This document shows, piece by piece, positions 1 through 64,000 of a DNA stretch of 64,000 nt. The notes under the pieces are model-generated. The model was not told where the DNA came from and ran no database searches. It was given only the letters and a program-made list of their open reading frames with translations. The DNA is taken from NCBI GenBank assembly GCA_031291305.1, contig JARLJH010000004.1:19244-83243 (forward strand), written 5' to 3'. Each line of letters starts with the position of its first letter. Position 1 is the first letter of the stretch. Position numbers and translations under genes: made by a program. This stretch comes from Rhodoferax sp. GTDB lineage: Bacteria; Pseudomonadota; Gammaproteobacteria; Burkholderiales; Burkholderiaceae_C.

Positions 1-2500
1 CGTCGGCACGCACCACGTCGGGCAAACTGCCTCCAATCTCGCAGTGAAAAGCCAGCCCCTTGGCCTGCGCATCCAGCTCAAACAGGCTGGCAATGTCGTG
101 CACAAAGTCGGCAAACGGCATGGGCTTGACGCTCAAAGTGAGACGACCCGCCTCGATGTGCGCGATGTCCAGCGTGCCTTCGATCAAGGAGAGCAGATGC
201 TCGCCGCCGCGTTTGATGACGTTCACCGCCTGCTTGCGGTGCGGCGCAATGCCAGCATCCTCCCCCATGAGTTGCGCGTAGCCCAGAATGCTGTTGAGCG
301 GCGTGCGCAGCTCGTGGCTGATGGCGCTGATGTAGCGGCTTTTGGCCTGATTGGCCTGATCAGCGGCGGCGCGGGCCTGCTCGGCCACCTGTTTGGCGCG
401 CTGCAGTGCCTCATCGGTCTGCCGGTGCAGGTCGATTTCGCGCATCAGCAAATGGGTCTGGCGGTTGGACTCCTCCTGCGCCACCAGACGGCTCTTGTGT
501 GCCAGCACCACCCACCAGGCCACCAGTCCGGCGATCAGCAGCAGTGCCATGTAGACCTTGAGGAAACCAGAGCGCAAAACATCCTGCGAGACCAGCAGCA
601 TCTTCGGGTCAAACACCGAGCGCGCCAGCGCCAGTGTTTCCTGCTGGTAAAGCAGCTCCAATACACCGGCCAACAAGGGCGCAATCACCAGCATCAGCAT
701 CAGAAACGTGCCCAGGCCTTTGTCCAGATGCTGCCAGGTTGTCTGGGGCAGCAGCCAGCGCAAGCTGGCCGACCATTGCGCCGACAGGCTGGCGTGCGGT
801 TTGCACAAATCACCGCAACGGGCATCCAGCGTGCAGCACAGCGAGCAGATCGGACCCTGGTAGGCCGGGCAATGCGCCATGTCGGGCGCTTCGTAGTCGC
901 GTTCGCAAATCACGCAGGTTTTGACTTGCAGACGCTGATAGCTGCCTGCGTCAGTCTGGCCCTGGCTGGCGGCAGACGGGTTGGCTGCGCTGGCGCTGCG
1001 CGTCAGATAGTAGTTGCCACCTGTTGCGAACGCTATCAGAGGTGAAGCAACAAGTGCAGTCCCCAAGGCGATCAGCGCGGAAAATGCCTGTGGCAACGGT
1101 CCCAGGAATCCCAAATACGCCGTGACCGACAGTAGGGACGCCAGCGCCATCGCACCGACGCCCACCGGGTTGATGTCGTACAAATACGCGCGCTTGAACT
1201 CGATGCCCGGCGGTGACAAGCCCAGCGGCTTGTTGATGACCAGATCAGCCACCACGGCCATCATCCAGGCAATGGCGATGTTGGAGTACAGCCCCAGCAC
1301 ATCGCCCAGGGCTGCAAACACGTTCATCTCCATCAGCATGAACGCAATCACGGTGTTGAACACCACCCACACCACACGCCCCGGGTGGCTGTGGGTCAGG
1401 CGCGAGAAAAAATTGCTCCACGCCAGCGACCCGGCATAGGCGTTGGTGACGTTGATCTTGAGCTGCGACAACACCACAAACAGCGCGGTGGCCGCTACCG
1501 CCCAGCCGTAGCGGGGAAAGACGTATTCGTAAGCAGCCAAGTACATCTGGTTGGGGTCCACTGCCCGGTCGGTGGGCACGGCGTTGTGGATTGCCAGGTA
1601 AGCCAGCAGCACGCCGCCCAGCATCTTCAGCACACCCAGAACCACCCAACCCGGTCCGCCTGCCAGCACGCTGAACCACCAACGCTTGTGGTTTTGCGGC
1701 GTACACGCAGGCATGAAGCGCAGGTAGTCGGCCTGCTCGCCCATTTGTGTCATCAACGCCACGCCTACCGTCAAAGCGGCACCAAACAAAGGCAGACTGA
1801 AGCCGTCAGACGCCCCTTTCTCACCAATATAGTGCGTCACCCCGGCAAAAGCCGTGGGTTCGCGCATCAAAACAAACACAAATGGCACCACCAGCATCAC
1901 ACCCCAGAGTGGCTGCGTCCAGACCTGCAGGCGGCTGATGGTCGACACGCCATGGGTGACCAGCGGAATCACCGCCAGCGCGCAGATCAGATAACCCCAG
2001 CGCGGCGGAATGCCTAGCGCCAGATCCAGCGCATACGCCATCACAGCGGCCTCCAGCGCAAAAAAGATGAAGGTGAAGGTGGCGTAGATCAGCGATGTGA
2101 TGGTCGAGCCGATGTAACCAAACCCCGCGCCGCGCGTCAGCAGGTCCATGTCCACGCCATAGCGCGCGGCATACACGCTGATGGGCAGCCCGGCCAGAAA
2201 GATGATCAAGCCGGTGGCCAGAATCGCCCACAGCGCGTTGACGAAACCGTACTGAACCAGCAAAGTGGCGCCCACCGCTTCCAGTATCAAAAATGCAGCA
2301 GCTCCCCCAAGCGCTGTCTGGGCTACCTGCCATTCTGACCATTTACGAAAACGCTGAGGTGTGAAACGCAAGGCGTAGTCTTCCAGCGTCTCACGCGCGA
2401 CCCAGCCGTTGTAGTCCCGGCGCACCAGGGTGATGCGTTGGGGTGCTTTGGGCTCGGAAACGGGCTCGGCAGCAGAAGGGAGAAAAGCATCGGTATTCAC
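1..2500 (-). CDS. NCS1-type permease / histidine kinase fusion (3' end cut by window)
   Basis: An open frame of about 833 codons runs from a GTG at 2500 to the window edge without a stop. The first ~450 residues are a hydrophobic NCS1-like (cytosine/purine/allantoin) transporter with many membrane segments. Residues ~526-566 contain eight cysteines in CxxC-type spacing (KTCVICERDYE, then ICSLCC and CGDLC). Two more membrane segments follow, then a coiled-coil stretch and a HisKA H-box, ISHELRTPLN, with His at about residue 728. The ATPase domain is only begun. Transporter-kinase fusions are known (CbrA has an SLC5-type transporter); an NCS1 version would sense a nitrogenous compound in the membrane. 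It diverges from the urease operon, so purine or urea sensing is inferred. The start is uncertain: an in-frame GTG lies 36 bases upstream and no strong ribosome site is seen. Confidence 0.8.
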   Translation of the reverse strand, partial: MNTDAFLPSAAEPVSEPKAPQRITLVRRDYNGWVARETLEDYALRFTPQRFRKWSEWQVAQTALGGAAAFLILEAVGATLLVQYGFVNALWAILATGLIIFLAGLPISVYAARYGVDMDLLTRGAGFGYIGSTITSLIYATFTFIFFALEAAVMAYALDLALGIPPRWGYLICALAVIPLVTHGVSTISRLQVWTQPLWGVMLVVPFVFVLMREPTAFAGVTHYIGEKGASDGFSLPLFGAALTVGVALMTQMGEQADYLRFMPACTPQNHKRWWFSVLAGGPGWVVLGVLKMLGGVLLAYLAIHNAVPTDRAVDPNQMYLAAYEYVFPRYGWAVAATALFVVLSQLKINVTNAYAGSLAWSNFFSRLTHSHPGRVVWVVFNTVIAFMLMEMNVFAALGDVLGLYSNIAIAWMMAVVADLVINKPLGLSPPGIEFKRAYLYDINPVGVGAMALASLLSVTAYLGFLGPLPQAFSALIALGTALVASPLIAFATGGNYYLTRSASAANPSAASQGQTDAGSYQRLQVKTCVICERDYEAPDMAHCPAYQGPICSLCCTLDARCGDLCKPHASLSAQWSASLRWLLPQTTWQHLDKGLGTFLMLMLVIAPLLAGVLELLYQQETLALARSVFDPKMLLVSQDVLRSGFLKVYMALLLIAGLVAWWVVLAHKSRLVAQEESNRQTHLLMREIDLHRQTDEALQRAKQVAEQARAAADQANQAKSRYISAISHELRTPLNSILGYAQLMGEDAGIAPHRKQAVNVIKRGGEHLLSLIEGTLDIAHIEAGRLTLSVKPMPFADFVHDIASLFELDAQAKGLAFHCEIGGSLPDVVRAD

Positions 2501-2694
2501 CAGCCGGAACGTGCAGTTTTCGTGCCACGCGGCCACCCCGTCTAGCCCTGACTGCCCGCCGCTCGGGTTGAATGTGGAGCGGGTTCGATTCAAGGCAATG
2601 TAGTGTGTAGGCGTAGACCGTCAGGCGGCCAACGCGTGCTCTGGTGTTGCTCTTGGGCGTCATGGCGAGTGTGTTCAGGGGGTGAACCAGCCGG

Positions 2695-2810
2695 CGACTG
2701 GGTCAGGCGCGTGCGGTTTTGGGGTGAAAGCACGCGCGGGGATAGGCCGTCATACGCGAATGCCCAGGGCGCACGCATTTCACCCCAAAGCCCGGTCACC
2801 TGACCCAGTC
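2695..2810. repeat. 116-bp MITE-like palindromic repeat, copy 1
   Basis: The unit begins GACTGGGTCAGG and ends with its exact reverse complement, giving 12-bp terminal inverted repeats. Inner arms (GGTTTTGGGGT near the left, ACCCCAAAGCC near the right) are also complementary. A homologous unit of the same size lies inverted at 2972-3088. No transposase is encoded, so a non-autonomous element or extragenic palindrome is likely. Confidence 0.7.
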
Positions 2811-2971
2811 ACCACGCCTCAAGAGCTTTTGAAGCCGCAGAGGGTCAGAAAAAACCCAGGCGACAGGGGTAATAGATTAATCTATTTTGATAGCAGACAG
2901 CGCTTTTCTGATACGGGCTTGCGGTTGTTTTTCTATCTCATCTGTCATAACCAACACAGTTGAGCCAGGGT

Positions 2972-3088
2972 GATTGGGTCAGGCGACCGGGCTTTGGGGC
3001 CTCAGGCGCGCGCCTGAGGCATTGGCGTACCGATCCACGCGGCCCCGCGCGTAATTTGGCCCCAAAACCGCATGCGCCTGGCCCAGTC
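2972..3088. repeat. 117-bp MITE-like palindromic repeat, copy 2 (inverted)
   Basis: Read on the minus strand it begins GACTGGGCCAGGCGCATGCG and closely follows copy 1 at 2695-2810 over its whole length. The two copies face opposite ways and flank about 160 bases of AT-richer DNA (2811-2971) that contains a degenerate copy of the AGCCC-type intergenic repeat. No gene is seen in 2501-3201. Confidence 0.65.
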
Positions 3089-3175
3089 GCCCTGGCGTGC
3101 GTAAAGGTCTTCTATCAGCACAACATGACTTTGAATCGCACCCGTGTAGAACCTCATGCACATGCACATGCACAC

Positions 3176-3190
3176 GGCACAGCTTTTGCA
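3176..3190 (+). promoter_or_regulatory. sigma-54 (-24/-12) promoter of the urease operon
   Basis: GGCAC at 3176-3180 and TTGCA at 3186-3190 are separated by five bases, so the invariant GG and GC dinucleotides are exactly 12 bases apart, matching the RpoN consensus TGGCAC-N5-TTGCW. Predicted transcription start is about 3201, directly before the first mini-ORF of the ureA leader. RpoN/NtrC control of urease is established in other bacteria. No convincing upstream NtrC site was found by eye. Confidence 0.6.
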
Positions 3191-3201
3191 TAATGACAGG
3201 C

Positions 3202-3352
3202 ATGGAACCAACCCCTCATGTTCGGCCAGCATTTGCGGCCGCGCGAGCTAATTATTCAAAGCTTTGAGTGAAACGACATGGAATTGACCCCTCGCGTTCG
3301 GCACGCACCAGCGGCCGCGCGAGCTAATGACCCCAGCAATGAGTGAAACGAT
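3202..3352 (+). repeat. tandem imperfect duplications of the ureA start region
   Basis: Two units (3202-3277 and 3278-3352, 76 and 75 bp) share GCGGCCGCGCGAGCTAAT and GAGTGAAACGA-ATGGAA, and each begins with an ATG-GAA start like that of ureA at 3353. Unit 1 encodes a 21-residue ORF starting MEPTP; unit 2 a 22-residue ORF starting MELTP. Each ORF ends in TGA a few bases before the next ATG, so three starts lie in a row. They may be translated leader peptides or passive duplication products. Confidence 0.75.
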
Positions 3353-3655
3353 ATGGAACTGACTCCTCGCGAAAAAGACAAACTCCTGCTGTTCACCGCC
3401 GCCCTGCTGGCCGAGCGCCGCAAGGCGCGCGGCCTCAAACTGAACTACCCCGAAGCCATGGCCCTGATCAGCGCCGCCGTCATGGAGGGCGCGCGCGACG
3501 GCAAGACTGTGGCGCAGCTCATGAGCGAGGGCCGCACCGTGCTGACCCGCGCCGACGTGATGGACGGCATTGCCGAAATGATTCCCGACATCCAGGTGGA
3601 AGCCACCTTTCCCGACGGAACCAAACTCGTCACCGTGCACCAACCCATTGTTTAG
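3353..3655 (+). CDS. ureA: urease subunit gamma
   Basis: This is the small structural subunit of nickel urease, which hydrolyses urea to ammonia and carbamate in the cytoplasm. The 100-residue length is the family norm. The sequence opens [20 protein letters not shown] and ends [13 protein letters not shown], both typical of UreA. The ATG at 3353 is preceded by a weak GAGTGA ribosome site within the duplicated leader. It is the first full gene of the operon; ureB begins 146 bases downstream, with a hupE/ureJ remnant between. Confidence 0.97.
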
Positions 3656-3688
3656 ACACCCTTGATCGGGTTTACCGGAGAAACTGTC

Positions 3689-3805
3689 GTGCGACTATCC
3701 ACCCAATCTGCTCTGCTTTTTGCAGCTTCTTGCGCCCTGTCTGCGGTGGCTATAGCCCATACTGACCATAAGACGCGCAGCCTGGCTTTGAGGTCACCCG
3801 CATGA
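3689..3805 (+). pseudogene. remnant of hupE/ureJ (signal peptide only)
   Basis: A 38-codon GTG-start frame, with GGAG 8 bases before it, encodes a perfect signal peptide followed by AHTDH. HupE/UreJ nickel-transport proteins characteristically begin their mature part with AH-x-GH, and in Comamonadaceae this gene often sits between ureA and ureB. After AHTDH the frame loses any resemblance, and its TGA overlaps the ureB ATG (ATGA). The simplest reading is a deletion that removed the body of the transporter and kept the translational coupling to ureB. A genuine short exported peptide cannot be excluded. Confidence 0.55.
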
Positions 3806-4107
3806 TCCCCGGCGAACTTTTCACCGACGACGGCGAACACGCCCTGAACACGGGCAGGCGTACCCTCACCCTGGTGGTGACGAACGCCTCCGAGCGACCG
3901 GTGCAGGTCGGCTCGCACTACCACTTTGCCGAAACCAACGGCGCTCTCAGCTTTGACCGCGCGGCCGCGCAAGGCATGCGCCTGAACATTGCCTCCGGCC
4001 TGGCGGTGCGGTTTGAACCGGGTCAACAACGCACGGTGGAACTGGTGGATTTGGCCGGTGACCGCATCGTCTATGGCTTTCGCGGCCTGGTGATGGGGTC
4101 GCTTTAA
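3802..4107 (+). CDS. ureB: urease subunit beta
   Basis: This is the second structural subunit of urease, at 101 residues the normal length. It begins [19 protein letters not shown] and contains the family segment [11 protein letters not shown]; the C-terminus FRGLVMGSL is slightly divergent. The ATG overlaps the stop of the upstream 38-codon remnant and has GAGGTCA just before it. It forms the UreABC trimer with ureA and ureC. Confidence 0.96.
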
Positions 4108-4123
4108 TTTATTAGTGTTTTTT

Positions 4124-4166
4124 GCCTCTAGCCCTTTTAATATAAGGGCTTGTAGCTCTATTTTTT
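4124..4166. repeat. dispersed AGCCCTT/AAGGGCT hairpin repeat, copy 1
   Basis: CTAGCCCTTTTAATATAAGG is followed by GCTTGTAGCTCTATTTTTT. The AGCCCTT and AAGGGCT arms form a short hairpin followed by a T-run. Similar copies lie at 7764-7810 and 16921-16962. It occupies the ureB-ureC gap and could act as a weak terminator or processing site inside the operon. Confidence 0.7.
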
Positions 4167-4178
4167 GAAGGTATTGTC

Positions 4179-5942
4179 ATGGCCACGATTGGACGCCGCG
4201 CCTACGCTGAAATTTTTGGTCCGACCACCGGTGACCGGGTTCGCCTGGCCGACACCGGCCTGATCATCGAAGTTGAAAAGGACTACACCCTGGCTGCGGG
4301 CAGCTACGGTGAAGAGGTCAAGTTTGGCGGCGGCAAGACCATCCGCGACGGCATGGCGCAAAGCCAGCGCACCCGTGCGGAGGGTGCCGTCGATACCGTC
4401 ATGACCAACGCGCTGATCCTGGACCACTGGGGCATCGTCAAGGCCGACATCGGCCTCAAAGGTGGGTGCATCGTCGCCATCGGCAAGGCCGGCAACCCCG
4501 ACACCCAACCGGGGGTGGACATCATCATCGGCCCGGGCACCGAAGTCATCAGCTGCGAAGGCAACATCGTCACCGCAGGCGGCATTGACAGCCACATCCA
4601 CTTCATCTGCCCGCAGCAAATCGAAGAAGCGCTCGCCAGCGGTGTCACGACCATGCTGGGCGGCGGCACCGGCCCGGCTACCGGCACCTTTGCCACCACC
4701 TGCACGCCAGGGCCGTGGAACATCGAACGCATGCTGCAAGCAGCCGACGCCTTCCCGATGAACCTCGGCTTTCTGGGCAAGGGCAACGCCAGCCTGCCCG
4801 CCGCGCTGCACGAACAGGTCAACGCCGGGGTCATCGGCCTTAAACTACACGAAGACTGGGGCACCACGCCAGCGGCCATCAGCAACTGCCTGGACGTGGC
4901 CGAAGAGACCGATGTGCAAGTGGCGATCCACTCCGACACCCTCAACGAGTCCGGCTTTGTGGAAAACACCATCGCCGCCACCAAAGGCCGGGGACTCTGC
5001 GCCTTTCACACCGAAGGCGCGGGCGGCGGGCATGCGCCCGACATTTTGAAAGTGGTGGGCCAGGAGAACTTTTTGCCCAGCTCCACCAACCCGACCATGC
5101 CCTACACCCAGAACACGCTGGACGAGCATGTGGACATGTTGATGGTCTGCCACCACCTGGACGCGGGCATTGCCGAAGACCTGGCCTTTGCCGAAAGCCG
5201 CATCCGCAAGGAAACCATCGCCGCCGAAGACGTGCTGCACGACCTGGGCGCCATCAGCATGATGAGCAGCGACAGCCAGGCCATGGGCCGCGTGGGTGAA
5301 GTCATCATCCGTACCTGGCAAACCGCGCACAAGATGAAGGCGCAGCGCGGCTGGCTGGCGCCGCCGCTGGTGCTGGGCGGCATCCAATCTGAGGCGGCGT
5401 TGGTGGAACACAACCAGCGCAACGACAACTTCCGCGCCAAACGCTATGTGGCCAAAACCACCATCAACCCGGCCATCGCACACGGCATCAGCCATGAAGT
5501 GGGCAGCATCGAGGTCGGCAAATGGGCCGATCTGGTGGTCTGGAAACCGGCTTTCTTTGGCATCAAACCGGCGCTGATCTTGAAGGGCGGCTTCATCGCC
5601 ATGGCGGCCATGGGCGACCCGAATGCGTCCATTCCAACGCCGCAGCCGGTGCACTACCGCCCGATGTTTGGGGCCTTTGGCAGCGCCATTGCACGCGGGT
5701 CGCTGACCTTTGTGTCCCAAGCCGGATTGGATGCGGGCATTCAGGAGCGCTTTGGCCTGCAAAAGACCTTGAGCGCGGTGAAGAACATCCGTGGCGTGCG
5801 CAAACAGCACATGGTGCACAACCACTACCTGCCCAGCATGGAAATCGACGCGCAAACCTACAGCGTGCGCGCCGACGGCCAGTTGCTCACCTGCGAAGCG
5901 GCGGTGAGCCTGCCGATGGCGCAGCGCTACTTCTTGTTCTGA
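4179..5942 (+). CDS. ureC: urease subunit alpha (catalytic)
   Basis: The catalytic subunit holds the di-nickel centre. Visible signatures are [14 protein letters not shown] (nickel-ligand HxH), GLKLHEDWG with the lysine that becomes carbamylated, MVCHHLD (the active-site histidine pair region), and [12 protein letters not shown] with the nickel-binding Asp. The length is 587 residues against about 567-573 usually. The excess lies in the segment [20 protein letters not shown] before NDNF, where other UreC proteins have a much shorter link. All catalytic residues are present, so the enzyme should be active. GNAT and accessory genes follow directly. Confidence 0.97.
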
Positions 5943-5952
5943 GCCTGAGTTC

Positions 5953-6435
5953 ATGGCCATGGACATCCGCGTCGACGATTTGCAAGGCAGCGCCATCCAG
6001 GCCCTGCTGCAAACACATCTGGATGCCATGTATGAATACTCGCCGCCAGAGAGCGTGCACGCGCTGGACCTTGACGCATTGCGCCATCCGTCCATCACCT
6101 TCTGGACCGCCTGGGACGGCGATGCATTGCTGGGCTGCGGCGCCCTCAAACAGCACAGCGCCGAGCATGCTGAACTGAAATCCATGCGTACCGCCAGCGC
6201 CCATGTGCGCAAAGGGGTGGCGCGTGCCATGCTGCGGCACATCGAGTCTGCCGCACGAGCCAAAGGCATCCAGCGCATCAGTCTGGAAACCGGCCCACAC
6301 ACACCCTTTGTCGCAGCACAAAAGCTTTATGCCAGCGAAGGTTTTGTCGAGTGCGGGCCGTTTGCGGACTACGTGCTGGACCCATATAGCTTGTTCATGA
6401 CCAAGGTGCTGACAGACGCGCCAACACCACGCTGA
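5953..6435 (+). CDS. GNAT-family N-acetyltransferase
   Basis: A 160-residue GNAT acyltransferase, which transfers acetyl from acetyl-CoA to an amine; the substrate is unknown. The acetyl-CoA region is seen as MRTASAHVRKGVARAMLRHI, an R/Q-x-x-G-x-G/A-type loop, followed by LETG and the AAQKLYASEGFVECGPF segment typical of the C-terminal part. It begins 10 bases after ureC and is inserted between ureC and ureE, so it should be co-transcribed with urease genes. No known urease-assembly role exists for such a protein; it may be a passenger. Confidence 0.85.
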   Translation: MAMDIRVDDLQGSAIQALLQTHLDAMYEYSPPESVHALDLDALRHPSITFWTAWDGDALLGCGALKQHSAEHAELKSMRTASAHVRKGVARAMLRHIESAARAKGIQRISLETGPHTPFVAAQKLYASEGFVECGPFADYVLDPYSLFMTKVLTDAPTPR

Positions 6436-6499
6436 TAGCCTGGGTGGCCATCAAGCGGTACGATCCTGCGGATTTCTTTATCACTTTGCTACGACAACC

Positions 6500-7084
6500 A
6501 TGTTGCACGTCTCCAAACTCATCCCCCAAGGCGCTGGTCTGGCGGCTGCGCTTCTCAAACGCGCCAGCACCGTCGAGCTGGACTGGGACGTGCGCCAGAA
6601 AAGCCGTTTTGAAGCCACCGACTCCACAAGTCGCCAGCTCGGCGTCTTTCTGCCGCGCGGCACGGTCGCCCGTGGCGGGGATGTGCTGGTGGCGCACGAT
6701 GGCTCGCTGATCATGGTCTGGGCAGCGCCGCAAGCCGTGCTGAAGATCACCCACGACGCCGCGCACGGCACGCCGTTTGATCTGATCCGCGCCGCCTACC
6801 ACCTGGGCAACCGCCATGTGCCGATTGAACTCAAACCCGACCACCTGAAGATCGAGCCTGACCACGTGCTGGCCGACATGTTGCGCGCCATGCACCTGGT
6901 TGTGACCGAAGTCACCGAGCCGTTCGAGCCGGAAAACGGCGCCTACGCCACCGGCGGGCACTTTGGTGGCCACCATCACGGGCACGAGCATGACCACGAT
7001 CACAGCCATGATCACGTGCACACGCCACCGCCCGCCACCGCTGCGCCGCACGTGCATGGCCCCGGTTGCGGCCACGACCACTAA
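6500..7084 (+). CDS. ureE: urease accessory protein UreE (nickel metallochaperone)
   Basis: UreE delivers nickel to the UreDFG-apo-urease complex. The N-terminal domain ([13 protein letters not shown]...) and middle domain are followed by a strongly histidine-rich tail, about residues 152-194, containing [17 protein letters not shown] and a final CGHDH; this tail is a nickel store in other UreE proteins. The length is 194 residues. It lies between the GNAT gene and ureF, ending 10 bases before the ureF start. Confidence 0.95.
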
Positions 7085-7094
7085 AACGTCCGGC

Positions 7095-7772
7095 ATGCAA
7101 GACAGCAGCCTGATGCAGCTGATGTGGCTGGCCTCCCCGGCTTTGCCTATCGGTGGGTTTTCATACTCAGAATGCCTCGAAGCCGCCGTCAATGCTGAAC
7201 TTGTTACGACAGAACAGGAAGCATCTGACTGGCTGGTGGAGCAGCTCCACACGACGCTGGCGCGCGCTGACCTGGCGGTGATCGCGCAGGCAATTGCTGC
7301 CTGGCGCGCTGCAGATCACGCGCGCATCGACGAGCTCAACGCCTGGGTGTTGCAGACCCGCGAAAGCAGTGAGTTACGGGCGCAGGCCGAGCAGATGGGC
7401 CGCTCGCTGCTCGAATGGCTGCGCAACCACACCACGGCAACGCCATCCCAGATTGACGTGCTCGCCACCCAACAACCCACCTATCCGCTGGCGTTTGCCC
7501 TGGCAGCCAGCGCCACCGCCGCGCCGCTGCGCGACTGCCTGCTGGCCTACGCCTTTGGCTGGGCAGAGAACATGATGCAAGCCGCCATCAAATCCGTGCC
7601 GCTGGGGCAAAGCGCCGGGCAACGCATCCTGTCTGCATTGACGGCCAACATCCCGGCGGCCATCGACCATGCGATCACGCTGAACGACGACAGCCGCCAG
7701 GCCTTTTCCCCCATGCTGGCGATTCTGAGCAGCCAGCACGAGGTGCAATATTCAAGACTTTTCCGCTCCTAG
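7095..7772 (+). CDS. ureF: urease accessory protein UreF
   Basis: UreF is a helical activator that recruits UreG to apo-urease and gates GTP hydrolysis. The ATG at 7095 gives [20 protein letters not shown], with the hallmark [12 protein letters not shown] near the N-terminus; longer upstream frames overlap ureE and are rejected. The 225-residue length fits the family. It is followed after 51 bases, holding copy 2 of the AGCCCTT repeat, by ureG. Confidence 0.95.
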
Positions 7773-7810
7773 CCCTTATATATAAAGGGCAAGTAGCTCT
7801 TATTTTTATA
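7764..7810. repeat. dispersed AGCCCTT/AAGGGCT hairpin repeat, copy 2
   Basis: CTAGCCCTTATATATAAAGG is followed by GCAAGTAGCTCTTATTTTTAT, the same layout as at 4124-4166. It overlaps the last codons of ureF and fills the gap to ureG. Confidence 0.7.
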
Positions 7811-7823
7811 CTATTCAACGATC

Positions 7824-8489
7824 ATGACCACGCCCCTGCACCACATCCAAAACCGCACCAAGACCCTGCCCCCCCTGCGCGTAGGCATCGGCGGCCCGGT
7901 GGGCTCTGGCAAGACCACGCTGCTGGAAATGCTCTGCAAAGCCATGCGTGAGAAGTACGACCTGGTGGCCATCACCAACGACATCTACACCAAGGAAGAC
8001 CAGCGCCTGCTGACGGTGAGCGGCGCGCTGCCGCCCGAGCGCATCATGGGGGTGGAAACCGGCGGCTGCCCACACACCGCCATCCGCGAAGACTGCTCCA
8101 TCAACTTGGAGGCGATTGAACGCATGCTGGTGGAGCACCCCAATGCCGACATCGTCTTCATCGAGAGTGGCGGTGACAACCTGGCCGCCACCTTCAGCCC
8201 CGAACTGTCTGACCTGACGATTTACGTGATCGACGTGGCCGCTGGCGAAAAGATTCCGCGCAAAGGCGGCCCCGGCATCACCAAGAGTGACCTGTTTGTC
8301 ATCAACAAGACCGACCTGGCGCCGCATGTGGGGGCCAATCTGGAGGTGATGGCCGCAGACACCACCCGCATGCGCACCACGCCCAAGGGTCTCAAGCCCT
8401 TTGTCATGACCAATCTGAAGACCTTGACCGGGCTTGATGAGGTGATCCGTTTCATTGAGCAGCGCGGTATGCTGACGGCCAGCACCTGA
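7824..8489 (+). CDS. ureG: urease accessory GTPase UreG
   Basis: This SIMIBI-class GTPase supplies the energy for nickel insertion. The P-loop [15 protein letters not shown] is near residue 30; the CxH-type metal site of the family is seen in [22 protein letters not shown] is the guanine-specificity motif. The length of 221 residues is normal. It is the last gene of the cluster. No ureD (ureH) gene, normally needed for maturation, is found anywhere in this window. Confidence 0.97.
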
Positions 8490-8620
8490 GCAACCACGCC
8501 ACCTTCTGCCTTGCAGGCAGCATGGACTCCGCTTCTGAGCTGCTACCACAAGCCATGGTGCTATGATTTTGTAAAAAGTACCACGGGGAGTTCAACGCTT
8601 GAAGCGTTAGATTAAGCCCG

Positions 8621-10303
8621 ATGTCATCCTATCCACTTACCTTCATGGCGCTACCTGAAGACGACCTGTCCACCAGCAGCGCGCTGGTGATTGACGCCAA
8701 CCCCACGTCGCGTTCGGTGCTGGTGTCGCAATTACGTGACTTTGGCATGGGCACGGTGGTGCAGACTGCGCGCTTGGTCGACGCGCGTCGCCAGCTTGAG
8801 TACCGTCGCTTTGACGTGGTGCTGTGCGAATTGCACTTCGCTGGTGACACCATGACCGGGCAGGACCTGCTGGACGACCTGCGGCGCAACCAGCTACTCC
8901 CCTTTGCCACCGTGTTTCTGATGGTCACGGGTGAGGCCACCTACGCCAAGGTGGCCGAGGCGGCAGAGTCGGCGCTGGACGGCTACCTGCTCAAGCCCCA
9001 CAAAGCCAACCAATTGGGTGAACGCCTGCGTCAGGCACGCATCCGCAAAGCCTCGTTACAGGAAATCTTCAGCGCCATCGAGGCTGAAGACTTTGAACAC
9101 GCTGCAGACCTTTGCCTGCATCGCTTCGAGACCAAAGGGCTGTTCTGGCTATACGCCGCTCGTGTGGGTGCAGAGCTGATGTTGCGTGTGGGCAAGTTCG
9201 CGCAGGCGCAAAAGCTGTACCAGGCCGTGGTGGCGGCCAAAACCTTGCCGTGGGCCAAGCTGGGCGTGGCGCGCTCCCTTCTGGACGAAGGTCAGACCGC
9301 CAAAGCCGTCAGCACGCTGGAGAACCTGATCAGCGAAGACCCCAACTATGCCGACGCCTACGACGTGATGGGCCGGGCGCAGTTCGAACAAGGTAAATTT
9401 TCCGAAGCGCTGTCCACCTATCAGATGGCCAGCACACTGACGCCTGCGTCGATTACACGCCTGCAAAACCTGGGCCTGATGAGTTATTACTGTGGCGACC
9501 GCAAGGCTGCCGAGCAGGCGCTGGACCGCGCCACACGCATGGGGCTGGACTCGAAGATGTTTGACAGCCAGACGCTGGTGCTGCTGGCGTTCTCGCGGTT
9601 TGAAAGCGGCGACCGCAAAGGCCTGCAGCGCTGCCATGATGACTTTGTCCGCCTGATCGAACGCAACCCCGACAACACCCGCCAGCAGCGCCTAAGCGCC
9701 ATCGTGGATGCGCTGCAACTGCTTGAACAAGGCCAGTTCGCGCAGGCACTGGAATCGGTACGCAGCCAATGCCAGCGCGTCAAGGACCCTGACTTTGATT
9801 TCGAGTCGGCCTCCAACCTGCTGGCGCTGCTGGCCCAATTGGCCAACAGAGCCATCCAACTCGACGAGGTCGAGGCGGTGGTCACCACACTGGGACTGCG
9901 TTTTGCCGGCACACGGGCCTTGTCGGAACTGTTGGCTGGCGCCGTCGGCACCCACCCACCGTATGCCGAACTGGTCAGAGCCGCCCACCAGCAGATTCTG
10001 AAACTGGCCGAGACCGCCATGTCGCTGAGCATGGGCGGTGACCCGCAGGCGGCGGTGGTGAACCTGATCCGCCACGGCACGGAAACACTGAGCGGCAAGC
10101 TGATCGAAACCGCCTACCTGGTGCTGCACCGCTACGCCGACAAAATCGGGAACTCCGCAGAACTCAATGCATTGGTGCATGACCTGCGTGTGCGCTATAG
10201 CACCCAGATCACGCGTGCTGCGCTGGGTGAGCCAAAGCGCCAGGCCGGCGGCCTGACCCTGCGCACTGGCAGCAAGAGCAGCAAACCAGCGACGGCGGCC
10301 TGA
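8621..10303 (+). CDS. TPR protein with degenerate response-regulator receiver domain
   Basis: This 560-residue cytoplasmic protein starts with a CheY-like receiver domain (residues ~20-140) followed by several TPR repeats (~170-330) and a helical C-terminal region. The receiver keeps D25 (VIDAN), T103 (VTGEA) and K125 (LLKPH), but the expected phospho-accepting Asp is Glu at residue 70 (VVLCELHF). Glu often mimics the phosphorylated state, so signalling may be constitutive or phosphate-independent. It stands alone, 131 bases after ureG. Partners are unknown. Confidence 0.85.
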   Translation: MSSYPLTFMALPEDDLSTSSALVIDANPTSRSVLVSQLRDFGMGTVVQTARLVDARRQLEYRRFDVVLCELHFAGDTMTGQDLLDDLRRNQLLPFATVFLMVTGEATYAKVAEAAESALDGYLLKPHKANQLGERLRQARIRKASLQEIFSAIEAEDFEHAADLCLHRFETKGLFWLYAARVGAELMLRVGKFAQAQKLYQAVVAAKTLPWAKLGVARSLLDEGQTAKAVSTLENLISEDPNYADAYDVMGRAQFEQGKFSEALSTYQMASTLTPASITRLQNLGLMSYYCGDRKAAEQALDRATRMGLDSKMFDSQTLVLLAFSRFESGDRKGLQRCHDDFVRLIERNPDNTRQQRLSAIVDALQLLEQGQFAQALESVRSQCQRVKDPDFDFESASNLLALLAQLANRAIQLDEVEAVVTTLGLRFAGTRALSELLAGAVGTHPPYAELVRAAHQQILKLAETAMSLSMGGDPQAAVVNLIRHGTETLSGKLIETAYLVLHRYADKIGNSAELNALVHDLRVRYSTQITRAALGEPKRQAGGLTLRTGSKSSKPATAA

Positions 10304-10328
10304 GGTAAAAAACACCCTGAACCGGGGG

Positions 10329-10376
10329 AAAACACTAGCAATGGGTCAACCTTGGGCGCTGAATAATCAGTGTTTT
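10329..10376. promoter_or_regulatory. widely spaced inverted repeat before the TAXI gene
   Basis: AAAACACT at 10329-10336 and AGTGTTTT at 10369-10376 are exact reverse complements flanking 32 bases. They lie directly upstream of the AAGGAG ribosome site and ATG at 10397. They could pair as a leader hairpin or form two operator half-sites. Confidence 0.4.
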
Positions 10377-10396
10377 GCCTCCAAGGAGACCCATCT

Positions 10397-11356
10397 ATGC
10401 GATCCATAAAGAAACTTGGTTTGGTCATCGGCCTGGTAGCCAGTGTCATCGCCACGGCAGCACTTGCCCAGCAGCAACAATTCATCAACATCCTGACCGG
10501 CGGGCAAAGCGGCGTGTACTACCCGATCGGTGTCGCACTGTCGCAAATCTACGCCAAGGCTATCCCCAATGTGCGCGCCACGGCGCAGGTCACCAAGGCC
10601 TCTGCTGAAAACCTGAACCTGCTACAAGCCGGTCGCGGCGAGCTGGCCATGGCACTCGGTGACTCGGTGTCTGATGCCTGAAAAGGCGACGCCGAGGCCG
10701 GTTTCAAAACAAAACTGGACAAATTGCGCGGCCTCTCAGCCACCTACAACAACTACATCCAGATTGTTGCCACTGAAGACTCAGGCATCAAAACCCTGGC
10801 AGATCTCAAAGGCAAGCGCATCTCGGTAGGCGCCGCCAAGTCGGGCACCGAACTCAATGCACGTGCCATTCTGAAAGCCGCTGGCCTGACCTATGCCGAC
10901 CTGGGCAAGGTCGAGTACCTGCCGTTTGGGGAATCCGTCGAGCTGATGAAAAACCGCCAGTTGGACGCCACCTTGCAGTCCGCCGGTCTGGGCGTATCGT
11001 CCATCCGTGACCTGGCCACCTCGATCAAGATCGTGGTGGTGGCCGTACCGGCTGATGTGGTCGCCAAGGTGGGCGATGCCGCTTACCAGGCTGCCGTGAT
11101 TCCAGCCAACACCTACACCGGCCAGACGGCTGACGTGGCCACCGCTGCCATTCCGAACTTTCTGGTGACCCAAGCCGGTGTGCCCGACGAATTGGCCTAC
11201 CAGATGGCCAAGGCCATGTACGAGAACCTCGACACGCTCTATGCTGCCCACAATGCCGCCAAGTCCATCAAGCGCGAAAACGCCGTCAAGGGCATGCCGA
11301 TCCCGTTGCACCCAGGTGCGGCGCGTTATTACAAGGAAATTGGCCTCATCAAGTAA
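10397..11356 (+). pseudogene. TAXI-family TRAP solute-binding protein with in-frame TGA
   Basis: The ATG at 10397 follows AAGGAG. The product has a signal peptide (MRSIKKLGLVIGLVASVIAT...) and the TAXI binding-protein body starting FINILTGGQSGVYYPIG. At 10679-10681 a TGA interrupts DSVSDA-stop-KGDAEAGF; the same frame then runs on through typical sequence to a TAA at 11354-11356. A Trp codon (TGG) in that place would restore a normal ~319-residue protein. It is therefore a one-base nonsense mutation, a read error, or less likely readthrough. The permease gene follows after a terminator-like hairpin. Confidence 0.88.
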
Positions 11357-11376
11357 GCTGGCCCGCCCTTGCATGC

Positions 11377-11405
11377 GGCCCCAGCTCTTGGGGCCGTTTT
11401 TGTTT
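11377..11405 (+). terminator. Rho-independent terminator or attenuator between TAXI gene and permease
   Basis: GGCCCC (11377-11382) pairs with GGGGCC (11390-11395), followed by GTTTTTGTTT. Such a hairpin between binding-protein and permease genes usually gives excess binding-protein mRNA. Confidence 0.75.
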
Positions 11406-11425
11406 CTGATGGATTCGAGGTTCCC

Positions 11426-13456
11426 ATGCCAGACAGTCAAGTTGCACACACCGACACACTGAGCCGTCCGATCTTCTGGATCGCTCTGGTTTTCTCCAGC
11501 TTCCAGCTGTTCACCGCCGCTTTCAGCCCACTCTCCAGTCAGGTGGTACGCACGATTCACGTGGGCTTTGTGTTGCTAATGATCTTCACCCTGTACCCGC
11601 CATGGGACGAACATGAGCGCTGGGCGCCGTTGGGCAAAGTTCTCGGCTGGGTGCTTGGCTTGACCGGTTTTGTCTTTGGTCTGTACCACTGGGTCTACGA
11701 AGCTGACCTGACGCAACGCGCTGGCGACCTGGTGCCGATGGACTGGGTTGTTGGCGTGGTCACCGTTGCACTGGTGTTTGAGGCCGCACGACGCGTTATG
11801 GGTTGGGGCCTGCCGATGATTTGCGGTCTCTTCCTGCTTTACGGGCTGTTTGGCCAGCATTTGCCTGGCGCGTTTGCGCACCGGGGCTTTGGGCTGGACC
11901 AGATCGTCGGCGCCCTGAGTTTTGGCACCGATGGCCTGTACGGCACGCCCACCTACGTGTCTTCGAGCTATATCTTTCTGTTCATCCTGTTTGGCGCATT
12001 TCTGGAACAGGCCGGCATGATCGACCTGTTCAATGACTTTGCCATGGGCATGGTCGGCCACACACGCGGCGGCCCGGCCAAGGTGTCGGTGATCTCGTCC
12101 GGGCTGATGGGCACCATCAACGGCTCGGGCGTGGCCAATGTGGTCACCACCGGGCAGTTCACCATCCCGCTGATGAAGCGCTTTGGCTACAGCGCCGCTT
12201 TTGCCGGTGGCGTGGAAGCCACATCCAGCATGGGCGGACAGATCATGCCACCGGTGATGGGCGCGGTGGCCTTCATCATGGCCGAAACCATCGATGTGCC
12301 CTACGTCACCATTGTCAAGGCAGCAGTTATCCCGGCCATTCTGTACTTCGTCACCGCCTTTTGGATGGTACATCTGGAAGCTGGCCGCAAAGGACTCAAC
12401 GGCCTGCCCAAAGACGAGTGCCCGAACCCCTGGACGGCGGTGCGCTTGCGCTGGTACTTGCTGATGCCTTTGATCGGCCTGGTCGCACTGCTGTTTTCCG
12501 GCTACACGCCGCTGTTTTCCGGCACTATCGGCTTGGCCCTGACTGTGGTGCTGATCTTTGGTGCGGCGGTCATGACCGGGGTGCAGGGTTTGGCGTTGCG
12601 CGGCGTCTTTTGGGTGCTGCTGGCTGTGGCTTGCTCGGGGTTTTTCAAGTTTGGCGTGGGCACATTTTTGGTGGTGGTGGCGCTGCTGGTTGCCCTGACT
12701 TACATCCGTCACACCGGGGCTGATGCTCGCAGACTGGCCATCAAGGCCATGGTGGACGGCGCCCGCCATGCCCTGCCAGTGGCCATTGCCTGCGCGCTGG
12801 TGGGCGTGATCATCAGCATGATCAACCTGACCGGCGTAGCGGCTGAACTTGGCGGGCGCATTGTCTCGATTGGTGAGAACAGCCTGTTTCTGGCGCTGTT
12901 TTTGACCATGGTGATCTGCCTGGTGCTGGGCATGGGCATTCCCACGATTCCCAACTACATCATCACCAGTTCGCTGGCGGCACCGGTGCTGCTGAAACTG
13001 GGCGTGCCACTGCTGGTGTCGCACATGTTTGTGTTTTACTTTGGCATCATGGCCGACCTGACGCCGCCGGTGGCACTGGCCGCGTTTGCCGCCGCGCCGA
13101 TTGCGCGCGAAAGCGGTCTGAAGATCAGCGTGCAGGCGGTGCGCATTGCCATTGCGGGCTTCATCGTGCCGTTCATGGCGGTCTATAGCCCGGCGCTGAT
13201 GCTGCAAAGCGGCGGATGGACAGATACCGGCTACGTCGTGTTCAAAGCTCTCGTGGCCATTGCGATGTGGGGTGCCGGGGCGATTGGCTTCCTGATCACA
13301 CCGTTGAACTGGCTGGAGCGCCTGTATGTGATTGTGGCAGCCTGCTTTTTGGTGGCTGCCGTTCCCATGACCGATGAAATCGGCTTTGCATCGGTCATGG
13401 CGTTTGTCGTTTGGCATGTGTGGCGCAGCCGCACTGCCAAGCCACGGCTGGCCTGA
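11426..13456 (+). CDS. TRAP transporter fused permease (TAXI system, 4TM-12TM)
   Basis: This 676-residue membrane protein fuses the small and large TRAP permease subunits, the usual partner of TAXI binding proteins for sodium-coupled uptake of an organic anion. The ATG at 11426 has GAGG just upstream. DctM-type features are GLMGTINGSGVANVVTTG and SSMGGQIMPPVMGA in the first half, and FYFGIMADLTPPVALAAFAA near residue 545. If the binding protein is truly truncated, the permease has lost its receptor. The substrate cannot be told from sequence. Confidence 0.93.
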   Translation: MPDSQVAHTDTLSRPIFWIALVFSSFQLFTAAFSPLSSQVVRTIHVGFVLLMIFTLYPPWDEHERWAPLGKVLGWVLGLTGFVFGLYHWVYEADLTQRAGDLVPMDWVVGVVTVALVFEAARRVMGWGLPMICGLFLLYGLFGQHLPGAFAHRGFGLDQIVGALSFGTDGLYGTPTYVSSSYIFLFILFGAFLEQAGMIDLFNDFAMGMVGHTRGGPAKVSVISSGLMGTINGSGVANVVTTGQFTIPLMKRFGYSAAFAGGVEATSSMGGQIMPPVMGAVAFIMAETIDVPYVTIVKAAVIPAILYFVTAFWMVHLEAGRKGLNGLPKDECPNPWTAVRLRWYLLMPLIGLVALLFSGYTPLFSGTIGLALTVVLIFGAAVMTGVQGLALRGVFWVLLAVACSGFFKFGVGTFLVVVALLVALTYIRHTGADARRLAIKAMVDGARHALPVAIACALVGVIISMINLTGVAAELGGRIVSIGENSLFLALFLTMVICLVLGMGIPTIPNYIITSSLAAPVLLKLGVPLLVSHMFVFYFGIMADLTPPVALAAFAAAPIARESGLKISVQAVRIAIAGFIVPFMAVYSPALMLQSGGWTDTGYVVFKALVAIAMWGAGAIGFLITPLNWLERLYVIVAACFLVAAVPMTDEIGFASVMAFVVWHVWRSRTAKPRLA

Positions 13457-13457
13457 C

Positions 13458-13922
13458 ATGGCGGCGGCGACCCTGGGGGTGTGCCTGACGCTGGCCAGCG
13501 CGCTGCACGCCGTGCCGGTGTTTGTGCCGGTGCAGCGCTTCACACTGGCCTGGATGCACTCGATCGAAAAAGTGCGCTGGGAGGAGGATTACGCGGTGGC
13601 CGCCAGCCCTGTGGCGGGTCAGCCACCGGTGCTGCTGACGCTCAAAGCCCGCGTCAAAGGTTCCGCAGCAGGCATGGAGCCGCCCGATGATGCGGTACTG
13701 CGCAACGGCTGGTATGAGTACACGCCCCGTCAAACGACCTTGCCCGAGCTTCGGCTGACACGCTCAGAGTTCACCGCCGACTATGACTGGTGCATGAACG
13801 GACGCTGCCAAACCATGTCACATTTAATAGCTAGTAACCGAGGTATTACAAGGGCTACACCCTGTTTTTCCTCACAAAAATTCAAGTGGATCAACCCCAC
13901 AGATCCAACGGTGGGTCGGTGA
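13458..13922 (+). CDS. DUF1850 protein of the TRAP-TAXI cluster
   Basis: The ATG at 13458 lies two bases after the permease stop. A signal peptide or membrane anchor is followed by a DUF1850-type core (FTLAWMHSIEKVRWEEDYAV and ADYDWCMNGRC). DUF1850 proteins routinely accompany TAXI permeases; the function is unknown. The last ~27 residues, after about TMSHLI, are encoded by a sequence resembling a degenerate AGCCCTT repeat (about 13829-13880), so the native C-terminus may have been replaced. The 3' end overlaps the convergent CBS gene. Confidence 0.75.
   Translation: MAAATLGVCLTLASALHAVPVFVPVQRFTLAWMHSIEKVRWEEDYAVAASPVAGQPPVLLTLKARVKGSAAGMEPPDDAVLRNGWYEYTPRQTTLPELRLTRSEFTADYDWCMNGRCQTMSHLIASNRGITRATPCFSSQKFKWINPTDPTVGR
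13829..13880. repeat. degenerate AGCCCTT-type repeat inside the DUF1850 3' end
   Basis: AATAGCTAGTAACCGAGGTA then TTACAAGGGCTACACC and a T-run match the reverse orientation of the repeat at 4124-4166 with several differences. It is in frame with the DUF1850 gene. Confidence 0.4.
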
Positions 13923-14589
13923 CCACGGCGCGCAAAATGTCCGAGCGCGAGATAAATCCGGCCACCAGCCCCAGATCATCCACCACCGGCAACCCGGGCA
14001 GACCGGTATCGAGCAACACCTGCGCCACGCGGCGGATATCCGAATCGGGCGCCACACTGGGCACCGGTGTCACCATGATGTCCTTGACGTTTTGCATCAT
14101 GAACGCGCGCCACGCCAGTGCATGGCTGTCGGGCGACGGCAGGCGCTCCGGCTGCAGCAAGTCGGCCCGTGTCAGCAAACCCACCAGGTGATCGGTGGCA
14201 TCCACCACCGGAGCCTGGCCGACCGCTTTCGCACTCAGAATTTCCCAGGCCTGAAGCACCGTGGCCGTGTCTTTGAGGGTGATGATCTGCCTGCTCATCA
14301 CATCGGACACCCGGGTCAACGGGTGACGTGTTGTGCTGCCAGCCAGCGTTTCGGTGTAGGCCGACAAGGCATTTCGGTGGGATTCATCCGCGCTGGCGGC
14401 CTGGCCTTTGGTCTTGTTCGCCTCAGATTCCACAAAAGCTCCTGACGATTCGGCCAGCCTGTCTCGCCCTTCATGCGCCACAGGCAGCGCGCGACGGGTT
14501 CGCGTCAAAGCACCTACGCCGTCCACCTGGCGCAACTGCTCCATGCTGCCGCGAAACAAACGCCCCTGCATGCCATAAACCGAGAACAT
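13891..14589 (-). CDS. tandem CBS-domain protein
   Basis: This 232-residue protein has a variable N-terminal ~85 residues and two CBS domains: VSDVMSRQIITLKDTATVLQ to VGLLTRADLL, and VKDIMVTPVPSVAPDSDIRR to GFISRSDIL. CBS pairs bind adenine nucleotides and act as energy-sensing regulatory modules; no partner domain is fused. The gene converges with the DUF1850 gene and overlaps it by 32 bases. Confidence 0.88.
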   Translation of the reverse strand: MFSVYGMQGRLFRGSMEQLRQVDGVGALTRTRRALPVAHEGRDRLAESSGAFVESEANKTKGQAASADESHRNALSAYTETLAGSTTRHPLTRVSDVMSRQIITLKDTATVLQAWEILSAKAVGQAPVVDATDHLVGLLTRADLLQPERLPSPDSHALAWRAFMMQNVKDIMVTPVPSVAPDSDIRRVAQVLLDTGLPGLPVVDDLGLVAGFISRSDILRAVVTDPPLDLWG

Positions 14590-14726
14590 GGTGTGTTGTC
14601 TCCTGGGTGGGTGCTGGCCGGATACCTGCGCACCATAGCGACCGATTTGGTCGTCGTCAATGGCGGATACCTGTATGTCCTATCGACAAAAATCGTCCCG
14701 GACTTGATCTGTGCCAGCCAAAACGC

Positions 14727-15965
14727 TCAGGTTTTCGGCAAAAACAGCGCTTGCAGATCGTTCAGGAAGTCGAATCCGCGCGCCGTTGGCTGGGCGTGGT
14801 TCAGATCGCGCGTCATCAAGCCACGGCTTTCCGCCTCCTGCAACGCAGCCAGAATTGCCGTGACAGGCAGACCCGTGCGCTCGGTAAATGTTTGCAGTTC
14901 AAAGCCATCCGCCAGGCGCAACGCATTGAGCATGAATTCAAACGGCAACTCCGCCCGGCTGACCTCGTTTTCCTGCGCGATGGCGCTGCCCACCAAGGCC
15001 TGCGTCATGTAGCGCGCCGGGTCACGCAGTCGCACCTGGCGCAGCACGCGATGGGCAAAACTGAGCTTGCTGTGCGCCCCCGCGCCAATCCCCAGATAGT
15101 CGCCAAACTGCCAATAGTTCAGGTTGTGCGCGCAACGGTGGCCGGGTTTGGCGTAGGCAGACACCTCATAGCGGCTCATACCCTGCTGGCTGGTCATGTC
15201 GGTGATCAGGTCCAGCATGTCGGCAGCCAGATCTTCATCGACCGCTGCGGGCGGGTATTTGGCAAAGTAGGTGTTGGGCTCGATAGTCAGGTGGTAGATC
15301 GACAGGTGCGGCGGCGCAAAAGACAGCGCTGTGGCGACATCGGAGCGCAGATCGTCCAGCGTCTGACCCGGCAACGCGTACATCAGGTCCAGATTGAATG
15401 TATCAAAAACTGCAGCAGCCTCCGAAAGCGCATCAAGGGCTTGAGACCGATTATGCACACGACCCAGAGTTTTTAGAAAGTCGTCATTGAAGCTCTGCAC
15501 ACCGGCCGACAGGCGCGTCACACCCGCAGCGCGAAACGCCTTGAAACGGTCTTTCTCGAAGGTACCGGGGTTGGCCTCCAGGGTGATTTCACAGTCCGCC
15601 GCCAGCCGGGTCCGCGCCCGGATGCCCCCCAACAATTGGTCGATGGCCTGCGGTGAAAACAGGCTGGGGGTGCCACCACCGATGAAGATGCTCTGCACAC
15701 TGCGGCCCCAAATCAGCGGCAGTGACGATTCCAGATCGGCCATCAAGGCGTTCAGATAGGCTTGCTCGGGCAAGTCTGCCGCCCGCATCTCGTGCGAGTT
15801 GAAGTCGCAATACGGGCATTTCTTCAGGCACCAGGGCAAATGCACATACAGCGACAAGGGCGGCAGGCTGCCGAGTTGCAGCGTGCCGGGGCGCATGTAG
15901 TGCTGGATGTCGTGCGGCTGTATGGCAACGTCTGACGTGGCCGAATCGGGTTTTATCGGAATCAT
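14727..15965 (-). CDS. hemW: radical SAM heme chaperone HemW
   Basis: This is a 412-residue HemN-like protein. The radical-SAM cluster is C46-x3-C50-x2-C53 (CLKKCPYC), preceded by LYVHLPW. IFIGGGTPSLF and the HemN C-terminal segment (FEFMLNALRLADGFEL) are present. The three-residue C-x3-C-x2-C motif without the extra Cys of true HemN, together with the rdgB-rph neighbourhood, favours HemW, which binds heme and delivers it to respiratory proteins. Confidence 0.93.
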   Translation of the reverse strand: MIPIKPDSATSDVAIQPHDIQHYMRPGTLQLGSLPPLSLYVHLPWCLKKCPYCDFNSHEMRAADLPEQAYLNALMADLESSLPLIWGRSVQSIFIGGGTPSLFSPQAIDQLLGGIRARTRLAADCEITLEANPGTFEKDRFKAFRAAGVTRLSAGVQSFNDDFLKTLGRVHNRSQALDALSEAAAVFDTFNLDLMYALPGQTLDDLRSDVATALSFAPPHLSIYHLTIEPNTYFAKYPPAAVDEDLAADMLDLITDMTSQQGMSRYEVSAYAKPGHRCAHNLNYWQFGDYLGIGAGAHSKLSFAHRVLRQVRLRDPARYMTQALVGSAIAQENEVSRAELPFEFMLNALRLADGFELQTFTERTGLPVTAILAALQEAESRGLMTRDLNHAQPTARGFDFLNDLQALFLPKT

Positions 15966-16146
15966 GTGTTGTTAATGCTGCTCTGTCTGGGCGCGCACCA
16001 TGACGTCATCAAGCAATTGGGGTGCGCGCTGCGTGGTAGCCCGATGGGGCGCCCGCGCAGGATTCGTGGCTCACATAGGTTGGTTGACCAAATGCCAACA
16101 CCCCCGTGGACAAGCAAGCAACCGTTTGACGACGTCGAGCGTCTAG

Positions 16147-16220
16147 CGAGGTGGGGCCTTTGGGCGGCTGACGATTTCTGGTACTCCAGTATGAGGAAGC
16201 TGCCCAAAGGCCCCGCCTCG
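16147..16220. repeat. long imperfect hairpin between hemW and rdgB
   Basis: The arms at 16147-16169 and 16198-16220 pair over 23 positions with two mismatches (core GGGGCCTTTGGGC / GCCCAAAGGCCCC) around a 28-base loop. There is no T-run, so it is not a simple terminator. The rest of the 15966-16310 gap shows no gene; the upstream half has GC-rich short palindromes only. Confidence 0.65.
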
Positions 16221-16310
16221 CGGGTCGCACAACAAGCTTTGGATCAAACTGATGGCCCAATGTTTGGGTACCCGTCAAATGCCACATGAGACCAGCAGTC
16301 TCAACACCAC

Positions 16311-16910
16311 TCACAACCACTGCTCACGCATCAGCGCGACCATCGCTGCAGCCGCTCGTCCGCGGTGGCTGTTGGCATTTTTCACCTCGATGGGCAACTG
16401 CGCAAAGGTCAGACCAAACTCGGGAATGAACATCACCGGGTCAAAGCCAAAGCCGTTGGTACCCAGCCGTTCGCGGGCAATTTCACCCACCACCCGGCCC
16501 ACCGCCACCAGCGGCTCGGGGTCTTGGGCGCTGCGTACCGCCACCAGGGTGCTGACCATGGCCGCCCGGCGGTTGTCCACGCCTTGCATCTGCTCCAGCA
16601 AGGCGCGCACGTTGTTGTCATCACTCTTGGGATAACCAAACCGGGTGGCGTAAAACGCCGTCTGCACGCCCGGCAGGCCGCCAAACACGTCCACACACAG
16701 GCCGGCGTCGTCAGCCACGGCGGGCAAGCCGCTGTGCTCGGCGGCATGGCGCGCCTTGGCCAGCGCGTTTTCAATGAAGGTGTGAAACGGCTCAGGAGCC
16801 TCGGGGATACCCAGACTGCCCTGTGTGATGAGTTCGAAACCCAGCGGCGCAAACATGACCTGCAGTTCAGCAAGCTTGCCGGGGTTGTTGGATGCCAAAA
16901 CAATTTTCAT
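16311..16910 (-). CDS. rdgB: RdgB/HAM1 non-canonical purine NTP pyrophosphatase
   Basis: This 199-residue enzyme hydrolyses dITP/XTP to monophosphates, cleaning the nucleotide pool. It starts MKIVLASNNPGKLAEL, with the family S/T-x-N-x-x-K motif, has VADDAGLCVDVFGGLPGV and GFGFDPVMFIPE, and the KNANSHRGRA segment near the end. The start ATG at 16910 follows the AGCCCTT repeat that separates it from rph. Confidence 0.96.
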   Translation of the reverse strand: MKIVLASNNPGKLAELQVMFAPLGFELITQGSLGIPEAPEPFHTFIENALAKARHAAEHSGLPAVADDAGLCVDVFGGLPGVQTAFYATRFGYPKSDDNNVRALLEQMQGVDNRRAAMVSTLVAVRSAQDPEPLVAVGRVVGEIARERLGTNGFGFDPVMFIPEFGLTFAQLPIEVKNANSHRGRAAAAMVALMREQWL

Positions 16911-16920
16911 ATGAAAAATA

Positions 16921-16962
16921 TGCCTCCAGCCCTTATAAATAAAGGGCTAATAGCTATCAATT
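16921..16962. repeat. dispersed AGCCCTT/AAGGGCT hairpin repeat, copy 3
   Basis: CCAGCCCTTATAAATAAAGG is followed by GCTAATAGCTATCAATTC. It is the same family as 4124-4166 and 7764-7810, here between the rph stop and the rdgB start. Confidence 0.7.
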
Positions 16963-17684
16963 CAGTAAACGCTCTTTTGCAGCTGAATCAGCTCGCAGAT
17001 GCCCTTGTCAGCCAGCGCCAGCAGCGCATCCATCTCTGAACGCGTAAACGCCGCCCCCTCGGCCGTGCCCTGCACTTCGACAAAATGACCCGCGCCGGTC
17101 ATCACCACATTCATGTCGGTATCACAGGCTGAGTCTTCCACATACTCCAAGTCCAGCAGCGGCGTGCCCTGCACGATGCCAACCGAGATGGCGGCCACCT
17201 GGTCGAGGATGGGCGATGTCGTCAGCTTGCCCTGCTCGATGAGCCAATTGACAGCGTCTTGCGCCGCCACAAATGCGCCGGTGATGGCGGCGGTACGCGT
17301 GCCACCGTCTGCCTGCAACACGTCGCAGTCCAGGTGAATGGTGCGCTCACCCAGCAATTTCAGATCAACCACGCTGCGCAGCGCGCGGCCAATCAATCGC
17401 TGAATTTCCTGCGTGCGACCCGACTGCTTGCCGCGCGCGGCCTCGCGGTCGCTGCGGGTATGGGTAGCGCGAGGCAGCATGCCGTATTCGGCGGTGACCC
17501 AGCCTTCGCCACTGCCCTTCTTGTGCCCGGGCACTTTTTCTTCGACCGAGGCGGTGCACAAGACCTTGGTGTTGCCAAACTCAATCAACACAGAGCCCTC
17601 GGCGTGCATGGTGTAGTTGCGGGTAATGCGCACCGGGCGCATCGCATCATGGGCTCGCGCTTCAGCGCGTGAAAATTCAGTCAT
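16962..17684 (-). CDS. rph: ribonuclease PH
   Basis: This phosphorolytic 3' exoribonuclease trims tRNA ends. The ATG at 17684 gives a 240-residue protein of normal length, with AAAGG upstream; longer upstream frames run into the phosphatase gene and are rejected. Signatures are [20 protein letters not shown], the phosphate-binding [15 protein letters not shown], and [19 protein letters not shown]. It lies between rdgB and a PP2C gene on the same strand. Confidence 0.96.
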
Positions 17685-17709
17685 CACAGAACCTTTGTTA
17701 TCCAAAAAA

Positions 17710-18624
17710 TCAGGTCTTTTTCTGAGCCGAGCGGCGAATCGCCTCGTTGATTTCGGCAATGGAGCGCTCAATGGCTTCATCATCCAGATCGTCAGCACCG
17801 GAGTCCGACCAGCCAGCCTGTATGGTGGATGCAAACTCACCGTCGAGAATCGAGTCGGTGGTGATCGCACCCCGGGTGGATTCAAACGCGTCAGGCGTCT
17901 GCCACTCCAGCGCCAGACAGGTCACATTGTCAGACTTGGGACCCGCGACACGCAATGCTCTTTCCACCAGATCAGGCACCGCCACGTCCACAGGATTGAG
18001 CAGCAGGTCAGACACGATGGTCTGCTCTGTCAGCGGCGACCACAGACCGTCAGAACATAGCATGATGCGGTCGCCCTGCTGCAAACTCACTGGTCCCGTC
18101 ACGGCAAACACGGGCTTGGTCGGCGAACCCAGGCAGGTGAACAGCACATTGCGGTTTTGAGGAGCCTCGGGCCGATCAGTAGATGCCTTGAGCAAATCCT
18201 GTTCCAGCAGCGAATGGTCGCGTGTACGCGTTAGCAGTTCACCGCCGCGTGTCATATACAGCCGCGAGTCGCCACAGTGGGTCCAATACACAGCGCCGTT
18301 TTGAACCACGGCCATCACAATCGTGGTGCGCGGCGCATCCAGCATGGCATGATCCATAGCGTGGCGCAGAATGTGCCGATGCGCCGAGCGCACCGCATTG
18401 TTCAAAAAACCCTGCACATCGGCAAGCTCGGGTTTGGCCTCTTTCTGGAACAACGCAGCGATGGCCTGAACCGCGAGTTGCGCCGCCACCTCGCCGTCGG
18501 GATGCCCCCCCATGCCGTCTGCCAGCATGAAAATGGCCGAAGCACTGGTGTAGCAGTAGCCCATACGGTCTTCGTTCTTCTCGCGCCCACCTTTGCGGCT
18601 GACCTGGAAAACGGAGAACTTCAT
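17710..18624 (-). CDS. PP2C-family protein serine/threonine phosphatase
   Basis: This 304-residue metal-dependent phosphatase shows the PPM motifs: KNEDRMGY (metal Asp), [24 protein letters not shown], and [10 protein letters not shown] with [12 protein letters not shown] near the end. An acidic C-terminal tail follows residue ~245. Its ATG overlaps the stop of the kinase gene at 18621-18624 (ATGA), so the opposing enzymes are translationally coupled and probably act on the same substrates. Confidence 0.93.
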
Positions 18625-19628
18625 TTGGGTTTGTTACTCGGCACCGTCGCCCTGAGCACGGTCTTTTTGGTGCCCGAGACCATGTTGTCAAACTGCAAAC
18701 GTACCTTTTCACCGACGCTCAAGCGCGTGTAGCGACGCTCTCCGGGGCTGTTGAGTTCTTTTTGCAGCGCAAACACCGACTGCGGTCTGGCGAGTGGGTC
18801 CAGTGTCATGCACCATTGCACCACTTCGATCAGGTTGTCCGAATACACCCCCTGCAGACGCTTCCAGGCCTGGTTCATCGGGTCGTTGTTGACGCGCTGT
18901 GGTGCCTCGTTGGGCGGAAAGCCCTGCATACAGGCGAAGATGCAGGCCCCAATGGCGTAGATATCCGTCCAAGGGCCCATAGTGCTGTCGCGCCGGTACA
19001 TCTCGGGTGCGGCAAAACCGGGCGTATACATCGGACGGATGAAGTTGCCTTCTTTGCTCAGCACCTCACGGGCAGCGCCAAAATCGATCAACACCGCCTT
19101 ATTCTCATCAGTGATAAAAATGTTGGCGGGTTTGATGTCCAGGTGCAGCATCTTGTGCTGATGGACAATACGCAGGCCTCGCAAAATCTCTTCAAACAAG
19201 GAGCGAATGGTCGACTCGCGGAACACCTTGCTCTGCTTGAGGTCACGCGCAGTGATGATGAAATCCTGCAGGCTGGCACCTTCCAGGTAATTCATCACCA
19301 TGTAAACGGTGTCGTTTTCCCGAAAAAAATTCATCACACTGACCACCGAGGGGTGCGAAATCTGCGCCAGCGAACGACCTTCTTCAAAAAAGCTCTTCAG
19401 TCCTAGCCGATACAGCGACAACTTTTCGGGGGCCACCTGCGGGACCAATTCACCCGCCTCGCGGGTCGTCAATGACGCAGGCAAATATTCCTTGATCGCG
19501 ACTTGCTGACCTTCCGCATTGGTAGCCAGATAAACCACGCCAAACCCCCCTGCGGCCACCTTGCGAACAACCTGATACCCACCAATGAGGGCGCCTGGGG
19601 GCAATGGGGAAGGCTTGGCCTTGGACAT
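18621..19628 (-). CDS. serine/threonine protein kinase
   Basis: This is a eukaryotic-type kinase with IGGYQVVRKVAAGGFGVVYLA (glycine loop), VAIKEYLP (VAIK lysine), HLDIKPANIF (catalytic loop, LD in place of the commoner RD), and DFGAAREVLS (DFG). No membrane segment is seen, and the kinase domain ends about 30 residues before the C-terminus. The second Met (19628, MSKAKPS) is taken as start; Met at 19637 is possible. It diverges from yicC. Confidence 0.93.
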   Translation of the reverse strand: MSKAKPSPLPPGALIGGYQVVRKVAAGGFGVVYLATNAEGQQVAIKEYLPASLTTREAGELVPQVAPEKLSLYRLGLKSFFEEGRSLAQISHPSVVSVMNFFRENDTVYMVMNYLEGASLQDFIITARDLKQSKVFRESTIRSLFEEILRGLRIVHQHKMLHLDIKPANIFITDENKAVLIDFGAAREVLSKEGNFIRPMYTPGFAAPEMYRRDSTMGPWTDIYAIGACIFACMQGFPPNEAPQRVNNDPMNQAWKRLQGVYSDNLIEVVQWCMTLDPLARPQSVFALQKELNSPGERRYTRLSVGEKVRLQFDNMVSGTKKTVLRATVPSNKPK

Positions 19629-19704
19629 ATTTTTCAATCAGGAAACCGCAAGCGGGGCAAGAACCGGGTTATTCTCAAATGCACTTCATTTCACGAGCAT
19701 TGCA

Positions 19705-20622
19705 ATGTCAGTTTACAGCATGACGGGTTACGCCAGCGCCCAATACAGTCCCACCAAAGAGGCGTCTGAGAGCGAAGGGAAAAGCAGTTCTACGAGCCGA
19801 TTGGGCATGGAAATCAGGGCGGTCAACAGCCGCTTTCTGGACCTGTCCTTCCGCTTGCCGGAAGAGCTTCGTGCCTGCGAGCCCATTCTTCGGGACAAGC
19901 TGAATGCACGGCTCAAACGCGGAAAAGTGGAGCTGCGTGCCTCCATTGACAGCACAAGCGCGAGCGTAGTGACTGAACCTTCCACCCGTCTACTGCAACG
20001 CCTAAACGCCATTCAGGACAATGTCAAAGCGTGGCTGCCTGCGGCGCAACCGCTCAGTGTGGCTGAGGTGATCCGTCTGGCGGTGGACGAGTCTGCCCCG
20101 GACAAAGACTGGCAGGCCGATGCACAGCAACTCGCCGACCAGGTACTAGACGCGCTGTTGTCCGCCCGCGAACGTGAGGGTGCACGACTAGCCACGATGC
20201 TGTTTGACCGCATCAAACAGCTGCGCGCTCTCGCCACCAAGGCCGGGCCCCTGATCCCGCAACTGGTGGAACAGCAGCGTCAACGTTTCCTGGACCGCTG
20301 GACCGAAGCCATGGATTCGACTAACGGCCAAGCCAAGTCGGACATGGCGCAAGACCGGGCCTTGACCGAGGCCACTGCGTTTGCCATCCGTATCGATGTG
20401 GCCGAAGAGCTGACTCGGCTGACTTCGCATCTCGATGAGTTGGAGCGACTGGTCAAAAAAGGCGGCGAGATTGGCAAACGACTTGACTTTTTGATTCAGG
20501 AATTGCACCGTGAAGCCAACACCTTGGGTTCCAAATCTGCGGCGCTGGAACTCACTCATATCTCGGTCGACATGAAAGTGCTGATCGAGCAAATGCGTGA
20601 ACAAGTGCAAAACATAGAGTAA
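19705..20622 (+). CDS. yicC: YicC-family endoribonuclease/stress protein
   Basis: The ATG at 19705 opens [13 protein letters not shown], the YicC hallmark; the protein has 305 residues, with the N-terminal YicC_N and C-terminal DUF1732 region ([40 protein letters not shown]). E. coli YicC is an endoribonuclease. A ~20-residue serine-rich insertion (residues ~16-35) is unusual. The gene is 4 bases from gmk, in the common yicC-gmk-rpoZ-spoT order. Confidence 0.94.
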
Positions 20623-20626
20623 GCGT

Positions 20627-21247
20627 ATGGACTATCCAGGAAACTTATTTGTCGTGGCAGCCCCCAGCGGGGCGGGTAAATCGAGCTTGGTCAAAGCCTT
20701 GCTGGAACTTGACTCGCATGTGCAACCATCGGTATCGCACACCACCCGTGCGCCACGCGGCCAGGAAAAGCATGGTCGGGAGTATTTCTTCGTCTCTGAG
20801 ACCGAGTTTGATGCGATGGTGCAGGCAGACGCTTTCATAGAGTGGGCGCATGTTCACAACCACCGCTATGGCACATCCAAGAAGGCCATCGAAGAGCGCA
20901 TGAGCCGGGGCGCAGACGTCATTCTTGAAATTGATTTTCAGGGCGCATTGCAGATCAAGCAGATATTTGCCAATGCCGTCACTATCTTTATCCTGCCACC
21001 TAGCTGGGATGAACTGCGCTCCAGGCTGGAGCGACGCGGCGAGGACACCCCCGAGGTGATTGAGGTGAGACTGCAAAACGCAGCCCTGGAGATGGCACAA
21101 GCGCGCCAATTTGACTTCGTTATAATCAATGAGTTGTTTGACCGGGCGGTGTTTGATCTCAAATCCATTGTCCACGCACAGCGACTCAAGTACCTGGCAC
21201 AGCGCCGTGCCAGGGCTGAAACATTCAAAGCACTTCATATTTCTTAG
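20627..21247 (+). CDS. gmk: guanylate kinase
   Basis: This 206-residue enzyme phosphorylates GMP to GDP. The P-loop is [17 protein letters not shown]-binding segments are [20 protein letters not shown] and [15 protein letters not shown]. The gene order with rpoZ and spoT ties GTP supply to ppGpp synthesis. Confidence 0.97.
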
Positions 21248-21273
21248 TGCGCCTACCTGGTTTTGGAGAAGTC

Positions 21274-21477
21274 ATGGCCCGTATCACCGTCGAAGACTGC
21301 CTGGTGCAGATTCCCAATCGCTTTCAGTTGGTGCTGGCAGCGTCCTATCGCGCGCGCATGCTGAGCCAGGGTCATACGCCCAAAGTTGACAGCAAAAACA
21401 AACCTGGTGTGACGGCATTGCGAGAAATCGCCGCCGGCAGAATTGGTATCGAGATGCTGAAAAAAGTGCCTCTTTAA
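21274..21477 (+). CDS. rpoZ: RNA polymerase omega subunit
   Basis: The ATG at 21274 (GGAGA 5 bases upstream) gives 67 residues starting [20 protein letters not shown], including the conserved RARMLSQG and [13 protein letters not shown]. Omega aids RNA polymerase assembly and forms part of a ppGpp site; spoT follows. Confidence 0.97.
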
Positions 21478-21501
21478 GCGGTTTGCTTGACCAATACAAA
21501 G

Positions 21502-21524
21502 GCACCGCCATGCGGTGCTTTTTT
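21502..21524 (+). terminator. Rho-independent terminator after rpoZ
   Basis: GCACCGC (21502-21508) pairs with GCGGTGC (21512-21518), followed by TTTTTT. Confidence 0.85.
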
Positions 21525-21568
21525 ATGCCAGTCTCTCCAATAACCCTTGTGCACGCTATATTCAAGGG

Positions 21569-23851
<2,283 letters not shown>

Positions 23852-23891
23852 GACTGCCGATTTCACAATTTGAAGAAGATCCACCAAATAA

Positions 23892-23924
23892 AAAGCCTGC
23901 AACTCATAACAAGTTGCAGGCTTT
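23892..23924 (+). terminator. bidirectional hairpin terminator after spoT
   Basis: AAAGCCTGCAACT (23892-23904) pairs perfectly with AGTTGCAGGCTTT (23912-23924). The flanking A and T runs let it serve both spoT and the original tRNA-Arg gene on the minus strand. Confidence 0.85.
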
Positions 23925-23929
23925 ACATT

Positions 23930-23976
23930 TGGTGCGGCTGGCAGGAATTGAACCCACGACCCCTTGGTTCGTAGCC
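23930..23976 (-). other. 3' part of tRNA-Arg(ACG): left attachment site of the island
   Basis: Read on the minus strand the segment runs from the anticodon arm (GGCTACGAACC, loop CTACGAA, anticodon ACG) through the variable loop and T-arm (GGGTTCAATTCC) to GCCGCACCA. The bases before it (minus strand) do not continue the anticodon stem or D-arm, so the tRNA is only a 3' fragment. This is what remains at one end after an integrase inserts an element at a tRNA 3' end; the restored tRNA should lie at the other end, beyond the window. The integrase gene follows at 24242. Confidence 0.85.
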
Positions 23977-24241
23977 ATGTAAATACACCTTTTTAATGCA
24001 CTTCTTGGGACGTCGCTGGATGCCATGAACTTCACCTAACTTATTGATAATATTAATGATTATTGAAATTATTGGTGTCATAGCGTCCCAAAACGTTTCA
24101 CCATAGCCCTCGCCAATCGTTCCCAGATTGTTCCCAGAACATGGCATTTGACCTAAAATACTTGCCATCATGAAAAGGGGTTAACTCGTGACCATTGCCA
24201 CGAGCATTCTCACACATGGTACTGCTAAAAAGTGGGGCTAC

Positions 24242-25603
24242 ATGGCACGTGATTTATTGACCGTAAAGGCCGTACGAGCGGCCAAGCCAACAGACAAAGA
24301 ATTCCTGGTCAGCGACGGAGACGGGCTGTTCTTGCGTGTGCTTCCAACTGGCAAGAAGACGTGGCAACTTATTTACACGCACAGCGGGCGGCGACGCAAG
24401 CTATCTCTCGGCGATATGGACGACGTCACACTGGCCAGCGCACGTGAACGGGCAAATGTCGAAAGAGAACGTATCGCTGGAGGCCTCGATCCCCGAGTCG
24501 CGCTGATCGCGGTCGAGGCTGAACAGGCAAAAGAACTCACAGCCCTCAGTGCCGAGGCTGAACGCCGCAAGGCGGAAGACCTTCCTTTCAAAGCCATGTT
24601 CGATGCATGGCTTGCAGATGGCGTGGCGCGAGGTGATGCCAACGCAGAATTACGAAGGTCGTTCGAAAAGAATATCCTGCCGACGCTCGGCGCAAAGCCT
24701 GTTCGCCACGTGTCAGAGTCAGACATTCGGGACCTGCTCCGTAAGATTGGCCGCACGCGGGGAAAGTGCCGCACAGCGGTCCTTCAGCTTGCAGATCTCC
24801 GCCAACTCTTTCGCTGGGCCGAGAAACGCAAACCTTGGCGACCGTTGCTGATAGAAGGCAATCCAGCTGAGCTTGTCGAAGCAAAGCAGGTTGTGCTTGC
24901 CGAATACGATCTCGCCAACGAACGTGATCGCATCCTCACCGCGGATGAGATACGCACTCTGCGCGACATCTTCGTCAGGATGCAGGCCGAGTACGACAAT
25001 GCCCCGAATAAGCGCACCGAAGTTCGCCCGGTGAGCGCCGAAACGAGACTTTCCATATGGATCATGCTGTCCACTTGCTGCCGCATAGGGGAGCTTTGCA
25101 ATGCGCGCTGGGAGCACGTCAACTTGCAAACCGGCGAGTGGCTTGTGCCCCGCGAGAGTACAAAGACAAAGGTCGAATGGATGGTGTTCCTGTCCGACTT
25201 CGCGCTGCAACAGTTTCAGGCACTTCGACTGATCACGAAGGACAGCATTTGGTGCTTTCCATCTCGCGACGAAGACAATCACTTGAGTTCGAAGTCGGTC
25301 TCGAAGCAGATTGGGGACCGCCAATTTCAGTTCAAGAAGCGCAAACCGCTGAAGAATCGTCGCAACGACAACACGCTCGTCCTCCCAGGCGGTGAATGGA
25401 CCCCTCATGATTTGCGTCGAACTGGGTCGACTTTGATGCAGTCACTCGGCGTGTCCGAGCATGTGCGTGAACGGTGCCTCAACCATGTCGTAGGTGGCAA
25501 GCTCGGACGTATCTACGGGCGCTATGAGTTTGCTCCCGAGAAGCGCGACGCTTGGAATGTGCTCGGCGCACATCTTGACTCGATATTGAAAGTGAAGAAC
25601 TAA
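24242..25603 (+). CDS. P4-type tyrosine integrase of the island
   Basis: This is a ~453-residue integrase starting MARDLLTVKAVRAAKPTDKE, with the N-terminal DUF4102 arm-binding domain (DGLFLRVLPTGKKTWQLIY, RKLSLGD) typical of island and P4-like integrases. Catalytic residues are seen in CRIGELCNARW (Arg), HDLRRTGSTLM (His-x-x-Arg) and GRIYGRYEF (Tyr). An earlier ATG at 24188 would add 18 residues. Its place right after the tRNA-Arg fragment identifies it as the enzyme that inserted the island. Confidence 0.92.
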   Translation: MARDLLTVKAVRAAKPTDKEFLVSDGDGLFLRVLPTGKKTWQLIYTHSGRRRKLSLGDMDDVTLASARERANVERERIAGGLDPRVALIAVEAEQAKELTALSAEAERRKAEDLPFKAMFDAWLADGVARGDANAELRRSFEKNILPTLGAKPVRHVSESDIRDLLRKIGRTRGKCRTAVLQLADLRQLFRWAEKRKPWRPLLIEGNPAELVEAKQVVLAEYDLANERDRILTADEIRTLRDIFVRMQAEYDNAPNKRTEVRPVSAETRLSIWIMLSTCCRIGELCNARWEHVNLQTGEWLVPRESTKTKVEWMVFLSDFALQQFQALRLITKDSIWCFPSRDEDNHLSSKSVSKQIGDRQFQFKKRKPLKNRRNDNTLVLPGGEWTPHDLRRTGSTLMQSLGVSEHVRERCLNHVVGGKLGRIYGRYEFAPEKRDAWNVLGAHLDSILKVKN

Positions 25604-25673
25604 CCACGCCGACAATTCGATTCAGCTTATGGGCAGCAAGTACCAATGACGGATTTGGTCGATCTGCTCACCG

Positions 25674-26192
25674 TCAAGGCGGATCACATGGCCGAACGAA
25701 CGCACATTTCTGACACATCCCCGGTGCGCAGGTCTGCTGAGGTTCGGTCTTTCCAGCAAGCAGTTTTTCCCGCCTCGCAACCAGGGCATTCAGATCGACA
25801 GGCTCCATGAGCCTCACTCGATGGCATCCCGTTCGGAGACCATCCGGTCGCTCCGTCAAGACATAGGCATGGTCCGCAACACTCTCTCCCGTCTGTGCCA
25901 TCAACGCCACGCGCTGGGCCGACAACTCAATGACATCCGACCGATATGCCCGATGCGCCGTCCGGGTCTTCAGCTCGACCAGTACCAACGCTCCTTTCGC
26001 ATTGCGGTAGACCCTGTCCACCTTGGCCGTGATCGATATTGGCCCAAACGAACGAAATAGGCGCTCCGCATAGACCAAGCGAGTGCCACGCAATTCCGGC
26101 GGTAGCCCTTCCTCAGGAGGACGCGGCCACAAGTACCACCAGAGGACAACAACCGCAACAAACCACACAACGGCAACAGTTTCAAGGCCCAT
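25674..26192 (-). CDS. membrane-anchored Cas4/RecB-like PD-(D/E)XK nuclease, C-terminal partner
   Basis: The ATG at 26192 gives ~172 residues. An N-terminal membrane segment (VAVVWFVAVVVLWWYLW) is followed by a nuclease core: ITAKVDRVYRN (Asp), LVLVELKTR (E-x-K) and a Q-containing helix (ELSAQRVAL). The C-terminus CQKCAFVRPC has the C-x2-C-x5-C spacing of the Cas4 iron-sulfur cluster. The gene overlaps the end of the upstream gene by about 10 bases, and that gene carries the conserved Cys expected at a Cas4 N-terminus. The two may form one nuclease. Function in the island (DNA end processing or defence) is inferred. Confidence 0.65.
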   Translation of the reverse strand: MGLETVAVVWFVAVVVLWWYLWPRPPEEGLPPELRGTRLVYAERLFRSFGPISITAKVDRVYRNAKGALVLVELKTRTAHRAYRSDVIELSAQRVALMAQTGESVADHAYVLTERPDGLRTGCHRVRLMEPVDLNALVARREKLLAGKTEPQQTCAPGMCQKCAFVRPCDPP

Positions 26193-26505
26193 CGCGCGAT
26201 TCCCTGGCCCGAAGCCATCGGGCCACATACCGGATCAAACGGTACCAGGCGCGCTGAAGCTTTCTGGCCCAATATCTGAAGTGCCCCACAAAACAACGTC
26301 CCTGGCGGGCTGAATCCCCCTGCCGCTCCCGATAGAACCGCTTATGGGCTCGCAGGCCGCGCATGGCTGCCCGCTGCTGTTCTGCGGTCCGTCGCCTGCC
26401 ATACCGATGCTCGAACACCACCAAGCGTTCGCACACCCCCATCTGCGCGAGTTCCGATGCGCTGACCGACACCCTCTGGTGTCCGTGCTTTTTTATCGAC
26501 GCCAT
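26182..26505 (-). CDS. Cas4-like N-terminal partner protein (hypothetical)
   Basis: This 107-residue basic protein contains VSASELAQMGVCERLVVFEH RYG, resembling the N-terminal segment of Cas4 nucleases (S-x-x-x-L-x-x-x-x-C-x-R), including the lone N-terminal cysteine. It then has an Arg-rich helix and GRCFVGHF, and ends in an amphipathic basic tail. It overlaps and is presumably co-translated with the nuclease-core gene at 25674-26192. Whether it binds that protein or is a separate small protein is unknown. Confidence 0.55.
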   Translation of the reverse strand: MASIKKHGHQRVSVSASELAQMGVCERLVVFEHRYGRRRTAEQQRAAMRGLRAHKRFYRERQGDSARQGRCFVGHFRYWARKLQRAWYRLIRYVARWLRARESRDGP

Positions 26506-26507
26506 GA

Positions 26508-26810
26508 TCAGTCCTCTCCGTCAATGGCTGGCGCATCGAACGCTTGAACCACATGCCCCGCAGCGACCGGGTTCACGCTCATAGAAGCAGGCAATACAGC
26601 TCTAGGCGGTCGGGATAAACCATCTGCCACCGACATCAATAACCAGTTCTGCGCCAACAACCCTTCATGGGCCAGAAAGCGCAGCCTATTCACCCGCTTC
26701 GTCCCCTTGTTGAACCGGATCAGGTCGTCATACAGGCGCGGGTTGTCCTCCCGCGTCATTTCAAACAGCAAGCGCACTGGCTCGGTGTTGGGGTCTGTCT
26801 TCTGAGTCAT
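26508..26810 (-). CDS. small protein coupled to the ParM-like gene (possible adaptor)
   Basis: A 100-residue protein with a basic helical middle (GTKRVNRLRFLAHEGLLAQN) resembling the DNA-binding part of ParR/StbB adaptors. Its ATG overlaps the stop of the frameshifted ParM reading frame (ATGA at 26807-26810), the layout expected of parM-parR. No clear family match, so the adaptor role is inferred from position. Confidence 0.6.
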   Translation of the reverse strand: MTQKTDPNTEPVRLLFEMTREDNPRLYDDLIRFNKGTKRVNRLRFLAHEGLLAQNWLLMSVADGLSRPPRAVLPASMSVNPVAAGHVVQAFDAPAIDGED

Positions 26811-27854
26811 GCACCCTCTCCTTCCGGCCGTATTGCACGCGATGAGCGTGACGACGCCTGCATCGCGGTGGCGGCGTAATTCGTACCGGCGATCTGGTAG
26901 CCCCGCAGATTCGAAAACATCGGCTCCTTGACCTCCAGAATCTTTTGCGTAGCGTACGCCTCCTTAACCCCCTTTTTGAACAAAAAAAGCACCCCCGCCG
27001 ACCAGAATGACATGCTGGACATCGTAAAACTCACCGATACGGCGCATCATTGCCCCCACGGCCTGCTTGGTGACGCTTTCCACCACCGGCTTCATGCGGG
27101 CCAGACTGTAGGTTCGCTGGAAGATCGTCAGATTCTTGTTGGTGCGCAAAGCCAGATCGATGGCGTCCAACTGGTTGTAAGGTCGGCCAATCTCTGCGCT
27201 GATGTCATCCGCAATGACCTGCAGAATGTCAGACACCCCGCGGTTAACCGAATGGCTGCGCTTGTGCGACAACTTCATACCCCGAGCCACCAACCAGTCA
27301 AAGGTACGCGAACCCGGATCAATCACCAGGCTGTGCTCGTTCTCCATCGCAACCACCTTGTCGTGCTGCGAGGCGTAGTCAATCAATGCCCCATTGGGCT
27401 GGGCCATGGCCAGCGCTTTACGCACCAGCACGGTCTTGCCATTGCCCACGTCGTGCGAACCGGTCATCAGCTTTTCCAGCGCCGCCTTCTTCAAGGCAAA
27501 CATGGCCACCGGCAAACCGACCACCAGCAGGTCAATAGTGTCAACCTTCATCATTCGCAGTGCACCGCGCGCCAGCGCCAGGTATTCCGGGGTGTCAATA
27601 AAGTTGTCGTGGATCTGCGTGGCACGAAAGGCGTCGGCGGCCAGCATCACGTCCGGCCCAACTTCATAAAACATGCCGCCAATCGGAATGGCGACCGTCT
27701 TGCGCCGATCCGCCCCCAGAGTGGTGGACGGGTCGCGGGGGAAGGGGTAAGCCAGTGACGGAAAGCTGGCGCAGCGGATTTCATCATCAGTGACACCGGT
27801 GACGTACTTGGTGTTGCCGTAGCCAACGTCCACAGCTCGAATAATCAGTTCCAT
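26807..27854 (-). pseudogene. ParM/StbA-like actin (PRTRC protein D-like), frameshifted at a T7 run
   Basis: The N-terminal frame (27854 to 26964) begins MELIIRAVDVGYGNTKYVTG, an actin-type phosphate-1 loop, and has SLVIDPGSRTFDWLVARG (phosphate-2) and HVILVGGGAFF. It stops soon after a run of seven T (minus strand, about 26983-26989). Removing one T restores FLFKKGVKEAY and joins ILEVKEPMFSNLRGYQIAGT, the usual C-terminus, ending at 26807. That frame alone couples by ATGA to the next gene, so full-length protein is probably the ancestral state. The cause may be a mutation, a read error, or transcriptional slippage on the homopolymer. The ~348-residue protein would drive island DNA segregation. 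Confidence 0.82.
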
Positions 27855-29078
27855 AAAAAGACTCCAATTCAGGTTTCAAGGCGATCAGCATCGGTGGCCC
27901 GACGCAGTCCATCCACGCAGAAGTCCCCTTCAAAACGCCGAATTTCGGGATCAGGTCTGGCCAGGGTCTGAATACAGCCATGTCAGGTCACACTGAAACG
28001 AGACCATTTCGTCAGACGCTTGAATGAGCCCTGCGTGTCGAACCACGGTCTCACCGCAAACCGAGCTGTCAAGGGTGTGATTTGCGCGGATCAAGCCGAT
28101 TTGTGTTATTTCCGTGGCTCGGGCCTGCGAACCGGCCATCAACCCGGTCAAGGTCACGTCCGGGACCAGAGGCAGCAATTTCCCTTGTCAAGCCCGCATG
28201 CAGCCTCACTTTCAATCCCTTCGGGACAATAAACTCGGCTCACGGGTACATCCCGGTCGTTCAATCGCCACCCAAAATCGCCGGGAAATCGACACCATTT
28301 CCGGCAAGCCTGCTTGACTCATCCTCTGGGTCAGCGTCAACTACAGGTTCCCGAGGGCCGTCCTGGCCCTGCTCCATTGAGGAGCGCAAGGCGTCGCAGT
28401 CGTTACCTGCCCCAAACTCCGGTCCTTGAACCGGAATTCGCCATCGCCCCTTGAGGTGATGGCCTCGTGGTTTTTTCGTAGTGCAACCCCTTGTGGTCTT
28501 GCCAGCGTTAATCGCTGGGCGTTCCCTGAAACGCGCCACGGTTTTCGAGCACTTGGTCGGCACCTGATGCCGCGCCCCTGTTCCCGCCATCCTTTGAGCA
28601 CGCGTTTTACGCAGCGCGCGGTTGTGTTTGCCTCTTTAGGCTCCCCGCGCGTTTCCGCTCACAAACTCGGCACCGCCCTGGACTTTCGGTCAGGGGTGGA
28701 CCCATGCGAGTGGATGGCGCTACGAATCCAGAACTGATCCATCAGTACGTGCAAGGCCTGACCTTGTCACGGATGCCCTTTGACGCCCTTGAGGCGGGCG
28801 GGCATCACCAACCCCATGGTTGCAGAAATGCACAGGTGGGACGGATCACATGTTTCATTTTTAAGGAAGACCGAGCTGGCCAGCGCAGAAGCGCTGGCTG
28901 GCAAAACACTGGGTAGGTACCGCACATCGGTGGTCGCGTGCGGCGCCAGAGTTTTTGACCACTGATCTGCCGGGCGACGGAATCCGTCCGGCAGGTGACT
29001 GCTATGCGATTCCACGCTTTCAACACCTTCCCGCCGTTCGGGCGGCGGGCGGACATCCACGAAATGGAAGACAACACC
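27855..29078. other. gene-poor interval with repeat motif and hairpins
   Basis: About 1.2 kb without a convincing gene; the short frames here have no recognisable features. It holds a copy of the 22-base island motif at 28390-28411, a strong hairpin at 28875-28901 (CCAGCGC AGAA GCGCTGG core), and two hairpins directly before the recombinase gene: 28968-28993, and CCCGCC...GGCGG at about 29030-29049. Noncoding RNA or regulatory function is possible. Confidence 0.5.
28390..28411 (+). repeat. 22-base island motif, copy 1
   Basis: Contains GCGTCGCAGTCGTTACCTGC, identical over 22 bases to 47871-47892, and near-identical to 40575-40596 and 50862-50883. It lies 668 bases before the recombinase start at 29079. 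Confidence 0.75.
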
Positions 29079-30254
29079 ATGCCAAACAAATCCTCTCGTC
29101 GGCGGCAACAAGGCTCTGTCAGCCCCGGCCGCCTGTTAGTCAGTGAACCCACGCGCCGTCAAGAATGGGCGAACAAGACTGTCCCAGAAATCCTTGCGGA
29201 CTATCCGCCGGGCAAGACGCCACCGCTCAAGGTGCTGGAGGTGCTGCTGGAACTCTTCAACACCCTGCACACCTCGCTGGAGAAAACCGTTTCCCACAAG
29301 ACGCGCTATGAACGCGCCCAGTTTCTGCGGCGGTTCTTTCGTGACCTGAAAGCCAAAGCCGGGTTCAACACGATTCCCGATCCACGCAACCTGGGACAAA
29401 AGCACATTCATGCGATGGTGCAAGTCTGGCAAAAAGAGCATCTGGCCCCTGCCACGATTCAGACTTACCTGAGTTTCCTTCGCGGCTTGGGCATGTGGAT
29501 GGGCAAGCATGGCTTTGTACGTGGGCCAGCGCATTACGGCCTGAGCTTGGAGGAATACCAGCGGCATGAATATGCGCAGCGGGACAAGAGCTGGTCTGCC
29601 GCAGGAATTGATATTGAGGAACTCATTGAGCGGGTCTGCGCCTACGACCGGTATGTCGGCGCTTCGCTGCGGTTGATCAATGCCATGGGGCTGCGGCGAA
29701 AGGAGTCCATCCAATTCCGGCCCTTTGAGCACGTCTTGCCTTTCAGCGAAACGGGTCTGCCCCTTGATCGCAAGACAGCGGATCGGTATGTGAGGATCAA
29801 GGGCAAGGGCGGAAGGGTGCGTTTTGTCCCCTTGGACAGCCCTGCCAGATTGGCGGCGGTCGAACTCGCCCAAGGTCTTGTGTGCAACCAGGATGCCTAT
29901 TTGGGAGACCCAGTCAATGACCTGAAAAAGAATCTGCGTCGCTTTGACTATGTGCTGGAGAAATTTGGGATTACGTTTCGGGAACTGGGCGTCACGGCGC
30001 ATGGATTACGCCACGAGGCGCTGATTGAGCATTTTTCGGCGTTGACAGGGCAACCACCGCCGGTGCGAGGTAGTGGGGACTTGCCGGCAGAGGTTGACCA
30101 GGCGGCGCGGCAAGCGGTGGCCGCACTTGCTGGCCATTCGAGAATCAGATCGGCTGGTGCTTATTTAGGTTCGTCAGTTGTTATGCGCACAAAGGCGCCC
30201 ACTCCTGCGCTATCAGTGGAGCTCGGCGATTCGGACGACAGCCCACGCCAATAA
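29079..30254 (+). CDS. tyrosine recombinase (integrase-domain protein)
   Basis: The ATG at 29079 follows a hairpin leader and GGAAGACAACACC. This ~391-residue protein has a SAM-like N-terminal domain and a catalytic domain with GLRRKESIQF (Arg), HGLRHEAL (His-x-x-Arg), AGHSRIRSAGAYLG (His and Tyr). It differs from the P4-type integrase at 24242 and lacks DUF4102, so a role in dimer resolution, inversion or a second element is likely. The C-terminal tail is rich in Ser, Asp and Pro. Confidence 0.85.
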   Translation: MPNKSSRRRQQGSVSPGRLLVSEPTRRQEWANKTVPEILADYPPGKTPPLKVLEVLLELFNTLHTSLEKTVSHKTRYERAQFLRRFFRDLKAKAGFNTIPDPRNLGQKHIHAMVQVWQKEHLAPATIQTYLSFLRGLGMWMGKHGFVRGPAHYGLSLEEYQRHEYAQRDKSWSAAGIDIEELIERVCAYDRYVGASLRLINAMGLRRKESIQFRPFEHVLPFSETGLPLDRKTADRYVRIKGKGGRVRFVPLDSPARLAAVELAQGLVCNQDAYLGDPVNDLKKNLRRFDYVLEKFGITFRELGVTAHGLRHEALIEHFSALTGQPPPVRGSGDLPAEVDQAARQAVAALAGHSRIRSAGAYLGSSVVMRTKAPTPALSVELGDSDDSPRQ

Positions 30255-30335
30255 AAGCGGCATCCACCGAAACTGGCGAGATCGGTGAGATGGTTCAGTG
30301 CTGTTCCATGCCGGTGGGTTCACCAGCCATTCCCG

Positions 30336-30857
30336 TCAAGACCAAGAAGCCTGAGTCTGCGGCAACGCCTTTCCCGGATCAAAAACTTCCAACACATCCG
30401 GCGCAGCCAGCATTTGGGTAAACAACACCAGGTTGGTTCCGCCCTTGGCCAGACGCGAGGGAAACAAAATACCCTTCGCCCCCGCAGCGATCACCGCATC
30501 CCCAACGACCCAACTCGGTGGCTCGACACGTTGGTTGAACCACAGTTCACGCCAGTCGCAATAGAAGTCTTCCCAAATGGGCTCCCACACAGATGCGCTG
30601 TAACCCGCAGTGAAATCGACCACCGGCGCCGCGGTCAATTGATAGCTCGTCAACGTGCCGGGCGGCAACAGCGTGGAAACCTGCTGGTATTCGCGAACGG
30701 CTGTCTCCATCTCCAGCGCCAGATAAAGGGCCTCCACGCCGGGACGGTTGACTCTCCCGCCATGCCTGGCCGCCCCCGCCCCGCTGGTTGGCGCGACGGC
30801 CCATCGGGGCACATGCATCCGGTAAGCCGTGACATCGACCAGCGCGGTCAGCTTCAT
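30336..30857 (-). CDS. RES-domain toxin
   Basis: A 173-residue RES-family toxin. Known members are NAD+ phosphorylases or hydrolases that deplete NAD+. The R-E-S residues appear to lie in the N-terminal Arg segment, in ALYLALEMETAVREY (Glu), and in GILFPSRLAKGGTNLVLF (Ser). It overlaps the upstream antitoxin by 4 bases (ATGA), the usual antitoxin-first order. Confidence 0.88.
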   Translation of the reverse strand: MKLTALVDVTAYRMHVPRWAVAPTSGAGAARHGGRVNRPGVEALYLALEMETAVREYQQVSTLLPPGTLTSYQLTAAPVVDFTAGYSASVWEPIWEDFYCDWRELWFNQRVEPPSWVVGDAVIAAGAKGILFPSRLAKGGTNLVLFTQMLAAPDVLEVFDPGKALPQTQASWS

Positions 30858-31261
30858 CCTGCTGCACCCGCTTCAAGCGACTCCACGTAGCGCAGGACAT
30901 CCTCGGTGCGCCCTTCCGATACCAGCTGCTCTGCTGTCTTGTAGCCAAACGGGGGCAACGGCTCATTGCGGTACCAAAAGATGGCCCGGGTGACGTCGCC
31001 GGACAGGTCATGGGCCGCGCGCATCACGCGCAGCGCCTCGCGCAGAAATTTCTGCACGCTCTCCGATGCCGGTGCCCGGCTGATGGTGTTGCGATGGACG
31101 TGTGCCTGGGTGGCAAGCGTCTGGATGTCGATGCTCAGCACGTCGCCGAATCGCTTCGGCGACAGCGTGGACGCCCCTGCTTCCTGGTCACGCAGAAAAT
31201 CGATGAATCCATCGAAACCGTGACTCAAGGCTGGGGCAACCTGAAGGGTTGCGGTGTGCAT
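30854..31261 (-). CDS. Xre/MbcA/ParS-type antitoxin
   Basis: A 135-residue antitoxin with an N-terminal Xre-like helix-turn-helix (IQTLATQAHVHRNTISRAP) and the MbcA/ParS toxin-binding domain (LSGDVTRAIFWYRNEPLPPF GYKTAEQLV, then GRTEDVLRYVESLEAG). GAGAGG precedes the start. It neutralises the RES toxin and should repress its own promoter. Confidence 0.9.
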   Translation of the reverse strand: MHTATLQVAPALSHGFDGFIDFLRDQEAGASTLSPKRFGDVLSIDIQTLATQAHVHRNTISRAPASESVQKFLREALRVMRAAHDLSGDVTRAIFWYRNEPLPPFGYKTAEQLVSEGRTEDVLRYVESLEAGAAG

Positions 31262-31290
31262 ACTTTCCTCTCAAACGAACGGAGAACCAA

Positions 31291-31319
31291 ATTATGCACT
31301 AATTTTGCACTTTTTGTGC
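31291..31319 (-). promoter_or_regulatory. operator-like repeats of the RES/Xre operon
   Basis: On the minus strand GTGCAAAATTA and GTGCATAATTT are tandem near-copies, preceded by GCACAAAAAGTGC. CATAAT in the second copy fits a -10 box. The layout suits autorepression by the Xre antitoxin. Confidence 0.5.
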
Positions 31320-31343
31320 GCTGCGGCTATTGAGGTCATCCCC

Positions 31344-31550
31344 CTATGCTGCGGGCGACACCTCGAAATCGTCATCGGGGTAGATCGCCACGCAGCGCGG
31401 CGGAGCCTCCCCGGCGTCGATCTCGTCCGCGCCGACGCCGAATAGGGACAGCGCCGCGCAACGCGCCATTTTCTCGCTGGATTCGTTCACCTCACCGATG
31501 TACTGTGACCGGCCTTCCCGGATCACATGCACGCTCCACTTTCTCAGCAT
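31344..31550 (-). CDS. small hypothetical protein
   Basis: A 68-residue acidic protein, MLRKWSVHVIREGRSQYIGE start, containing SEKMARCAALSLFGV. The ATG has GGAGG 9 bases upstream, and a perfect 12-bp hairpin (31584-31612) lies in its leader, as for other island genes. Function is not recognised. Confidence 0.7.
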   Translation of the reverse strand: MLRKWSVHVIREGRSQYIGEVNESSEKMARCAALSLFGVGADEIDAGEAPPRCVAIYPDDDFEVSPAA

Positions 31551-31583
31551 GATTTGAAACCTCCGTTGCTACAGTTCAAAACT

Positions 31584-31612
31584 CATGGACTGACACGCTC
31601 CCCGTGTCAGTC
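31584..31612 (-). promoter_or_regulatory. leader hairpin of the 31550 gene
   Basis: TGGACTGACACG pairs perfectly with CGTGTCAGTCCA around five bases. It lies 34 bases upstream of the start codon at 31550 and has no T-run, so it reads as a leader structure. The interval 31613-31710 is otherwise empty. Confidence 0.65.
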
Positions 31613-31710
31613 CACCTGAGCAAACCTCCGCAGGGTTGCTGACTGCCGACTTCTGGTTACCCGGCCAACGCAGGGTCCTGCGCCCGCCACGTTGCACCAT
31701 CCGGTTCCGC

Positions 31711-33357
31711 TTACTCTTCGCCATTTGCCACAGGCGGTTCGTCGGTATCTCCAGACAGGCTGGCCTTCTCAGGCATCCCGACCCGTAGCACGGTGGGCAA
31801 CCATCCCGTGCCTGCTACCGTCTGCTCGGCCCCTGTCACGGCGGCATCCTTCTTGAGTGCGGCCAGCGGGCTGGCGGCATTGGCGTCAACGGCCTCAGAC
31901 ACCACTTCGAGGATGCGCCCCTTGGAGACGTGGTTGAAATACGATGGGCCGGTGGCCGACCACCACTTGCTCATATCCAGCCCCAATGCCACAGCCAGCG
32001 CATCGGTGCTTTGCTTGCTGCGCTCCACTCCGTAGACACCGGTCACCGTCGACGCAATGAGGAAGGTCAGCAATTGCTGCACTGTGATGAGCTCCTGCGC
32101 CAGCACCCACGGGAAGATTGCATCCACCGATTCCGGTAGTCGTGCCGCCCAGGTTGCGCGCTCGACTTCCACCTTCTGCCAAGCAGCACTGGCCTTCATG
32201 TCGTCCGCTTCAGACGGCAGGCTTGCATGGGTATTTGTCGCGCTCACCGTCAAGGCATCGTCGCTGCCGTAGTGGCGGCGGTAACCATCGACCAGGAGCT
32301 TTACTGCCAGATGGGCTGTGATCGCGGCCAGCGCCACATCGGGGCGGTCCATCAGTTCAGCCTGGACTGCAGCCACCCGGTGGGCAGTGAGGCGGCGCAT
32401 CAGCTTGTCGGTATGGACGGGGCGGATCTTCGGTGAAGGTAGCGACACCAGGGACTCATCATCACCGCCCTCGCCTGCCAGCCGTGCCGCCTGCACCATG
32501 TCGTTGCGGTCTTCTGGTCGAACCAAGCCGCATTTGAGGGCCGCTGCACCGTCGTTGCCGACATAAACCACGCATCCGGCCTGGGTCATCAGGTCGGCGG
32601 GCCAGACGCTGAGGGTGTCTTCCCGTGCCTTGATCTGCGCCTGCAAACTCTCGGACTCGGTTTCCAGCTTCTCGTATTCGCCGTTTTCATCGCTCTCATC
32701 CGATTCTGCTTCGGCCAGGGCTTCCATCTGGTCATGCAGTGCTGCGATCCGGGTTTCGAGTTCCGTGAGACTGGCGGCTTCCTGCTCGGTCGGTTCACGC
32801 CGGGTTTTGCGCAGTTCACCGTACTTGACGAACTCGTCGTAGTTGTAGCGGACGCGGACATCAATCCACTTCCAGCCGTCTGCGGCCACCTGCTTAGCCT
32901 TCTTCTGCAACTTTTCGGTCGCCAGCTTTTCCAGCAGCGGGGCATCCAGCAGATAGGCCTTCTTGTCGTCGTCGCTGAACAGGTCGCGGCGCAAGGTGCC
33001 ACCGGCCTTCTCATATGTTTTGACGGTTACGTATTTGGCCACCGGGTCGCGGTCAGACTCAATCTCGCCCTGTGTGAGCAATTGGCGCAGGTAGTCTGGG
33101 CGGCGATTCCAGGTCGGCACACCAGCCCATGTCTGCTCTTGCTTGTCGTGGTCATCAACCGAAGCCAGCACCATGAGGCAGTCCAGACCAATCTTGTCTT
33201 CCCGGAACTGGGCCATCAGTTGGGGGGACACGGTCGCCAGCTTCATGCGGCGTTTGACCACCAGCGGCGTGACACCGAAGGCTGCGGCCACATCTTCGAC
33301 CGACTTGCCCTGCCCCATCAGCTTGGCAAAGGCGGTGTATTCGTCAGCCGGGTGCAT
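31711..33357 (-). pseudogene. parB: parB, 3' part (separated from 5' part by an insertion)
   Basis: Starting at an ATG, 548 residues continue ParB directly after the break: HPADEYTAFAKLMGQGKSVE, then the HTH (DVAAAFGVTPLVVKRRMKLA). They proceed with a long acidic central region and a C-terminal domain to 31711. The missing N-terminal 120 residues lie at 39014-39376. The fragment keeps the helix-turn-helix but lacks the nucleotide-binding ParB-N domain, so normal function is lost unless the halves complement. The 549-codon part alone would be read from its own ATG. Confidence 0.88.
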
Positions 33358-33467
33358 CCCTTAGGTCATTTTTGGCGGTGTACTTTTTGCCTGAAGTCAT
33401 TGCTGGGCAGCGACGTCGCTGGCGTGGCGACACATTCGCCTGTACTTCGTCCGCGTGCTTCTGATCG

Positions 33468-33956
33468 TCACGTACCAGCACGTGGCACCAAGCTGACCGG
33501 CCGACGGGCATCGTCTCGCTCCTTGAGCAGCCGGGCATTCTGTCGCTGGTGCCGGGCGGCCGCGGCTTCGGCATCGATGGCGCGCTTGAGCAGCGCCGCG
33601 TTCTCGGTAGCGAGGTGCCGTTGCTCGGTCTTCAGAACGTCGATCACCGCACGCTGCTGGGCCAGCTTGTCCTCCCAGCTTTCCAGCTTGCTCGGCACAA
33701 CCCGTTGCTGCGCAGCCTGGCGCAGCGCATCGATCATCGCCCGGTGGTTGGTGTAGATCGCATTGCGTGCAACGCCGGACTCGCGTGCCAGGCTGGCCAC
33801 GCTGAGCTGGTAGCGCCGATCCTGCAATGCCGCCTCGCGCGGCGTTCCTTTGATCAGCCGGTCCAATGCATCGCGCAGCTTGCGATCCGTCTCCTGCCGG
33901 CGTCTTTCGTACGGGTTGAGCACGGGCATGCGACTCGCATCACGCGCTATTTTCAT
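33468..33956 (-). CDS. DUF6262 / TnpC-like accessory protein
   Basis: About 162 residues from Met at 33956 (Met at 33929 is also possible). A helix-turn-helix (YQLSVASLARESGVARNAIY) is followed by a coiled coil (LESWEDKLAQQRAVIDVLKT to ~residue 150). This is the layout of Tn554 TnpC-like proteins, which bias integration orientation. It overlaps the end of the 626-residue recombinase gene. Confidence 0.75.
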   Translation of the reverse strand: MKIARDASRMPVLNPYERRRQETDRKLRDALDRLIKGTPREAALQDRRYQLSVASLARESGVARNAIYTNHRAMIDALRQAAQQRVVPSKLESWEDKLAQQRAVIDVLKTEQRHLATENAALLKRAIDAEAAAARHQRQNARLLKERDDARRPVSLVPRAGT

Positions 33957-35820
33957 CTTCGGCACTGCCGTCCAGCTGAGCCAGGATGCGGTCGCATTCA
34001 CCGACCCGTGCCTCGGCAAACACCGTGCTCTCCCGATCGAGGGCATGGGACTGCATCAAGCTGAGGTTCTGTTCGCGCCGCGCCTCCCACACCGGCCGGT
34101 GCCTGTCCGTGACCGCGAAGTTGACACACGAGGCGCATACGCTCTGCGTGCGCAAGGCCGGGTTGGGGCCCTTTTCGCCGCCCATGCAGGCCGCGGTTTC
34201 ACTGCGGTAGACGCAGTAGCCCCAGTCGCACGCGCCCAGCCGCAGATCGGTCTCTGCCATCAGGAACTCGACGTAAGCCTGCACGCTGCCATCGCGCGTG
34301 CGCCCACGGAAGCCGGACCGAGCCGCGATCATGCGGCCAGCCTTGCCACCGAGCGATACGGCCGTGAGCAACTCCTCCAGCGCGTGGCGGGTTTCGTCAC
34401 GCGCATGCCGGTCGATCAGCTCGTCGAGCACGAAGTCGGTGCCGACATAGCCGCGATCGGTCATCACCCGGCTGACATGGCCGAAGTGCGCGCGCAGCGC
34501 ATCCAGTCCGGTGCGGTCGCGCTTGCCGACGAAGCGCGCGAAGGTCTTGCGACCCTGATGGGTGTTCAGGTGCCAGGGTTCGCCGCGGTAGGTCGGCAAT
34601 TCGATGAACGCCGCGAAGCCCTGGTTCAGGCGGGTGATGACCGTCTGGATGCTCGGCAGTTGGACGCGTGCAGCAGGACCGATCAGGCCGCTGCTGCCGA
34701 ACGAGAGCCAGAGCTCGGCACGCTGACTGCGCCGGCGCATCGGCGCCGACAGCCGCTCCATCACGGCGATGGCACGCTCGACGGGGGCCGGCGCCACCCA
34801 GCGATGCGGCTCGCCATCGGCGCCTCGCGCCGTCTTGTAGATGCGTCCGACCAGGTAGGCGAACTGCTCGGTACCGTCGGCTGACGGATGCCTTTCGATG
34901 CAGTCCACCCCCAGGCCCAGGATCTCGGAGACCCGTGCACCGATCAGGTAGGCCACCACAATGAAGCAGGCTTCACCGATGCGCGACACAAGCATGCGGA
35001 CCTGCTTGGTGCTGGCCACCGGCGAAGGGTGCCAGGGCTTGTCTTCGCCAGGCAATGTCGAGAAGCTGAAGCCAGCCAGCGCATCGACTACCGCGAACCC
35101 GGCTTTGGTCTGGTTGATGCCGGCAGCCAGCGCCTCGTCGTAAGCTGCCTGAGCCCGATGCCATAGCGCGATCACGTCGTCGGCCGGTGTGCCGATCAGG
35201 CGCAACGCCGCAGAGACCAACGGCACGGCGATCTCGTCAGGGGTGTACGGCAGCCAGCCGCCGTCTTTGTTCTTCGAGCGCTTGATCAATGCCGGAATCG
35301 GCTCGTCGATGGCCACGTCAGGCAGGCGGCTGCCCTGTAGGTAGAGCAGGTGCAGTATGCCGAGGTAGTGGCTCTGCGTTGCGGCTGACAGGGTCTTGTC
35401 CGCTGTCTTGCCGGGTCGCTGTGCCACGATGTCGATGAACTCGACCGCGGCGTCGCGGTGCAGGTCGGCGAAGCACCGACCGCCGCGTTCGGCCATCCAC
35501 CGGATCAGGATGCGCAAGACCTTGAAGGCCGAGACCAACGTGCCATCGTGCACACCCTGGCGGCCGGGAGGTGGGTCGACCTTCAGGCTCCAGAGGAAGC
35601 GCTTGGCCGCGGCCGACCAGTCCGCCCATTGGGGATCGCTGAAGCGGCTGTCGTCGTGCATCCGGAAGCCCCAGTCGAGCGAGAAGTCACTGCGATTGCC
35701 TCCGGGGCGCAGCCCGTCCAGATGCCAGACTCTGTCGCTCAGCAGCGAGCGCGTCGACACCCGGACGTCTGCGCTGGGCATGCCCGGATCGGATGCGAGC
35801 ATCGGTTTGTCCATGTTCAC
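33940..35820 (-). CDS. tyrosine recombinase with Cys-rich C-terminus (third of trio)
   Basis: A 626-residue site-specific recombinase. Catalytic candidates are IGARVSEILGLG (Arg), HQGRKTFARFVG (His-x-x-Arg) and MTDRGYVGTDFV (Tyr). The C-terminal ~110 residues hold a Cys cluster (CDWGYC, then C-x2-C in VCASCVNF) that may bind zinc. Its ATG overlaps the stop of the previous recombinase gene by 4 bases. Confidence 0.8.
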   Translation of the reverse strand: MNMDKPMLASDPGMPSADVRVSTRSLLSDRVWHLDGLRPGGNRSDFSLDWGFRMHDDSRFSDPQWADWSAAAKRFLWSLKVDPPPGRQGVHDGTLVSAFKVLRILIRWMAERGGRCFADLHRDAAVEFIDIVAQRPGKTADKTLSAATQSHYLGILHLLYLQGSRLPDVAIDEPIPALIKRSKNKDGGWLPYTPDEIAVPLVSAALRLIGTPADDVIALWHRAQAAYDEALAAGINQTKAGFAVVDALAGFSFSTLPGEDKPWHPSPVASTKQVRMLVSRIGEACFIVVAYLIGARVSEILGLGVDCIERHPSADGTEQFAYLVGRIYKTARGADGEPHRWVAPAPVERAIAVMERLSAPMRRRSQRAELWLSFGSSGLIGPAARVQLPSIQTVITRLNQGFAAFIELPTYRGEPWHLNTHQGRKTFARFVGKRDRTGLDALRAHFGHVSRVMTDRGYVGTDFVLDELIDRHARDETRHALEELLTAVSLGGKAGRMIAARSGFRGRTRDGSVQAYVEFLMAETDLRLGACDWGYCVYRSETAACMGGEKGPNPALRTQSVCASCVNFAVTDRHRPVWEARREQNLSLMQSHALDRESTVFAEARVGECDRILAQLDGSAEDENSA

Positions 35821-37625
35821 TCCAGCGCCGGCAAGTGCGGCAGGTTTGCGGCCAATGCGACTGCGGGCGCCTGCAAGGCGTCCGGGAAGTCGGGCAGGAT
35901 GTCCTGCACCAGGATGCGGTAACTGGGCGCGTAGAGCAGTTCCCAGCGCTGCGGATCGAGTTGTTCGCGGGAGCGCTCGAACACCTCCTTGGCCTGGAGG
36001 ATGCGGGCCAGGTGCGGCGCGTCGAGCGGGATCACCAGACCGGGGCAGCGCAAGCAGCCACCCAGGTATGGGCAGGCCTGCCCCGCCTGCGTACCGGGCG
36101 CCGTGCCGGACATCGGGTTCAGGCAGTCATGACCGAACGGCGCCGTCGCGCGATCAGCAAGTTCCGAGACGACGTTGCTGGTTCGTGATGCCGACGTGTT
36201 GGCCATGCCCACGATCCAGCCGACCATGAGGCGCTGCAGTCGCGCCACGACGTCGCGCCGCAGTTGTTCGGTCCGCAGCCCCTTGACGTAGGCCTCGGTC
36301 GTCAGCACCGACGCGTGGTTGAGGATCTGCTGCACATGCACGATGTCGCCACCCGAGGCCTGGTAGTGCTCGGTGGCCACGCTGCCGCGCAGGAGCACCG
36401 CGGCGAAGTCCAGCAGCAACGCACGCGGACGCTCGGGTGCGGCCCGGTTCCAGATGGCGATGCGCTCGTTGGCACGGGCGATGAAGCCTCTGACGCCATG
36501 GGTGACGGTGCTCAATGTGATCGGCGCGACGGTGAGCGTCTTCTCGCTCCTGAGCAGGAATAGGCGCTCCCGATCACGCAGCATTGCCTGCGCGACCAGC
36601 GGCGCGGTCATGGCCAACAGCTTGTCGATGAGGTTCGGTGCGGCGTAGCGACGGCGTTGGTCGAAGGAGCGCCGCTGAGCGCGTTTGAGCTTGTCCCCGG
36701 CCCGGGCCTTGTCCCAGTCGATGATCACGCGATGCTCGTCCAGAGGATGGGGCCGTTGGCAATCGCGCCGGAACTGCGTCAGCGGCTGCGGGTTGGCGGC
36801 CGTCTGGATCGCCAAGGCGATGTAGAACGGCAGCACCGTCTCGTTCGTCAGATGCAGGTAGCCTGCCAGTGTGCGCAGTCCACCGTGCCGCGTGATGGCG
36901 GACATGTTGAAGCGATGCGCAACGAGGGTCAGGCGCGTCGGCATGACGCCGTTGTCCACCTCGGCAAGGTCTCGGATCAGGCGGTACAACTCTGCTGTCG
37001 CGCCGGCAGGTTCTGTGTCACTGCGCAGGATCTGCCGCCCCAACTCGAAGCGCTCCCAGGCCGCATCGATGTCTTCGTAGCAGGCCCGCAGTATCGCCTT
37101 GAGCTGCTCCTCGGGCAGGCGTCTGCGCGGCTGGGCATTGCGGTTCGAGTACACCCGGAACGGGAAGTCGATGCGCTGCGGCAGACGTGATGGGTGGTGG
37201 CGCTTGGTCCACTCGATCAGTTGGCGCAGGTACGACAGCAGATTGGCCCGCCCCGACAGCGAGCGGGACTCGCCGGCGTGGTTGGTCTGCCGGTCCAGCC
37301 ACGCGATGTAGCGACCGATCGCAGCCGTGCTCAGGTCGTGGACCGACTGGATACCGATGTCTTCGCTGGCGAAGCGTGCGAAGCTCTGCAGCGCTTGCCA
37401 ACACGCGCGACGCGTGTCTGGCGTGGACGGCACATGGTGATGCCGGAAGGCATCGGCGAGGACGTGGACGATGTCCGCCGGCAAGTTGAGCGCCGTCACG
37501 TCATAGCGTCGGGCGACTTCGCCCCAACCGTCGCGGAACTCGACGATGCCATCGAGCGCGCCGGGCTTTGCAGCGACGGGTGCGGCGCCCAGGCGCCGGT
37601 CGATCTTGGCGCGCTTAGCGGCCAT
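35817..37625 (-). CDS. tyrosine recombinase, TnpB-like (second of trio)
   Basis: A 602-residue recombinase. The C-terminal half has LLRGSVATEHYQASGGDIVH and LNHASVLTTEAYVKG, the last His and Tyr of the active site. It ends with a Cys-containing segment (ACPYLGGCLRCPGLVIPLDA), as in Tn554 TnpB relatives. Overlaps its upstream neighbour by 11 bases. Confidence 0.8.
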   Translation of the reverse strand: MAAKRAKIDRRLGAAPVAAKPGALDGIVEFRDGWGEVARRYDVTALNLPADIVHVLADAFRHHHVPSTPDTRRACWQALQSFARFASEDIGIQSVHDLSTAAIGRYIAWLDRQTNHAGESRSLSGRANLLSYLRQLIEWTKRHHPSRLPQRIDFPFRVYSNRNAQPRRRLPEEQLKAILRACYEDIDAAWERFELGRQILRSDTEPAGATAELYRLIRDLAEVDNGVMPTRLTLVAHRFNMSAITRHGGLRTLAGYLHLTNETVLPFYIALAIQTAANPQPLTQFRRDCQRPHPLDEHRVIIDWDKARAGDKLKRAQRRSFDQRRRYAAPNLIDKLLAMTAPLVAQAMLRDRERLFLLRSEKTLTVAPITLSTVTHGVRGFIARANERIAIWNRAAPERPRALLLDFAAVLLRGSVATEHYQASGGDIVHVQQILNHASVLTTEAYVKGLRTEQLRRDVVARLQRLMVGWIVGMANTSASRTSNVVSELADRATAPFGHDCLNPMSGTAPGTQAGQACPYLGGCLRCPGLVIPLDAPHLARILQAKEVFERSREQLDPQRWELLYAPSYRILVQDILPDFPDALQAPAVALAANLPHLPALE

Positions 37626-38772
37626 CGGGGATCAGTTCGCCGTAGAGGTAGGCGATGCTGCTGGCCAACTCGCGCTCGTTGAGCTCGACGCAGCGCAGGT
37701 AGATCGCGGTGCTCTGGATCGAGCTGTGGCCGAGCAGGACCTGCACGGTCTTGAGCGGGTTGATGTCCGGCGTGAGCAGTGCCTGCCGCTGCAGCCTCAC
37801 GAGCATGGTCATCGCGAAGGTGTGGCGCAGCCAGTGCACGGAACCAGTGAGGCCGGCGGCGCGGAAAGCTTCGTTGAAGACGGCCGACAGTCGCTCGCGC
37901 GTGATCGCAGCGCCTCGGCTGTTCAGGAACAGGGCCGTAGGCGGTCGGTAGTCGGCGTGCCGGCGGCGCTGGGCGCGGGTCAGGGGCGTGCGGACTTCCT
38001 CGATGTAGCGGTGGGTGCGGTCGATCAACCGTATCGGCGGGTACGTGGTGCGCGGCCGGTCGCCCTTGGTGATGGTCAGCGCGACGCCGATCAGCGGGTT
38101 CTGATCGGCGTCGAGGTGTGCAGTCTCGGGCACTTGGAAGACCGAGAGGCCGCACAGCTCCTTGCGTCGCATCCCGGTTGCCAGCGCCCATTCAGCCATC
38201 AAGCGGTACGGCATGTCCAGCCGGGGGAAGAGCAGGCGCAATTGATCGACGCGCAGCGCGCGCGGCAGGCGCTCGTGCTCGGACACGGTCAGCGCGTTGG
38301 CCACCACCACCGATGGCCCGGCGTGCAGATGGCCGAGGAAGGACTGTCGTCGCTCGGAGGACACGCGCACATCGACGAAGTGGAACGGCAGTTCATCGAT
38401 CCAGCCTCGGCCGCGGGCCCAGGTGTAGAAGCGGCAGACCGTGTGGATGCGGTCGTTCACCGTAGAGCGCGCGTAGGGCCGTCCTGTATGAGGGCTGGGG
38501 TTCTCCAGCATCCGGTTGCGGTAAGCAGCAATAGTGGCTTCGCCGATCGTCTGCCACTCGAGCCCGGACTGCTCGAGGCTGTCGAACCAGTCGTGCAGAT
38601 GCTCGGCGTAGGTGCGCACGGTTTCTGCGGCGTGCGAGCGGCCGGGGATCGTCGCCACTTCGAGCAAGTAGGAAAACGCCGGCTCGATGATGGCCATCCG
38701 TTCCGACACAAGAATCGGCAGGCCTTCCGGTATGCCCGGGTGGCCCGCGACCGCACGGATGATTCTGACCAT
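37615..38772 (-). CDS. tyrosine recombinase, TnpA-like (first of trio)
   Basis: A 385-residue recombinase with the complete catalytic set: TGMRRKELCGLS (Arg), HWLRHTFAMTML (His-x-x-Arg), LLGHSSIQSTAIYLR (His and Tyr). It is the first gene of the element's operon; GGAGGACAC-type ribosome site is at 38775-38783 (minus strand). It probably catalyses strand exchange. Confidence 0.85.
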   Translation of the reverse strand: MVRIIRAVAGHPGIPEGLPILVSERMAIIEPAFSYLLEVATIPGRSHAAETVRTYAEHLHDWFDSLEQSGLEWQTIGEATIAAYRNRMLENPSPHTGRPYARSTVNDRIHTVCRFYTWARGRGWIDELPFHFVDVRVSSERRQSFLGHLHAGPSVVVANALTVSEHERLPRALRVDQLRLLFPRLDMPYRLMAEWALATGMRRKELCGLSVFQVPETAHLDADQNPLIGVALTITKGDRPRTTYPPIRLIDRTHRYIEEVRTPLTRAQRRRHADYRPPTALFLNSRGAAITRERLSAVFNEAFRAAGLTGSVHWLRHTFAMTMLVRLQRQALLTPDINPLKTVQVLLGHSSIQSTAIYLRCVELNERELASSIAYLYGELIPDGR

Positions 38773-38903
38773 AAGTGTCCTCCGTGGCTCTCGCGTTCAC
38801 CTCAGTCATCAGACAGTGGATGGCCCGCAAAGCCTTGCAGCTCAACAAAGAGGACAGTTGGAGAGACCTGCTGTTATCGGGGACCCCAACCGGCCGGCCG
38901 ACG

Positions 38904-38931
38904 CGCGCCAGGGCAAGCTTGCCCTGGCGCG
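38904..38931. repeat. 28-bp perfect palindrome near the element end
   Basis: CGCGCCAGGGCAAG at 38904-38917 is followed directly by its exact reverse complement. It lies ~80 bases from the parB junction and upstream of the first recombinase gene, where a recombinase binding site or operator would sit. A cruciform is possible. Confidence 0.75.
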
Positions 38932-39013
38932 TGTCGAAGAGCGTTCCTCGAGAGATTGCTCCCCGTCCATGACCGGTCAGTGACAGACAGGACAGATTTA
39001 GGACGCGATCTAA

Positions 39014-39376
39014 CATGGGGATGTGGAAGCAGTTCTCCGACAAGCTGGCGATCAGGGCCTTGTCGGCGGGCACGATCAGCACGGGGACGGGGTAGTTCTC
39101 GGCAATTTCGCCGCTGGCAACCAGCAGGGTCAGCGCCTCAAGGCGGCGACCGCCTGCGCAGACCTCGAACAGGCCACGTGCGCCCTTCACGACGATCAGG
39201 TTCTGCAGGACGCTGCTTTCCTTGATGGATGCGGCCAGTTCGGCGATGCTCATCTTCGACGTGCTGCCAGCCGAGCGGGCCTGGTAGGTGTCCGACAGGA
39301 TCAGCTTGTTGAAGGGGACGGTGGTGCGGGGGGATGCTTCGATGACGGCTTCGATTTCGGCTTTCGAGAATTTCAT
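39014..39376 (-). pseudogene. parB: parB, 5' part (ParB-N domain, cut by insertion)
   Basis: The ATG at 39376 has AGGAG upstream. 121 codons encode the ParB-N domain: VPFNKLILSDTYQAR, MSIAELAASIKESSVLQNLI, CAGGRRLEAL (the GxRR nucleotide-binding box) and SLSENCFHIPM, where it meets the element. The frame runs on into element DNA to 38393 without a stop, giving a fusion of ~327 codons. A leader hairpin (39400-39419) resembles other island leaders. Confidence 0.88.
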
Positions 39377-39399
39377 GGGAACTCCTGTACGGTTAGAAA

Positions 39400-39419
39400 G
39401 GACAGGCAACGTGCTGTCC
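39400..39419 (-). promoter_or_regulatory. leader hairpin of parB
   Basis: On the minus strand GGACAG pairs with CTGTCC around 8 bases, 23 bases before the ATG and followed by AGGAG. Same hairpin-then-Shine-Dalgarno order as at 40865 and 48230. Confidence 0.55.
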
Positions 39420-39476
39420 ATGCATTCAGAATCTCATGCGCTGCGCGTTCTTCAAGCCCCAACTATGCGATAGCAT

Positions 39477-39890
39477 CGCTCCATACCCCACGGGAAATCG
39501 TACGACAAAATTCAGCCTGAATTCAACGCATTGCTCCGCACCACCTTCGCCAAGCTGCCCATGCCACCGCTGTACGAAGTCCTGTTTTTGTTTTCCGCAC
39601 CACAAGGGCATCTTGCGGAAATCAAGCGGCTTGACCTGCCAGCAGATACACCCAAAGCCACGGTGTACCAATGGCTGTGGATACAGGCGGCGACCGTCAC
39701 CGCGCTTCAGTTCGTGGACATGGCCGATGGCCCGCACCCACAACGCACGTTCAAAGAGGGGCGGCTGCGGTTCGACGACAGGCAAGGCGAACTGTGCTTT
39801 GCCAGCGGTCGAACCGTGCAGCTCTCGACCGAAGTCGACAAGACCCTGCCCCAGTCCCTGATGCGGCTGGTGAATCTGCACCTGAGCTGA
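39477..39890 (+). CDS. hypothetical protein, start unclear
   Basis: The frame is open from a TAG at 39474 to 39890; TTG at 39531 (119 residues) is the only plausible start seen. The product (YEVLFLFSAPQGHLAEIKRL ... ATVYQWLWIQAATVTALQFV) has real-protein composition but no family I recognise. It may be a 5'-truncated gene next to the GGDEF fragment. Confidence 0.45.
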   Translation, partial: RSIPHGKSYDKIQPEFNALLRTTFAKLPMPPLYEVLFLFSAPQGHLAEIKRLDLPADTPKATVYQWLWIQAATVTALQFVDMADGPHPQRTFKEGRLRFDDRQGELCFASGRTVQLSTEVDKTLPQSLMRLVNLHLS

Positions 39891-39904
39891 ATCCCAATCA
39901 ATGA

Positions 39905-40354
39905 TCCGATCCGTCATCTTCAGAAACGACGGGCACGCGAATGTGTTGCGTGATGGTGGACTTGGACGATTTCAAGTCGATCAATGACCAATATGGCCAT
40001 CCCGTTGGCGACGCCGCACTGATTCATTTCGCGAAAACATTGCGCCAGCGCGTCCGCCGAGCGGATGCCATTGCGCAGCTTGGCGGCGACGAGTTTGCAC
40101 TGGTTCTGCACAACGCGAGCGGTAGCTATACGCTGGGCGTACTTGAACGGCTGCAAAAGATGCTGGAGGCATCGCCGCACCCAATCCCTGAAGGATCGGT
40201 GCGCTTGCGTTTCTCGGCAGGTGTCGCCGAGCGACAGGTTGACGAATCGCTGATCGACGCACTCACTCGCGCCAATGCTGCACTGCTGGATGCCAAGCGC
40301 AGTGGCAAAGCCATGGTCAGACTTCACCTGCCACCGGACAGGCCTGGAGGTTGA
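39905..40354 (+). pseudogene. truncated GGDEF (diguanylate cyclase) domain
   Basis: The frame, open from 39905 with an ATG at 39941, encodes CCVMVDLDDFKSINDQYGHP and the LGGDEFALVLH active-site motif, plus the C-terminal half of a GGDEF domain (VAERQVDESL, ALLDAKRSGKAMV). The N-terminal part of the domain and any sensor are missing, so it is probably a remnant. If translated from 39941 it would be a 137-residue protein. Confidence 0.7.
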
Positions 40355-40864
40355 TCATGTGCCGCCGTCTTGACGCGGCTCGTGAAACTACCTGGACTCG
40401 GCGGGTCGTGAATACCTCGCCATCAAGTCTCCACCAACAATCCACCCGTTTTACCGAGGATTGCACAGAACAAATCGCACAGGTACTCGCCGTCGCCTTC
40501 GCGGAAAGGCACACTGATCCAGCACCTTGGCCTCGGCCAAAGCGCGCTCATCGGAGCGCTCCTGGGTCAGCTCGGGCGTTGCGGTCGTTACCCGCCTTCG
40601 TTGTTGGCGCAGCGCCTTGAAGCTGGCGCTGCCATCGGTGTAGGGGCGCTTGCCTCAACCCCGCTCATCCGCTTGCCATCGTCCAACGGCAGGCTTTTGC
40701 CTGTTCAGTTCATAGCCCTTTGAGCCCGTCAGCTTCTCACGAAGCCCCGACGTGCTCGCATTCATCCACGGGGGCATTCCTGGCCCTCTCATTCATTCCC
40801 ACCCGGGGAGCACGTCTCCCCACTGGGTGGCTGTGTTCCCCATTTTTCTTTGGAGAACACACCC
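40355..40864 (+). promoter_or_regulatory. structured upstream region of the methyltransferase-helicase gene
   Basis: No gene is seen. It contains the 22-base island motif (40575-40596, three mismatches to copy 1), the hairpin GGGGAGCACGTCTCCCC (40805-40821), and TTGGAGAACACACCC leading to the ATG at 40865. The same sequence of hairpin and GGAGAACACC is found before 48230, 48958 and 50986. Confidence 0.6.
40575..40596 (+). repeat. 22-base island motif, copy 2 (3 mismatches)
   Basis: Contains GCGTTGCGGTCGTTACCCGC, matching the motif at 28390-28411 with three changes. It lies 269 bases before the methyltransferase-helicase start. Confidence 0.65.
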
Positions 40865-43800
40865 ATGGTACGTATTACCGCGCCTTCCCTCTGGCTACCC
40901 GGGTTCAGTCCGGAGCCGTCCGAGTCCCCTGCTCTTTTGATCGAGATTGAACCGGCAGATTCAGACCCGGTTTCCACCGATGCGAACGACTTTTCAGGCG
41001 AACTGGCAACTGAACCGGCACGCCAACGCAGCAACTGGCGCGTGGTCACCGGCGCCGCAGAAACGGCAACACGCAACCTGTGGTCGCAGCTGACCCGCGC
41101 CGAACTGCGGAACCTTGGCGGCAGCGTCACCAAGTTCGAGGCCAATCTGGCCGCGATCAAGGTGCTGCACCAGATTGAGACCGAGCAACGCCCGGCCACA
41201 CCGGACGAACGCAGCACCATGCTTCGCTACACCGGCTGGGGCGGCTTACCCGTCAGCTTCAACCTTGAAGCCGAAGAAGCTGCCTGGGCCAAACGTGCAC
41301 GGCAATTGAGTGTCTTGCTGACCCCGAATGAGTACGAATCAGCCCGTGCATCGGTCAACAACAGCCATTACACCGAGGTCCATGTGATCGAGGCTATGTG
41401 GCAGGCGGTGCAGCGCTTCGGCTTTTCTGGCGGGCGTATTCTAGAGCCCGCTGCGGGCATCGGTCACTTCGTTGGCGCAATGCCTACTGCCATAGCGGAA
41501 CAAAGCAGCGTCACCGCTGTCGAGATCGATCAGTTGTCCGGTCGCATGCTGCAAGCGCTGTATGCACCGGGCGGCGTAGATGTGCGGATTTCTCCCTTCG
41601 AGAAAACCCCGCTCGCCGACAACTGGTTCGACTTGGTGATCGGCAACGTACCATTCGGCAAATACCAGGTCGCCGACGTGAGCAACCGGGCCTACGCCCG
41701 CTTCAGCATCCACAACTACTTCTTCGGCCGCGCGCTGGACCTGGTGCGGCCCGGTGGGCTGGTGTGCCTGATCACCACCAGCTACACGATGGATGCACAG
41801 GATGCGAGCGTGCGCCACTACCTGGGGGCCCAAGCCCAGTTGCTGGGCGCGATCCGGCTCCCCCGGGGCGCCTTTGCGGGCATCGCGTCCACCGACGTGC
41901 AGACCGACATCCTGTTCCTGCGCAAGCGGCAGCGGGCCGAGCAAATCGACGACACCTGGCTGGACCTCAATGTAGTGCCCGAGATATTGCGCGACCCGCA
42001 GTGCTATCAGAAATACCTGCAGATCAATGCCTGGTATGCCAAGCACCCTGAGTTCTGCATAGGCCGGATTCGGCAGGAAAGCAACGGCTACGAGGAAGTG
42101 CCTGTCGCAGTATTCGACGGTGACCTGGAAGCCGCGTTACCCGAACGGGTGGCCTTGCTCCCTTCAGATGTCTACCAGGCGCTGGCGCGGAAGCCGGTTG
42201 CTTTGCGCGTGGTGGTGCCATCTGAGCCCGGTGCCCGCCCAGGCAGCTACCGCCTCCACCAGGGACGGGTGCACCGGGTCGACGGCAGCGAGATGGCTGA
42301 TGTGCATGGCATGCTCAACGCCACGCAGCGAGGCCGGATCACCGGCATGTGCGCGATTCGGGACTACGCACGGACTTTGCTGGACGCTCAATTGTCCGAA
42401 GGCAACGACGGGCGTCTGGGTCATCTGCGGGCTTTGCTCAACGGCACTTACGACCGCTTCATCACGAAATACGGTTGCCTGAGCACCCGGGCCACTGCGC
42501 TGGCGTTCCGGCGCGACCCGGACTACCCGCTGCTGCTGTCGCTGGAGCACTACGACGAAGAGTCGGACACCGCCAAGAAAGCGGCGCTGTTCACACGGCG
42601 TACGTTGACACGGGTAGTGGAGCCAACCACGGCGGGGGAACCGACCGAGGCGCTGGCGGCGTCCATCCAATGGCGTGGCCGGGTTGATCCCGCCTACATG
42701 GCCGGATTGCTGGCCGCGCCCGAAGATGCTGTGCTGCAGGCGCTGGCCGAGGCCGGACAGGTCTTTCTTGACCCAGCGGATAGCGATTGGAAAACCGCCG
42801 ACGACTACCTGTCGGGCAACGTGAAGGCCAAGCTCAAGCAGGCTGTGATGTCGGGCAGCGCCTACCGGCGCAATATCGACGCGCTGGAACAGGTGCAACC
42901 CGAAGACCTGCCGCCAGCGTCCATCGAACCCCGCCTGGGCGCGGTCTGGATTCCCGCCATGGACGTCGAGGCTTTCGTCCAGGAAGTTCTGGAGCTCAAG
43001 GACTGCCAGGTCAGCTATTCGGCCGAGGCCGGAGCCTGGTCAGTGCGCTATGGCGAGTGGGAAGCGCGCCAGAATGTGAAGGTGACGCAGGAGTTTGGCA
43101 CCTCGCGCATGAACGGCATCGAACTGGTGCAATGCGCACTGAACGTGCAGGTGCCCACGGTACGCGACCCGGACCCCGAGACGGACAGGTATGTCGTCAA
43201 CTCTGATGAAACGCTGGCCGCACGCGAGAAACTGGGCCTGATCAAAGACCGCTTTGCTGCCTGGGCCTTTGAGGACACGGTGCGGCGAGAAAAGCTGTGC
43301 CGGATTTACAACGAGCTGTTCAACGCCACCCGGCCACGACAGTTCAATGGTTCCCACTTGAAGTTGCCGGGATTCTCCCGCTGCTTCACGCTACATCCGC
43401 ACCAGTTGGATTCCGTCTGGCGCATCGTGCAGTCTGGCAACACCGGGCTGTTCCATGTGGTCGGTGCGGGCAAGACGGCAGTGTGCGTGATCGCCAGCAT
43501 GGAACTGCGTCGGCTGGGTTTCATCACCAAGCCCTGCCACGTGGTACCGAATCACATGCTCTCGCAGTACACCGCGGAGTTTGTCCGGCTCTACCCGAAC
43601 GCGTCGGTGCTGATGGCCAGCAAGGAAGACCTGGAGGGCGACCGCCGGCGGAAGCTGGTGTCGCGCATCGCCACGGGCGATTGGGACGCAGTGGTCATCA
43701 CGCACTCAAGCTTTGAGCGCATCAAGATGTCGCCGCAATTCACCGAAACGTTTATCAAGGAGATCATTCATGAGTTAGAAATGGCAGTACGCGCAGAAAA

Positions 43801-45856
43801 GAGCAATGACAAGTCCAACCGGATCGTCAAGCAACTGGAGGCAATGAAGAAGAACTGGGCAGCCAGGCTGGAACGGCTGCTGGCGGACCAGAAGAAGGAT
43901 GACCTGCTCACCTGGGAACTGCTGGGCATTGACTGCCTTTTCGTCGATGAGGCTCATCTGCACAAGAACCTGTACCGATTCACCAAGATGACACGGGTCG
44001 CGGGTTTGCCCTTGACCAGCTCGGAACGCGCGTTCGATCTGTTCCTGAAGACGCGCTACACCATGAAAATCCATGGACATGCCCAGCGTGGGGTGGTGTT
44101 TGCAACGGCAACGCCAGTGGCCAACACCATGGCGGAGATCCACACCATGATGCGTTACCTGCAGCCAAACCGGCTGGAGGAACTCGGGCTGCAGCAGTTC
44201 GATGCCTGGGCTGCCACCTTCGGTGAGAGCGTCACGGCGCTGGAGATCGCACCGGATGGCAGTGGATACCGCATGCACACGCGGTTTGCACGGTTCATCA
44301 ATGTGCCCGAGTTGATGGCGGTGTTTGGTGAAGTGGCCGACATCCGCACGGCGGAAATGCTGAACTTGCCAGTCCCGCCATTACGCGGGGGCAAAGCACG
44401 CATCGTGGCCTGCCCATCCAGCAAGGCGCTCAAGGCCTTTGTGGAAACACTGGTGCTGCGGGCGGAAGCCGTCCGAAGCGGCCATGTGAAGCCGCAGGAC
44501 GACAACATGCTTGCGATCACCACGGATGGCCGCAAGGCTGCGCTGGATTTCCGGCTGGTGGCACCGCTGGCCAAGTTTGATACCAAGGGCAAGGTGGTCG
44601 CCTGCGTAGGTGAGGTGATGGACATCTGGCGCAGGAGTACGGACTTCCGCGGTGCCCAGATGGTGTTTTGCGATCTGTCATCGCCCAAGGGGGACAAAGG
44701 GTTCAGCGTCTATGACGATTTGCGGCAAAGGCTGATCGAAGCAGGTCTGCCTGAGAAGGACATCGCCTTTGTGCACGATGCCGACACCGACGTCCAGAAA
44801 GCCACGCTGTTCAAGGCGGTGCGTGATGGACGGATCCGGGTGCTGCTCGGCTCGACGGCGAAGATGGGTGTTGGCACCAATGTGCAGACCCGGTTGTGCG
44901 CCTTACACCACCTCGATGCGCCCTGGCGTCCCTGCGACGTCGAGCAAAGAGAGGGGCGCATCCTGCGCCAGGGCAATGAGTGTGAGGACGTGGAGATATT
45001 CAGGTACGTGACAGAGCAAAGCTTTGATGCGTACCTGTGGCAAACGCTGGAAACCAAGGCACGATTCATTGCCCAGGTGATGAAGGGTGACAAGGGCATC
45101 CGGTCACTCGAAGATGTGGAACTGGCAACCCTGTCGTATGCCGAGGTCAAAGCCCTTGCTTCCGGCAATCCGCTGGTGATCGAAAAAGCTGGTGTGGACG
45201 CGGAAGTGGCCAAACTGTCAACGCTGTTCTCGGTGTGGCGCAACCAGCGCTACGCCAATGAAAGCGAGGTGGGACGGCTGCCGATGATGATCGAAGCCCT
45301 GGAGAAGAAGATTGCACTGTATGCCCAGGACGTGGCGCGGGTTGAGCCACAAACCATGCAGGGAATTGCCCTGGAACTGGCTGGTCGGCCCGTCACAGGA
45401 CCGGACGCCGTGGGGGAAGTCCTGCGGGGTCTGGTCAAGGCAGCCAAAGAAGAGGTGCGCACCGGTACCCGGATGATTGAACGGGTGGTCGGCCGGTTTG
45501 GCGGATTTGACCTGGGCATCCTTGCGGCACGCGGCGAGGAAGTGCCCAACCTGTACCTGTCAGGCCATTGCCTGTACAACGCCGAACCGTACCAAACAGG
45601 GCCCGCCCTCGTGGCCGCACTGATGGCGGCGCTGGAATCGGTGGTCAAGCACCACACCGATGCAGTTGTGCAATTGGAGGTGCGGCGCAAGCGGCTGGAA
45701 GACATCCGGCTGGAGCTGGCTCGGACCTTTGAACACGAAGGCCGTCTGGTGAATCTGCTCGCCCGTCAGCGAGAGCTGCTCAAGCAGCTTGATCTGGACA
45801 AGGATGAAGCGGGCAGCGCGAAGGTTGATGCCGAAGAGGTGCGACAGGCAGCTTGA
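40865..45856 (+). CDS. DarB-like DNA methyltransferase-helicase (1,663 aa)
   Basis: A giant two-enzyme protein. The N-terminal N6-adenine methyltransferase has motif I ILEPAAGIGHF (residue ~191) and a motif IV variant VIGNVPFGKY (~260), with Val in place of the usual Pro. A superfamily 2 helicase follows: HVVGAGKTA (Walker A, ~866), FVDEAHLHKN (DEAH, ~1027), FATATPVAN (motif III) and EQREGRILRQGN (motif VI, ~1362); a coiled coil ends the protein. The layout resembles phage P1 DarB and other anti-restriction proteins of mobile elements. The ATG at 40865 follows GGAG. Protection of the island DNA on entry is inferred. Confidence 0.85.
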   Translation: MVRITAPSLWLPGFSPEPSESPALLIEIEPADSDPVSTDANDFSGELATEPARQRSNWRVVTGAAETATRNLWSQLTRAELRNLGGSVTKFEANLAAIKVLHQIETEQRPATPDERSTMLRYTGWGGLPVSFNLEAEEAAWAKRARQLSVLLTPNEYESARASVNNSHYTEVHVIEAMWQAVQRFGFSGGRILEPAAGIGHFVGAMPTAIAEQSSVTAVEIDQLSGRMLQALYAPGGVDVRISPFEKTPLADNWFDLVIGNVPFGKYQVADVSNRAYARFSIHNYFFGRALDLVRPGGLVCLITTSYTMDAQDASVRHYLGAQAQLLGAIRLPRGAFAGIASTDVQTDILFLRKRQRAEQIDDTWLDLNVVPEILRDPQCYQKYLQINAWYAKHPEFCIGRIRQESNGYEEVPVAVFDGDLEAALPERVALLPSDVYQALARKPVALRVVVPSEPGARPGSYRLHQGRVHRVDGSEMADVHGMLNATQRGRITGMCAIRDYARTLLDAQLSEGNDGRLGHLRALLNGTYDRFITKYGCLSTRATALAFRRDPDYPLLLSLEHYDEESDTAKKAALFTRRTLTRVVEPTTAGEPTEALAASIQWRGRVDPAYMAGLLAAPEDAVLQALAEAGQVFLDPADSDWKTADDYLSGNVKAKLKQAVMSGSAYRRNIDALEQVQPEDLPPASIEPRLGAVWIPAMDVEAFVQEVLELKDCQVSYSAEAGAWSVRYGEWEARQNVKVTQEFGTSRMNGIELVQCALNVQVPTVRDPDPETDRYVVNSDETLAAREKLGLIKDRFAAWAFEDTVRREKLCRIYNELFNATRPRQFNGSHLKLPGFSRCFTLHPHQLDSVWRIVQSGNTGLFHVVGAGKTAVCVIASMELRRLGFITKPCHVVPNHMLSQYTAEFVRLYPNASVLMASKEDLEGDRRRKLVSRIATGDWDAVVITHSSFERIKMSPQFTETFIKEIIHELEMAVRAEKSNDKSNRIVKQLEAMKKNWAARLERLLADQKKDDLLTWELLGIDCLFVDEAHLHKNLYRFTKMTRVAGLPLTSSERAFDLFLKTRYTMKIHGHAQRGVVFATATPVANTMAEIHTMMRYLQPNRLEELGLQQFDAWAATFGESVTALEIAPDGSGYRMHTRFARFINVPELMAVFGEVADIRTAEMLNLPVPPLRGGKARIVACPSSKALKAFVETLVLRAEAVRSGHVKPQDDNMLAITTDGRKAALDFRLVAPLAKFDTKGKVVACVGEVMDIWRRSTDFRGAQMVFCDLSSPKGDKGFSVYDDLRQRLIEAGLPEKDIAFVHDADTDVQKATLFKAVRDGRIRVLLGSTAKMGVGTNVQTRLCALHHLDAPWRPCDVEQREGRILRQGNECEDVEIFRYVTEQSFDAYLWQTLETKARFIAQVMKGDKGIRSLEDVELATLSYAEVKALASGNPLVIEKAGVDAEVAKLSTLFSVWRNQRYANESEVGRLPMMIEALEKKIALYAQDVARVEPQTMQGIALELAGRPVTGPDAVGEVLRGLVKAAKEEVRTGTRMIERVVGRFGGFDLGILAARGEEVPNLYLSGHCLYNAEPYQTGPALVAALMAALESVVKHHTDAVVQLEVRRKRLEDIRLELARTFEHEGRLVNLLARQRELLKQLDLDKDEAGSAKVDAEEVRQAA

Positions 45857-45863
45857 TCAAGTT

Positions 45864-45900
45864 GACCCCCATGGCTGAAAAGCGATGGGGGTCTTTTTTT
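45864..45900 (+). terminator. Rho-independent terminator after the DarB-like gene
   Basis: GACCCCCAT pairs with ATGGGGGTC, followed by seven T. Confidence 0.9.
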
Positions 45901-46065
45901 GTGCGTGTTTATCCACAGAGGCTGTGGACAAGCAGGTCCCGGCAAGCCGACAACCCGCGTCTGGCAATGGTACGACTGGCCTGCCCGTAAATTGGGCATG
46001 CCCAGAGAACGAGCTGCAAAACTTTCGACAGCGATCAACCAATGCCGACCGTCAGCCCCCCTGAC

Positions 46066-46476
46066 TCACCCGTTGGCCGCCTGAAATGCGGCTTGCACAG
46101 CGCGCACCAGCGAAGGATGCAAGGTGCCAAGCTTGGGCGTCTGGCCATGTGGTGCCGCAGGCGGCACGGAGAACCACTCTGTCGTATACGGAAGATCGAT
46201 CGTTTGCTTTAAATCGAACTTGGTGTCATAGCTGAGACCCGCTGCCTCATATGCCGCCAGATTGCGGTCACGCAGGATGGCAAATTCGCCTCGGTGCAGG
46301 GTGGTCGTGCGTTGGCTGGTACCGTAGGCAACTCGAACGTGAAACTGCGGCGCATCGTCGTCAAATACCGCCAGAATCAGCGCTGGTCGTGGTTTCGGGC
46401 GCGGGTTGACATCGTCGGGGAAGTGGCACCACACAATCTCGCCAGCAGTGGGTTCGTCCCACCACTGCTGCATCAT
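46066..46476 (-). CDS. PemK/MazF-like toxin
   Basis: A 136-residue protein with GEIVWCHFPDDVNPRPKPRPALI near the N-terminus, the PemK/MazF core where the Arg-Pro-rich loop contributes to RNA cleavage. It is larger than typical MazF (~110), with a helical tail. It starts inside the last codons of the antitoxin gene (4-base overlap). Confidence 0.75.
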   Translation of the reverse strand: MMQQWWDEPTAGEIVWCHFPDDVNPRPKPRPALILAVFDDDAPQFHVRVAYGTSQRTTTLHRGEFAILRDRNLAAYEAAGLSYDTKFDLKQTIDLPYTTEWFSVPPAAPHGQTPKLGTLHPSLVRAVQAAFQAANG

Positions 46477-46760
46477 GTCAACGCCACCTCGAACAGGCTG
46501 GAGCGCACTGAACGCTTCTTGCCCTGCGGAACACGCTTCTTGATCTGGCGTACTTGGGCCACGGTCAGCGGACCATCATCGGCCTCATACTGCGGCAGCA
46601 GCTTGACGGCCATGGTGTGCAGTGCAATGTGGATAGCCTGAGTCTCATCGACGCCGAGTCGTTCCGCCACGCGTTTTGCGGTTTCGCGCGTCACGCCCGT
46701 GGCGCTGTCGACGGTACGGTAGCGGAAGGCGATCTGGTCGGCAGCGGCACGGGTGTTCAT
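46473..46760 (-). CDS. antitoxin partner of the PemK-like toxin
   Basis: A 95-residue protein with an N-terminal segment (RYRTVDSATGVTRETAKRVA) that may bind DNA and a basic C-terminus (QIKKRVPQGKKRSVRSSLF). Position directly before the toxin with overlap, and the palindromic operator upstream, support the antitoxin role; the family is not clearly recognised. Confidence 0.65.
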   Translation of the reverse strand: MNTRAAADQIAFRYRTVDSATGVTRETAKRVAERLGVDETQAIHIALHTMAVKLLPQYEADDGPLTVAQVRQIKKRVPQGKKRSVRSSLFEVALT

Positions 46761-46780
46761 TGTGAAATCTCCTTGTTTTG

Positions 46781-46797
46781 GATATCTTTAAGATATC
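46781..46797 (-). promoter_or_regulatory. palindromic operator and promoter of the PemK-like pair
   Basis: GATATCTTTAAGATATC is a perfect inverted repeat about one base. On the minus strand TTGACA, 17 bases, then TATCTT gives -35 and -10 boxes, with the -10 inside the palindrome. This suits autorepression. Confidence 0.7.
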
Positions 46798-47110
46798 TCA
46801 AAAAGCATCCCTTGTCAAGGTCTAACCTATCACTCGCTGTCCACATCGCGGGTGTTCATTTCCCGGAATTGCCGCGTCAAAAAGGCTGAATCCTCATGCG
46901 TTTGCGAAAGCAGACCCGTCGCCAAGAACCACCTGGGCTTGAACCATTGGATCTTCCTATCAACCAATGCAAAGACTATCTACCAGTTGGATTGAATCCA
47001 TGTCAGCCTCTACAGACGACCCGTAAAAGTAAATTCCAGAGCATCAAATTATTGAGGACAATACTCGCCTGGCAAAAATAGATTCGCCAGATAACAAAAT
47101 AGGAATACAA

Positions 47111-47440
47111 ATGGCAACTGCGAAGAAAGTGGCTCCCAAGGCTGCAACGACAACAAAGAAAGTAACGGCTCCCGCGAAGGCACCAAAGCCCGCTGCGAAA
47201 GCCCCCGCCAAAAAGGCACCCGTGTCCAAGACAGCCAAGGCCATTGCCAAACTGACGACAAACATCGCCAAGCTGACCGAGCGCAAAAACAAGATCGCTG
47301 CAGAAATCAACACGCTGCGTGATCAGCGCACTGCACTGAAGGTTGCGCCTGCTGTTGCAGCACCTGTGGCGCCCAAGGCAAAGCCCGCTGCTAAAGCGGC
47401 TGCCCCGGCCAAGAAGGCAAAACCGGCTGCGAAGAAGTAA
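47111..47440 (+). CDS. histone H1-like Lys/Ala/Pro-rich DNA-binding protein
   Basis: A 109-residue protein. Residues 1-40 and 80-109 are AK/PAKA repeats like AlgP and H1-like proteins of Betaproteobacteria; the middle (IAKLTTNIAKLTERKNKIAA) is a short coiled coil. It should bind DNA without sequence preference and may compact or silence island DNA. A strong terminator follows. Confidence 0.85.
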   Translation: MATAKKVAPKAATTTKKVTAPAKAPKPAAKAPAKKAPVSKTAKAIAKLTTNIAKLTERKNKIAAEINTLRDQRTALKVAPAVAAPVAPKAKPAAKAAAPAKKAKPAAKK

Positions 47441-47470
47441 TTTGGATACGCGGCTCTGTCGCCCAATACG

Positions 47471-47496
47471 AAAGGCCCTTCGGGGCCTTTTCTTTT
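47471..47496 (+). terminator. terminator after the H1-like gene
   Basis: AAAGGCCC pairs with GGGCCTTT around TTCG, followed by TCTTTT. Confidence 0.85.
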
Positions 47497-48229
47497 GCGT
47501 GTACCGCAATCTGGTTGCCGCGGCCCATCCACATTGGGTGAACAGACCGTCTGGGAGTTATCCACCCATTTGCGCGTGACCATCTTGAGTCGGGGTCCAT
47601 GTTTTCCACAGAGACAACAGAACCTGATCGAACTCCCCGAAAACGATGCTGTCGCAAAAAGCGGCTCATCAATTGATCTGCCGAGCTTGTCATGCACCAC
47701 CCAAAAACACCCGATGTTGCGGGCGCTTCGGGGTGGTATCGCCCTGCCTGTTGCGGCACATCCTTGATCACTCGCCACCTCCCGAGCCACACTGCTAGGG
47801 CTATCCGTGGGCATCGAGCCTGCACAGCCTTCATCAGAGGATTCCTGTCCTCCTGAAGTCCAGTATGACTGGCGTCGCAGTCGTTACCTGCCTTTGAAAG
47901 AGTCCGGGCTTTCGCCTGGTCAGGCCATACGCTTTATGCGCATGGCTTCGTGATCCGTTCAGCCCCAGGCTGACCACTGTGCTTGCCGTTAAACCCTCGG
48001 GCTTGACGGCATGCAATGCCGTGCGCGGTGACATCTTGCATGTCATTGCAGTTCGGCATCGATAGAAGGCTCCCGTTCGAAAGAACCGGGGGTTTTCGTT
48101 TTCATGGCATACCGAAAGGTGTCGCCACCAAGCTGCTCGGCCATCTATGGCCCGAGCATTCCCGAACGGGGAACTCCAAGTTCCCCGCCGGGGATGGGTG
48201 TTCCCCTTCTGACCCTGAAGGAGAGCACC
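47497..48229 (+). promoter_or_regulatory. long noncoding region with motif and leader hairpins
   Basis: No convincing gene. It holds the 22-base motif (47871-47892) and two hairpins before the ATG at 48230: GGGGAACTCCAAGTTCCCC (48168-48186) and GGGGATGGGTGTTCCCC (48190-48206), then GGAGAGCACC. A CCCGTTC...GAACCGGG hairpin with T-rich tail at ~48073-48102 may end an upstream transcript. Confidence 0.6.
47871..47892 (+). repeat. 22-base island motif, copy 3
   Basis: Contains GCGTCGCAGTCGTTACCTGC, identical over 22 bases to copy 1 at 28390-28411; lies 338 bases before the ATG at 48230. Confidence 0.75.
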
Positions 48230-48406
48230 ATGTTCGCAGTCCCTGTGAAAAGAGAAACGCGCCCCATTGGCGTGCTACTGGGAGGATCCGGCCTTGCCCG
48301 GATGCTCGCGGTTCGCAAGCCAGTGGTGGCCGCATTGTTGAAACCGTACCGGTCTGTTTCCGAACAGAACGCATCGGTTGTAGAAGCCTGTGCTTCGGCA
48401 GTCTGA
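48230..48406 (+). CDS. 58-residue hypothetical protein
   Basis: ATG at 48230 after GGAGAGCACC. The product, MFAVPVKRETRPIGVLLGGS start, is small and basic-hydrophobic. The double-hairpin leader and good ribosome site support a real gene. It ends two bases before the next start. Function unknown. Confidence 0.6.
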   Translation: MFAVPVKRETRPIGVLLGGSGLARMLAVRKPVVAALLKPYRSVSEQNASVVEACASAV

Positions 48407-48408
48407 CC

Positions 48409-48609
48409 ATGCTGGCCAGTCTTTACCGCAAGCGCGTAGCCGCCATGGCGATTCAACTCGCCAAGGATGACCCACAACTGGTCAAGGAAGTGATCGCTCG
48501 GCTGAGGAAGGCTGGGGAGATTGAGCCCGACGATCTGGTCTACCTGGACCAAATCGCCGACCGTTGGATCAGGATTGCACGGGAGAACCGGCAGAAGGCA
48601 AGTCGCTGA
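48409..48609 (+). CDS. 66-residue helical hypothetical protein
   Basis: ATG at 48409, two bases after the previous stop, so translation is probably coupled. A helical protein (AKDDPQLVKEVIARLRKAGE, then IADRWIRIARENRQ) of unknown role. The 3' end overlaps the opposite-strand gene at 48569. Confidence 0.6.
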   Translation: MLASLYRKRVAAMAIQLAKDDPQLVKEVIARLRKAGEIEPDDLVYLDQIADRWIRIARENRQKASR

Positions 48610-48835
48610 CCACTAGGTCCAGCGATGCGGGCAGTCGCACGCCCTTGGCCTTCGCCATCTCCAGGACGATCTTGTCCAGCAGATCAGGACGTTCGTCGGA
48701 CAGCGTCTGGGCCCACCGGCCCAGCGCCTGTTCGATGTCGTCCTGTGTTCGCGTCCCTGCGAAGTCGATACCGAGTGATCGGTAGTCCTCGACTTCGTTG
48801 GGCGTGAACCTTACCGCGCTGCCTGCACGAAACAT
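48569..48835 (-). CDS. 88-residue hypothetical protein
   Basis: The product starts MFRAGSAVRFTPNEVEDYRS and includes TQDDIEQALGRWAQTLSDER; helical and acidic. AGGAAAGG upstream on the minus strand supports the start at 48835. It converges on and overlaps the 66-residue gene. Function unknown. Confidence 0.65.
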   Translation of the reverse strand: MFRAGSAVRFTPNEVEDYRSLGIDFAGTRTQDDIEQALGRWAQTLSDERPDLLDKIVLEMAKAKGVRLPASLDLVVSDLPSAGSPVQS

Positions 48836-48896
48836 GGTGTGGGCCTTTCCTGTTTGTCACTGAGCTTATCAGTGGCATGTATCTTCGCAAGCCCTC

Positions 48897-48936
48897 GGGG
48901 AGTCCACCGTCTCCCCGCCGGGGAAAAGGTGTTCCC
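48897..48936 (+). promoter_or_regulatory. double-hairpin leader of the 48958 gene
   Basis: GGGGAGTCCACCGTCTCCCC (48897-48916) and GGGGAAAAGGTGTTCCC (48920-48936), then TGGAGAAACACC and ATG. Same architecture as 48168-48206 with compensating base changes in the first stem. Confidence 0.65.
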
Positions 48937-48957
48937 TCTTTCATCTGGAGAAACACC

Positions 48958-49497
48958 ATGTCCCTTGAGAAACCCCATCCTCGCACGAAGCGCCCCAGCA
49001 TCGAGCACGAGGAAGAAAGAGCCTGGGTCAGCTTTTACAAGCGTGTTGGCAACGACCTTGCCCTCGCTACCGAAGTGCTGGCCCAACTGGATTCCGATCC
49101 CGACATGAAGCGCTCCCATCTGGCTTTGTACCTGTGCTGCAAGGAATCCTTGCGCACGCACAAGGTCCGACAGGCGCGCAACAAACGGATTGGGATGTTC
49201 GTACGCTGGTTTTGCGGTGGGCTGTTCACGCAGCTGTTCGTCCAATGGCCGAACGCATGGCGTCGAAGTCTGCGCCAGAGCGGCGACATCGTCGTCGAGT
49301 GCCTGCCCGAGACCGGCAGAGATGTCGGCAAAGAGCCTGCCATGGCCAAAGCCAGGCAGTTGACCCAAGAGCCCACCTTTGCCACGGCGCAGGCGGACTT
49401 CCGTCAACAGAGAACGGGCGAGCCGGCAGAACCTGCTGCTGCGACCGCGCAGGCCAGTGATTCGGCCCCTTCCCCGGCTGCCCGCAAGGCGGCCTGA
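48958..49497 (+). CDS. hypothetical protein, plasmid/ICE type
   Basis: A 179-residue protein from ATG 48958. The N-terminal ~110 residues are helical and basic (SFYKRVGNDLALATEVLAQL, LYLCCKESLRTHKVRQARNK); the C-terminal ~45 residues are Ala/Pro/Glu-rich and probably unstructured. Not recognised. Confidence 0.7.
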   Translation: MSLEKPHPRTKRPSIEHEEERAWVSFYKRVGNDLALATEVLAQLDSDPDMKRSHLALYLCCKESLRTHKVRQARNKRIGMFVRWFCGGLFTQLFVQWPNAWRRSLRQSGDIVVECLPETGRDVGKEPAMAKARQLTQEPTFATAQADFRQQRTGEPAEPAAATAQASDSAPSPAARKAA

Positions 49498-49584
49498 TTT
49501 GTCAACACCTGTGGGCTGCACGTCAGCCCATCCCGTCGACTTGCCTTGGGGCTTGGCGGCATCCCTTTTGAAAGGAATTCATCC

Positions 49585-50169
49585 ATGACATCCATTGCTG
49601 ATACCCTGCGTGCCATCGAGGCACGCGCTGAACGCGCCATCGTCCAGGAATTGCGACTCATGACGCAGGAGATCCTCGCCATGCGCACCCTGCTCGTGCT
49701 GCAAGACCGTAACCACGCTGACGCCCTGTTGCTGAAACTGGACCGCCTTGCACAAGACCAGACGGTGGCACCTGTGAGTGCGACTGAGACGCCTGTCTTT
49801 CTGATGCCAGACTTGCGTCTTGATGACATTCAGGCGCTGGCGCCTGTGGCGTACAAGGTCCATTTCTATAGCCGTGCGTGCGGTGATCTGGAAGACGTCG
49901 TGACGCTGGAGGCCTTCGACGCTGGCGTCCAGTTGGTTCTTGATCGCCTGGATGCCCATCGCGGACATGCGATCGAAGCCAGTTGGACCAACGGCAGAGG
50001 TGCCCTCAAAGTGCTGACGCCAACGGGTGCCGCGCTGGCAACCGTTGAAGCGGCTGATGTCGTTGACGTTTCGGTGGATCCGATCGTCAAAAAAGTCTGC
50101 CAGGCAATGCAACTGGGCGATGCTTCGCGCATTGAACAGCTGTTCGGCCTGATGCTCAAGGCCGCCTGA
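49585..50169 (+). CDS. hypothetical protein
   Basis: A 194-residue protein from ATG 49585 (GAAAGGAATTCATCC upstream, after a GGGCTGCACGTCAGCCC hairpin). The N-terminal helix (IADTLRAIEARAERAIVQEL) and a C-terminal alpha/beta part (YKVHFYSRACGDLEDVVTLE) are seen. Not recognised. It sits between two other uncharacterised island genes. Confidence 0.7.
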   Translation: MTSIADTLRAIEARAERAIVQELRLMTQEILAMRTLLVLQDRNHADALLLKLDRLAQDQTVAPVSATETPVFLMPDLRLDDIQALAPVAYKVHFYSRACGDLEDVVTLEAFDAGVQLVLDRLDAHRGHAIEASWTNGRGALKVLTPTGAALATVEAADVVDVSVDPIVKKVCQAMQLGDASRIEQLFGLMLKAA

Positions 50170-50299
50170 AAGTGTCCCGTACCCGGCGTATCCCTGCTAC
50201 GCCCCGTGGAACCTGCCTTGCCCTTCGGGGTGGGGCAGGCTCATCTTTGATACTGAATTGCGATGAGCGCGGACTGGCAACACCACCCAGCCACCATCG

Positions 50300-50521
50300 C
50301 TATGCGACCTGGCGGCACTGCCGGTATTCCCGGTCAATCAGCCAGTGGACAAACTCCGTTTGCTCCGAAACACCCCAGTAATGCGCTTTGCACCGTGCGA
50401 CATAGGCCTCCAGGTCGCCCAAGGTGCGAATGTCCACCGGTTCGATATCGGTGATCTTGGTAAACACTTCAATTTCCTTGCGGTTCAGGCGAATCTGGTC
50501 GTTGAGTCGAATCATGGTCAT
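50300..50521 (-). CDS. 73-residue hypothetical protein
   Basis: From Met at 50521: MTMIRLNDQIRLNRKEIEVF, then DIEPVDIRTLGDLEAYVARC and a C-terminal WLIDREYRQCRQ. A longer frame to 50731 begins in low-complexity sequence and is not chosen. Function unknown. Confidence 0.6.
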   Translation of the reverse strand: MTMIRLNDQIRLNRKEIEVFTKITDIEPVDIRTLGDLEAYVARCKAHYWGVSEQTEFVHWLIDREYRQCRQVA

Positions 50522-50861
50522 ACCCCATTCAATGGGTTTTTCGGGTATCTTGGCCGAATCTGACGCGCATGTCTCTGGTTTTACGGGGTGGGCTATAAAG
50601 ATATTTCCACCGCGACCACAGTCACAGGTCAGTGTCACGCCACTGCGAGTGGCGCCCCATCTGGAACAACCCGTCGCGCCCATGCAACGCATCCGATGAC
50701 AGTCAGTCGCCCCCCGGAACACACCACCCAAATCTCTCCGGCTTTGGTGACATTTACCGGTGGTGTAGTGGCGGCCATCCTTGAACCCCGCCCATCACTG
50801 CGCCAGACTCTGCAGGTGATCTCTGTGCACTCCATCGTGGGGTGCTCATCCGGTCTTTGCC

Positions 50862-50883
50862 GGCGTCGCAGTCGACACCTGCC
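50862..50883 (+). repeat. 22-base island motif, copy 4 (2 mismatches)
   Basis: Contains GCGTCGCAGTCGACACCTGC; matches copy 1 apart from two bases in the centre. It is followed by the perfect hairpin GCGCATGC/GCATGCGC (50893-50912) and GGGAAC/GTTCCC (50922-50936), 103 bases before the RadC-like start at 50986. Confidence 0.7.
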
Positions 50884-50985
50884 TTACCAACCGCGCATGC
50901 CCTGGCATGCGCATCCCGAGCGGGAACCTTGTTCCCTTCGGGATCGGCGTTTCCGCTTTTCTGTTTAACCATAGAGGAGAACGCC

Positions 50986-51567
50986 TTGAATCCATCCTTT
51001 CTGTCCCGTGCCGACCTGGTTCGCGAGTTGCTCGCGCCAACGGTCAGGGATTACATTGCAACCACACCCCATGTGGGTGATAGTGAATCAGCCTACCAAG
51101 GGGTAGCTGCCAACGATTCTGTAGTCAGCCGCAAACTCGGTGTGGCCCGCGAATTGCTCTTACGTGACCTGCAAGCGCAGATGTGCACTGGTCCGGTCAT
51201 GGGTACGCCACAGGTGCTGCGGGATTGGTTATGCCTGCACTGTGCGAACCTGGAGCACGAAGTGTTTCTGGTGCTGTACCTGACCGCCCAACTCCAGTTG
51301 ATCGAGGCCGTCGAACTGTTCCGAGGCACTTTGACTCAGACCAGCGTTTATCCGAGGGAATTGGTCAAGGGTGCGATTTCCCGCAACGCCGCTGCCGTGG
51401 TCGTTGCGCACAATCATCCCAGCGGCCATGCGGAGCCCAGTCGCGCAGATGAGTTCCTGACGCAGACGCTGAAGCAGGCGCTGAGCCTGGTGGACGTGCG
51501 CGTGGTCGATCACATGATTGTGGCGGGCGGCACGGTACTCAGTTTTTCCGAACGCGGTCTGATCTGA
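50986..51567 (+). CDS. RadC-like JAB-domain protein
   Basis: TTG start at 50986 with GAGGAG upstream gives 193 residues. The MPN/JAB metalloprotease-like site is HNHPSGHAEPSRAD, with the upstream Glu in LQLIEAVELFRGTL. RadC-like proteins are common on plasmids and islands; the function (possibly anti-restriction or repair) is unsettled. The N-terminal HhH part of chromosomal RadC is absent. Confidence 0.88.
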   Translation: MNPSFLSRADLVRELLAPTVRDYIATTPHVGDSESAYQGVAANDSVVSRKLGVARELLLRDLQAQMCTGPVMGTPQVLRDWLCLHCANLEHEVFLVLYLTAQLQLIEAVELFRGTLTQTSVYPRELVKGAISRNAAAVVVAHNHPSGHAEPSRADEFLTQTLKQALSLVDVRVVDHMIVAGGTVLSFSERGLI

Positions 51568-51601
51568 CGCCTTGACCTGAGTGTCCGTCAAGGAATTCTT
51601 A

Positions 51602-51629
51602 CCCCGAGGGGCTCACCAGCCTCGCGGGG
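51602..51629 (+). promoter_or_regulatory. leader hairpin of the zinc-ribbon gene
   Basis: CCCCGAGG pairs with CCTCGCGGGG (one bulge) around GGCTCACCAG; GAAGGAGAAACG and the ATG at 51664 follow. Confidence 0.55.
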
Positions 51630-51663
51630 TTAGTGAGTCCTTCAATGTCATGAAGGAGAAACG

Positions 51664-51843
51664 ATGCCTGCATCTACACCACCCCATTGCCCCGTCTGTT
51701 TGGACTTCGGGGCCTTGCTGGGCCAACTCGGCCCATTGCGCTGGTTTCGCTGCCGCGCCTGCGGCATGGACTTCAGCCGTTCGTCCCGTGCCCGCCGTGC
51801 AGCGAGCCCATCACCCCAACCCCAAGGAGTCCCCCATGGATGA
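51664..51843 (+). CDS. 59-residue zinc-ribbon protein
   Basis: ATG at 51664 after GAAGGAGAAACG. Two CxxC pairs, HCPVC and CRACG about 25 residues apart, form a zinc ribbon; the tail is basic and Ser/Pro-rich. It is under 60 residues and easily missed. Its stop overlaps the start of the next gene (ATGGATGA), so the two are coupled. Confidence 0.7.
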   Translation: MPASTPPHCPVCLDFGALLGQLGPLRWFRCRACGMDFSRSSRARRAASPSPQPQGVPHG

Positions 51844-52144
51844 ATCCACTGTCACCAGCTTGCGCCAGCAGGCCGAGCCCCTGGCGGCACTGTCGAGTAC
51901 GCACCTGACGCCAGCCACACGCCTAAAGTTGATGGGCAACGACCTCTCGGTCAACGCCTACCCCACCGCACATGGCGGCTTTGTCTATGTCGGTTCGCCG
52001 CGCTACGACATCCCGACGGAAGCCGACTTGGCGGCCGTCTTTGAAGTGGCGGAACGGGCCGGTATCGTCTGGCTGAAGTTCGATGCCGATTCGGCCGTCA
52101 TTGATGGGCTTCCGGTCTTCGGCATCCCAGGAGAGGCGTTGTGA
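51836..52144 (+). CDS. 102-residue hypothetical protein
   Basis: ATG at 51836 with AAGGAG upstream. MDESTVTSLRQQAEPLAALS start, then AYPTAHGGFVYVGSPRYDIP and a C-terminal AERAGIVWLKFDADSAVIDG. A small alpha/beta protein not recognised with certainty. It overlaps the next start by 4 bases. Confidence 0.7.
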   Translation: MDESTVTSLRQQAEPLAALSSTHLTPATRLKLMGNDLSVNAYPTAHGGFVYVGSPRYDIPTEADLAAVFEVAERAGIVWLKFDADSAVIDGLPVFGIPGEAL

Positions 52145-52473
52145 GTCAGCATTCTGTCCGCACGCGCTACCAAGGCGACGAAGTCGTGGTGATCGCCGGC
52201 TATGACCGACCGCTGAACGATCTTTTCCTGCAGGTGCTGAGTCATCAACACGCGAGCGTTGCAGCGGAGGAATGTGTCCTCTACAGCAGTCTCCATGAGC
52301 CCCAACGCGACTGGACCGATATCAACACGGTGTCGGACAAGCTGATTGAACTGGGCATCGAGGTACCCGACAGCTTGTTGGAAGCCGTGTACCTGGACCA
52401 GTTGTTCCATGTCGGCAACCGCATGGTCCGACACCACATTAACCAGCCACCCGAGGTGCTGCTGGCCGGATGA
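52141..52473 (+). CDS. 110-residue hypothetical protein
   Basis: GTG at 52141 overlaps the previous stop (GTGA). Contains DEVVVIAGYDRPLNDLFLQV and EVPDSLLEAVYLDQ; a compact acidic protein of plasmid type. It is the third gene of a coupled set. Function unknown. Confidence 0.7.
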   Translation: MSQHSVRTRYQGDEVVVIAGYDRPLNDLFLQVLSHQHASVAAEECVLYSSLHEPQRDWTDINTVSDKLIELGIEVPDSLLEAVYLDQLFHVGNRMVRHHINQPPEVLLAG

Positions 52474-52558
52474 ATCTTATCGGCCACCACAAGGTGGTCT
52501 CAAGTCACTCAGGGCGTCGCGCTGTAAGGCCGACGCCCTGTTTCTTTTGGAGCAAGAT

Positions 52559-53269
52559 ATGCAAACTGACAACATCCTGCTGGGAAAGGAACGTTCGACC
52601 CAGCAGGTTACCCTCAACACCGAGCAGAAACTGTACGTGATCGCCACCGACTATGGCTACAGCTGCTTTGGTTTCGACAATGCCCGCGATCATGCGAATC
52701 AGATTGCGCAGCGCCTGAACCGAGCCGACTTGTTCTTCACCCCGAACGATTACGCGGCGCTCGCCGGGTACAAGAAGTACGAGGATGCGGTTTCGGCGTG
52801 GTCCCGCTCAGCCCTGACCCGTCAGACCTACTTTGACCCGGGAACGGATCCCAAAGCTGCTGCCGTCCTTGAATCTCGGCGTCGGACAGGCGATAAAGTG
52901 CGGCTCGTGTTGGGCAACACCCTCACTGGAGAACCGTGGTTGAATGAATATGACGTGGTCGGCAAGATTGGCCGCTCAGGCGGTAGTCTCAAAGTCCCTC
53001 TGCTGGTAGAAGAAGGCGAGTCGGGCGGCGGTTCCATTCTCACGGCTTGCGTGCTGAACATCATCGACTGGAAATCTGGGCGGACGCTGTACCGTCGCTC
53101 TGCCTACCGGGAGCCAGACCTCAGCCTGCAGCCATCGGACACCCCAGAGCGCCCTTGGGCCGTCATTCATCTCAATGAAGTGATTGCCCAATTCAAAGAC
53201 ATGGGCAAGGCCTGCGCCTACATTGCGTTCATGCGGGGAGAAACGATAGAGCCGCGGATTTTTCAGTAG
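52559..53269 (+). CDS. hypothetical protein, 236 residues
   Basis: ATG at 52559 follows a leader hairpin (AGGGCGTCG...CGACGCCCT, 52511-52539) and TTTTGGAGCAAGAT. The protein has an N-terminal alpha/beta part (EQKLYVIATDYGYSCFGFDN) and a C-terminal domain. No recognised motif. Confidence 0.65.
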   Translation: MQTDNILLGKERSTQQVTLNTEQKLYVIATDYGYSCFGFDNARDHANQIAQRLNRADLFFTPNDYAALAGYKKYEDAVSAWSRSALTRQTYFDPGTDPKAAAVLESRRRTGDKVRLVLGNTLTGEPWLNEYDVVGKIGRSGGSLKVPLLVEEGESGGGSILTACVLNIIDWKSGRTLYRRSAYREPDLSLQPSDTPERPWAVIHLNEVIAQFKDMGKACAYIAFMRGETIEPRIFQ

Positions 53270-53311
53270 CGCAATAACAGAGCAATGCCCGACAAGCCAC
53301 TCGTCATCGAG

Positions 53312-53737
53312 TCACACCATGGTGGGTACCGGTTCGTCGAGTGGTGGCGTGCGAAAAATCTCCTGCGACAAAGGATGCTCTGCCAAATAGATCGGAAGCT
53401 CTTCCGCCGCCCATGGCACAAAAACAATGTCGGTAACCCCTGCGCTGGACACGATCTTGTCCAGCTTGTGGGGGTCAACGAAGGCAGCCACGACCGGACC
53501 TTCCAGCTTGCGGAGTTGGATTTTCTCGGTCAGCAGGTGGATCGTGATCCCTTTCAGGTCCAGTTTATTGTCCCGGTCCAGCACCTTGACCACGCTGTCG
53601 CCAAAGACGGTGCGCACAACGCCGTCCAGATTGCTTTTGTTGTGGACGGCCAAACCCATGTTCGCGCTATTGCGCTGTTGCATCAGCGCGCTGCAGTGGA
53701 GGAATGCAGCGCGCAGGGCCGCTTCATCCGGCCCCAT
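53312..53737 (-). CDS. hypothetical protein, start uncertain
   Basis: From Met at 53737 (141 residues): MGPDEAALRAAFLHCSALMQ, then a beta-rich segment (VDPHKLDKIVSSAGVTDIVF VPW). The frame is open up to 53872 but enters the old sbcC remnant there. Function unknown. It may be cut off from its original operon by the sbcC rearrangement. Confidence 0.5.
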   Translation of the reverse strand: MGPDEAALRAAFLHCSALMQQRNSANMGLAVHNKSNLDGVVRTVFGDSVVKVLDRDNKLDLKGITIHLLTEKIQLRKLEGPVVAAFVDPHKLDKIVSSAGVTDIVFVPWAAEELPIYLAEHPLSQEIFRTPPLDEPVPTMV

Positions 53738-53857
53738 GGAATGGGTGTGAAATCGTTCAGGTGTCAAACAGGCTCCCTTGTCATCGCGATGTGCTGATAA
53801 ATTCTTTGTGCGTATTTTGCCAAAAGTGAAACCAAGCCTGAAGTTGGGATGTCGCAT

Positions 53858-54115
53858 CAAACGGTCAGGCATTGCGCCGCATGCGCTGACTTGATCTGCG
53901 CATCCAGGTCAATCACCACATCGGCCATGGCCGTCAGCTCTGGCGTCTGTGAAACAAAAAACTCCCGTTAATAGCCGCCCAGACGCAAGACTTCCCGTTT
54001 CATCGCCATGAACATGCGTTTGCGCTCAGAATCCAATGGTCCATCGGACTCATCAGAGAATAGCGTGGCATAGCGCCGCCCAGAGTTTAGGACCAGATAC
54101 AGGCCACTGCCCGCG
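53858..54115 (-). pseudogene. C-terminal remnant of an older sbcC-like gene
   Basis: On the minus strand the frame reads YLVLNSGRRYATLFSDESDG and RKRMFMAMKREVLRLGGY, then a TAA, then REFFVSQTPELTAMADVVID. It aligns with the C-terminus of the intact gene at 55581-58061, where a Glu codon replaces the stop. It is disabled by the stop and lacks everything upstream. Its N-terminal counterpart lies at 59131-59298. Confidence 0.85.
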
Positions 54116-54281
54116 TCAAACACTCGTTATGCCGAGTCACCCAAGGCATTGGACCGCTTCTCTCCTGCGGGAGCGCACTCGCTGAACCACCACTGCCCCC
54201 TTCGCAATGGATGCAAGGACACTGACGTACCAACACAGGTACTATTGCCCTTCTGATAGATTCTTGCGAAAGTCGCCGCCT
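54116..54281. other. junction DNA before the MBL gene
   Basis: No gene is seen. The segment begins exactly where similarity to sbcC ends and runs to the MBL start. Confidence 0.4.
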
Positions 54282-55352
54282 ATGACTGACATCTCGCTTC
54301 AACGCGACAGGCTTGAGAAGCCGACACTCATTTATCCATTCGCATCGCCGCCTGAAGCTGGCAAAGTGATCGCGATCGCGCCCGGCGTGGTCTGGATGCG
54401 CATGCCACTGCCCATGGCGCTCAATCACATCAATGTCTGGGGGCTCGAAGACGACGATGGCTGGGCCGTGGTTGACACCGGCATGCGTACCGACGAAACC
54501 GTGGCGGCATGGCGCGATTTATTTGCCAATGCAAACGAACAGCGCCCTTTGACGCGAGTTTTTGGCACCCACATGCATCCAGACCATATCGGAATGGCAG
54601 GCTGGCTGACGCGAAAATTCAACTGCCGTCTGTGGATGACCCAGCTGGAATACCTGAACTGCCGCGTGTTAACTGCCGACACGGGCCGCGAGGCGCCCGA
54701 GGATGGTGTCACGTTCTACCACAGTGCTGGCTGGAGCAGCAGTGCCATAGAAAACTACCAGGCCCGCTTTGGTAACTTTGGCAAATATATCCATGCCTTG
54801 CCTAACAGCTATCGGCGCATCCAGGATGGCGAAGAGATCAGGATCGGCGCCAACACCTGGCGCGTTATCGTTGGCACCGGTCATTCGCCCGAGCACGCCT
54901 GCCTGTACTGCGTCGATCTGAAATTATTGATCTCGGGTGACCAGGTGTTGCCCCGCATCTCCTCCAATGTATCCGTCCACCCCACCGAACCGGACGCCAA
55001 CCCCATGCGTGCGTGGCTGGAGTCATTGGCCAAGATCAAACGCGAGGTGCCCGACGATGTGCTTGTCTTGCCATCTCACAACGACTGTTTTCGCGGCCTG
55101 CACGCCCGGCTGCACTACCTGGCAGCATCGCAGGAGCGCACACTGGACCGTTTGCGCCACACCCTGAAAGAACCCAGGCGCGCGATCGATGTGTTTGCCG
55201 CCCTGTTTGGGCGCAGTATCGGCGAGACCGACGGCAGCCTGTTGAACCTGGCCACGGGCGAGAGCCTGGCCTGTCTGAACTATCTACTGCATCGCGGCGA
55301 GGCAAAAATCGAGCTGGATGAGACCGGTGTCGCCCGGTATCAGATGCGCTGA
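54282..55352 (+). CDS. metallo-beta-lactamase-fold hydrolase
   Basis: ATG at 54282 gives 356 residues. The metal site is THMHPDHIG (H-x-H-x-D-H), with GTGHSPEH and ISGDQVLPRIS as further ligand segments; a helical C-terminal domain (RTLDRLRHTLKEPRRAIDVF) follows. It resembles hydroxyacylglutathione/hydrolase-like MBL proteins rather than a beta-lactamase. It is a passenger inside the sbcC nest and may be chromosomal in origin. Substrate unknown. The 55353-55580 interval after it is empty. Confidence 0.85.
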   Translation: MTDISLQRDRLEKPTLIYPFASPPEAGKVIAIAPGVVWMRMPLPMALNHINVWGLEDDDGWAVVDTGMRTDETVAAWRDLFANANEQRPLTRVFGTHMHPDHIGMAGWLTRKFNCRLWMTQLEYLNCRVLTADTGREAPEDGVTFYHSAGWSSSAIENYQARFGNFGKYIHALPNSYRRIQDGEEIRIGANTWRVIVGTGHSPEHACLYCVDLKLLISGDQVLPRISSNVSVHPTEPDANPMRAWLESLAKIKREVPDDVLVLPSHNDCFRGLHARLHYLAASQERTLDRLRHTLKEPRRAIDVFAALFGRSIGETDGSLLNLATGESLACLNYLLHRGEAKIELDETGVARYQMR

Positions 55353-55580
55353 TCGACGACTTGGGAGCCTGTCAAATCCTGACTGCGCTGGTCGACCACT
55401 ACTTCGCGCTTGGCAGGAAAGCCGGATGCAGCTGAAGCGACGTGAACGCGAGATCGCCCAAGTGCATCGCAACATCAAACCGCAGGTGATCTCGATTCAG
55501 CACAGACCGCTCCGATGGCGACACAGACGGGAAGCACAACACGCGCGGGTATCGGTTGACCCGCGTAGGCCCGGAATGGT

Positions 55581-58061
55581 TCAGACTGCAGCGGCGACAC
55601 ATCCTGACTCCCGGGCCCCGACTTTCAACGTATCCAGATCGATCACAGCATCCGCCATCGCCGTCAGTTGCGGCGTCTGCGAGACAAAGAACTCGCGTTC
55701 GTAGCCACCCAGGCGCAATACCTCGCGTTTCATCGCCATGAACATGCGCTTGCGCTCTGGATCGAGCGCGCCATCCGCCTCGTCCGAGAACAGCGTCGTA
55801 TACCGCCGCCCCGTGTTCTGCGCCAGGTACAGTGCGATCGCGCGAGTCAGGCAGACCTCCACGAACGTGCGTTCGCCGCCGCTCATCAGGCCCACGCTCT
55901 TGCTGTCGTCGGTCTCTCCATCGTGTACCACAATGTCGAAGCCTTCCTTCTGTTCGCCCTTGGCAGTTTCCAGCAGGGTGTGGATGGACACCGTAAAGCG
56001 CGGCCCATAGCACGCCAGCAGCAGGTCGTTGGCCAGTACCGACAGCGCTGGGCCGGCGTCATCGATCGCCAGCGCGATCAAGCCGTCGTTGCTCATGCAG
56101 CGCGCGAAGAGGTTCCAGTTGCCCAGTTCGCTTTCAACATGGGCCCTGCGCGCATCGACCTTTTCTCGCCGGGTGGCCAGTGCGACCGACTGCTGCAACA
56201 GTGCTTCCAGATTCTGCGCGTCCCGCACGGCCGCCAGGTGTGACTGTTCGGTTGAAGCCACCTCAGCGCGGGCATCCGACAATGATTTCGCGGCCTGGAC
56301 CAGCCGTTGCTCGTCATACGCTGTCGGCAGCGCCGCAAGGGCGTCATCCAGGCGAGCCAGCGCCGCACTCGATTGCCGAACTTGCCGCTCCGACTGTTCC
56401 GCAATCGCTCGCCGCGACGCAGCAATCTGCTGGCGTTCGGTCCGTTCCTCAGATGTCTCGGCGCCGTTGGCTGCTACGTCGCTGTGCCCCAGCGCAGCCA
56501 GTTCCTGTGCAATATCGGCCAACGTCATCTGCGCCTGTGCACACTCTCCGGCCTTCGCGACCAGCACGGACAGACGGGTAACGCGGTCTCGCGCAATGGC
56601 TTCGAGGTGCTCGGCCCATGCCAATGCCCGTGGTGCCCCCATCAGCGCCTCGCTCTGTCGGCGGACAGCGGCCAGGTCGCGTTGCGCCTGCGCCTTCTCC
56701 TGGGTCAGGTGGACGATCTGGGCCCGGGCGCTGGGAACCAGAGCCTGCGCCTCGTGCGCATCGCCGAGCAACCGGCACCGGCCCTGCAAATCGGTTCCAG
56801 CACAAGGCACCTCCCCGGTCAGTCCGAACCGATGGACAAGCTCGTCGGCCTTGAGTACGGCCTGGCCCGCATCCCGCTCGATGCTGGACACCTTCTGTTG
56901 GATCAGGCGCTCAGTCCCCTGGCTCTGTGTCAGCCGTTGCGCTTGCAGGCGGCACGCACCGGTGCGCACGCTGCGCAGGGACAGCACCCGCTCGGCCAAC
57001 GGCAGGCGCTTGCCCGCACGCCGCACCGCGTCGGCCCCGGCGAGTATTTCCAGACATCGCCGCCGCGATTGCGCCAGAGACTGACGCCGGGTACGCTCTT
57101 GCTGCACGCGGTCGGCAATGCGCTGATCCAGCCGTTCGAGACGCAGGCCCTCTCCCTTGTCCTGCGCCTTGAGCGCGCTTTCGGTCTGCGAGCCAACGTC
57201 GGCCACGGATTGGCGCTCGGCCACCAGTTGAACGCGACGCGCCTCGGTGGCCCGCGATTGCTCGCGCCCGGCCATCAACTGCGCATGTCTTGCTTGGGCG
57301 GTATCGAGCACGTGCTGCGCCTCCAGGCGCACCGCCAGCCCCTGGGTGACCCGGTCAGCCGCGCTGCCGAGCCGATACTGTTCGGCGCTCAGCTGCTCAC
57401 CCTCCACGTCCAATCCGGCCATTTCCTGTCGGATTGCCATGAGACCGGCCTTGAGCAGCCGAGCCGTCTCCGACGCTTTCTGTCCCAGGGCACGGATTTC
57501 CTCCTGTCCGAGCAGGTCGGCGAGCAAGGTCTTGATTTCGGCGTTCCGGTAAGTGTTGAGCTGCCGCTTGCCTTGGGCCGAGAACACGGAAGTGAAGAAC
57601 GTCTCGGCGCTACCGCAGACGTTTTCTACGCAGCGCGTATAGGTCTCCACCTTGCCATCGGACACCGTGCCGTCGTCGAGGCGCATTGGCTGCCAGCGTC
57701 CGCTGTCGTCGAGCACGTGCAGGAAGGCTTCGGTCTTGCGTCGGCCGTTGAGCCGAATGACCACCTGCGAACGGTAGCTGCGGCCTTCGTGCGCCCAGGT
57801 CAGGTCTTTCTCGTTTTCGGGTAGATAAACATGGTCGTAGTAGGAGAAACCACCCGACCCCGCCATCGCTGCGCGGCTCGGCAGCGTGGCAAACGGCGAG
57901 AGGTTGTCCATGATCGTGGTTTTTCCGCTTCCGTTTGCACCGGCGATGGCGATCAATTCGGCGCCGTCAGCCAAGCGTTCAAAGTCCAGCGTGAGTTCAT
58001 CGAGACCCAGGCCATCGCGGATGCCGCGAAAGCCCTTGAGGGTGAGTGAGAGAGGTTGCAT
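55581..58061 (-). CDS. SbcC/Rad50-like SMC-family ATPase
   Basis: ATG at 58061 gives 826 residues, shorter than E. coli SbcC (~1,048). Walker A is AGANGSGKTTIMDN near residue 36; long coiled coils follow with a central Cys pair (PCAGTDLQGRC, C-x8-C) where a zinc hook would sit, not the standard CxxC. The ABC signature is GLMSGGERTFVEV and Walker B TLFSDEADGALD; the H-loop histidine is replaced in FFVSQTP. With the SbcD-like gene it should form a DNA-end nuclease complex. It is the intact one of two copies. Confidence 0.88.
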   Translation of the reverse strand: MQPLSLTLKGFRGIRDGLGLDELTLDFERLADGAELIAIAGANGSGKTTIMDNLSPFATLPSRAAMAGSGGFSYYDHVYLPENEKDLTWAHEGRSYRSQVVIRLNGRRKTEAFLHVLDDSGRWQPMRLDDGTVSDGKVETYTRCVENVCGSAETFFTSVFSAQGKRQLNTYRNAEIKTLLADLLGQEEIRALGQKASETARLLKAGLMAIRQEMAGLDVEGEQLSAEQYRLGSAADRVTQGLAVRLEAQHVLDTAQARHAQLMAGREQSRATEARRVQLVAERQSVADVGSQTESALKAQDKGEGLRLERLDQRIADRVQQERTRRQSLAQSRRRCLEILAGADAVRRAGKRLPLAERVLSLRSVRTGACRLQAQRLTQSQGTERLIQQKVSSIERDAGQAVLKADELVHRFGLTGEVPCAGTDLQGRCRLLGDAHEAQALVPSARAQIVHLTQEKAQAQRDLAAVRRQSEALMGAPRALAWAEHLEAIARDRVTRLSVLVAKAGECAQAQMTLADIAQELAALGHSDVAANGAETSEERTERQQIAASRRAIAEQSERQVRQSSAALARLDDALAALPTAYDEQRLVQAAKSLSDARAEVASTEQSHLAAVRDAQNLEALLQQSVALATRREKVDARRAHVESELGNWNLFARCMSNDGLIALAIDDAGPALSVLANDLLLACYGPRFTVSIHTLLETAKGEQKEGFDIVVHDGETDDSKSVGLMSGGERTFVEVCLTRAIALYLAQNTGRRYTTLFSDEADGALDPERKRMFMAMKREVLRLGGYEREFFVSQTPQLTAMADAVIDLDTLKVGARESGCVAAAV

Positions 58062-58338
58062 GGTTGGCCTTAAAAGTGAAGGTCCGATCAGAATCTCATG
58101 GGCAGCGGTTTTATCAAGTCCAATGATGGCGGAATCGGGGGCCTCGGACTGCGCCGGGTCGAGGCGTGACCTCGGCAAAAATCTGCAAGGGGCCCTCAAC
58201 AGCCAGAGGTATTGACGGAAAGTGGGCGCTCGTCATTGAACGGAGCTGCACAAGGCGTCGGCCGGCCGATAAATTGACCAATAAAGACTTGCACGCACTA
58301 CCCCTGGGCCAACTGGCTCCCTTGCATCCCTCGAAGTA

Positions 58339-58374
58339 TTGACCATCGGCCCTGTTGTTGGCATAATTGCCAAC
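58339..58374 (+). promoter_or_regulatory. leaderless promoter and palindromic operator of tumE-tumA
   Basis: TTGACC (58339-58344), 17 bases, CATAAT (58362-58367). The -10 lies inside an 18-bp perfect palindrome, GTTGGCATAATTGCCAAC (58357-58374), which ends immediately before the ATG at 58375. The predicted transcription start thus falls at the start codon, giving a leaderless mRNA; repressor binding would block RNA polymerase. Confidence 0.7.
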
Positions 58375-58659
58375 ATGCAAGCGCGATTGATTACCAAGTT
58401 CAAGAACATCACACCCGAAGGCGGGGTGATTGAACTGGTGGTCTGGAAGGTTCCTGCGCCGGTGCCGCCCACAGAGCATGGCTACAAATACCGGGCGGTG
58501 TATGCCCTGAATGGCGTGCGCGTTGTTGGCTTTGACAATGAGCGTGGCAAAGGTGACCACTGTCATCTCGACGGACAGGAGTTTCCGTACGCCTTTGTCG
58601 GTGTAGATCAGTTGGTTGAAGACTTTATTGCGGCAGTCGCCGCCCGGAGAGCACCATGA
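58375..58659 (+). CDS. tumE: TumE-family toxin (DUF6516)
   Basis: A 94-residue protein with the TumE segment VGFDNERGKGDHCHLDGQEF and a C-terminal FVGVDQLVEDFIAAV. It precedes and overlaps by 4 bases (ATGATG) a winged-helix antitoxin gene, the known tumE-tumA order. The toxin mechanism is not established here. Confidence 0.82.
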   Translation: MQARLITKFKNITPEGGVIELVVWKVPAPVPPTEHGYKYRAVYALNGVRVVGFDNERGKGDHCHLDGQEFPYAFVGVDQLVEDFIAAVAARRAP

Positions 58660-59009
58660 TGAATCGTTACCTCACCATCACCATGCAATCGGACTGGCAA
58701 GCTGCTTTGCGCGCGTCGGGGCAGTTAGCCAAGGCCGATACCTATCAAGGCGAAGTCTTAAACTTTGAGAGCCCTGGTCACTTCTTCGGTCAGCTTTCTG
58801 AGAAGCGCTGGGAGATTGTCCGGGCTTGTCAGGGTAAGGGTGAACTATCGGTGCGGGAACTGGCCCGTGCAGTGGGGCGCGATGTGAAGCGCGTGCATGA
58901 GGACGTGCTGACGCTGGCTGAACTAGGCCTGGTAGAACGTACCGAAAGTGGCGGCGTGGTGTGCCCCTTCACCTCCATGCACATCGACATGTACCTCAAG
59001 GCGGCTTGA
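58656..59009 (+). CDS. tumA: TumA-like winged-helix antitoxin
   Basis: A 117-residue protein with a wHTH (LSVRELARAVGRDVKRVHED, LAELGLVERTESGGV). It should bind the palindrome at 58357-58374 and repress the operon, and neutralise TumE. Confidence 0.82.
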   Translation: MMNRYLTITMQSDWQAALRASGQLAKADTYQGEVLNFESPGHFFGQLSEKRWEIVRACQGKGELSVRELARAVGRDVKRVHEDVLTLAELGLVERTESGGVVCPFTSMHIDMYLKAA

Positions 59010-59130
59010 GCGGGCAACCAAGACACTGAGGAGGGAAGTTACGGTTCGCATGCGCAGCATGTGTCGGTGCAATTCTGAGTCGGCCCACAGGTGACAGATG
59101 TCCTGTGTTGACACACCAAAATCAACATAA

Positions 59131-59298
59131 GGGATGCATATTGTCCATAACGGTGGTCTTGCCCCGCCCATTGGCGCAAGCGATGGCGACCAGCTCGGCG
59201 CCATCGGCCAACCGTTCGAAGTCCAGGCTCAGTTCATCACGCCCCAAACCATCGTGGATGCCCCGAAACCCCTTGAGGGTCAGTGAAAGTACTTGCAT
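59131..59298 (-). pseudogene. N-terminal remnant of the older sbcC-like gene
   Basis: ATG at 59298 starts MQVLSLTLKGFRGIHDGLGR, nearly the same as the intact copy. Walker A is altered to ACANGRGKTT (two changes), and the frame ends abruptly after MDNMHP at a TGA near 59125. It is the 5' end of the gene whose 3' end remains at 53858-54115, and it sits right after the SbcD-like gene, where sbcC belongs. Confidence 0.85.
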
Positions 59299-59380
59299 GA
59301 TCGTGCTCCATATAGAGGATGGAACCAGTCTCGCGCACGATGGGCTTTGTTCAAGTCCATTCGCGCCTTGGGTGGCCCCG

Positions 59381-60697
59381 TCAGAACAACAGTGCGGACT
59401 CCGCTTCTGCGTCTTCGGTCAATGACAACTCCATCATGACTTCCGCTGCGGGCACCGCAGTCCAGCACAGGATTCGCTCGGCAATCGCTTCTGGCGTCTG
59501 ACTTGCCAGCACCTGAAGGCAATCGAGCAGCGGCTGGGGCTTCGCTTCAGTAGATGTGGCCCAAACCCGCACCTTGTCCGCGAGGCTGGCAAGTTGGGAG
59601 ATTCCCGCCGCCCGTGTGCGCACCACCGGCACGATGCGTCCTTCGAGCTTGACTTCCGCTGCGCCCGCCAACAGTGCCTGCATCGCCGTGCGGTCCACTT
59701 CGTGCCGATCCTCGTCGGCCACGGTCCAGCGCACCCGAACGAAGGCCCCGGCAATGCCTTCCCGCTCGACTGCTTCACGCAGCCCGGCCAGATCGGGCTT
59801 GCCTTCAAACACGATGTCAAGGGTACGGCGCGCCGGCGTGGGCTCCAGCGTGAAGCGCACCTCGCCCGCGCCGATGTCCCATACCAGGAAGCCCTTCTCA
59901 CCCTCCTCGCCGTAATGAAAGCGCCCGATGGAGCCGGGATAGGCGATGCACTGATGTCCCGCCCTGCCCTCAAACGCCGCAGTCTTGTTCTCCCAGGCCT
60001 GATGCCGGTGAATGTGGCCCAGCATGAAGGCTTGAGCCTCTGCGGCAAACAGCGCGCCGGTTGTGAATTCGTGGTCAAAGCCTGCCATGGGCACGCCATG
60101 CTCTGAAATGCAACCAAACACCGTACCGTGCGACACCCCGATGGTGGGCAGGCCCTGTGCACGTGCCGCCTGGTTGCTGGCTGCGAACCCACGAAGCAGC
60201 AGGGCAAGATGCTCCCCCACAGCTTCTGCCGCTGAGCTGGCACCCACGGTGGCCGCCACAGCCGCCTTGTTCACCGTTGGCACGCAAGAAAACAAGGCCC
60301 GCAACCCAATAGGCAGGACTATGAACTGCCAGTCTTCCGACGCCACCCAACGCCCGTCAGCCGTGAGCCCCACCTGACCGATCCGGTCGGCGACGTGCAC
60401 CGGGTAGCGTCCACCCAACAGCCGGAACATAGACAGGGCGCCTGGCGGTTCATGCGAGAACGTGCCCTGCAGCATCAGCACCGGGCAATGGTCAGCCAGA
60501 CGCCGGATGTTGCGCGCCAAGCGCTCCACTGCGGGTGAATGCAGGTCCAGCGCATGGTCCGTCGAGTCGCCGGACACGACGGCAGCGTCGACCTTCAAAG
60601 CGATGGCGCGGTCCACTGCATGGCGAAAGCACCGGTCAGCCTCGACCAGATTCTTGGCGCTGTAGTGAAGATCAGAAAACTGGGCAATACGGATCAT
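59381..60697 (-). CDS. SbcD/Mre11-like metallophosphoesterase
   Basis: ATG at 60697 gives 438 residues. Phosphoesterase motifs: IAQFSDLHYS (D-x-H), VVSGDSTDHA (GD), LQGTFSHEP in place of the usual GNHD, GVSHGTVFG, and GHIHRHQAW (GHxH). The N of GNH(D/E) is missing, so activity needs testing. It would be the nuclease partner of the SbcC-like ATPase. Confidence 0.85.
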   Translation of the reverse strand: MIRIAQFSDLHYSAKNLVEADRCFRHAVDRAIALKVDAAVVSGDSTDHALDLHSPAVERLARNIRRLADHCPVLMLQGTFSHEPPGALSMFRLLGGRYPVHVADRIGQVGLTADGRWVASEDWQFIVLPIGLRALFSCVPTVNKAAVAATVGASSAAEAVGEHLALLLRGFAASNQAARAQGLPTIGVSHGTVFGCISEHGVPMAGFDHEFTTGALFAAEAQAFMLGHIHRHQAWENKTAAFEGRAGHQCIAYPGSIGRFHYGEEGEKGFLVWDIGAGEVRFTLEPTPARRTLDIVFEGKPDLAGLREAVEREGIAGAFVRVRWTVADEDRHEVDRTAMQALLAGAAEVKLEGRIVPVVRTRAAGISQLASLADKVRVWATSTEAKPQPLLDCLQVLASQTPEAIAERILCWTAVPAAEVMMELSLTEDAEAESALLF

Positions 60698-60816
60698 GGC
60701 GAACTCCTGAACGGGTGTCTGGTAAATATGTGAAGGCTTCAACAGCTTCCCCTTGATTTCCAAATCATCAAGGGCGTGCTCGGAGCCAAACGCGGTCTTG
60801 ACGGACTCCTGCCCGC

Positions 60817-62121
60817 TCACGCCCGCCCCCGTATCGCGCAGTCGATCTTGTCGAGATAGCCCTTCGGGTCGTTCCGATAACGCTCCAGCTCGTCATAAGC
60901 GCGTTGGCGACCGAAAGCATTCAAGCGCCAGCCAGGGCCCCAGCGCTGGTTAGCGTAGGCTTCGTACTGGGTCCGATCGATGCCATACGACTTGGCCCGA
61001 TCACTGACCTGTTCGAACGTCGGCCCTTTCACGGCGATATCTTTCCAATCTACCTTGTCATCGGGTTGGCTATCGGCTGGCTCTGTTGCTGGGGACATCT
61101 GATTGGCAACTGCAGCGCCGTCTTCCAGACCCTTGGCACCTTCCAGCACCTGAACCGCCTGCCGAGCCTGCACGATGACAGCACCTTCATCCTCGTTGTG
61201 GCGTATCAACGCCGTCACATCGACGGGGGCTTCCAGATCAATGATCCATTGCGGCACCCGCACCGCTCTGCCCTGTTCGTCGATACGCGCCACCTCCATC
61301 AGCTTCTTGGTCAAATAAAACGGCGTGCGCTGGCTATCCAGAAAACCCGAGATACGCCCTCCGCGCAGGAAGCTGATGGTCTCGAACTTCTGGATCGCCA
61401 TGTTCATGGCGTAAAAGCTGTTCGTATGCAACTCGAAGGCGCTGATCGAGCGGATGCCCGGGATGAAAAAGAGGAAACGCCCGGTCAGGTTGCACTGGCG
61501 AAGTTGGTATTCACTACAGGATTCCGGGTCACACAAACCACCGTTCTGCTCACGCAACATCGTCTTGCGCCCGCCAAACAGACGAATCACCCGCTTGCCA
61601 GTGTCATCAAACGGCACGGACGCGTGCTGCTTGCAGTAGCGCACACGGCCATCCGGCGAGTATTCAGACCAGTAGCGCTTCTCTGCCGCACCCCAGGCCG
61701 CCAGTTCGTGGGGCATTACCACCTGCCAGAAGTCAGACGGAAACACGACCGGGAACCGGTAGAGGCGCTTAACGCCATCATCTCGGTCTTCCCCGTGGAC
61801 CTCCAGAATCTGACGGGCGATCTCTGGATTGGAAAAGTCCTGGCCACGCACCGTGAACCAGGACACGTTCTTGGGGATTAGCGGGGCTTTCAGCTGGGGC
61901 AGTGCTGCGGCAAGCGCCTTTTCAATTTGGATAAACGATTCGCCCTCCGCCATGCCCCGCTCGTAAATAGCGCGGGCATCGGGGTGTGCGGCCGCCTTTG
62001 CCGTCAGAACTTTAATACCGGCGCGGATTTTTCCGCCGGTAGGAATCCGTGCCAGGCCTTGCCCGAGCACGGTGGGCAGCGTAGCCTGGCTGCCATTGAC
62101 CTTGACCACTGCATTCGACAT
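60817..62121 (-). CDS. possible recombination directionality factor (metal-binding protein)
   Basis: A 434-residue protein, MSNAVVKVNGSQATLPTVLG start. A Cys group (RYCKQH, then CDPESCSEYQLRQC) and FFIPGIRSISAFELHTNSFY followed by the SFLRGGRISGF segment resemble gp3-type recombination directionality factors and 'hydrolase or metal-binding' proteins of islands. If so it would direct the integrase to excision, but gp3-type factors partner serine integrases, and the visible integrases are tyrosine type. Family assignment is tentative. Confidence 0.55.
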   Translation of the reverse strand: MSNAVVKVNGSQATLPTVLGQGLARIPTGGKIRAGIKVLTAKAAAHPDARAIYERGMAEGESFIQIEKALAAALPQLKAPLIPKNVSWFTVRGQDFSNPEIARQILEVHGEDRDDGVKRLYRFPVVFPSDFWQVVMPHELAAWGAAEKRYWSEYSPDGRVRYCKQHASVPFDDTGKRVIRLFGGRKTMLREQNGGLCDPESCSEYQLRQCNLTGRFLFFIPGIRSISAFELHTNSFYAMNMAIQKFETISFLRGGRISGFLDSQRTPFYLTKKLMEVARIDEQGRAVRVPQWIIDLEAPVDVTALIRHNEDEGAVIVQARQAVQVLEGAKGLEDGAAVANQMSPATEPADSQPDDKVDWKDIAVKGPTFEQVSDRAKSYGIDRTQYEAYANQRWGPGWRLNAFGRQRAYDELERYRNDPKGYLDKIDCAIRGRA

Positions 62122-62274
62122 GGATGCACTCCTTCATGAATCGCGAAAGAATTCGCTGATTCATGCTCTCGTGCAAAACGGCTGTGTCAACCGGACTGTC
62201 TGACGTGGTGGGGCGCAAGCAGCGCCCAATTCATCAATTCGTAAGCAGACACCTGCTCCCGGGCTGTTCTGCCT

Positions 62275-62760
62275 CTATGAAACGACGTCAGTTTTCAGAA
62301 GATCGTTCACCTTGGTGGCAATTTTTGACTCCATCGATGCACGGTCTGCCGCCACCAATGTCACTTTGCCATCGCAAACGAGTTCATGGTCGTCGTAAGC
62401 CCTGATGCAAAACGTTGCGCTACGCTGGCCCAGCCGCTCAACCCAGCCCTGCAGACGAATCGTCGCTCCGGGCGGTATCGGGCCGCAATGCTCAAGGTGG
62501 ATGGTCCGACCGACAACCACCTCCACAGCGGAATCGATCTGCCGGTGCATCTCCCGGATGCAAATCGATTCGACGACCGCGATCAGGTACCCGGTAGCCA
62601 GACACTCGATGAGCGTCTCGGCATAGTGCTTCCCATGCGGCAAGCGGGTGAACAGTGAACGCGCCGTCTGATCCGTTGGCACGGTGTAGGTTTCTTCGAA
62701 ACATATCTCGCTTACCTGTTGGTGATTCATAAAGTGCTGTCGGGTTGGTTGGGGTTGCAT
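62275..62760 (-). CDS. hotdog-fold acyl-CoA thioesterase (FlK-like)
   Basis: From Met at 62760 (161 residues; Met at 62730 is also possible). The hotdog core is LIECLATGYLIAVVESICIR with the acidic catalytic region, VGRTIHLEHCGPIPPG ATIR, and CDGKVTLVAADR. It resembles fluoroacetyl-CoA thioesterase-like proteins. Its role on the island is unclear. Intergenic 62122-62274 is empty. Confidence 0.75.
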   Translation of the reverse strand: MQPQPTRQHFMNHQQVSEICFEETYTVPTDQTARSLFTRLPHGKHYAETLIECLATGYLIAVVESICIREMHRQIDSAVEVVVGRTIHLEHCGPIPPGATIRLQGWVERLGQRSATFCIRAYDDHELVCDGKVTLVAADRASMESKIATKVNDLLKTDVVS

Positions 62761-62902
62761 TGGCAACCGAAGCAGCACGATGTTCACGGATGTACAGGAA
62801 ACGCTCCAGAAACAAGCAGCGCGAAAAAAGCGATGTTTCGGCATCGGCTGAAGCACTACCTACGGCACAGCACGACCCGACGCCCGGGAGTCTGCCAGCG
62901 CG

Positions 62903-64000
62903 CTATGGACGCGCTCGGGCTGGCAATTCCGGCATCGATTCACTCGTGCGCCATATCCACTGCGTGTCATCGCCTGTTTTCAAGGCGAGTGCCTTGGCCG
63001 CTTGTTCTTTCGAATCCAAATAGGTACTGACCACATGCAAAGGAACAGGCGAGTCAGCTGCGTCCAGCAATAAGGCATTCGGAAAAGTTGCTGCATTCCT
63101 GGCGTCGTAACGCAGAGGTTTGACGAAACGCCGCTGCTGATTCACCAAGACCTGCACCAGCGGCAACTCGTGAATGCCCTCGATCGGGATCCATTGCTCG
63201 CTGGTTAGCATCAGACTCGCGACGTCAATCTCATAGGTATGTTCGCGCCGAGCGCGGATCAAAGCGGCCAACATAAGCCGGACCTTATGACCGTTGTCGG
63301 CATCCCGTGCTTCCAACAGTGGGGCAAACACCCGCTCGATGCGTTCCCATGCCTTGGCGGAAATCAGCAGCGGTGCATCCGGCATGTGTTTGATCCATAC
63401 CCGGTGCCCAAGTGGCATCACTTCGCTCGCCTTGAATTCGCCAATGACCAAGGCCAGAGGACTCCGCCCTTCCCGTGGCCGCAATACCGCCAGCTTTTCG
63501 CGACGTCGCTGGGCGGCCCCAGCCTTTGCAGCTTCGCTGAAGGGCTCGGGTACATACAGCCTCTCAGTCAGTGCGACGCCCTTCACCACTATGCTTTCTG
63601 CTGCCTCCTGCAAGTATTTGTGCAACACACCCTGATTGCGCCTGCCTTCCATCGCAGGAGTCCAGCGATTGAAACCTGCACGCTCGAACAGAAAGTGCAT
63701 CAACGCCCGCAGACTCATGCGCCGACGCGACACTTCGACCTCGGACACATCCTGCGGTTCACCGCGTGGCACGCCTCTCCCGGAGGACCTTGTCCACGGA
63801 AAATCAACTCGCAGCTCTATGGAACCCAACTCGGATTCAAGCACCGCTTCGCCAACCAATTCGCCCAAACCGGACTGCCGGAATTCAGGTTCGTAGGATG
63901 GGCAACCAGGGTGGTGCTGGCTTCCCGTTTCTGGCATGCGTTTGATCACAAACTGCCGGTGGTGCGCCACGTACATCTCCACGCCGCCCGGCACGCACAG
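62903..64000 (-). CDS. DUF1173 protein (5' end beyond window)
   Basis: Open frame of ~366 residues to the window edge with no start seen: the edge codons read LCVPGGVEMYVAHH, then TGSQHHPGCPSYEPEF, the DUF1173 zinc-binding region. The C-terminal part runs to 62903. DUF1173 proteins are common on conjugative islands; function unknown. The true start lies beyond 64000. Confidence 0.8.
   Translation of the reverse strand: MCVPGGVEMYVAHHRQFVIKRMPETGSQHHPGCPSYEPEFRQSGLGELVGEAVLESELGSIELRVDFPWTRSSGRGVPRGEPQDVSEVEVSRRRMSLRALMHFLFERAGFNRWTPAMEGRRNQGVLHKYLQEAAESIVVKGVALTERLYVPEPFSEAAKAGAAQRRREKLAVLRPREGRSPLALVIGEFKASEVMPLGHRVWIKHMPDAPLLISAKAWERIERVFAPLLEARDADNGHKVRLMLAALIRARREHTYEIDVASLMLTSEQWIPIEGIHELPLVQVLVNQQRRFVKPLRYDARNAATFPNALLLDAADSPVPLHVVSTYLDSKEQAAKALALKTGDDTQWIWRTSESMPELPARARP

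Follow-up and report, generated by a model that had tools for sequence, protein, structure and literature searches.

A Shine-Dalgarno-pairing two-hairpin leader recurs before genes of mobile elements and is a candidate two-state regulatory RNA

The window, as we call the whole 64,000-nucleotide stretch of Rhodoferax sp. contig JARLJH010000004.1 analysed here, contains several genes whose start codons are preceded by two adjacent hairpins (Table 1). In the second hairpin, H2, the Shine-Dalgarno (SD) arm b (GGAGAACACC-like) is paired with an anti-SD arm b′ (GGTGTTCCC-like) directly before the start codon. The SD is buried because the ribosome site pairs with the strand just upstream. A preliminary description of this DNA had taken the ribosome site to be unpaired, which was incorrect. 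The first stem that it reported is present, but as part of a two-tier hairpin, H1 (arms a/a′ inside c/c′), lying just 5′ of H2. Relative to the 48230 leader, H2 of the RadC leader has a U-A to C-G change.

The same description placed ten leaders in one kind. Model R2, run on the window unfiltered, gave E values of 9e-9 to 5e-14 at 40865, 48230, 48958 and 50986; the last three of these leaders are themselves rows of A5, the source alignment of R2, and for the first A5 includes orthologues but not the window's own leader. The 51664 leader belongs weakly, having the same two-hairpin layout by folding despite its low score. The leader at 49585 is a doubtful member, with a match of 8.1 bits (E 5.7) that ends at the start codon. 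Folding and comparison with relatives showed hairpins of other kinds before 29079, 31550(−), 39376(−) and 52559, the last kept in close relatives only; the integrase gene at 29079 has no H1/H2 leader. None of these five leaders gave a high R2 score or a layout homologous to the others. A common control at the RNA level is well supported for four of the ten leaders and likely for a fifth, other kinds having been lumped in with them. Leaders of the 40865 type number 37 among those listed, the window's included.

Table 1. Leader hairpins and upstream domains in the window
Feature	Position	Strand	Support
U-like site about 0.67 kb 5′ of integrase start 29079	28353..28414	+	R3 37.5 bits, E 9e-5; outside A9
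Domain U (P2 and P3 hairpins, GGCGTTGCGGTCGTTACCCGCC) before 40865 leader	40553..40599	+	R3 49.7 bits; row of A9
H1, leader of 1663-aa methylase/helicase-like gene (ATG 40865)	40799..40830	+	R2 49.9 bits; fold
H2, SD-sequestering, TGTGTTC/GAACACA, 40865 leader	40832..40861	+	R2; fold
Domain U before 48230 leader	47851..47895	+	R3 53.6 bits; row of A9
H1, leader of 48230 (58-aa ORF)	48157..48196	+	R2 74.8 bits; alignment A2
H2, SD-sequestering, GGTGTTCCCCTTC/GAAGGAGAGCACC, 48230 leader	48197..48229	+	Orthologue alignment; R2; fold
H1, leader of 48958	48892..48923	+	R2 48.9 bits
H2, SD-sequestering, GGTGTT/AACACC, 48958 leader	48928..48957	+	R2; fold
Domain U before RadC leader	50840..50886	+	R3 48.1 bits; row of A9; pair count, MAFFT alignment A7
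H1, leader of RadC (TTG 50986)	50913..50944	+	R2 52.3 bits; RadC Pfam 1.7e-39
H2, SD-sequestering, GGCGTT/AACGCC, RadC leader	50946..50985	+	Covariation; R2; fold
H1-like hairpin, leader of 51664 (weak member)	51601..51630	+	R2 14.4 bits, E 0.26; fold
H2-like SD hairpin, CCTTCA/TGAAGG, 51664 leader	51633..51662	+	Fold

We looked for the leader in the organism's own genome (4.98 Mb) and in other islands and plasmids. Matches in the own genome exceed chance expectation: eight R2 matches had E <= 1.6e-4, all on this contig and on contig 51, which holds a second, related island. The other four of the 12 matches at E <= 10 were three opposite-strand images and one match with E 8.5. As a genome marker, the exact 13-base string of GGAGAACACC followed directly by ATG was discarded; it has no exact occurrence in the genome, the SD arm being variable and its partner strand changing with it. 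A covariance model built from 48230 leaders only (R1) recovered the leaders of RadC, 48958, 40865 and 51664 homologues (135 matches from 43 sources at E <= 1, opposite-strand images among them). Dozens of genes on plasmids and on other islands carry the leader, in some cases many genes of one island, and these genes encode RecT, SSB, PD-(D/E)XK nuclease, ArdC-like, RadC, ParB and methylase/helicase proteins. Our tallies over 40 genomes are lower bounds, some 12 to 15 candidates having been scored per genome. In three annotated plasmid stretches, the annotated gene start coincided exactly with the match end for 22 of 35 plus-strand matches, an agreement to be read knowing that the leader model itself ends at AUG.

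The stems had been said to covary, and they do. In A5, whose 52 rows (48 of them distinct) were aligned by fitting to the model, 19 of 26 pairs had changes on both sides and 90.7% of cells were paired; double-change cells numbered 126, against 32.7 +/- 4.6 after shuffling (0/500). G-U pairs and variable loop lengths also occur among the leaders. In the sequence-only alignment A11, H2 was weak (68.8% paired against 64.8 +/- 1.6, 6/500; double changes 53/500), and sliding it by −2 paired better (71.9%); the weakness is apparently due to indels between subfamilies, with a resulting misregister. The 48230 orthologues alone, a set too conserved to be informative, gave one double change (46/500). 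The relatedness of the leaders is uncontrolled in these permutation tests and in those described below.

Arm a and its loop are complementary to b′, the same strand that pairs with SD arm b. The 5′ arm and loop of H1 thus mimic the SD arm, so that the anti-SD strand can pair with either. Because both need b′, the a:b′ helix and the H1+H2 fold that hides the SD are mutually exclusive. We examined 131 distinct leaders, namely the 203 rows of A5, A6 and A10 minus 40 on the opposite strand, 18 short and 14 repeated; L125 and L094 are one plasmid stretch, whose leaders were counted once. At least four of six SD positions were paired in the minimum free energy (MFE) fold of 122 of the 131. The a+loop:b′ duplex was stronger within leaders than when partners were permuted (−13.69 against −11.35 +/- 0.17 kcal/mol, 0/500), and this held for the 82 leaders left once A5 and the second island of the own genome are set aside (−13.43 against −10.98 +/- 0.22 kcal/mol, 0/500). 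The control duplex a′:b was unremarkable in the 82-leader set (112/500) and deviated slightly across all 131 (−4.90 against −4.66 +/- 0.10, 6/500). A "loop(+1)" duplex measure, usable for A5 only because duplexes that did not pair received huge energies, gave −2.69 against −1.85 +/- 0.17. When 28 picked leaders were aligned with MAFFT on sequence only, 87.5% of the a:b′ cells were paired, with 11 double changes against 4.7 +/- 1.9 (2/500). RNA cut before b formed a:b′ in 83 of the 131 leaders and the full-length RNA in 7, and the SD-free fold was the a:b′ helix in only 51 of the 131. Among 19 chosen leaders, the mean gap between the full-length MFE and the SD-free fold was 9.3 kcal/mol, a wide gap for a switch unless its trigger is strong.

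Three window leaders (40865, 48230 and RadC) have a conserved hairpin domain, U, further upstream (model R3; alignment A9, from which three integrase rows of A8 were omitted). The third pair of P3 in U was A-U in 15 and G-C in nine of 24 rows and broken in none. Neither pairs changed on both sides (442/500) nor further pair types (348/500) were in excess in U.

The radC RNA lies in front of genes for RadC, methylases, integrases and antirestriction proteins and, to our knowledge, has no known function. Our leaders resemble it in preceding RadC, methylase/helicase-like and ArdC-like genes; the window's integrase is not among them. The radC RNA (RF01754) appears as a candidate structured RNA in PMC2864571 (2010). 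It was found at or above the cut-off in four of 28 genomes with these leaders. In five stretches of other genomes (L108-L112), 13 of 17 radC RNAs were directly followed by a same-strand R2 match, whose start lay anywhere from 36 nt before to 14 nt after the radC RNA 3′ end; 20 of the 33 minus-strand R2 matches there had no radC RNA directly upstream. U in the window is likewise a run of small hairpins 5′ of H1, but lies 40-276 nt away, and R3 matched none of the 17 radC RNAs. The window showed no radC RNA at the gathering score, nor did permissive searches of 28000-54000 (E <= 5) and of 50780-50990 (E <= 10) reveal one; its best score in the own genome was 17.9 bits, against a curated score of 40 bits. 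We therefore rejected by score the idea that the window leaders belong to the radC RNA family and kept the radC RNA as a neighbour. A search of 185 genomes returned no radC RNA, a result of little weight since the control was also silent.

No Rfam family reached its cut-off on any leader in the scanned stretches, the window included. A permissive scan placed ncS011 over the RadC leader at chance level (10.4 bits, E 1.4; the family's cut-off is 48), and the other permissive scans gave only weak matches away from leaders. We recognised no description of these leaders in the openly licensed PMC literature, as far as its text was available (PMC2864571, PMC7657543 and PMC7314908 included).

SD-sequestering riboswitches and ribosomal-protein leaders bury the SD in a hairpin, and a segment further upstream competes for the anti-SD strand. 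The present leaders follow the same hairpin logic, with a conserved SD-pairing hairpin and, in silico, an exclusive alternative fold; unlike that class, they recur before many separate genes of one element and have no Rfam match at cut-off. We consider that they are probably cis-regulatory two-state RNAs, copies of which stand before many genes within one kind of mobile element. The resting full-length fold, H1+H2, would hide the SD. The trigger common to the leaders would most likely be an RNA-binding protein encoded by the element, and otherwise a ligand or trans RNA. Sensed through H1, and also through a U or radC RNA domain upstream if there is one, it would shift the fold balance so as to set translation of the whole module together. 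Most likely a:b′ would free the SD (ON); that a:b′ and the U-rich tract behind it would form a terminator (OFF) seems rather less likely. An RNA thermometer with a marginally stable SD hairpin is made less likely by the 9.3 kcal/mol mean gap, and the window scans gave no Rfam match to such RNAs (ROSE, FourU).

The OFF arrangement leads to a rival that we regard as unlikely yet worth weighing: a transcription attenuator, in which a:b′ with the U-rich tract is an intrinsic terminator, H1 the antiterminator, and H2 exists only in read-through RNA. RNAs cut before b fold a:b′ in 83 of 131 cases, the alternative fold in L094:14624 and L126:2891 is a short-looped hairpin of 15 bp, and the U fraction in the first six positions behind b′ was 0.42-0.84 in A5 (n=45), 0.69-0.80 in A6 (n=51) and 0.33-0.67 in A10 (n=6), with 34 leaders lacking the b′ motif dropped. 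Terminator-like sites numbered 53 in L090 against 25 +/- 5 in shuffled sequence, some of them at leaders, whereas in 40000-54000 of the window they were near chance (18 against 13.0 +/- 3.4). Attenuation also leaves the H2-SD covariation unexplained; the window's 48230 and 51664 leaders lack a good U run, and pairing with A-rich SDs or a role as a ribosome docking loop might instead account for the U tract. Three of the 18 terminator-like entries fall on the 48958 and RadC leaders.

Plain structured 5′ ends that protect the mRNA or fix a low translation rate, with no switching, are improbable in our view. Stable hairpins directly before a gene would suit them, and it is unusual for a specific sensor to recur ahead of many genes, as happens in some islands; the leader-specific a+loop:b′ complementarity (0/500, and 2/500 from sequence only) is unexpected of passive hairpins. 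We give very little credence to a DNA-level element, be it a palindromic operator, a single-strand promoter or a repeat family, whose RNA folding would be incidental. H1 is near-palindromic and opposite-strand matches occur, but the layout is asymmetric and ends at start codons, with variable loop lengths and G-U pairs, and a simple scan of 40000-54000 for sites of the sigma-70 type only found four against 3.6 expected, all on the minus strand.

The best reading of the two-state leader is that it would gate a module of early or maintenance genes. Antirestriction genes are among the kinds of gene found in leading regions. So, in PMC7314908, are SSB and stable-inheritance genes, which overlap in kind with the leader genes here. 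There, leading-region zygotic induction of plasmid RP4 is described as transcriptional, and single-strand promoters are cited for F and ColIb-P9, in contrast to an RNA leader at the start codon. Tentatively, and with less confidence than in the two-state leader itself, we propose an undescribed leader class in which the early module of conjugative or integrative elements (SSB, RecT/exonuclease, RadC, ArdC, ParB, methylase/helicase) may stand under one RNA-sensed signal, with radC RNA and U as alternative sensors joined to a common output part. If so, a wide group of mobile elements would have an RNA operator in common for their entry and upkeep genes, in place of, or alongside, a transcriptional one. 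The radC RNA would then have a probable output domain, through which what it senses could be tested directly. The leader would mark such modules and, in unannotated DNA, their start codons, those of very short genes included. Through it, a single signal could probably adjust the output of many genes by which these elements establish themselves in a new cell.

According to the preliminary description, about ten island genes, from 29079 to 52559, shared a hairpin and Shine-Dalgarno (SD) leader with seemingly covarying first stems, which suggested a common control. We folded these leaders, named here by the downstream start codon, and read them against orthologues from 42 loci elsewhere. Five of them (40865, 48230, 48958, 50986, which precedes RadC, and 51664) had the same layout: an upstream two-tier hairpin, H1, with inner arms a/a′ inside outer arms c/c′, and next to it a second hairpin, H2. 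The SD arm of H2, b, pairs with an anti-SD arm, b′, immediately 5′ of it (GGTGTTCCCCTTC opposite GAAGGAGAGCACC in the 48230 leader), and H2 ends at or a few bases from the start codon. The shared leader did not extend to 29079, 31550(−), 39376(−) and 52559, where folding and orthologues revealed hairpins of different kinds; the tenth leader, 49585, fitted neither group clearly.

The suggested search of other islands with a covariance model did find leaders of other genes. Although built from 19 orthologous 48230 leaders and no others, model R1 had 135 matches at E ≤ 1 in the window and the 42 loci, some being opposite-strand images of the H1 palindrome, and these included the leaders of RadC, 48958, 40865 and 51664 homologues. 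A narrower search supplied the 52 matches behind model R2, which scored 48.9 to 74.8 bits on the four main window leaders, three of which are rows of its own alignment, and 14.4 bits on 51664. Its 8 matches at E ≤ 1.6e-4 in the same genome all lay in the window's island and a second island on contig 51.

The proposed covariation held in A5, the alignment behind R2; two sequence-only alignments served as checks. A5, which was fitted to the model and contains one opposite-strand row, had changes on both sides at 19 of 26 pairs and in 126 cells, against 32.7 ± 4.6 in shuffles (0/500) and 7 to 29 in slid versions; among its 48 distinct rows, one H2 pair reads U-A 30 times and C-G 17 times. A7, a sequence-only alignment of 11 rows from RadC leaders alone, covered the upstream domain U, H1 and H2, with its structure taken from one row; it had 9 double-change cells against 3.6 ± 1.3 (0/500; 27/500 for pairs with such a change). 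In A11, a sequence-only alignment of 28 picked leaders, H2 was weakly above shuffles (6/500), and one slid version exceeded it in cells paired.

The 5′ arm and loop of H1 resemble the SD arm, as in GGGGACAC and GGAGACAC, GGGGAGCAC and GGAGAACAC, and GGGAAACAC and GGAGAAACAC, so b′ is able to pair with either a or b. For 131 distinct leaders, the duplex of a plus loop with b′ averaged −13.69 kcal/mol, against −11.35 ± 0.17 with b′ permuted among leaders (0/500); the 82 leaders outside A5 and the second island gave −13.43 against −10.98 ± 0.22 (0/500). The control duplex a′:b gave −4.90 against −4.66 ± 0.10 on the 131 leaders (6/500) and stood at 112/500 on the 82, and H2 pairing averaged −12.07 in a set with some leaders counted twice. 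In A11, a:b′ was paired in 87.5% of cells (47 to 74% in slid versions), and its double changes numbered 11 where shuffles gave 4.7 ± 1.9 (2/500).

These sequence comparisons show conserved pairing of the SD and the existence of a helix predicted to compete with it. From this we infer a switch between two folds, and with it a trigger and a direction, a:b′ being the fold that would leave the SD exposed. On folding, a:b′ formed in 83 of 131 RNAs cut before b versus 7 of 131 at full length. Counting against a two-state fold, the SD-free optimum was a:b′ in just 51 of 131 leaders, and the predicted energy gap up to the SD-free fold was large. The chief rival is that the a:b′ helix and a U-rich tract form a terminator, since such a tract often lies directly behind the helix; the SD-freeing and terminator readings predict opposite outputs.

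The conserved piece U, hairpins P2 and P3 around GGCGTYGCRGTCGNNACCYGCC, precedes the window's 40865, 48230 and RadC leaders, its core starting 213, 276 and 40 nt, respectively, 5′ of the R2/R1 match; it was not found before the window's 48958 leader. In A9 (24 rows), the third P3 pair was A-U in 15, G-C in 9 and broken in 0. The whole alignment had 25 double-change cells against 10.1 ± 2.7 (0/500), and its number of changed pairs was not in excess over shuffles. R3, the model of U, matched this genome at 9 places (E ≤ 0.1), exclusively on contigs 11 and 51, and, within the order, at least 3 of 399 genomes, so U is apparently particular to islands of the window's type. In stretches L108-L112, from other genomes, an R2 match (E ≤ 1) lay directly behind, or overlapped by at most 36 nt, 13 of 17 Rfam radC RNAs, the other 4 being without one; a radC RNA was missing directly upstream of 20 of the 33 minus-strand R2 matches there. 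R3 matched 0 of these 17 RNAs, so what U and the radC RNA share, as far as these matches go, is their upstream position.

Within the order, R2 matched at least 49 of 399 genomes, from at least 34 of 159 genera, at E ≤ 0.01. At E ≤ 0.001 it matched at least 12 of 369 genomes in the class and at least 7 of 398 in the phylum, this genome counted in. Eight stretches, one being the second island, gave a total at E ≤ 1 of 105 matches, which includes images on the opposite strand. Among the 60 best matches (E ≤ 0.01), 54 ended exactly at an ATG or GTG with an open frame 40 or more codons long behind it, the model itself ending in AUG; two of the other six led into a 25-codon frame, and one ended nine bases 5′ of the script-chosen ATG. 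Three plasmids, pSTJ2 (typed non-mobilizable) and those of Delftia acidovorans and Rhodoferax ferrireducens (each typed conjugative), carried 35 plus-strand matches (E ≤ 1), of which 22 had their end precisely on an annotated gene start and 25 within 6 nt of one. Genes preceded by the leader in L090 include DUF3799 PD-(D/E)XK, RecT, SSB, RadC, ArdcN, ParB and PRTRC_E.

Features observed alongside the leaders
Feature	Stretch	Coordinates	Observation
5_ureB_sRNA (Rfam)	window	4340-4629 (−)	109 bits; far from leaders
ParB-like frame	window	37615-39376	matches ParB of 15 related loci over first ~121-139 residues only (best segments) and overlaps a recombinase frame (Phage_integrase), so the gene looks interrupted
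GGDEF domain	window	39941-40354	match begins at profile position 35; within leader-bearing stretch
Lysine/alanine-rich small protein	window	47111-47500	histone-H1-like by eye; terminator-like hairpin behind
25-codon frame with own leader (~M-LIIIAC--SGY-ISRPV-RALGL)	L090	1355-1432	between two leaders, ahead of PD-(D/E)XK-type gene
Similar frame, own leader	L091	3358-3435	as in L090
Similar frame	L082		start codon is the end of the leader match
Methylase/helicase region	L125 (pSTJ2)	19914-24969	annotated as two genes, R2 match (E 0.0013) exactly before the second; as if the gene had split and the new start then gained a leader
Second island	contig 51 (L097 and beyond)	60740 (one more leader)	same leaders before 40865, 48230 and 48958 homologues; also carries U

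The leader was absent from Rfam 15 in searches of the scanned stretches and was not recognised in the openly licensed PMC papers searched. It would belong to a kind already known, the two-state cis-regulatory leader; what is unusual is that it recurs ahead of many genes within a mobile module. The identity of the target genes suggests that the leaders may control the establishment or upkeep of the element.
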